Virus record (IMG/VR): IMGVR_UViG_3300042881_002568
Coordinates: 1-23,184 of that record
DNA from: a virus
Length of the DNA: 23,184 nt
Reading direction: 5' to 3' (one strand)
The notes below the pieces were generated by a model. The model saw only the letters and a list, made by a program, of their open reading frames with translations, was not told the DNA's origin and did not search any database. Positions 1 through 23,184 of this stretch are shown in pieces. The number at the start of each line of letters is the position of its first letter. The stretch's first letter is position 1. The position numbers and the translations under genes were made by a program.

Positions 1-222
1 GTAGGCATCCCCGATCTCCCCCTCTCCCGTGCCTATTTCTCGAGTGTCGCTATTGACGATCGCCTCCGCAAGTCTCCCCGTGAAAGCACGGTCACTCTCT
101 CCAACGAGAAAGGTGCCACCGAACCCCAGGGAGTGGAATACTCCATGAGTGAGCTAGGAGAAATCGGTGCTATTGACAAACTCAAAAAGCGTTTCGACGC
201 CATCCAAAAAGGAGTAATTTGA
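1..222 (+). CDS. 3' end of an unrecognised structural-region protein (partial)
   Basis: An open frame enters from the left edge and ends at TGA 220-222, leaving the last 73 codons. The visible part is charged and mostly hydrophilic. It includes a short stretch near VGIPDLPLSRAYFS, an acidic middle, and a basic amphipathic C-terminus (IDKLKKRFDAIQKGVI). The stop overlaps the next ATG by one base (TGATG), so the two genes are probably translationally coupled. I do not recognise the family. Its position before the tail chaperone and tail completion genes suggests a head-tail or tail assembly role, which is inference only. The true start lies outside the window. Confidence 0.7.
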   Translation, partial: VGIPDLPLSRAYFSSVAIDDRLRKSPRESTVTLSNEKGATEPQGVEYSMSELGEIGAIDKLKKRFDAIQKGVI

Positions 223-410
223 TGAAAAAACAAAAGAAGTCCCGCGTTGAAAATGTTGGCGTCGTTATTTTTGAAGGCGCCATCGACACCTACTACCTCA
301 CAGTCCCCTACGACAAGAAACGTAGAGTCATTCCTTCCTCCGTTGAGTGTGCCTACAACGCACGCTACTTCAGTCTTCAAGACACCGTAAACATGCTGCG
401 ATCACTGTAA
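222..410 (+). CDS. Small unknown protein (62 aa)
   Basis: ATG 222 is preferred over the in-frame TTG one codon earlier because it makes the TGATG overlap with the upstream stop that is typical of this region. The product has a lysine-rich N-terminus (MKKQKKSR) followed by hydrophobic strand-like segments (NVGVVIFEGAIDTYYLTV). It has no signal peptide or membrane segment. It ends at TAA 408-410, whose last base is the A of the next ATG. I do not recognise it. The compact size and coupling to both neighbours make it a real but uncharacterised member of the tail-gene run. Confidence 0.6.
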   Translation: MKKQKKSRVENVGVVIFEGAIDTYYLTVPYDKKRRVIPSSVECAYNARYFSLQDTVNMLRSL

Positions 411-655
411 TGTCCTTCCCCCTTCCCGCTGACGTTGACTTTCGCAAAATGTGCGTTGGTTTCTGGCTCGATGATGTTGACGACAGGCTCTATGCTGGCC
501 GTGTAGAAGACGCTGAGTTCAGCTGGAAAGAAGCCAATGGCATTTACCTCTCCCTTCCCCCAGGGAGTGGAGACTCTGAACTCGAGGACCGCATTGCCCT
601 TCAACGGGTAAAAATTGATAACTTCACAATCACAACCAATGAGAACTCTTTCTGA
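410..655 (+). CDS. Small unknown acidic protein (81 aa)
   Basis: ATG 410 overlaps the upstream TAA by one base; an earlier in-frame start at 347 would lie inside the preceding gene and is unlikely. The product (MSFPLPADVDFRKMCVGFW...) is acidic, with alternating hydrophobic residues that suggest a small beta-rich fold (VKIDNFTITTNENSF at the end). No recognised family. Its last 17 bases overlap the chaperone gene that follows. A GGGTAAAA motif lies inside its 3' end at 606-613, so the end of this gene may double as the control region of the next one. Confidence 0.6.
   Translation: MSFPLPADVDFRKMCVGFWLDDVDDRLYAGRVEDAEFSWKEANGIYLSLPPGSGDSELEDRIALQRVKIDNFTITTNENSF
606..613 (+). promoter_or_regulatory. 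GGGTAAAA cassette-boundary motif, copy 1
   Basis: Exact GGGTAAAA octamer, 25 bases before the ATG at 639 of the tail chaperone gene. Unlike the other six copies it lies inside the 3' end of the preceding gene rather than after its stop. Function unknown; a phage promoter or mRNA element is inferred from recurrence. Confidence 0.35.
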
Positions 656-965
656 CGACACGGTACAAGCAACACCGACAACCAAGAGGAAAGTTGCCCC
701 GAAACTGGAAACTTTTTCCACAGTTCTTTCGGACGGCAGGGAAATCACCATCCGAGAAATGACCGGCCGTGACCTCATCTACATGGAAAAAGACCTGACA
801 AAAGCAGGCGATGTGGAAAAAGGCATGAAAATCATTGAGCGTCTAATCGTAGGCGATGACAAGATCACTTACGACGAGATTCTCGACCTCGGTGTTAAAG
901 ACTTTCGCAAACTCAGTGATCTAGTTGCCAAAGCCAACGGAACTGACGAAGAAGACCCAAACTAA
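639..965 (+). CDS. Tail assembly chaperone, short form (gpG-like; 108 aa)
   Basis: Tail assembly chaperones coat the tape measure protein while the tail tube polymerises. The sequence has the compact layout of the Mu gp41 / phage tail assembly chaperone families. An N-terminal basic linker leads to a strand (residues 31-40, SDGREITIREM), then the family-like helix TGRDLIYMEKDL, a helix ending IERLI (66-70), and a last helix around DFRKLSDLVAK (89-98). ATG 639 is used, although an in-frame TTG at 615 exists; the TTG would lengthen the overlap with the previous gene. No clear Shine-Dalgarno is visible. The gene ends with a CCCAAAC slippery heptamer and then TAA at 963-965, so part of translation is expected to shift into the next frame. 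The assignment rests on motif resemblance, length, position and the frameshift signal. Confidence 0.72.
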   Translation: MRTLSDDTVQATPTTKRKVAPKLETFSTVLSDGREITIREMTGRDLIYMEKDLTKAGDVEKGMKIIERLIVGDDKITYDEILDLGVKDFRKLSDLVAKANGTDEEDPN

Positions 966-1387
966 CTGTGGAGGACGTTGAGGACTTTACTTACAGAGTA
1001 AACTGCTTCAACGGCCCCATCTTTCACTTTCGCGAAGTAACTCCAAAAGACTTCTATTTCGCACAAGTTCTTCGCCAAACCGAGCGTAGTCAACTCGAGC
1101 TTATTGAGCGGTTACTACTTAACTCGGAAGTTCTAGAAGAGGCCTCATCCCCTCAAACTCGAGCCGTGTTAAAATGGGCAGCTGAGACCTTGTTAAATCA
1201 AACCGTCCTCACTGTGGAAAACTGGCTCGAAGTTGCTTATCACTTGTGTAAGCAACGCTGGGACTCTTCTGTTGATTGGCTTGAGACTCAACCAATGAGT
1301 AAAATCAACGCCATGATTGACATTGTCAAACGGCATGCAGAAGAGCAAGAAAAGGAGATGAAAAAGTCAGCCCGGAAAAAGAAATGA
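639..1387 (+). CDS. Tail assembly chaperone, predicted -1 frameshift fusion (gpGT-like; 249 aa)
   Basis: Predicted join of 639..962 and 962..1387. Ribosomes reading CCA AAC at 957-962 can slip back one base onto CCC AAA and continue CTA ACT GTG GAG into the downstream frame. The product would be 108 residues of the short chaperone plus 141 residues of the extension. In lambda, the analogous gpG and gpGT products are made in a set ratio; gpG coats the tape measure and the T domain recruits tube subunits. Here the extension looks like a diverged copy of the first domain: REMTGRDLIYMEKDL...IERLI compares with REVTPKDFYFAQVL...IERLL. Frameshifting is inferred from the signal and not observed. Confidence 0.62.
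956..1018 (+). promoter_or_regulatory. Programmed -1 ribosomal frameshift signal (CCCAAAC plus stem-loop)
   Basis: The heptamer CCCAAAC at 956-962 is in the correct phase (C CCA AAC, then TAA at 963-965) for tandem slippage. Seven bases later a stem-loop can form. Positions 970-971 pair with 1017-1018, 973-974 with 1015-1016, and 976-983 with 1006-1013 (8 pairs, one G-U). A small internal loop follows, then 986-990 pairs with 998-1002 around a 7-base loop. The only candidate start for the second frame, GTG 968, sits directly before this stem and lacks a good Shine-Dalgarno, which favours frameshifting over independent initiation. Confidence 0.68.
968..1387 (+). CDS. Second tail assembly chaperone frame (T-domain-like extension; 139 aa from GTG)
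   Basis: The frame is open from base 947, just after TGA 944-946, and ends at TGA 1385-1387. A GTG at 968 could start it, but no Shine-Dalgarno is visible and the GTG lies against a predicted stem. I therefore read it mainly as the extension of the upstream chaperone through -1 frameshifting. The product is largely helical: FHFREVTPKDFYFAQVL, then helices ending IERLLL, KWAAETLL and WLEVAYHL, and a strongly basic C-terminus (KEMKKSARKKK). Its N-terminal half resembles the preceding chaperone, suggesting a duplicated domain. It overlaps the tail completion gene by ATGA. Confidence 0.65.
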   Translation: MEDVEDFTYRVNCFNGPIFHFREVTPKDFYFAQVLRQTERSQLELIERLLLNSEVLEEASSPQTRAVLKWAAETLLNQTVLTVENWLEVAYHLCKQRWDSSVDWLETQPMSKINAMIDIVKRHAEEQEKEMKKSARKKK

Positions 1388-1803
1388 TTCGCTTCAAAGT
1401 TGACAACTCGGGCAACGGGCTCACTCCTCTAAACCTAAACTGGTGGCGCCCAACCAAAGAGGAGTGGGTGCCCGTTCTTCTGGATGACCATCCTCAGTTC
1501 TGGAAACGCCAAGTTGACCCTACCTACCAAAGACCCTGGAAACAACTCACCCCAAGATACGCTGACTTAAAGAACAAGCGATACCCTGGAGAACCCATTC
1601 TTCGGGCAACCGGCCTGATGCAAGACATCGCTCACATCACAGTCAGGGGCAACGTTTTTACAGTCAATAGCACATATTACGGTAAGTATCAACAATTCGG
1701 AACTTCAAAAATGGTTGCTCGACCCTGGATGGGAGTTCCCGACATCTCACTCAAGCAAATCGTACCGATTTCTTGGAAAAACATTCTCTCAAGGAAACGC
1801 TAA
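1384..1803 (+). CDS. Tail completion / virion morphogenesis protein (P2 gpS / Mu gpG family-like; 139 aa)
   Basis: Proteins of the Phage_tail_S / virion morphogenesis family finish the end of the tail so that it can join the head. The family hallmarks are visible: a central PILRATGLMQDI (about residues 73-84) matching the usual 'L.TG.L..SI', a short beta stretch (HITVRGNVFTVNS), then YYGKYQQFGTSKMVARPWMGV (about 99-119), which matches the conserved 'YA.iHQfG....RPFlG'. The N-terminal third is tryptophan- and proline-rich. Length fits the family (about 140-180 aa). ATG 1384 overlaps the previous stop as ATGA. Its neighbours are the chaperone pair and the sheath. Confidence 0.75.
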   Translation: MIRFKVDNSGNGLTPLNLNWWRPTKEEWVPVLLDDHPQFWKRQVDPTYQRPWKQLTPRYADLKNKRYPGEPILRATGLMQDIAHITVRGNVFTVNSTYYGKYQQFGTSKMVARPWMGVPDISLKQIVPISWKNILSRKR

Positions 1804-1805
1804 TT

Positions 1806-2162
1806 ATGACACGTCGCACATCTACTCGCACGAAGGACACAACTCCCGCAGTTTCTGATTTACAGGTTACTCCGGAAGAGGCTCGCATTCAGCCGACACT
1901 CAAAGATCCAGTCAACCTGGAAGTTGAGGCCCCAGAGGTAACTCCCACACCTGCTCCCCCCGCTACCGACGCTGAGAAGATTCAGGCGGACATTCGGGAA
2001 AAGCTCTCCACCCGTAGCCTCAACAAAGACGTGTTTGTTCCGAGCAATCCTGCCTCTCTCGAGAAGGCAGCTAAACAAGTGGCCCAAGAAAGCAATTTCG
2101 ATCTCAACCGGGGCACCTCCATTGGTGCCCGTCTCCTCGCTCGCGCTCAGAAGAAAGTCTGA
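1806..2162 (+). CDS. Unknown Pro/Thr/Glu-rich protein (118 aa)
   Basis: ATG 1806 is chosen because AAGGAA at 1791-1796 lies about ten bases upstream; an in-frame start at 1773 would sit inside the tail completion gene. The N-terminus is basic and Ser/Thr-rich (MTRRTSTRTKDT). The middle (about residues 12-55) is a low-complexity Pro/Glu/Thr segment likely to be disordered. The C-terminal half is more ordered (EKIQADIREKL; SLEKAAKQVAQESNFDL; SIGARLLARAQKKV). I do not recognise the family. Its position just before the LysM-like and sheath genes suggests a tail or neck accessory. The stop overlaps the next ATG (TGATG). Confidence 0.6.
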   Translation: MTRRTSTRTKDTTPAVSDLQVTPEEARIQPTLKDPVNLEVEAPEVTPTPAPPATDAEKIQADIREKLSTRSLNKDVFVPSNPASLEKAAKQVAQESNFDLNRGTSIGARLLARAQKKV

Positions 2163-2533
2163 TGTCCGTATCCTTTCCGTTCCAACAGCAATTCACCTGG
2201 AGGAAACTGGGGTTTCTCTACTTCACTGACTCTCTCAGTTACAGAGAGGTGCTGGAGGAAAACCCCCAGTGGAAAGTCACCGAACTGCCCCCAATCGGGG
2301 CTCAAATTCGCTTGTCCAGCACCGCGACAAGAACCACCCCCGGCGGGCTGTCACAAGGGTCCTTTATTTTCGGTCTGGCCCCCGGAGACACCGCCTCTAC
2401 ATTTTTTCCGTTTGACACCGAAGAAGCCTATATCAACTCTCTCAACCGATACACCCTTCAAGGAGTAATCGATCGCGAAAACATCAACGGAGTGTCTGTT
2501 GATAGCACCCAAGCCATCACAGGTAAGCAGTAA
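2162..2533 (+). CDS. LysM-like tail protein, possibly gpX-type (123 aa)
   Basis: Phage tail protein X of P2 is a small LysM-like protein placed among tail genes. Here residues about 10-53 show a similar arrangement: WRKLGFLYFTDSLSYREVLEENPQ, then WKVTELPPIGAQIRL. This resembles the LysM pattern of two helices, 'NP.....L..G..I.iP', and a final strand. The C-terminal 70 residues (TATRTTPGGLSQGS..., then IDRENINGVSVDSTQAITGKQ) are an unassigned Gly/Ser/Thr-rich extension, and the whole is longer than P2 gpX. It starts in TGATG overlap with its neighbour and is the last gene before a 113-base gap. The fold assignment is tentative. Confidence 0.5.
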   Translation: MSVSFPFQQQFTWRKLGFLYFTDSLSYREVLEENPQWKVTELPPIGAQIRLSSTATRTTPGGLSQGSFIFGLAPGDTASTFFPFDTEEAYINSLNRYTLQGVIDRENINGVSVDSTQAITGKQ

Positions 2534-2535
2534 CC

Positions 2536-2543
2536 GGGTAAAA
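2536..2543 (+). promoter_or_regulatory. GGGTAAAA cassette-boundary motif, copy 2
   Basis: Exact octamer two bases after the TAA at 2531-2533, in the 113-base leader of the sheath gene (103 bases before its ATG). It shares the left flank AACC with copy 3. Candidate promoter or mRNA element by recurrence. Confidence 0.4.
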
Positions 2544-2646
2544 GTCAGAAGCACCCTTGTGCCCGACAACAGCTCTGCGGAGACCACGTAGGAGTCATCC
2601 TTGCCTACACTGTTGGCCGGTAAAGAAGGACTATTTTTATAACAAA

Positions 2647-5600
2647 ATGGCCACTTTTTCCCTTGGCACCAGCGGGATTACCCCTGGCGCCCCCGGCGTT
2701 TTCATTAATGAGCAGCCGGGTCGTCTGGCTAATGCTGATCTTGCCAGCTTTAGCACAGTCTACATGCTTGTGGAAGCTGAAGAGAATGTTCCCTCGACCG
2801 GAAACTTCCTTCCTTTCAATACTCCCGTAAGCATCACCTCGCTGGCTGACTACCGCGCACGCATCGGCGGTATCGTTCCCACCAGCCGCATTCCCCTGCT
2901 TAGCTACAATTGCGTCAACGAGTTTTTCCAAAACGCTCAGGTCGGTGATCTGCGCGTTGTTCGCGTTGGTACCCCCAACCAAATCGTTGAGCTGGAATTC
3001 TTCCCCTCGGGAACCAAGATCAACAGCACTTCTGCCCCTTCCGCCCTCATGGCGGGAAATGTGGTCTATGTGCAGATGGTAATCAATGGTCTGCGCCTTG
3101 TGAGCGGACTTGATGACACTTTCCATCAAGCACACCCCGGTTACACCGCCGAAGGCGAATACCTCGGTGTTCCCGTGGAAATTCCCGTGAACTATGTCGC
3201 TGGTGACGAAGTCAACAACCGCAAAATCTCTGCGGCCATTGCCACCGCCGTCCGTAACGCCATTGAGAGCAATCCTTCCGTGCGCTCCAGCGTTTATGTT
3301 CGCGATTTTGGTCTCCTCAATGACCTTGACCCCCTTAACAACGCCAACTCCGAGAATAGCGCTGTTGTAATCGCCTCCACCACATTTGACGGCAACGTCT
3401 CCGTGGTTACTCAGGTGTTTCCCATCGGTACCAACTTCGTGTTCATGCAGAACACCTACGAGGTCCAGAACATTGTTGGCGAATCCACCAATCTGGAGCG
3501 CGTTCCCCAGGACTATACTCAGACCATCTCGACTGCGTTCGACGGTGTGCAAGATCAGGGCTACTTGATCACCCCTACCGCTTACGCTCAGTTTGATGCC
3601 GCTGGCCGTGCCCTCGTGGGTGCCGCCGCCGCTGCTCATTGCGAGAGCAACAACTTCAAGTGGATGGCTCTGGCTGATCCCGGTCCTTTCCTGATCACTG
3701 ACGTCAATAAGTATAGCAACTTCTCTGAGCATCAGGCTGCTGCTGACTTAGTCACAGGCATGAAGTACCTGGTTGACAACGCCATCTATGAGTGGACTGG
3801 CACCGGCATCTCCCCCGTCAAGCTTTCATACCAGACCATCGTTTACGGGCAATCTGCCGAAGTGGCAATTAACGAGTCCGCAAACCTGGTAGCAGATGAG
3901 CGACAGGTTGGACTTCTTGATGCCGGCGAGTACACAATTACCTCCGGTCTTACTGCCGTTGACGGTATCTTTACTCTGGACACAGACCAGTATTGGCCCG
4001 TAACTCTGCCGATTCAGCTGGTTACTCTGTCGAATGCCAACAACGTGGGCAACGACTTCCTCGCCGCTCAAGTTCAAGGTCAAGGCGCCACAACCTTTAA
4101 TCTTAACGGAACAGAGGTTTATCTGGTTGCTCCCCCGGCAAACGTTGCTGTCAGCGGAAGCTATTCGCTGAACAACGTCTTCCTGACTGTGTCTGCTGCC
4201 GACGCCTCCGCCGTGTTCAACGAGGTTGTGCTCGCTGGTGGAAGTGACTTCATCACTTCTCCCCCGAATGGAGCTGTCTACACTGTTGGAAGCGGCTCGA
4301 CTGGCCTTGTCAGTTATGCCGATGCTTATTGGGATCTGCCCGTAACCGTCAACGGACAAACGTCCGACCTGATTGAGAACATCTCCGGCGCCGACGCCGG
4401 TGTGAACACCCTGCACTTCCCCGGAACTCTGCAGAGCCCTACTGAAACCTATCGTTTCAATTGGGTCAATCGCACCATCTTTAACGCCAGTGTCTCGATC
4501 GCTGGATACTCGGGCCCTAACACCACCTACACTGGTGCTGCCGTAGTAACTGCCCTTAGCCACGGTCTGCGCTCTGGCCAAGTGATTTATTTCACTCAGC
4601 CTGTTGTGCAAACGAACGGTTCCCTGTCGAACAGCCTGTTTAAGCAGACAACCAAGCTCGTTAGCAATCCTTACTACGTCTCGGTCATCAGCACCGACAC
4701 GTTTGCTCTGGCGAACTCCCTCGACAACTACACCATTCAGTCCTGGGTTGGCATTCAGGCCGGTTACACAATCTCGGCCCTGCCGACGATCTTCTACTCT
4801 CGCATTCTCGGCGGTGGCCTCACCACGGTGACCCCCTACGAGCTGCTGACCCTGCCCACACAGCGCGGTCGCAAGTATGCGTTTGACACAAGTTCGATCT
4901 TCAACCAGGCTGCTGCCGCAGCTGTAACCCCTGCGGGTGATGTTGCCTCCAACCCCCGTTCCTCGATCTACCTGAACAACAGCTCCCTCATTCTGGGTAC
5001 CGAGCAGATTAACCCTTACGGCGAAGATCTGACTTCCCTCACCCAGTGCGGATGGCTGCCCAAGTTCAACCTGATCGACCCTGACACTGCCCCCGTAGCA
5101 GCGACCAACAACGCTTTCTGTGCTCCGACTGTAGATCAGTTCTTCCAGCCCGAAGCGTTCTTTGTTCCGACAATCGACGGCATCAACGGTGGTTCCTACA
5201 ACCCCGCTGGCACCTCGACCCTTGGCCCCATTGCTACCCTGAACGCTGGTTCTCGGACTGGTGGCACAGGTGGCTCGGCCGGTAACTATACCATCGCCGT
5301 GACCTCTAGCGGTCTGGGTACAGGCGCAACCGTGAACTTCACAGTTGGCAACACAGCCGCTGTAGGCCCGATTGCTACCCTGGGTGCTCCGACTGCTGGT
5401 GTTGCTGCTCTTCAAACGTTCAACGCCCCCACCTTCAACATCAATGCGGTCCCTACCACTTCCTCCACCGTAGGGTCTGGCGCAACGTTGAATGTAACCA
5501 TCTCCCCTGTTGCCGCAACCGCTGTGGTAACCGGTCTGGGGACCTTTGCCACCACTACTCCTGATCCGAGCCAAACTTTCACCAACATTACCACAATCAC

Positions 5601-7239
5601 TGCTCCGAGTGGTGGAACCGGTCTCGACCTTAGTTTCGACACCAACGTATCTGGAGACATCATCTCCGGAACTGTTGTAGTCAACGCAGGAGGAAGCGGC
5701 TATACTTACGGCGAAACCGTTACAATCACCGCTGGTGCGGGTCTTTACACCGCTGTTATCACCAATGCAAGTGCTGATGGTGTCGCAAGTGCCGTTGCCC
5801 TCAACGCAGCTGGAACTGGCTACAACACCACCGCTGTCCTGCAAATCGCCGCCGGTGACCTTGCTGGAATCTCGGGTGTTACCGTTCCGGTTGCTACCGT
5901 GACTCTGCCCGTGGGCATCACCACTGTAACTGTCAACAACCCTGGCATCAACTATGCTGCTCTGGAAACCCTGACCATTCCTGCTAACGCAGCTGGCTCG
6001 GGTATCACCCTTGCAACCATTCAAGTTGCTACCGTTACTGCGGGTCCTGGTGTTTTCTCGGCTGTAACCCCCTACGCCACAGCTTCCGGCCTTCTGACCG
6101 GTTCCTCCGCTGCTGACGCTCAGCAAATCCTGAGCCGTCTGACTGGCGTTTACTTCTCTGTTACTGCCAACGGCACTGCCCCTGACGGTGTGACTCCGGT
6201 TGTAGCAAACGGCTTTATGGCCGGTGCTTACAACGGTTCAACTTACAGCTGGGTGGCGATTGCCCCTCTGGCAGAAGGCGGCGATCTGACCTCGATCGGT
6301 CAGGTTTGCTATGGTTCTCAAGTCGAAGTGACTCTGAGCCCCGAGCAAACACCTCCCTCCTCCCTGTGGCGCTTTGATGCCATCACCTCCACTGAGATCA
6401 TCGACAATGCTCTCCGTGGTGTGGGCTTCAACGGTGTTCCTCAGGCCGTGTTCGTCGAAGCCGGCGTTGACAACGTGAACCGTCTCTATGACGACTCTCA
6501 GCGTTACTTCAACCCCTTCGGATTCATCGCCTACTACGGCCCTTACGTGGAAAACGGTGCCGGCCAGTTCATTCCCCCGTCACCCTATGTGACAGGTGTG
6601 GCTGTCCGTCGCTACCGCGCTGAAGGTTATCAGTTCCCGCCTGCCGGTGTTAAGTATCAGCTGGCTGATGCTGTGGCTGCTCAGATTCCGATCAACTCGG
6701 CTCAGCAGAACCTGCTCAACCCCGCTGGTTGCAACGCGATCCGCACCCTGCCTGGCTATCCTCAGACAGCCGTGTTTATCTGGGGTGGACGTACTCGCGT
6801 CAACACCAACGATGCTCAGCAGAAGCTGTATCAGTTTGTCAACACTCGCGTTATCCTCAACGTGGTGTATGGCTCGCTGCGTACCGCTTTCGACAGCCAG
6901 ATCTTCAACGTGATCGATGGTTTCGGTGTGATCTTCAACCAGATTATCTCGGTTGGCAACAGCATCCTGAACCAGCTGTACGTTCGTGGCGCTCTGTTCG
7001 GTGCTCGCCCGTCGGATGCCTTCCAGGTTATCTGCGACGGTCGCATCAACCCGCCCGAAGACATCGAGAACGGTATCGTGAATGCTAAGGTATTCGTAAC
7101 TCCGGTTCCGACCCTCGAGCGTATTCAGATCGACCTGATTCGCGTTGCCATCGGCAAGATGCAGCAAGAGCTGGATATTCAAGGCCTTGGTAACACCAAC
7201 GCTGCAGGTATCAACAATCCTACAGCTGGCCTCAACTGA
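2647..7239 (+). CDS. Tail sheath protein, greatly enlarged (1530 aa)
   Basis: The contractile sheath surrounds the tail tube and shortens to drive it through the host envelope. ATG 2647 gives MATFSLGTSGITPGAPGVFINEQPG, a standard sheath N-terminus; an upstream in-frame GTG gives an unlike leader and is rejected. Residues about 60-115 (SRIPLLSYNCVNEFF, VGDLRVVRVG) match the sheath N-domain. Residues about 338-387 (ALADPGPF..., AAADLVTGMKYLVDNAIY) look sheath-like. The conserved C-terminal domain spans about 1238-1530 (SSLWRFDAITSTEIID..., FIWGGRTR about 1376, final VAIGKMQQELDIQG). T4 gp18 is 659 aa; here long beta-type insertions (about 400-850) and a Gly/Thr/Ala-rich repeat block (about 857-1160) account for the excess. 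Codons are strongly biased (CTG, AAC, CGC/CGT), as expected for high expression. Coupled to the next gene by TGATG. Confidence 0.92.
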   Translation: MATFSLGTSGITPGAPGVFINEQPGRLANADLASFSTVYMLVEAEENVPSTGNFLPFNTPVSITSLADYRARIGGIVPTSRIPLLSYNCVNEFFQNAQVGDLRVVRVGTPNQIVELEFFPSGTKINSTSAPSALMAGNVVYVQMVINGLRLVSGLDDTFHQAHPGYTAEGEYLGVPVEIPVNYVAGDEVNNRKISAAIATAVRNAIESNPSVRSSVYVRDFGLLNDLDPLNNANSENSAVVIASTTFDGNVSVVTQVFPIGTNFVFMQNTYEVQNIVGESTNLERVPQDYTQTISTAFDGVQDQGYLITPTAYAQFDAAGRALVGAAAAAHCESNNFKWMALADPGPFLITDVNKYSNFSEHQAAADLVTGMKYLVDNAIYEWTGTGISPVKLSYQTIVYGQSAEVAINESANLVADERQVGLLDAGEYTITSGLTAVDGIFTLDTDQYWPVTLPIQLVTLSNANNVGNDFLAAQVQGQGATTFNLNGTEVYLVAPPANVAVSGSYSLNNVFLTVSAADASAVFNEVVLAGGSDFITSPPNGAVYTVGSGSTGLVSYADAYWDLPVTVNGQTSDLIENISGADAGVNTLHFPGTLQSPTETYRFNWVNRTIFNASVSIAGYSGPNTTYTGAAVVTALSHGLRSGQVIYFTQPVVQTNGSLSNSLFKQTTKLVSNPYYVSVISTDTFALANSLDNYTIQSWVGIQAGYTISALPTIFYSRILGGGLTTVTPYELLTLPTQRGRKYAFDTSSIFNQAAAAAVTPAGDVASNPRSSIYLNNSSLILGTEQINPYGEDLTSLTQCGWLPKFNLIDPDTAPVAATNNAFCAPTVDQFFQPEAFFVPTIDGINGGSYNPAGTSTLGPIATLNAGSRTGGTGGSAGNYTIAVTSSGLGTGATVNFTVGNTAAVGPIATLGAPTAGVAALQTFNAPTFNINAVPTTSSTVGSGATLNVTISPVAATAVVTGLGTFATTTPDPSQTFTNITTITAPSGGTGLDLSFDTNVSGDIISGTVVVNAGGSGYTYGETVTITAGAGLYTAVITNASADGVASAVALNAAGTGYNTTAVLQIAAGDLAGISGVTVPVATVTLPVGITTVTVNNPGINYAALETLTIPANAAGSGITLATIQVATVTAGPGVFSAVTPYATASGLLTGSSAADAQQILSRLTGVYFSVTANGTAPDGVTPVVANGFMAGAYNGSTYSWVAIAPLAEGGDLTSIGQVCYGSQVEVTLSPEQTPPSSLWRFDAITSTEIIDNALRGVGFNGVPQAVFVEAGVDNVNRLYDDSQRYFNPFGFIAYYGPYVENGAGQFIPPSPYVTGVAVRRYRAEGYQFPPAGVKYQLADAVAAQIPINSAQQNLLNPAGCNAIRTLPGYPQTAVFIWGGRTRVNTNDAQQKLYQFVNTRVILNVVYGSLRTAFDSQIFNVIDGFGVIFNQIISVGNSILNQLYVRGALFGARPSDAFQVICDGRINPPEDIENGIVNAKVFVTPVPTLERIQIDLIRVAIGKMQQELDIQGLGNTNAAGINNPTAGLN
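5215..6120 (+). repeat. Gly/Thr/Ala-rich repeat block inserted in the sheath gene
   Basis: Sheath residues about 857-1160 are low-complexity and beta-rich. GPIATL occurs twice (near 5224 and 5367). A motif of the form G-x-G-Y/I-N/T-Y followed by T-x-x-I occurs three times: GSGYTYGETVTITAG near 5692, GTGYNTTAVLQIAAG near 5812 and PGINYAALETLTIPA near 5941, about 40-43 residues apart. The block looks like decoration-type repeats placed on the sheath surface. The nucleotide copies are diverged. Confidence 0.6.
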
Positions 7240-7541
7240 TGATACTAGAGAGTCAAACAATGTATAGGGATCTAAACCTACGGCTTCCTGAGACTCTCTT
7301 TTTTCACTTGGAAAGACAAGCGGAGGAGCAAGGCGTTTCATTTGATTCGCTGTGCTTCTCCCTTCTTTCCGGGCAAAAACAAGAGTCTTTCCTTGTGGAT
7401 CCGTCATATTACGAGTCAATGACACTTGACATTTTAAGAAAACAAATCCGCAAAGTTGTAGAGAGCGATCTCCCCAAGGAGGAAGTTCGCAAAAGAGTTA
7501 ACGCTCTTGAGTTTCAAATCTCTCGGAGATACATTCGATGA
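7239..7541 (+). CDS. Small ribbon-helix-helix-like protein (100 aa)
   Basis: The N-terminal part reads as a ribbon-helix-helix (Arc/CopG type) unit: strand YRDLNLRLP, helix ETLFFHLERQAEEQG, turn VSFD, helix SLCFSLLSG. In RHH proteins the strand enters the DNA major groove as a dimer. The C-terminal half is charged and helical (LDILRKQIRKVVESDLPKEEVRKRVNALEFQISRRYIR). ATG 7239 overlaps the sheath stop; an in-frame ATG at 7260, with AGAG eight bases upstream, would place the strand at the very N-terminus and may be the real start. It lies between sheath and gp25-like genes and overlaps the latter by ATGA. It may be a late regulator or a structural helper that only resembles RHH. Confidence 0.6.
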   Translation: MILESQTMYRDLNLRLPETLFFHLERQAEEQGVSFDSLCFSLLSGQKQESFLVDPSYYESMTLDILRKQIRKVVESDLPKEEVRKRVNALEFQISRRYIR

Positions 7542-7915
7542 GTGAAGTTACAGTTGCATCCCCTCAAATCCGAGGCATCACTTACCCTCTCACGGTTGAG
7601 AACGGAAACCTGGCAACAAGCACAGACTACGATCTTACCACTCAACAAATTCGCAGTGTCATTGAAACACGATACTACGAGCGAGTAATGCGTGCGGAGT
7701 ACGGTATCGGAGACTACGTCCTTGAGGTTCTCGATCCCGGTCAAATCAACTCTGCTATTCAATACAGTATTTTACAAAATGTGGCCGGTCTCACCGACAT
7801 TAGCGTAACCGGCAACTGGAAAGTAGATGGGGATGACGGTTTATATTACGTATTTATAGTGTATGAAGTGGACGGCATTCCTCAACCCCCGCTCAACTTC
7901 ACACTGGCTAACTAA
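7538..7915 (+). CDS. Baseplate wedge protein, gp25/gpW family (125 aa)
   Basis: T4 gp25 and P2 gpW are lysozyme-fold proteins that sit in the baseplate inner ring and seed sheath assembly. The family signature is clear: GITYPLTVENGNLATSTDYDL (about residues 13-33, matching 'G..fPl....G.v..s.d...i'), then IRSVIETRYYERVMRAEYGIG (about 38-58, matching 'I...l.T..GeR.mrpeyG'). A C-terminal beta region follows (VTGNWKVDGDDGLYYVFIVYEV). Length is normal for the family. ATG 7538 overlaps the previous stop as ATGA. It closes the sheath cassette; a GGGTAAAA motif follows two bases after its stop. Confidence 0.9.
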   Translation: MSEVTVASPQIRGITYPLTVENGNLATSTDYDLTTQQIRSVIETRYYERVMRAEYGIGDYVLEVLDPGQINSAIQYSILQNVAGLTDISVTGNWKVDGDDGLYYVFIVYEVDGIPQPPLNFTLAN

Positions 7916-7917
7916 CC

Positions 7918-7925
7918 GGGTAAAA
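7918..7925 (+). promoter_or_regulatory. GGGTAAAA cassette-boundary motif, copy 3
   Basis: Exact octamer in the 44-base gap between the gp25-like and portal genes, 34 bases before the portal ATG. A second GGG starts 20 bases after the first G, an arrangement also seen with 18-19 base spacing at copies 4 and 6. Confidence 0.42.
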
Positions 7926-7959
7926 ATAACCAACACAGGGCAAATCACGAGAGACTTGG

Positions 7960-9549
7960 ATGGCGCAACGATTCAAGACAGCACCAGTCCCATCGGGTGA
8001 AGTCGCAAGGTACACAAGCGACCCGTATAATCTATCGTCCATTTATATGTTCGGTAGTTCCTCTCCCTTTACGGGGCAGGGGAACACGATCGTGCGCCCG
8101 AACGATGACCTCCTCATTCAAAAAGGTGGTAACAGGGCTCTCGTAGTTTATCAACGCTTGCTCTACGATGAGCAAGTGCAAGCTTGCTTTCGAAAGTTAC
8201 TGCAAGAAGTAACTTCTCGACCCTGGTACATTCAGCAATACTCAGACAAACCTGGAGACCTCGCAGTGCGCGACTTTGTCGCTGAGGTTCTCGAGGAAAT
8301 GCCTCTCGACGACATTTATACAGGAATGGCAGAGGCTCTAATCGCTGGTTTCTCCGTTGGAGAAATCATGTGGAAGAAAACGAAGCGCGGTGTGATACCT
8401 TTTGACGTTCGCATGCGCGATCAACGCCGTTTCGTTTTTCAAGAGGAGCAAGATGCTGCCAACGGTTTCACAATGCGTTGCCTCACCTTCAACCGCATGT
8501 TCGAAGGTGTGGAACTACCGCAACGAAAGTTTATCGTTAGCCGCTACTGGGTTTCGCACAATGGTGACCCGTATGGCGCTGCGCTGGGCCGAATCCTTTA
8601 TCCACTTGTCAAGTTTCGCCGTCGCGCCATCGAGTCATACGTCCTCTATGGTGACCGCTACGCTACGCCAACAGCTGTTGCAAAAGCTCCGCTCTCCGCA
8701 AGCACGCGAGAGTTGGACACACTTTACGGACATCTCTCCAACCTGTCCCAAGAAACCGCAATGATTCTACCGGAAGGGTACGAACTTGAGTTCGTCGTTC
8801 CCTCCGGGTCTCCCGAGGTTTTTAAAAACCTGATTGATTACATCGACAAAGAGATTTCTCTTGTTATTTGTGGAGAGGATGAGGCAGGGCAAGCTGAAGC
8901 TGGCTCCCGAGCTTCCTCCCAGGTTGCCAACACCATTCGCGTGGTCCGTGCCAGTGAAATTTCTGAGATGCTGTCACAAACTCTATCTCAGACCCTGGTT
9001 CGTTGGATTGTCGATCTGAACTTCGGTACCGACGTAGCAGCACCCTATCTCACTCGTGAGTTTCGCATCGAAGAGTCCCCCCTCACGATGCCTGACATCT
9101 CTCTCCTCATTCAGTCCGGATACACTCCTCGCAAAGAGTGGCTTGAGCGTCACTTCCGAGTGGAGCTGGAGGATAAGAAATCAGAAAGCGGAGAAGAAGC
9201 CACAACCTATGATCCTCAAAAAGATCAAGACTTGTTCGGATCTATTTTTGGCTCTAATGCTTCGGGACAACCGACAGCAGAGCAACAACAAGCAGCTTCT
9301 CAGGATCTTCAAGCTGCTGCCAACGAGACCGCCTTACCGGCTGGTGCGGCGCCTGAGGAAGGACAATCAGACGCTGTATCCCAACCTTCACCCGAAGACG
9401 AACTAGGGCAGGCGATTGATACAATGCCTGGGTCGGGTGAAGGAATGCCTGAGATGTCTCTTGAGGATTTGCTGGAAGGGGAAGATCAAAAACCTTTCGG
9501 CAATCAAAAAATCTCGGAAGACGAAGCTGTAGAGATGGATCGTAAGTAG
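7960..9549 (+). CDS. Portal protein, Mu gp29 / DUF935-like (529 aa)
   Basis: The portal ring occupies one capsid vertex, nucleates head assembly, and passes DNA during packaging and ejection. The DUF935-type layout is visible. The stem-proximal start is GNRALVVYQRLLYDEQVQ (about residues 47-64) and SRPWYI. Next come MAEALIAGFSVGEIMWKK (about 119-136) and RDQRRFVF. The core is PQRKFIVSRYW...DPYGAALGRILYPLVKFRR (about 187-225), with YGDRYATPTAV. The clip/stem helices lie at about 300-350 (VICGEDEAGQAEAGSRASSQ; LSQTLVRWIVDLNFG). The last 100 residues are Gln/Ala-rich and then acidic, probably disordered. ATG 7960 has a weak GAGA upstream. Length fits Mu gp29 (about 510 aa). It is followed directly by the protease-scaffold gene, as in Mu-type heads. 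Confidence 0.86.
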   Translation: MAQRFKTAPVPSGEVARYTSDPYNLSSIYMFGSSSPFTGQGNTIVRPNDDLLIQKGGNRALVVYQRLLYDEQVQACFRKLLQEVTSRPWYIQQYSDKPGDLAVRDFVAEVLEEMPLDDIYTGMAEALIAGFSVGEIMWKKTKRGVIPFDVRMRDQRRFVFQEEQDAANGFTMRCLTFNRMFEGVELPQRKFIVSRYWVSHNGDPYGAALGRILYPLVKFRRRAIESYVLYGDRYATPTAVAKAPLSASTRELDTLYGHLSNLSQETAMILPEGYELEFVVPSGSPEVFKNLIDYIDKEISLVICGEDEAGQAEAGSRASSQVANTIRVVRASEISEMLSQTLSQTLVRWIVDLNFGTDVAAPYLTREFRIEESPLTMPDISLLIQSGYTPRKEWLERHFRVELEDKKSESGEEATTYDPQKDQDLFGSIFGSNASGQPTAEQQQAASQDLQAAANETALPAGAAPEEGQSDAVSQPSPEDELGQAIDTMPGSGEGMPEMSLEDLLEGEDQKPFGNQKISEDEAVEMDRK

Positions 9550-9556
9550 GGTAAAA
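9549..9556 (+). promoter_or_regulatory. GGGTAAAA cassette-boundary motif, copy 4
   Basis: Exact octamer beginning on the last base of the portal stop codon (TAG 9547-9549), 28 bases before the GTG of the protease-scaffold gene. The left flank GTAAGTA is identical to that of copy 6. Confidence 0.42.
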
Positions 9557-9584
9557 ACTGAACAATGGGTCACTAATAAACACG

Positions 9585-12251
9585 GTGTTTACAAAACGCA
9601 TCCACGTCTTCAAAGCAGGTGATCAAACCTCTGCCCAAGGAGTTCAGAGACACTTCTCTGAAAAGGACCTTGAGCAGGTGGTTAAAACTTACGATCCCTC
9701 GATCCATGAAGCGCCCCTCGTAATCGGTCACGCAGGCGACAATGACAGCCTTCCTGCATATGGTTGGATCCAAGGATTCAGCAAGCAGGGGGGCAATTTG
9801 TATGCCGACGTCGCTTTTACGGATACGGCAAAAGATCTGGTGAAGGACGGTCATTATCGCAAGGTTTCGATCTCATTCTACTCACCCGATAGTGCCATCA
9901 ATCCTCACAAAGGAAAGTGGAGTGCCCGACACCTCGCCTTGCTGGGGGCCTCTCCCCCGGCGGTAAAAGGTTTAGAACCCTTCTCCTTCTCGGAGGCGGA
10001 GGGAGTCTACGACTTTGCCGTAGCTCTCGCTCCCTCGGATATCTTCGATGAGGAACTTGGTCCCACGCTTATTGTGGAAAAAAGCCCCCTCGAAATGCTC
10101 CGAGAGAAACTTGAGGCCGTCCGCGAGGACGTCTCAGGTGCGGTAAAAGAACTACAAGGTAATCAACAAGCACAACCTACCGAGGAACTGGAAGAAGTTA
10201 CCACATCGTCCGTTACCGAACAACCGGAACTCGGACAAATGGCTAACCCAGACGCTCCCCAATTCAAAGAATCTACAAAACACGTGGGTCGCGAAGGTAC
10301 TGAAATCGCTCAGCAAACGGCTGACCTCGAAACTCAATTTCCGGAAGAGGAATTTATGGAACAAGGAAAAATCAGCCGGAAGCACGCTAAAGGTGCCCAC
10401 GGCCAAGTCATGCAAGTCGTAGAAAACGTCTACGAGGAAGCACACAAAGAATCGACCGACGAGCGTAAAGCCGCTGCCGACCGTGCCTTCGAAGCCAAGC
10501 GCATGAAGAAGGAAGGTAAGCCCGGCGAAGCCAAAGAGGTCAAGCGTTTTGGTAAGGAAGAGGACAAACTCATCAAAGAGGCTAAGCACTCTGAGGATGA
10601 GGACTCTGCCGACCACGCTGAGAATGATGAGTTCGGTCGTTATGACACCGCTCGCTCTAATTCTGACGGTTACGTTGATCGCATGAAGACCGGTAAGCAG
10701 GGTGCTAGCGGAAACGTGGAGCGCATGAAGACTGCAAAGTCTGGTGAGCAAGATCGCGATCGTATGCACACCGCCGAGAACGGTGAGCAAGACGAAGATC
10801 GTATGCATACCGCCAAGGCTTCCATGGCTGACGCTGATGGTGAGAGCCGCTGGGCTGGTCAAGAAGATGGTTACGATCAAGTAACCAACATGGACCAGTA
10901 CGACGCTGGCCTGGACGATTATCCCGAAGGCAACAAGCCCAAAATGTCTACTGGCACCGACCCCTACGGTCGTGACGAAACCGAAACCAAGATGCCGACT
11001 GAGTCGGAAGAAATGCCTGATGACGAAGTATTTGCGGTGTCAACCGTGAACGTAATGTCTGATGGCAGCATGCGTGTACTTCGCACAAAATCCTCAGACT
11101 CTCGCGCCAAGTCTGCCAAAATGCACGACCTTCTCTATGCTGAAGGCGGTCCCCAAGCTGACGAAATGACCGGCGAAGACGGTGTAACCACCGCCCGCAA
11201 GTCCATGAAGGGCAGCAAAATGGTTGAGCATGCCGAGTATGAGACTGACGACGCTGATAGCGATGCCAGCCTGGAAACTCTGCGTCACGAAATTGGCGAT
11301 GGTAAAAAGTCCAAGAGCCGTCAGCTCACCCCTGGCGCCATGGACACCATTGATGACCCCGGTCAGATCGTTGGCCCTGACGGTGCCTTCGCTGAGTCCT
11401 ACAAGGGCGAGCCCAAGGCCAAGTCCAAGCAGCTGACCCCTGGTGCTATGGACACCGTTGAGGATCCTGATCAAATCACCGGACCTGACGGTGTTTATGG
11501 AGAGGCCTCCCTGCAGTCTCTCCGTGATAACATCGGCGACGGTAAGAAGTCCAAAGCCAAGCAACTCACCCCTGGCGCTATGGACACCGTGACCGATCCT
11601 GCTGAGGTTTCGAAGAAATCTGGCGGCGTCTATGCTGAGGAGCATGGCGAGAAGAAAGATCCCTACACCAAGACCGGTTTCGGTTCCACCTACGAAGAAG
11701 GTGAAGGCGATGACGGTGTTGATGAGGGTGAAGAGGACTACAACGAGCTGAGCGTTGATCACTCCGGTTGTGGCATGAACTATGGTGGCATGAGCTCCAT
11801 GGGTCATCGCAGCATGAACCCTGGTATGGATATGTCTGCCATGTACGAGGAACTTGCCAGCCTCAAGCGCAGCTATGCTGAGCTGGAGCGCAAGCACCGT
11901 GAAGAGAAAATGAACTTCCGTCGGATGCAAATGGCTGAGGCCATTGGTCATCTGTACACCGAGGGTCGTCTGACCGACGGCATCATGCCCGAGCAAGAGC
12001 TGATCTCTTACGCCGAAGGCCTGGAGTTTGGCACCCTGGAGTTCTCCGAGGGTGAAACCGCAGCCACCAAGCTGCTGAATCTGCTGAGCAATCTGCCCCC
12101 GATGGTTCACTTCGGTGAGGTTGCCGGTGGTACATTCCAGTTTGCTGAAGAGTCTGATCTGGATCCCCATGAGAAGGCTCTGAAGATGGTGGAAGCTTCT
12201 GAAGGGCAACTGGATTACGTGGAAGCCCTGAAGAAGGCTATGTTTAGCTGA
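9585..12251 (+). CDS. Prohead protease fused to scaffold (Mu gpI-like protease plus long scaffold; 888 aa)
   Basis: Residues 1-135 match Mu-like I protease. Visible motifs are PLVIGHAGD (His49), LPAYGWIQG, LYADVAFTDTAKDLV, GHYRKVSISFYSP (Ser95/Ser97) and RHLALLGASPPAVKGLEPF. By analogy with HK97-type prohead proteases, His49 and Ser95 or Ser97, about 46-48 residues apart, are candidate catalytic residues (inference). The rest is a highly charged scaffold: 13-14-residue RM(K/H)T repeats (366-410), three QLTPGAMDT repeats (about 560-675), a coiled coil (about 755-790, MYEELASLKRSYAELERKH) and a conserved-looking C-terminus ending YVEALKKAMFS. GTG 9585 is the only usable start after the in-frame TAA at 9552, and no Shine-Dalgarno is visible. 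In Mu and lambda, scaffold is also made from an internal start; a candidate exists here at 10356. The scaffold is unusually long. Confidence 0.86.
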   Translation: MFTKRIHVFKAGDQTSAQGVQRHFSEKDLEQVVKTYDPSIHEAPLVIGHAGDNDSLPAYGWIQGFSKQGGNLYADVAFTDTAKDLVKDGHYRKVSISFYSPDSAINPHKGKWSARHLALLGASPPAVKGLEPFSFSEAEGVYDFAVALAPSDIFDEELGPTLIVEKSPLEMLREKLEAVREDVSGAVKELQGNQQAQPTEELEEVTTSSVTEQPELGQMANPDAPQFKESTKHVGREGTEIAQQTADLETQFPEEEFMEQGKISRKHAKGAHGQVMQVVENVYEEAHKESTDERKAAADRAFEAKRMKKEGKPGEAKEVKRFGKEEDKLIKEAKHSEDEDSADHAENDEFGRYDTARSNSDGYVDRMKTGKQGASGNVERMKTAKSGEQDRDRMHTAENGEQDEDRMHTAKASMADADGESRWAGQEDGYDQVTNMDQYDAGLDDYPEGNKPKMSTGTDPYGRDETETKMPTESEEMPDDEVFAVSTVNVMSDGSMRVLRTKSSDSRAKSAKMHDLLYAEGGPQADEMTGEDGVTTARKSMKGSKMVEHAEYETDDADSDASLETLRHEIGDGKKSKSRQLTPGAMDTIDDPGQIVGPDGAFAESYKGEPKAKSKQLTPGAMDTVEDPDQITGPDGVYGEASLQSLRDNIGDGKKSKAKQLTPGAMDTVTDPAEVSKKSGGVYAEEHGEKKDPYTKTGFGSTYEEGEGDDGVDEGEEDYNELSVDHSGCGMNYGGMSSMGHRSMNPGMDMSAMYEELASLKRSYAELERKHREEKMNFRRMQMAEAIGHLYTEGRLTDGIMPEQELISYAEGLEFGTLEFSEGETAATKLLNLLSNLPPMVHFGEVAGGTFQFAEESDLDPHEKALKMVEASEGQLDYVEALKKAMFS
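10356..12251 (+). CDS. Candidate nested scaffold from internal start (631 aa)
   Basis: ATG 10356 is in frame with the protease gene (codon 258) and preceded by GGAAGAGGAA at 10343-10352, with the GAGG core five bases from the start. The product begins MEQGKISRKHAKGAHGQV and would hold the entire scaffold without the protease. Codon use changes near here: the protease part uses TTG and TTA leucines (residues 72, 119, 130), while downstream leucines are almost all CTG, CTC or CTT, as in the capsid protein. Mu Z and lambda Nu3 are made in this nested way (established). An alternative internal ATG at 10239 has a weaker upstream sequence. Whether it is used here is inference. Confidence 0.45.
   Translation: MEQGKISRKHAKGAHGQVMQVVENVYEEAHKESTDERKAAADRAFEAKRMKKEGKPGEAKEVKRFGKEEDKLIKEAKHSEDEDSADHAENDEFGRYDTARSNSDGYVDRMKTGKQGASGNVERMKTAKSGEQDRDRMHTAENGEQDEDRMHTAKASMADADGESRWAGQEDGYDQVTNMDQYDAGLDDYPEGNKPKMSTGTDPYGRDETETKMPTESEEMPDDEVFAVSTVNVMSDGSMRVLRTKSSDSRAKSAKMHDLLYAEGGPQADEMTGEDGVTTARKSMKGSKMVEHAEYETDDADSDASLETLRHEIGDGKKSKSRQLTPGAMDTIDDPGQIVGPDGAFAESYKGEPKAKSKQLTPGAMDTVEDPDQITGPDGVYGEASLQSLRDNIGDGKKSKAKQLTPGAMDTVTDPAEVSKKSGGVYAEEHGEKKDPYTKTGFGSTYEEGEGDDGVDEGEEDYNELSVDHSGCGMNYGGMSSMGHRSMNPGMDMSAMYEELASLKRSYAELERKHREEKMNFRRMQMAEAIGHLYTEGRLTDGIMPEQELISYAEGLEFGTLEFSEGETAATKLLNLLSNLPPMVHFGEVAGGTFQFAEESDLDPHEKALKMVEASEGQLDYVEALKKAMFS
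10680..10820 (+). repeat. RM(K/H)T 13-14-residue repeats in the scaffold
   Basis: Four copies begin at codons 366, 380, 393 and 406 (R of RMKT, RMKT, RMHT, RMHT), at bases 10680, 10722, 10761 and 10800. The units end in GEQD-type or GASG-type linkers. The near-constant 13-14 residue period suggests a regular helical or extended segment made by tandem duplication. Confidence 0.65.
11265..11620 (+). repeat. QLTPGAMDT tandem repeats in the scaffold
   Basis: Three copies of KSK-x-(R/K)-QLTPGAMDT-(I/V)-x-DP occur near 11304, 11421 and 11544. Copies 1 and 3 are preceded by ASL(E/Q)(T/S)LR followed by IGDGKKSK; copies 1 and 2 are followed by GPDG(A/V)(F/Y). The unit is about 35-45 residues. Copies are near-identical in protein but differ in codons. 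Confidence 0.75.
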
Positions 12252-12258
12252 GGTTAGT

Positions 12259-13023
12259 ATGGATCTCCTCTCGATGGTCGGAATGGCTACCAAGCGGAGA
12301 TCCGACTACATGCAACAGGCCAAAACTCTGGCTCGAAAATACAAAGAGCAGCCGAGTCTGGAAGAACGGATGAAGGCAGAGTCCCTTGGCCTGGTGAAAG
12401 GGTTACGAGACAAGTTGATGAAGTGGAACGAATACGAGCGCACAATGCTCGACAAAGTTCTCGTTTCAGCCCTTGCCGCCGTAATCCTTGGGTTAAAAGA
12501 CAAAGCAATCGATCAGAAGCTGGAAAAAGCATGGCCCATCATCGTAGGTGACATGCTCCCGCCTCTTACAAAGTTCTTGGCAGAGACCAAGGAATATATT
12601 GACTCTGGTGTATTACGATTAGGCGATCAAACCGTCGACTTTGCAGATTATGGTCTGCTCGGTGCGGTCCCCGGAGCAATCGATCTCGATGCTGACGTTC
12701 TTGACGGTACCAACCCCGAAGAGGCAGGAACCCAAGAAGCCGAGCAGCAGAGAGCCCAAGGCCGAACCTGGCCTTCCCTTGCAGAGCGAGTTTCTCGCTA
12801 CCTTGCGACACCAACCTTCGCGTTTTTTGCCCTCGGTGAGTACATGGTTGCTCAAGACCTGGGTTTTAAAGAGATGCGTAGAATAGCACGAAACGACCAA
12901 CGAACCTGCGTCGATTGCAGGAACTACGGTCAACAAGGATGGGCACCGATTGGTGAACTTCCGATGCCTGGAAAAGGCTGCCGTTGCTATGATCGTTGTC
13001 GCTGTAGCATTGAGTACCGTTGA
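12259..13023 (+). CDS. MuF-like minor head protein (254 aa)
   Basis: MuF-family proteins bind the inside of the portal vertex and are needed for head assembly. The C-terminal signature is visible: KEMRRIARNDQRTCVDC (Cys217, Cys220), then a glycine/proline-rich spacer and GKGCRCYDRCRCSIEYR (Cys241, 243, 247, 249). The paired cysteines suggest a metal-binding knuckle. The N-terminal part is helical and basic (RRSDYMQQAKTLARKYKEQ) with a hydrophobic helix around residues 63-80 (TMLDKVLVSALAAVILGL), and is shorter than in typical MuF proteins. ATG 12259 has GAGG at 12250-12253, five bases upstream, overlapping the scaffold stop. Its place after portal and protease-scaffold supports the call; the family assignment rests mainly on the C-terminus. 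Confidence 0.7.
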   Translation: MDLLSMVGMATKRRSDYMQQAKTLARKYKEQPSLEERMKAESLGLVKGLRDKLMKWNEYERTMLDKVLVSALAAVILGLKDKAIDQKLEKAWPIIVGDMLPPLTKFLAETKEYIDSGVLRLGDQTVDFADYGLLGAVPGAIDLDADVLDGTNPEEAGTQEAEQQRAQGRTWPSLAERVSRYLATPTFAFFALGEYMVAQDLGFKEMRRIARNDQRTCVDCRNYGQQGWAPIGELPMPGKGCRCYDRCRCSIEYR

Positions 13024-13031
13024 GGGTAAAA
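13024..13031 (+). promoter_or_regulatory. GGGTAAAA cassette-boundary motif, copy 5
   Basis: Exact octamer immediately after TGA 13021-13023, at the head of the 90-base leader of the decoration/capsid cassette, 82 bases before the ATG at 13114. The leader also has short alternative pairings (13035-13039 with 13049-13053; 13045-13049 with 13063-13067) of uncertain meaning. Confidence 0.42.
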
Positions 13032-13113
13032 ATGGTTACTGCAGCTAGGTAACAAAACAAGTCCTAGAGCAAACAAACTCAACCTTTGAAGTCCCTTACC
13101 TTAGGATAAAAAT

Positions 13114-13605
13114 ATGGCTACTAACGCCGCGCCTATCTATGGCAAACAGTATATCCGTTACGCTGAGACCTGGGAAGCCGCTGTGGATGCCCAAGTCGGT
13201 TCCCCCGACGACCTGGCTGCTGGTACCGCTACCGGTATCGTAGAAGTCGGTGAGCTCCGCGCTGTGGTTCCCGCCACCTACGCTGGCGCCAACATTGCTG
13301 CCGATCCTGGCGCTATCGTTGGTTTTGCCGGAGCTATCTGCGGTGTGAACCAGGCCTACATGCCTACCGCTCTGGCTCAGCCCTACACAGCTCGTCAGCT
13401 GACCGTGGCTAACTCGGGTCTGCTGCTGGTTGAAGTGGCTCCTGCCGCTGCCGCCATCCAGCCCAACACTCCGCTTCGCCTTAATCTCCTGGGTCAGGCT
13501 GTTGACGCTGGTGGACAACTCGCCAGCTACGACGGCACTCAGCCCACCGTTCGCGAAGCCGTGAACATCGGTGGTCGCAAGCTGGTGCTCGTTTCGTTCG
13601 CCTGA
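13114..13605 (+). CDS. Probable head decoration/stabilisation protein (163 aa)
   Basis: Lambda gpD-like and cement (DUF2190-like) proteins stabilise the expanded capsid and are encoded just before the major capsid gene, as here. The sequence is Ala/Val/Gly-rich and beta-type (TGIVEVGELRAVVPATYAGANI; GAIVGFAGAICGV; LLLVEVAPAAAAI; GGRKLVLVSFA), without transmembrane or signal features. The start is supported by AGGA at 13103-13106, seven bases upstream of ATG 13114. Codon bias is extreme and similar to the capsid gene, consistent with an abundant virion protein. The family call is by position, size and composition; I cannot confirm a specific domain. Confidence 0.6.
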   Translation: MATNAAPIYGKQYIRYAETWEAAVDAQVGSPDDLAAGTATGIVEVGELRAVVPATYAGANIAADPGAIVGFAGAICGVNQAYMPTALAQPYTARQLTVANSGLLLVEVAPAAAAIQPNTPLRLNLLGQAVDAGGQLASYDGTQPTVREAVNIGGRKLVLVSFA

Positions 13606-13629
13606 TTTATAGTCTGGTTTATTACATTT

Positions 13630-13674
13630 GGCTGGGCATCCTTGCGGTGTAAGTCCCAGCCCTGTGTGCACACA
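13630..13674 (+). other. Hairpin and palindrome in the capsid gene leader
   Basis: In the 101-base gap before the capsid gene, GGCTGGG (13630-13636) pairs with CCCAGCC (13655-13661) around an 18-base loop. The 12-base perfect palindrome TGTGTGCACACA follows at 13663-13674. No T-run follows, so it is not a standard intrinsic terminator; it may be an mRNA stability, processing or protein-binding element. Confidence 0.45.
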
Positions 13675-13706
13675 TTTGAAGTCAAAGATTACGGAGACCC
13701 CCTCCC

Positions 13707-14777
13707 ATGATGAACCTGCAACAAACCTACGCAGGTGTTGATCCTATTCTGACAACACTTGCCCAAGGTTTCATGCTGCCGGCGACCAACATTGCGAACT
13801 TTATCGCTCCCGTCGTCGACACCCCCACTCGTGCTGGCCGCATTCTGCGTTTCGGCAAAGAGCAATTCGCCATTAACGACTTCCGTCGTGCTTATGGCAC
13901 CAACATTCCGTATGTTCAGAGCCGCTATGACTCGGAGCCTTATGCTCTCGAGCAAGAAGTCGTGGCTTGGGAACTTCCGGAAGAAGTTATCGAGAACGCT
14001 GGCGAAGGCCCCGCTCAGGTTGACCTGCGTGCGATTGAAACTCGCAACGCCATGTCCCGCCTGATGAACGCCTATGAGTACACCGTTTCTCAGGCTGTTA
14101 CCGTTCAGAACACCGACCCGGCCCTGGGTTACAACCCTTATGAGCCCTGGGATGGCGTTGTCGGTAGCCAAACCGGTCAAGGCTTCCTGACCTGGTCTAA
14201 CTTTAAGAGTTCTTACAGCTCGGCCGCTGGCGATTCCGCCTGGTCGTCTTCCACCTCGAACCCGATCGAAGACGTTCTGTCGCTGAAGCGTACAGTTGCT
14301 AACCAGATCGGCATTCGTCCGAACTCGATGGTTGTTGGTACCGCTGTGTTCGACCAGCTGCTGACCAACAGCGCGATCCTTGAGCGTATCAAGTACACCA
14401 CCGCTGACAGCATCGACACCGACATCCTGGCCCGTTACTTCGGCCTGGAGCGCGGTCTGCGCGTGGCTGAGGGTCGTTATCTGTCCCAAAACGGCGAGCT
14501 GCTGCCCGTGTTCCCCGAGAACGGCATCCTGCTGTTCTACAGCCCCAACGGTCCTTCGGATTCCGTGATGCCTGCTGGTGGCGCCAACGCCGCTACTCCC
14601 GCTTTCGCTTACACCTACCAGCTGACCGGCACCCCTGCCGTTCGTCCTGAGTACTACATCCGTGAGCGTCGTGTGGTCCGCGCTGAAATCACTGTTGAGC
14701 GTGTTGTAAACCTGGTGGGTCTTGGTTCCACCGGTCTGATCGGTTCGGGAGCTATGGTCACCGACATCCTGTCCTGA
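13707..14777 (+). CDS. Major capsid protein, HK97 fold (356 aa)
   Basis: The product forms the icosahedral shell. Features fit the E-type / Mu-like capsid family. The helical N-arm is LQQTYAGVDPILTTLAQGF. An E-loop-like region follows at about 45-90 (AGRILRFGKEQFAINDFRRAYGTNIPYV). The spine helix region is ALEQEVVAWELPEEVIENA...RLMNAYEYTV. The A-domain is visible at about 195-265 (DVLSLKRTVANQIGIRPNSMVVGTAVFDQLL, ERIKYTTADSIDTDILARYFGLERGLRVAEGRY), and a C-terminal RRVVRAEITVERVVNLVG strand ends the core. ATG 13707 has ACGGAG nine or so bases upstream; a second ATG is adjacent. Leucine codons are overwhelmingly CTG/CTC, consistent with very high expression. It sits after scaffold and decoration genes, as expected. 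Confidence 0.88.
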   Translation: MMNLQQTYAGVDPILTTLAQGFMLPATNIANFIAPVVDTPTRAGRILRFGKEQFAINDFRRAYGTNIPYVQSRYDSEPYALEQEVVAWELPEEVIENAGEGPAQVDLRAIETRNAMSRLMNAYEYTVSQAVTVQNTDPALGYNPYEPWDGVVGSQTGQGFLTWSNFKSSYSSAAGDSAWSSSTSNPIEDVLSLKRTVANQIGIRPNSMVVGTAVFDQLLTNSAILERIKYTTADSIDTDILARYFGLERGLRVAEGRYLSQNGELLPVFPENGILLFYSPNGPSDSVMPAGGANAATPAFAYTYQLTGTPAVRPEYYIRERRVVRAEITVERVVNLVGLGSTGLIGSGAMVTDILS

Positions 14778-14792
14778 TTAGGAAAGGAAATT

Positions 14793-14800
14793 AGGAGGTG
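14793..14800 (+). promoter_or_regulatory. Strong Shine-Dalgarno of the tail tube gene
   Basis: AGGAGGTG with a five-base spacer to ATG 14806 is the best ribosome binding site in the window and a complete match to the usual 16S tail. It is consistent with high production of the tube protein. Confidence 0.8.
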
Positions 14801-14805
14801 TTATC

Positions 14806-15249
14806 ATGGCTATTCTTCGCCCATTAACCAAGTCGCAGTACGAAGTTTCGTTTACTGCCTTAGGTGGACCGACTTTTACAGCGGTGTTCACTCAATTCAG
14901 CGGAATCAATGATTCCTCAGATAGCAGCACCTACGCTAATGGCACAGGCAATCGTCTGTTCCACGTTGTTGGTCCTCGTACCGCAGATAATGTAACCATT
15001 ACTGCCCCATACGATCCGACAATCTTCAAGACTCTCGAGCAATTCTGGCTCGATTACAACTGTAATCCCATCACCATCACTGTCACCCCGCGTGATTGTT
15101 CCGGTGAAGGTTCCGCCCCTGGCGGCGGTCAGTACATCTGCTACGAGTGTCAATTCGTTTCGATCACCACTGCTGACGTTGATCGCGAGAGCGGCGACGT
15201 GCAGACTGTGGAGGTTGAGTTTACCGTAAATTATTGGGAGAGAACCTGA
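14806..15249 (+). CDS. Tail tube protein (147 aa)
   Basis: The tube is the rigid inner channel of the contractile tail. The sequence is an all-beta protein of the right length (T4 gp19 is 163 aa). It has SQYEVSFTALGGPTFTAVFTQFSGI (about 10-34), matching the 'F.v...g....F..vsGl' start of tube proteins; YANGTGNRLFHVVGPRTADNVTIT (about 43-66, compare 'n......p.....-l.l.rg'); LEQFWLDYN (about 77-85); and a C-terminal strand pair, YECQFVSITTADVDRESGDVQTVEVEFTVNYW. Four cysteines (86, 98, 112, 115) are unusual for this family. It has a very strong ribosome binding site and an intrinsic terminator just downstream. The gene lies next to the capsid gene rather than the sheath gene, which is atypical. 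Confidence 0.72.
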   Translation: MAILRPLTKSQYEVSFTALGGPTFTAVFTQFSGINDSSDSSTYANGTGNRLFHVVGPRTADNVTITAPYDPTIFKTLEQFWLDYNCNPITITVTPRDCSGEGSAPGGGQYICYECQFVSITTADVDRESGDVQTVEVEFTVNYWERT

Positions 15250-15271
15250 TAGGGTTCCTTCCGCTTACATC

Positions 15272-15298
15272 GACCCCGGCTTCGGCTGGGGTCTTTTT
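15272..15298 (+). terminator. Intrinsic terminator after the tail tube gene
   Basis: GACCCCGGC pairs with GCTGGGGTC (nine pairs, one G-U) around a TTCG tetraloop, followed immediately by TTTTT at 15294-15298. This is a complete rho-independent terminator ending the decoration-capsid-tube cassette. A GGGTAAAA motif begins eight bases later. Confidence 0.92.
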
Positions 15299-15305
15299 GT
15301 AAGTA

Positions 15306-15313
15306 GGGTAAAA
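15306..15313 (+). promoter_or_regulatory. GGGTAAAA cassette-boundary motif, copy 6
   Basis: Exact octamer lying seven bases after the terminator T-run and 29 bases before ATG 15343. Because transcription should end just upstream, this copy most strongly suggests that the motif, or the sequence around it, restarts transcription. The left flank GTAAGTA equals that of copy 4. Confidence 0.5.
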
Positions 15314-15342
15314 CCAGGTAACGTGGGATAGTAATCAGTCGT

Positions 15343-15885
15343 ATGGCAAAAACGACATTTTCAAGTGGTGTCATTGTTACTAGCCAGTGGCTCAATGGTG
15401 CCCAACAAATCTATTTCGACGGTCAAGACCTCGACTGGCACTATGCCCCGCTCGGTCTAAACTCGCTCGTGCGCACGGGTCCGAACGGTTTGGACTCTGC
15501 CTATGTTACTCTTGATACGGATCAGCCCGAAGTAAATCCCTCGGGTATTTACGTTAGTGGTACGCCGATTGGAGGAAATAAAGTAGTTTCGGGAATCTGG
15601 AACTTTGGTTTTGACAGTGTTCCCGGTAACCCTGTAAACGACCCAAATAACGCCCCACGTAGTTACACTTCAAACACGAAATTCAACTCTCTGAGTGGAA
15701 CCGCCGATCAAAAGTTTCAAGCTCTTAACTCCGCTGACCTGGTTACGAAAGAAATCGTAAAGCAGTGGGTTGACTATTTGCTTGAAACCCTGGAAGTTGA
15801 CAACGGTATTTATTACTCCGCTTCTAACCCTGCCTGCAACAATTACAGTGCCCTCGGGGGCTCTGATGTAGTCTGTCCCCTTTGA
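15343..15885 (+). CDS. Unknown structural protein (180 aa)
   Basis: ATG 15343 is the first start after the terminator. The product begins MAKTTFSSGVIVTSQWLNGAQQ with a following IYFDGQDLDWHYAPLGLNSL, a style I associate with cyanophage virion proteins, though I cannot name a family. The middle is beta-rich with Gly/Pro/Asn turns (SGIYVSGTPIGGNKVVSGIWNFGFD). A helical region at about 130-152 (KEIVKQWVDYLLETLEV) is followed by a short tail containing two cysteines. It is the first gene of the baseplate cassette, before the gp6/gpJ-like wedge, so a baseplate, neck or fibre-attachment role is plausible but unproven. Confidence 0.6.
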   Translation: MAKTTFSSGVIVTSQWLNGAQQIYFDGQDLDWHYAPLGLNSLVRTGPNGLDSAYVTLDTDQPEVNPSGIYVSGTPIGGNKVVSGIWNFGFDSVPGNPVNDPNNAPRSYTSNTKFNSLSGTADQKFQALNSADLVTKEIVKQWVDYLLETLEVDNGIYYSASNPACNNYSALGGSDVVCPL

Positions 15886-15897
15886 TGAGGTTCTGCT

Positions 15898-18738
15898 GTG
15901 GCAAGATACGCACCATTACCCTCCGTATCGATTGACCCGCGTAACGAAGCAGAACTTGTTCAAAACGCCAGTCAACGAGTTTACGAAGCTTCAGGTCAAA
16001 CTCTGAATGACTTCTCTGCCGGAAACCCCCTTGCAGCATTGCTCGAGGGGCAGGTTTTCGCACAGGGAGAGTTTCTGTTTTGGGCCAATCAGTTACCTCA
16101 GTCCATTTTAATTGAGTGGTTGGGTCCTTTTCTCGGTGCCATGCGACGACTTGGCACACCTGCAATTGCTCGACTACAGTTAACTGTCCCCCCCTCAAAC
16201 ACGGTTACCGTAGTTCCGGCTGGAACAGCATTCACCACGGATTCAAATCTTACGGGTGGTGAGCAATTTACATTTGTAACGGACACTGAGATTTCAATTC
16301 CTGCGGGAGAGTCTGTCGAATATGTTACCGTTGCGTCTCAATATGTTGGCAGCATTTACAACGCGCCGGCAAATTCCATCACTGGGGTCTCCGCTGTCAA
16401 CGTGAATGGCCTCACGGCTACAAACTTAAAACCTGCAGTAGGTGGAAGCGATGTTGAGACATATCAAGAAGTTCAAGAAAGATTTTTCACACTCATTCGT
16501 CGTAGAAACCCGGTAAGCAAGGAGGACTGGCAAGACTTCTTCACTGACTTCTATGGTGTCGGTACTCAGACTTCCGTTCAGCCAAATCGTCCCAGTCAAG
16601 GCACATACAACTATCTTACCGACTACCTGAAGCCCAATGGTCAGGTGTCGTTCTTCGTGCTCGGTCCTGGCGGTGTTGAACTGACTGAGACACAGCTCGA
16701 GCGTGGACAAAATGTTGTAAACTATTCTGTTCCCGTTGAGAACCAGGGTCATCTCTATCCGATCACCCTGAGTCAAGTTCAATACAACTTGACTGTAGAG
16801 GTTGACGCAAATGGGGCTTTCGGCGTTAGTCTAAAAGACTCTTCCCTTAACTTCCGTGACCGGTTGTTTGAGATTCTTACGCCGGGTACTGTCTTCCCTT
16901 CGATGACAGATCCGACGGTAAGTGATGTTGATGCAGCCTTCTATTCAACTTTTGACGCCAACACACGATTCATAGATCCGCACATTGAACTCAGCGCTGC
17001 ATACAACACGCCACCTTTACTCGACTCGGCAGCGGCCACCTACACGCAAGTTTACGACTTTGAGCCCGTTGGGGACTTACTTCAAGAGAACGATCTGGTA
17101 GAGGTAACTCTGCCTACAAAGATTTTTTATCCCGTTCTTTCAGATTTTACACCTTACTCCATTAATAAAAAAGATCAAACTATTTACGGTAACTTAAGAC
17201 TGGAGCAAATTCAATTTTTGGTTTCCGGTGACTATCAGCAAGGTGATGTTTGTTACTGGGATCCTTCCTTACCGGGCGGCGACAGCGAGCTTCACGTCAT
17301 CAATGAAAACCTTACGATTGGCACTTCAGAAGAAATTCCAGCACTAATTGCCCTGGGCAAGATTTCCTCGGCAAAAACTTTTTCTGCATACGGCTTATCC
17401 ACAGTTGGAACTTCCTATCAGGCTACTGCTCCTGGCGGTATCTTCGACCCCGAGATCATTCAATATGACTATGTTTCCGGAGACGGACAGTTTATTCCTG
17501 ACCCCAGTTCAACCATCCCCTTGTCAAAACGGCCGGGTGCTTTTGTTTGGGTTGTAAATCAAAACTTTGTTCTGGGGGCCCCTACGAACGACCTTACAGG
17601 TGCTCAGTCAGCTTTTAAACTCGGTAGCCCTGTTGTTCCCCTTCAACTCACGGAAGGAACAACATACTCCCCTGGGCAGTGGGTTTATACGCCTCAAATT
17701 GGGTCCGGCCCCAACCCGGTTGCTGACCCTTATTACAACTACGTTGACGTACAAAGAGGGGTTGTAAATAAATACGCATATGTCATTGAAACTTTCACTT
17801 ACCTACCTAACGGCCTTCGCACAAGTGACTACTTTGATGAGTTGGTTCTTCAAGAAGTTGTACGTGAAGTTGTGGTGCAAAATGGAGACGTAGGTTTACC
17901 CGTTTCTAAATACAAACCACGTTTTCCTGCCGGAACGTATCTTGAGTATCGCGTAAATGCAAACGCTGTACCCGAATACTACATTGCAGCCCAATATTTT
18001 ACGCCCGACAGCACTCAAGCTCAAACTCTGGTTAATCAAGGATTAATCTTTCCTCTGTACATTAATAGTGTTCAGTATTCAACTTTAGTTGTTGACCTAA
18101 ACAACAAAACAGTAACTCAGCCCACAAGAATGTTTAGATTTTTTGAGGGCGATCGGACTTTCTTCCGTCAAGGGACAAAAGTAGTTTCTTATCGAGCCAC
18201 TTCCAACGTTCACCCTTTATTTGAATTTTACATCTATCTGCAGAATGGTATTTTTGTAGAGGACGGTCAATTTTTACCTGGGCAAATAGAAAGCACCGGT
18301 TACATACCCTACTTCAACCCCGACTATGTGCAATATTCGGAGGATACCATCCTTTCGGAGGATGGCAGGAATCTCTATCGGGTGATGCGAGCATTCACAC
18401 CAAACTCTACGGTTGTAAATTGGACCAACACCACGGTTGTAAATACAGCCCGGATCGAGGAGTTTGAAGGTAACCTGCTGCGGTACGTGAACAAGTATTC
18501 TTGCGAAGAAGACATTCTGTCTCAACTCGGGAGAGACATTTCTGCGATTAAGTTAGGGGTCGCCCAGATCACAATCATTCCAAAAAACATTGGCCGTCTC
18601 TCTAACTCACGTCAAAATGTCATCTACGTGTGGGAAAATACGACAACAATCACAGAAACACCTCAACTATCCTGGTACTCGGGTACGCCATACACGCAAG
18701 ATCCCCCCAACTATGGTGACGGGACCCTGAGGCTATGA
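15898..18738 (+). CDS. Baseplate wedge protein, gp6/gpJ family (946 aa)
   Basis: T4 gp6 and P2 gpJ form the ring of wedges around the baseplate hub. The N-terminal 220 residues carry the Baseplate_J pattern: helix QVFAQGEFLFWANQLP; ARLQLTVPPSNTVTVVPAGTAFTT (about 97-120, 'vp.Gt.f'); ISIPAGESVEYVTVASQYVGSIYNAPANSI (about 133-162); LKPAVGGSDVETYQEVQERF (about 178-197, 'a..GgdeEsde.lR.R'); then RRRNPVSKEDWQDFF. GTG 15898 is supported by GAGG at 15887-15890, seven bases upstream. T4 gp6 is about 660 aa; the extra length is a Tyr/Pro-rich beta extension of unknown role (about 450-850). Leucine and valine codons include many TTA, CTT and GTA, unlike the capsid genes. It overlaps the next gene by ATGA. 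Confidence 0.86.
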   Translation: MARYAPLPSVSIDPRNEAELVQNASQRVYEASGQTLNDFSAGNPLAALLEGQVFAQGEFLFWANQLPQSILIEWLGPFLGAMRRLGTPAIARLQLTVPPSNTVTVVPAGTAFTTDSNLTGGEQFTFVTDTEISIPAGESVEYVTVASQYVGSIYNAPANSITGVSAVNVNGLTATNLKPAVGGSDVETYQEVQERFFTLIRRRNPVSKEDWQDFFTDFYGVGTQTSVQPNRPSQGTYNYLTDYLKPNGQVSFFVLGPGGVELTETQLERGQNVVNYSVPVENQGHLYPITLSQVQYNLTVEVDANGAFGVSLKDSSLNFRDRLFEILTPGTVFPSMTDPTVSDVDAAFYSTFDANTRFIDPHIELSAAYNTPPLLDSAAATYTQVYDFEPVGDLLQENDLVEVTLPTKIFYPVLSDFTPYSINKKDQTIYGNLRLEQIQFLVSGDYQQGDVCYWDPSLPGGDSELHVINENLTIGTSEEIPALIALGKISSAKTFSAYGLSTVGTSYQATAPGGIFDPEIIQYDYVSGDGQFIPDPSSTIPLSKRPGAFVWVVNQNFVLGAPTNDLTGAQSAFKLGSPVVPLQLTEGTTYSPGQWVYTPQIGSGPNPVADPYYNYVDVQRGVVNKYAYVIETFTYLPNGLRTSDYFDELVLQEVVREVVVQNGDVGLPVSKYKPRFPAGTYLEYRVNANAVPEYYIAAQYFTPDSTQAQTLVNQGLIFPLYINSVQYSTLVVDLNNKTVTQPTRMFRFFEGDRTFFRQGTKVVSYRATSNVHPLFEFYIYLQNGIFVEDGQFLPGQIESTGYIPYFNPDYVQYSEDTILSEDGRNLYRVMRAFTPNSTVVNWTNTTVVNTARIEEFEGNLLRYVNKYSCEEDILSQLGRDISAIKLGVAQITIIPKNIGRLSNSRQNVIYVWENTTTITETPQLSWYSGTPYTQDPPNYGDGTLRL

Positions 18739-20018
18739 GTCAACAACTAACTCCCATCACCGGTGGTGTCGTTCCTCAGGTTCAGACCACCACAGCTGCG
18801 ACACGAGTCACCGTTCTGTCTCAGCAATATGTTGCTGCAAACCATTTAGAAAGTCGTCCCACAGAGTGGGTTCCAGGCGGTCGTCCGATTTACCGCCGGT
18901 TGCCAGCAACCTCAGAAACTTATCAAATTAACTTCTTTAACGTAGTTTCTGAGTCAAACCTCGTCCCTTCGCGAGGCATCGAAAAAGTTGGCTACGTTTA
19001 TGTGCCCTGGGGACAAAGCATTAACGGCCCTACTTCACTAGAGGTTGTCGCCTCTGACAATTTACAATGTTTACTTGTAAAGTCGGGCACCATCGTTTGG
19101 GAGTACGGTAAAACACAAATTCTCCCCACGATTATTGACCTTGAAGCTTTGGAGGTTTTAAGTGGGAAGTATCAACTGGGTTACCAGCTCATCTATGATG
19201 ACTCCCCGATTCTAAACCAGTACGAAGTTTCTGACTTTGCCCTTACAGGTCAACCCCTGGGCATTACCAGTAGCACTGACACCGTGGTTGGTTGGAGGTA
19301 CCCAGCTGTAAATGCTTTTTTGAACGTGGACGGAGTTTTTTGGAAAAATCAAGACTCATACTACCCATCTTACACTCAACCCTCCACAAGTTTTTTGCAG
19401 TGGGAAACGGAATATACTCAGGCTTACTCGAAGCTGGTCTTAAAATGCCCAGATAACACTGCCTATACCGGTTCCGCAACCCTTTACTATGTTAACGGGT
19501 CCAACGTTAGCATAGGACAAACGGTGGACATTTCAACGGTTTCCTCTGGTCAGCAGTTTGAGTTTAACTTTGAGTTCCCTAGTTTAGAGACTGGGTGGAG
19601 AGTTGAGTTTTCCGAGCTTGACGTTGCAATTCAGTCCATAACGGTGACGGGTCTTCTTACGCTTGAGACTCCTCAAGCCTCCCCCTCCCCTAGAGCGGCG
19701 CTGGTAATGTATCCGTTCGGGACTCTACCGAAAACCGTAGAAAATGTTGACGGAGAAAAAGTTCCGGCAACTCACTGCATTTTAGCGGAAGTTGACGTCT
19801 CAGAAACCTCAACTTTACTAAATATTGTAGATACCCGGGAAATAATTCACAGGGACTACACCCCGGTAGCAGACTGGCTTACGAAGCCTTTTGATGACAA
19901 TCTAATCAATCTCTATGAGCAAGTGTCTGCGTATGCCCCTCTGTGGATGGCACCATCAACTTGCATGAAACAAGAGTATCTAACCCTTGGCCAGTACCAA
20001 GTTGAGGTAGTAGCATGA
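18735..20018 (+). CDS. Probable baseplate protein (427 aa)
   Basis: ATG 18735 overlaps the wedge stop as ATGA. No clear family match. The sequence is beta-rich. Residues about 40-130 read TEWVPGGRPIYRRLPATSETYQI, a strand region and VGYVYVPWGQSI. Residues about 230-310 have the alternating pattern of a discoidin or jelly-roll domain (SKLVLKCPDNTAYTGSATLYYVNGS..., GWRVEFSELDVAIQSITVTG). The C-terminus is compact and aromatic (FDDNLINLYEQVSAYAPLWMAPS). It is not a membrane or secreted protein. Position between the gp6/gpJ-like wedge and a large fibre-type protein, with overlaps at both ends, suggests a wedge component comparable in role to T4 gp7 or gp8; this is inference from order only. Confidence 0.6.
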   Translation: MSQQLTPITGGVVPQVQTTTAATRVTVLSQQYVAANHLESRPTEWVPGGRPIYRRLPATSETYQINFFNVVSESNLVPSRGIEKVGYVYVPWGQSINGPTSLEVVASDNLQCLLVKSGTIVWEYGKTQILPTIIDLEALEVLSGKYQLGYQLIYDDSPILNQYEVSDFALTGQPLGITSSTDTVVGWRYPAVNAFLNVDGVFWKNQDSYYPSYTQPSTSFLQWETEYTQAYSKLVLKCPDNTAYTGSATLYYVNGSNVSIGQTVDISTVSSGQQFEFNFEFPSLETGWRVEFSELDVAIQSITVTGLLTLETPQASPSPRAALVMYPFGTLPKTVENVDGEKVPATHCILAEVDVSETSTLLNIVDTREIIHRDYTPVADWLTKPFDDNLINLYEQVSAYAPLWMAPSTCMKQEYLTLGQYQVEVVA

Positions 20019-22897
20019 CACAGCAAAATCCCACGTTCAACGTTCAAAATTTTGAGCTTCGTAACTTTACAAACCCGTTTCTTTCACCGGAACAAAAACT
20101 TGAAGTAGCTGAAACTGAGAGTCGTGTTAACTCTCAACTTAACTTCTTGGCCCAAATGTTGGGTTGGAACGGACCAAACTATTGGAACAATTTACCATCC
20201 ACGGTTAATCAAAAACGTCAACTCTTAGGTGGCAGCTTCGGGGTCTACGACAGTTATGTCATTCCCAGAATTTACGAGATTCGTAATTGGGACAATAAAA
20301 TTGTTATTGATCGTCTCCAGTTTGTTGAACCTGGCCGTCAAACGCAAGTTGTAAGAATTTTACTAGGAAACAATGTCTACCGTCTTCAGTCGGTAGAAGT
20401 TGAGGGTGACAAGTACGTTATCTCCATTGGTGAGCTAAATCAAGAGTTCTTTGACCTGATTGCGGCCAATGAGCCGTTACGGGCTGACATTCCAACGTAT
20501 CGCCCAGCGCCTTTTACACGCTCAACGATCGGTATTTCTGGCGATGCTTCTTTTGTTTGTGGCAACAGCTCTGGAACACTGGTTCTATACCCCTCGTATG
20601 ACATACAGAAAAAGTTTCCATACAAATTTCCCATACTCCTTATTGGTGCTTACTATTACTTTGATCAACCAATTTACCTTTCCATTCAGGACAACTTAGA
20701 ACCTTTTGTCACCCCGGAGTATAACGCAGATCTTAATCTGTGGTTTTTCCAAGTTCCCGCTAGTTTAACGGGTGGAGTGGGTTTAACTCCTTTCCTGGTG
20801 TGGGCAAATTCCAACAGCGTGGTTGCTAACAACGTAAGTCTCGAAGTTTCCATTCAGTCATGGACAGATCCTTCGGACTGGAAATCGATTAACGTTCTCG
20901 ATAACTTTCGCGGTGTGTGGGGAAACAAGGGAGGGGCCTTACCATTTAACTTCGTGTTTGACTCTTTAAGCATTCACGGAACTAACGAAGCCAATTCCGT
21001 CTTTCTACCGAAAGTAAATTCTACTCTTAGTTTTAACGACATTGTTAATTACATTTACTATCAGAAAACTGTTATCTCGTCTCTTGCTCCGGGAAACGCT
21101 CAGATAGGAGACCTTTGGTGGGACAATAACACCGGAGCTCTCGCTGTTTGGTTACCTGACGAGGCCAACTGCGGTTCCTGGGTTGAAATTGACTATCGCC
21201 AGTCGCCAAGGCAACAACCTGCTCCCCAAGTTGTCTATGCCGACATGAGCGAATTTCGTTCGGGATCAACCTCCCCTGGAACAATCGTCCGTATCGATGA
21301 CATAACAGGGCTAAACATTTCTGACAACGTGATCGGAGTGCAAGGCACAATAACTGCCCCAGGTGTGTTAGTTTTGTATCAACCGGACAACGGCCCCTAC
21401 TGGGTGCCGAGTGAATTTTACTTCTCAGACGTTGCATCCTTTGAGGCCAACGCTGAAGTTCTCCCTTACCGAGTTCCGGTCACACTCACGAATTCTTCTT
21501 CGTTGAGTCCCCAAGGAAGTACATACACGGTAAGCAACCTTCCGATCGTAATTATGCAGGAGTACCAAACTCTCCTCATTAAATATTACACAAACACGAC
21601 CTGGGAAATCTATCCCGACTCAATTTTAAAGTACATTGCGGATTCCGCTTTGGTTGGTTCTCCCCTGCAGGGAGAGATGTGGTGGGACTTTGACAATGTT
21701 GACCCTAAAACCCGTGCTGCAGCAATTTACTATCAAAGTGCGTGGGTGAGCATAAACGAAGAGGCACAAAGCGGTCCTCCTGCTCCCGTGTTAGACATGG
21801 GTATTATACTTTTCTTCTGTGACAACTTTTTACTCACGGAGGGGCAAAATTTTGTAACAAATGACTACTCAGTCAAGTATGAGGCCAACCCCTCTACAGG
21901 CAAGTATGAAGTTACATACACGCCTTTTACTCTTGTTGGAAAAGCCCAGTTTCCTACAATTACAATTTCCGATTCACTTACTACAACCTACAGGGCAGAC
22001 ATTACCGACTTAGTGTTTAGTGGGGTTACCTATTACCTGAGCCCTAACGTGTATGACGCTGAAACTCCTCTTCGTCTCTGGAAGGCCCAGGATCTGCAGG
22101 TTGCTGAAACGCTTGGGCATTTGGCAGAAGACAACTATGTTAATCCTTTGTTAGCCGACTTAAACACTGGCCCTGGCCCCGAGAACTGGGAGAAATACTT
22201 TGTTCGTTTGCCGCTCGATTACGAAAGAAATGGAGCAGTCTGGCAAAAAGTTGCCTTAACTTGTCAAAACTTTGCTTACTACGGATCTAGTATCGAGCCG
22301 GAAGTCATGAAGTGCCCGCCGGAGGATGACCTTCCGGCCATCTACGAAGAGTTGTTTATTTACGACGGTCCAGTACCTGACTACACTTACGTGTATTCCG
22401 AGCCTTACTGGTACTCCAATATTGGTTTCTTCAACAATGTCGAAACCGGGACTTACACTAATGCTGGTGTTTTCCCCGCAAGCGATCAAGAGTTCGATGA
22501 GTTCAATGAAGCTCAACTTGTTGAATATGACCCCTACCACAATCGGTTAGTTGACTTTGACTCGGCAATGGGGTCAGGCTACGGTGACTGGTTAGGTGAG
22601 TATGTCAACATTAATCCTTGCGTCCCCTTAACAGGATTTTTTACCACAGACTTACTTAATAACGGGTTAGAGCCGATTGCTCCCCCTGTTTGGGACGCCT
22701 CAATTTATAAGTATCCCCCCACATGTGAGAATGACGCTGCCTCCTACAATGTGGATGCCAATCACTACAAAATAGGTTATGCTTATTTTGTTGCAGACGC
22801 TTCTGCGGCCGAAGACGCCTTCTTTGACATTTCGCAAGAAGCAGCGTGGAGATATCCGGTAACGCAACCAAAAACACTTTACGTAACCCCCCGATAA
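20015..22897 (+). CDS. Large baseplate/fibre-like structural protein (960 aa)
   Basis: ATG 20015 overlaps the preceding stop as ATGA. The N-terminus is helical (PFLSPEQKLEVAETESRVNSQLNFLAQMLGWNG, about 23-55), followed by beta domains. Two related tryptophan motifs are visible: QIGDLWWDNNTGALAVWLPD...GSWVEI (about 362-391) and LQGEMWWDFDNVD...AAAIYYQSAWVSI (about 550-584). These resemble GDLWWD modules found in phage fibre or baseplate proteins and imply an internal duplication. The last 250 residues are acidic and rich in Tyr, Asn and Pro. It could be a wedge arm (T4 gp7- or gp10-like role) or a fibre connector. It is the last gene of the cassette; GGGTAAAA follows its TAA. Confidence 0.65.
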   Translation: MTQQNPTFNVQNFELRNFTNPFLSPEQKLEVAETESRVNSQLNFLAQMLGWNGPNYWNNLPSTVNQKRQLLGGSFGVYDSYVIPRIYEIRNWDNKIVIDRLQFVEPGRQTQVVRILLGNNVYRLQSVEVEGDKYVISIGELNQEFFDLIAANEPLRADIPTYRPAPFTRSTIGISGDASFVCGNSSGTLVLYPSYDIQKKFPYKFPILLIGAYYYFDQPIYLSIQDNLEPFVTPEYNADLNLWFFQVPASLTGGVGLTPFLVWANSNSVVANNVSLEVSIQSWTDPSDWKSINVLDNFRGVWGNKGGALPFNFVFDSLSIHGTNEANSVFLPKVNSTLSFNDIVNYIYYQKTVISSLAPGNAQIGDLWWDNNTGALAVWLPDEANCGSWVEIDYRQSPRQQPAPQVVYADMSEFRSGSTSPGTIVRIDDITGLNISDNVIGVQGTITAPGVLVLYQPDNGPYWVPSEFYFSDVASFEANAEVLPYRVPVTLTNSSSLSPQGSTYTVSNLPIVIMQEYQTLLIKYYTNTTWEIYPDSILKYIADSALVGSPLQGEMWWDFDNVDPKTRAAAIYYQSAWVSINEEAQSGPPAPVLDMGIILFFCDNFLLTEGQNFVTNDYSVKYEANPSTGKYEVTYTPFTLVGKAQFPTITISDSLTTTYRADITDLVFSGVTYYLSPNVYDAETPLRLWKAQDLQVAETLGHLAEDNYVNPLLADLNTGPGPENWEKYFVRLPLDYERNGAVWQKVALTCQNFAYYGSSIEPEVMKCPPEDDLPAIYEELFIYDGPVPDYTYVYSEPYWYSNIGFFNNVETGTYTNAGVFPASDQEFDEFNEAQLVEYDPYHNRLVDFDSAMGSGYGDWLGEYVNINPCVPLTGFFTTDLLNNGLEPIAPPVWDASIYKYPPTCENDAASYNVDANHYKIGYAYFVADASAAEDAFFDISQEAAWRYPVTQPKTLYVTPR

Positions 22898-22898
22898 C

Positions 22899-22906
22899 GG
22901 GTAAAA
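22899..22906 (+). promoter_or_regulatory. GGGTAAAA cassette-boundary motif, copy 7
   Basis: Exact octamer one base after TAA 22895-22897 and 19 bases before ATG 22926 of the last, partial gene. Confidence 0.42.
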
Positions 22907-22925
22907 TTAGAAAAAAGAAACCATC

Positions 22926-23184
22926 ATGCCTACACCAAGAAAAAGGTCACCAGGTGTTTCGCGATCCTTTTCGCCAAGCGCTAAAAGTGAAGAGCAAACT
23001 ACAGAAGGCACGGAAGTTGATCTGTTTGTCGATCTGCCAACAGCTGTCGAGGTTGAACAAGAGATAACTCTCTTGGAAACGATAGTAAAGGAAAAAGAAG
23101 AAGTACTTCTGCCCCCCATCACCCCTCTCCCCGACCCTGGCCCAAGGTTCATCCCCAAGGAAGAACTACCTGTTCCCACCAAAC
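22926..23184 (+). CDS. 5' part of an unknown Pro/Glu-rich protein (partial, at least 86 aa)
   Basis: The frame opens at ATG 22926 and is still open at the right edge. The N-terminus is basic and Ser-rich (MPTPRKRSPGVSRSFSPSAK). An acidic stretch follows (EEQTTEGTEVDLFVDLP), then a helix with possible coiled-coil character (VEVEQEITLLETIVKEKEEV), then a proline-rich segment (PPITPLPDPGPRFIPKEELP). No family can be named from this part. The general make-up (basic start, Pro/Glu-rich middle) recalls the 118-aa protein at 1806-2162, but the likeness may be only compositional. It lies directly downstream of a GGGTAAAA copy. Only a weak purine-rich ribosome binding site (AAAAAAGAAA) is seen. Confidence 0.6.
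   Translation, partial: MPTPRKRSPGVSRSFSPSAKSEEQTTEGTEVDLFVDLPTAVEVEQEITLLETIVKEKEEVLLPPITPLPDPGPRFIPKEELPVPTK

Follow-up and report, generated by a model that had tools for sequence, protein, structure and literature searches.

What does a short word do that recurs, letter for letter, ahead of the structural genes of a phage? The DNA analysed here (referred to as the window) makes up an entire IMG/VR record, a whole viral contig of 23,184 bases, and represents a genome fragment of a contractile-tailed phage whose structural genes all run in one direction. Among cultured phages, Synechococcus phage S-CBWM1 is the closest (capsid, 64%; portal, 61.5%), with the S-TIM5 group being farther away (capsid, 37%). 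A near-identity search with the window among phage records gave no match, and neither did an Rfam scan of the window. By capsid, 320 relatives were found in IMG/VR, and the best 80 of these provided the loci that we analysed.

An earlier note on this sequence had listed seven exact copies of the octamer GGGTAAAA, and we recover all seven on the + strand and none on the - strand (Table 1). An order-2 Markov model predicts 0.26 copies on the + strand [P(≥7) = 1.3e-8], and after correction for all 65,536 octamers the probability is still 8e-4. GGGTAAAA is the commonest + strand octamer of the window, and shuffled windows contained on average 0.79 copies on both strands, with a maximum of 3. For copies 1 to 7, the likely start codon that follows lies 33, 111, 42, 36, 90, 37, and 27 bases past motif start, in agreement with the 19 to 103 bases given earlier from motif end. 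The described proximity of six copies to a stop codon or terminator is likewise borne out: five overlap a stop codon or lie at most 2 bases from one, and the copy at 15306 follows a terminator, the exception being the copy at 606. The terminator said to be complete at that site is a strong one, and the orthologues keep the arrangement of terminator and then copy 6. Scans of the window revealed no excess of sigma-70 promoters (17 versus 14.7 in shuffles) or of terminators overall (20 versus 19.5 in shuffles). Two finer resemblances, GTAAGTA shared by copies 4 and 6 and a second GGG at +18 to +20 in copies 3, 4, and 6, are real in the window but are not conserved in the family and thus appear incidental.

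Table 1. Positions of the octamer copies, genes, and RNA features of the window, and of the gp142 gene in relatives
Feature	Position	Strand	Description
GGGTAAAA copy 1	606..613	+	precedes gene with ATG 639; exact in orthologues, 9/9
GGGTAAAA copy 2	2536..2543	+	precedes tail sheath gene; exact in orthologues, 11/11
GGGTAAAA copy 3	7918..7925	+	precedes portal gene; exact in orthologues, 19/27
GGGTAAAA copy 4	9549..9556	+	overlaps portal stop codon, precedes protease gene; exact in orthologues, 31/31
GGGTAAAA copy 5	13024..13031	+	precedes w12 (ATG 13114), then capsid and tube genes; exact in orthologues, 45/55
GGGTAAAA copy 6	15306..15313	+	precedes w15 (ATG 15343), then baseplate J, w17, and w18; exact in orthologues, 54/54
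GGGTAAAA copy 7	22899..22906	+	precedes gene with ATG 22926, which runs off the contig
Tail sheath gene	2647..7239	+	phrog_17610, E 2e-45; start ATG 2647
Portal gene	7960..9549	+	phrog_113, E 1e-72; start ATG 7960
Head maturation protease gene	9585..12251	+	phrog_976, E 1.5e-60; start GTG 9585
Major capsid gene	13707..14777	+	phrog_1005, E 2e-49
Tail tube gene	14806..15249	+	phrog_35249, E 8e-6
Baseplate wedge (J-like) gene	15898..18738	+	phrog_6, E 5e-19
Intrinsic terminator	15272..15298	+	9-bp stem (15272-15293), 7 GC pairs, T5; after tail tube gene, directly before copy 6
Three-way-junction-like RNA in sheath leader	2567..2615	+	just downstream of copy 2; covariation, no Rfam match
Leader hairpin CTAGG...CCTAG of w12 transcript	13045..13067	+	2/5 pairs covary, 100% of cells paired
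gp142 gene	L090:1633-2247 (S-CBWM1 101633-102247)		orthologues at L095:19085-19687 and L109:23-517

Across the 80 relatives' loci, which span 829 kb and are partly redundant, GGGTAAAA occurs 223 times on the forward strand and never on the reverse. With orthologous gene starts placed by tblastn, the exact octamer was found upstream of every comparable start of w01 (9/9), the sheath gene, the protease gene, and w15, and upstream of most starts of w12 and the portal gene; the w19 start was comparable in one relative and has it there (1/1). For starts without the motif in the window, the relatives with a motif amount to 0/9 each for w02, w03, and w05, 1/24 for w07, 1/25 for w08, 1/52 for w11, 1/60 for the capsid gene, 0/59 for the tube gene, 4/44 for baseplate J, 0/24 for w17, and 0/27 for w18. 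At the motif-bearing orthologous sites the motif columns are 100% identical and the flanks 30 to 45%, which marks GGGTAAAA as a true footprint. The arrangement around copy 7 also recurs in L010, L017, L033, L055, L082, and others.

The portal exceptions apparently have an inserted gene just upstream. At w12, many exceptions appear to have an inserted gene between motif and w12, or else a closely similar octamer, for example GGGTAAAT. Small inserted genes, apparently HNH-endonuclease-like by eye, are seen in the portal or w12 upstream regions of L011, L020, L021, L031, L058, L062, and others. In the w12 insertions it is the inserted gene that follows the motif, its ATG sometimes being only ~15 bases past motif start, and the transcripts of such genes are possibly leaderless.

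Whole genomes of relatives display the same pattern. S-CBWM1 (139 kb) has GGGTAAAA 33 times on the forward strand and once, within a gene, on the reverse. Every forward copy is followed after 7 to 103 bases (median, 35) by the annotated start of a gene or tRNA, where 15% would be expected (p ~6e-28), and 8 of these copies provide the stop codon TAA of the preceding gene. The variant AGGTAAAA is found 28 to 39 bases before starts in 6 of its 9 occurrences. In gene lists hand-picked from the annotation, 10/20 structural genes of S-CBWM1 have their own copy, versus 0/17 genes of replication, nucleotide metabolism, photosynthesis, and sigma factors (Fisher p, 6e-4); some copies precede tRNA genes (in S-CBWM1), HNH genes, or hypothetical genes. 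A search for early promoters before motif-less S-CBWM1 genes gave no clear TATAAT-type signal and only weak CCGCCCTT-type words.

Long IMG/VR contigs show forward-to-reverse ratios of 28:1, 29:0, 24:1, and 18:1. In contigs G001 and G003 the sole reverse copy and a forward copy are ~34 bases apart, and the former stands ahead of a conserved reverse-strand gene of 150 amino acids. All forward copies in G017 (190 kb) are located beyond 101 kb, and in G021 (277 kb) the forward copies occupy 167 to 277 kb and the first 3 kb, with none in 10 to 163 kb, so that the motif is confined to the structural part and the first 3 kb. G021 (IMGVR_UViG_3300044625_001067; 277,244 bp; L136-L149) is a jumbo-size relative with a long motif-free half, and carries the gene set of the window at 179 to 203 kb with 33 to 80% identity. 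With the window being a whole contig, the full-genome check suggested by the earlier note was made in relatives. Two of the conditions under which that note would give up its reading, a motif as common inside genes or on the other strand and a lack of conservation, do not hold there: the motif is strand-specific, placed at gene starts, and conserved.

We aligned 95 pooled sites from five genomes between -60 and +60. A or C is favoured before the octamer and a pyrimidine (C or T) at each of the two following bases; position +14 from motif start is A in 61% of the sites. Within this range nothing else is consistent: we observe no -35 box, no TAGGC at -32, and no TATAAT-like element upstream or downstream. 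The A at +14 is likely the transcription start, and with TAAAAY as the -10 hexamer the polymerase would be expected to start at position 14 or 15. For copy 1, transcription would likely begin near A620, and the sheath transcript would have a leader of ~97 nucleotides. Strand bias, position, invariance at orthologous sites, confinement to the structural part of larger genomes, and placement behind a terminator all strongly favour what the earlier note put first, a phage late promoter not described before. Judged from these sequence patterns, GGGTAAAA is very likely a promoter, and gene content and genome position indicate that these promoters are likely late-acting.

A related organization emerges in S-TIM5 (L091-L094). 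An octamer precedes structural genes with the spacing seen in the Aokuangvirus-like group, and the genome contains a sigma factor annotated as SigF, but the octamer is GTTTAAAG instead of GGGTAAAA. It is present in 20/43 upstream regions chosen as late (0.4 expected), and 27/36 genomic copies lie 5 to 105 bases before a same-strand start, on both strands (p ~1e-25), including divergent pairs between divergent genes. Because the orientation of GTTTAAAG follows the gene, it favours a promoter and disfavours RNA processing. GGGTAAAA was considered as a signal in S-TIM5 as well; it has 12 copies there, only 1 of them upstream of a start, and is not used.

Two of the leaders downstream of the motif contain conserved RNA structures, and both begin after the presumed transcription start. 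The structure in the sheath leader shows compensatory changes in 11/14 predicted pairs among 11 relatives and may act in cis to regulate the sheath gene. In the w12 leader the hairpin stem occurs as CTAGG/CCTAG, CTGAG/CTCAG, and CTGGG/CCCAG, and a conserved TTGAAGTCC follows farther downstream; AAGTCC is present in the hairpin and again downstream, so an alternative pairing might form.

Which factor could read such a promoter? The window contig itself has no sigma gene, and the link between sigma factor and motif comes from relatives: a SigF-like sigma is encoded in S-CBWM1, G001, G003, and other relatives. S-CBWM1 has two sigma factors, gp142 and gp152. The latter matches the SigB/SigF/SigG (SigBFG) and SigF (PRK07408) models through regions 2 and 3, to residues 152 to 154, yet at 53 bits it remains below the NCBIfam curated cut-off of 234 for SigF/SigBFG and is therefore called SigF-like, not SigF. 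Sigma region 2 (PF04542) is found in all 11 members of the gp152 family, and the Pfam region 3 match is weak. The C-terminus of gp152 has no Pfam region 4, with weak region 4 matches on residues 119 to 136. Its AlphaFold model is of moderate quality (pLDDT, 69), and the Foldseek matches of this model are sigma factors, including Staphylococcus aureus SigB; the C-terminal helices may correspond in these matches to sigma 4 of other sigma factors, and gp152 may thus have a region 4 in reduced form. The gp152 orthologues in G001 and G003 are 51 to 57% identical to gp152 (alignment A1), and both contigs also carry the gene set of the window, most genes at 49 to 89% identity. The other factor, gp142, is a sigma-70/ECF-like protein with regions 2 and 4, and is perhaps a middle-gene sigma. 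Distant sigma matches in L159-L162, with an ordinary region 4 by eye, are not accompanied by motif enrichment in those contigs.

It is likely, on the strength of these comparisons, that gp152 reads GGGTAAAA. The host RNA polymerase core would carry the phage-encoded SigF-like sigma (S-CBWM1 gp152 or its orthologues), and this holoenzyme would need no -35 box, recognizing nothing but the octamer. DNA would be melted at the octamer and transcription would start at an A ~6 to 7 bases downstream, giving one late transcription unit per copy: sheath; portal; protease; w12, capsid, and tube; w15 and baseplate; and so on. That the octamer has the downstream half of the SigF/SigB pattern without the upstream half is as expected for a sigma factor lacking a working region 4. 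Taken as a whole, we consider it probable that GGGTAAAA is the -10-type late-promoter core of Aokuangvirus-like cyanophages, read by SigF-like gp152 and its orthologues without a -35 box.

A late promoter with a different reader, either gp142 or a sigma factor of the host, be it SigF or another, is the rival to be taken most seriously, although we regard it as unlikely. G001 and G003 carry orthologues of gp142 as well, TIGR02937 spans regions 2 to 4 of gp142, and SigF of Synechocystis reads GGTAA. However, with a region 4 in the reading sigma factor a -35 signal would be expected, and the alignment shows none; SigF and SigBFG are the best models of gp152, not of gp142; and in S-TIM5 the octamer and the distant gp152 homologue (its SigF) both differ, as if the motif drifts with the phage sigma. 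Alternatively, the octamer could be the site of a phage activator acting with host SigA holoenzyme at a true -10 element elsewhere. The sequence is compatible with this and S-CBWM1 has other putative DNA-binding proteins, but conservation beyond the octamer is limited to the bases directly adjoining it and to the A at +14, with no other box, which leaves such an activator site very improbable.

The options of an mRNA processing or a translation element, also raised by the earlier note, fit less well, given the varying spacing, the copies before tRNAs and small inserted genes, and RNA structures found only downstream. An RNA octamer GGGUAAAA serving as a cleavage or binding site at the gene junctions of long transcripts, affecting processing or stability, would suit the location of most copies at gene junctions, several of them overlapping stop codons. 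It would not suit copy 6 behind a strong terminator in an arrangement kept by orthologues, a divergent gene that has a separate copy in its own orientation, or the same architecture in S-TIM5 on both strands and at divergent pairs, and the conserved RNA structures lie exclusively downstream of the motif; we consider this reading as improbable as the activator site. Least credible of all is a ribosome-binding or enhancer sequence for translation. Its appeal is a position mostly 29 to 42 bases before start codons, but distances range from 7 to more than 100 bases, structured leaders of 90 to 111 bases intervene, tRNA genes are preceded by copies in S-CBWM1, and separate purine-rich stretches such as AGGA are present before several starts.

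A promoter read by gp152 would have a clear parallel. The late promoter octamer of T4-type phages is TATAAATA. T4 late promoters, which depend on gp33, the gp45 clamp, and the phage sigma gp55 without domain 4, likewise consist of a -10-only octamer-like element before structural genes; as gp55 does in T4, a phage-encoded and perhaps reduced sigma would act here on host core RNA polymerase. A similar consensus has been reported for cyanophage S-PM2 (PMC2988020). Unlike in T4, the invariant octamer here is GGGTAAAA and not TATAAATA-like, and the phage sigma resembles SigB/SigF and not gp55. The hosts use SigF, a cyanobacterial stress and pilus sigma factor, for pili. Cyanobacterial group 3 SigF (promoters of pilA1 and sigF) requires TAGGC at -32 and GGTAA at -12, and the SigB -10 element is GGGTAT (PMC2758279). 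GGGTAAAA contains this GGTAA and resembles GGGTAT, whereas the -32 TAGGC is absent, and gp152 matches the SigF model but is without a recognizable region 4. Bacillus and Listeria SigB promoters (GTTT-N12-16-GGGTAT) have the GGGTA core in common with GGGTAAAA, their -35 GTTT being absent here, and Listeria SigB sites with GGGTAA exist (PMC5641562). In Microcystis phage Ma-LMM01, by contrast, late promoters, although also those of cyanophage late genes, have been reported as SigA-like, with -35 and -10 elements (PMC5780444). It is about an even call whether cyanophages captured a host-type group 3 SigF that lost its -35-reading domain and became a late sigma, with T4 gp55-like -10-only logic reached independently and the octamer drifting between genera (GGGTAAAA versus GTTTAAAG).

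In the open literature we found neither GGGTAAAA nor GTTTAAAG described as a phage promoter, and nothing relevant on S-CBWM1 or on the SigF of S-TIM5, an earlier mention of the octamers in the genome papers of these two phages being possible. The T4-like logic is known; the octamer sequence appears to be new. Compact orthogonal promoter-sigma pairs could be derived from it for cyanobacteria, where few well-behaved expression tools are available. GGGTAAAA and GTTTAAAG with their sigma factors represent a natural pair for -10 recognition without a -35 box, and gp152 is named as a testable phage sigma. Finally, in this large cyanophage group, few of whose members are in culture, the octamer provides a rule by which late transcription units can be read, jumbo-size genomes included.
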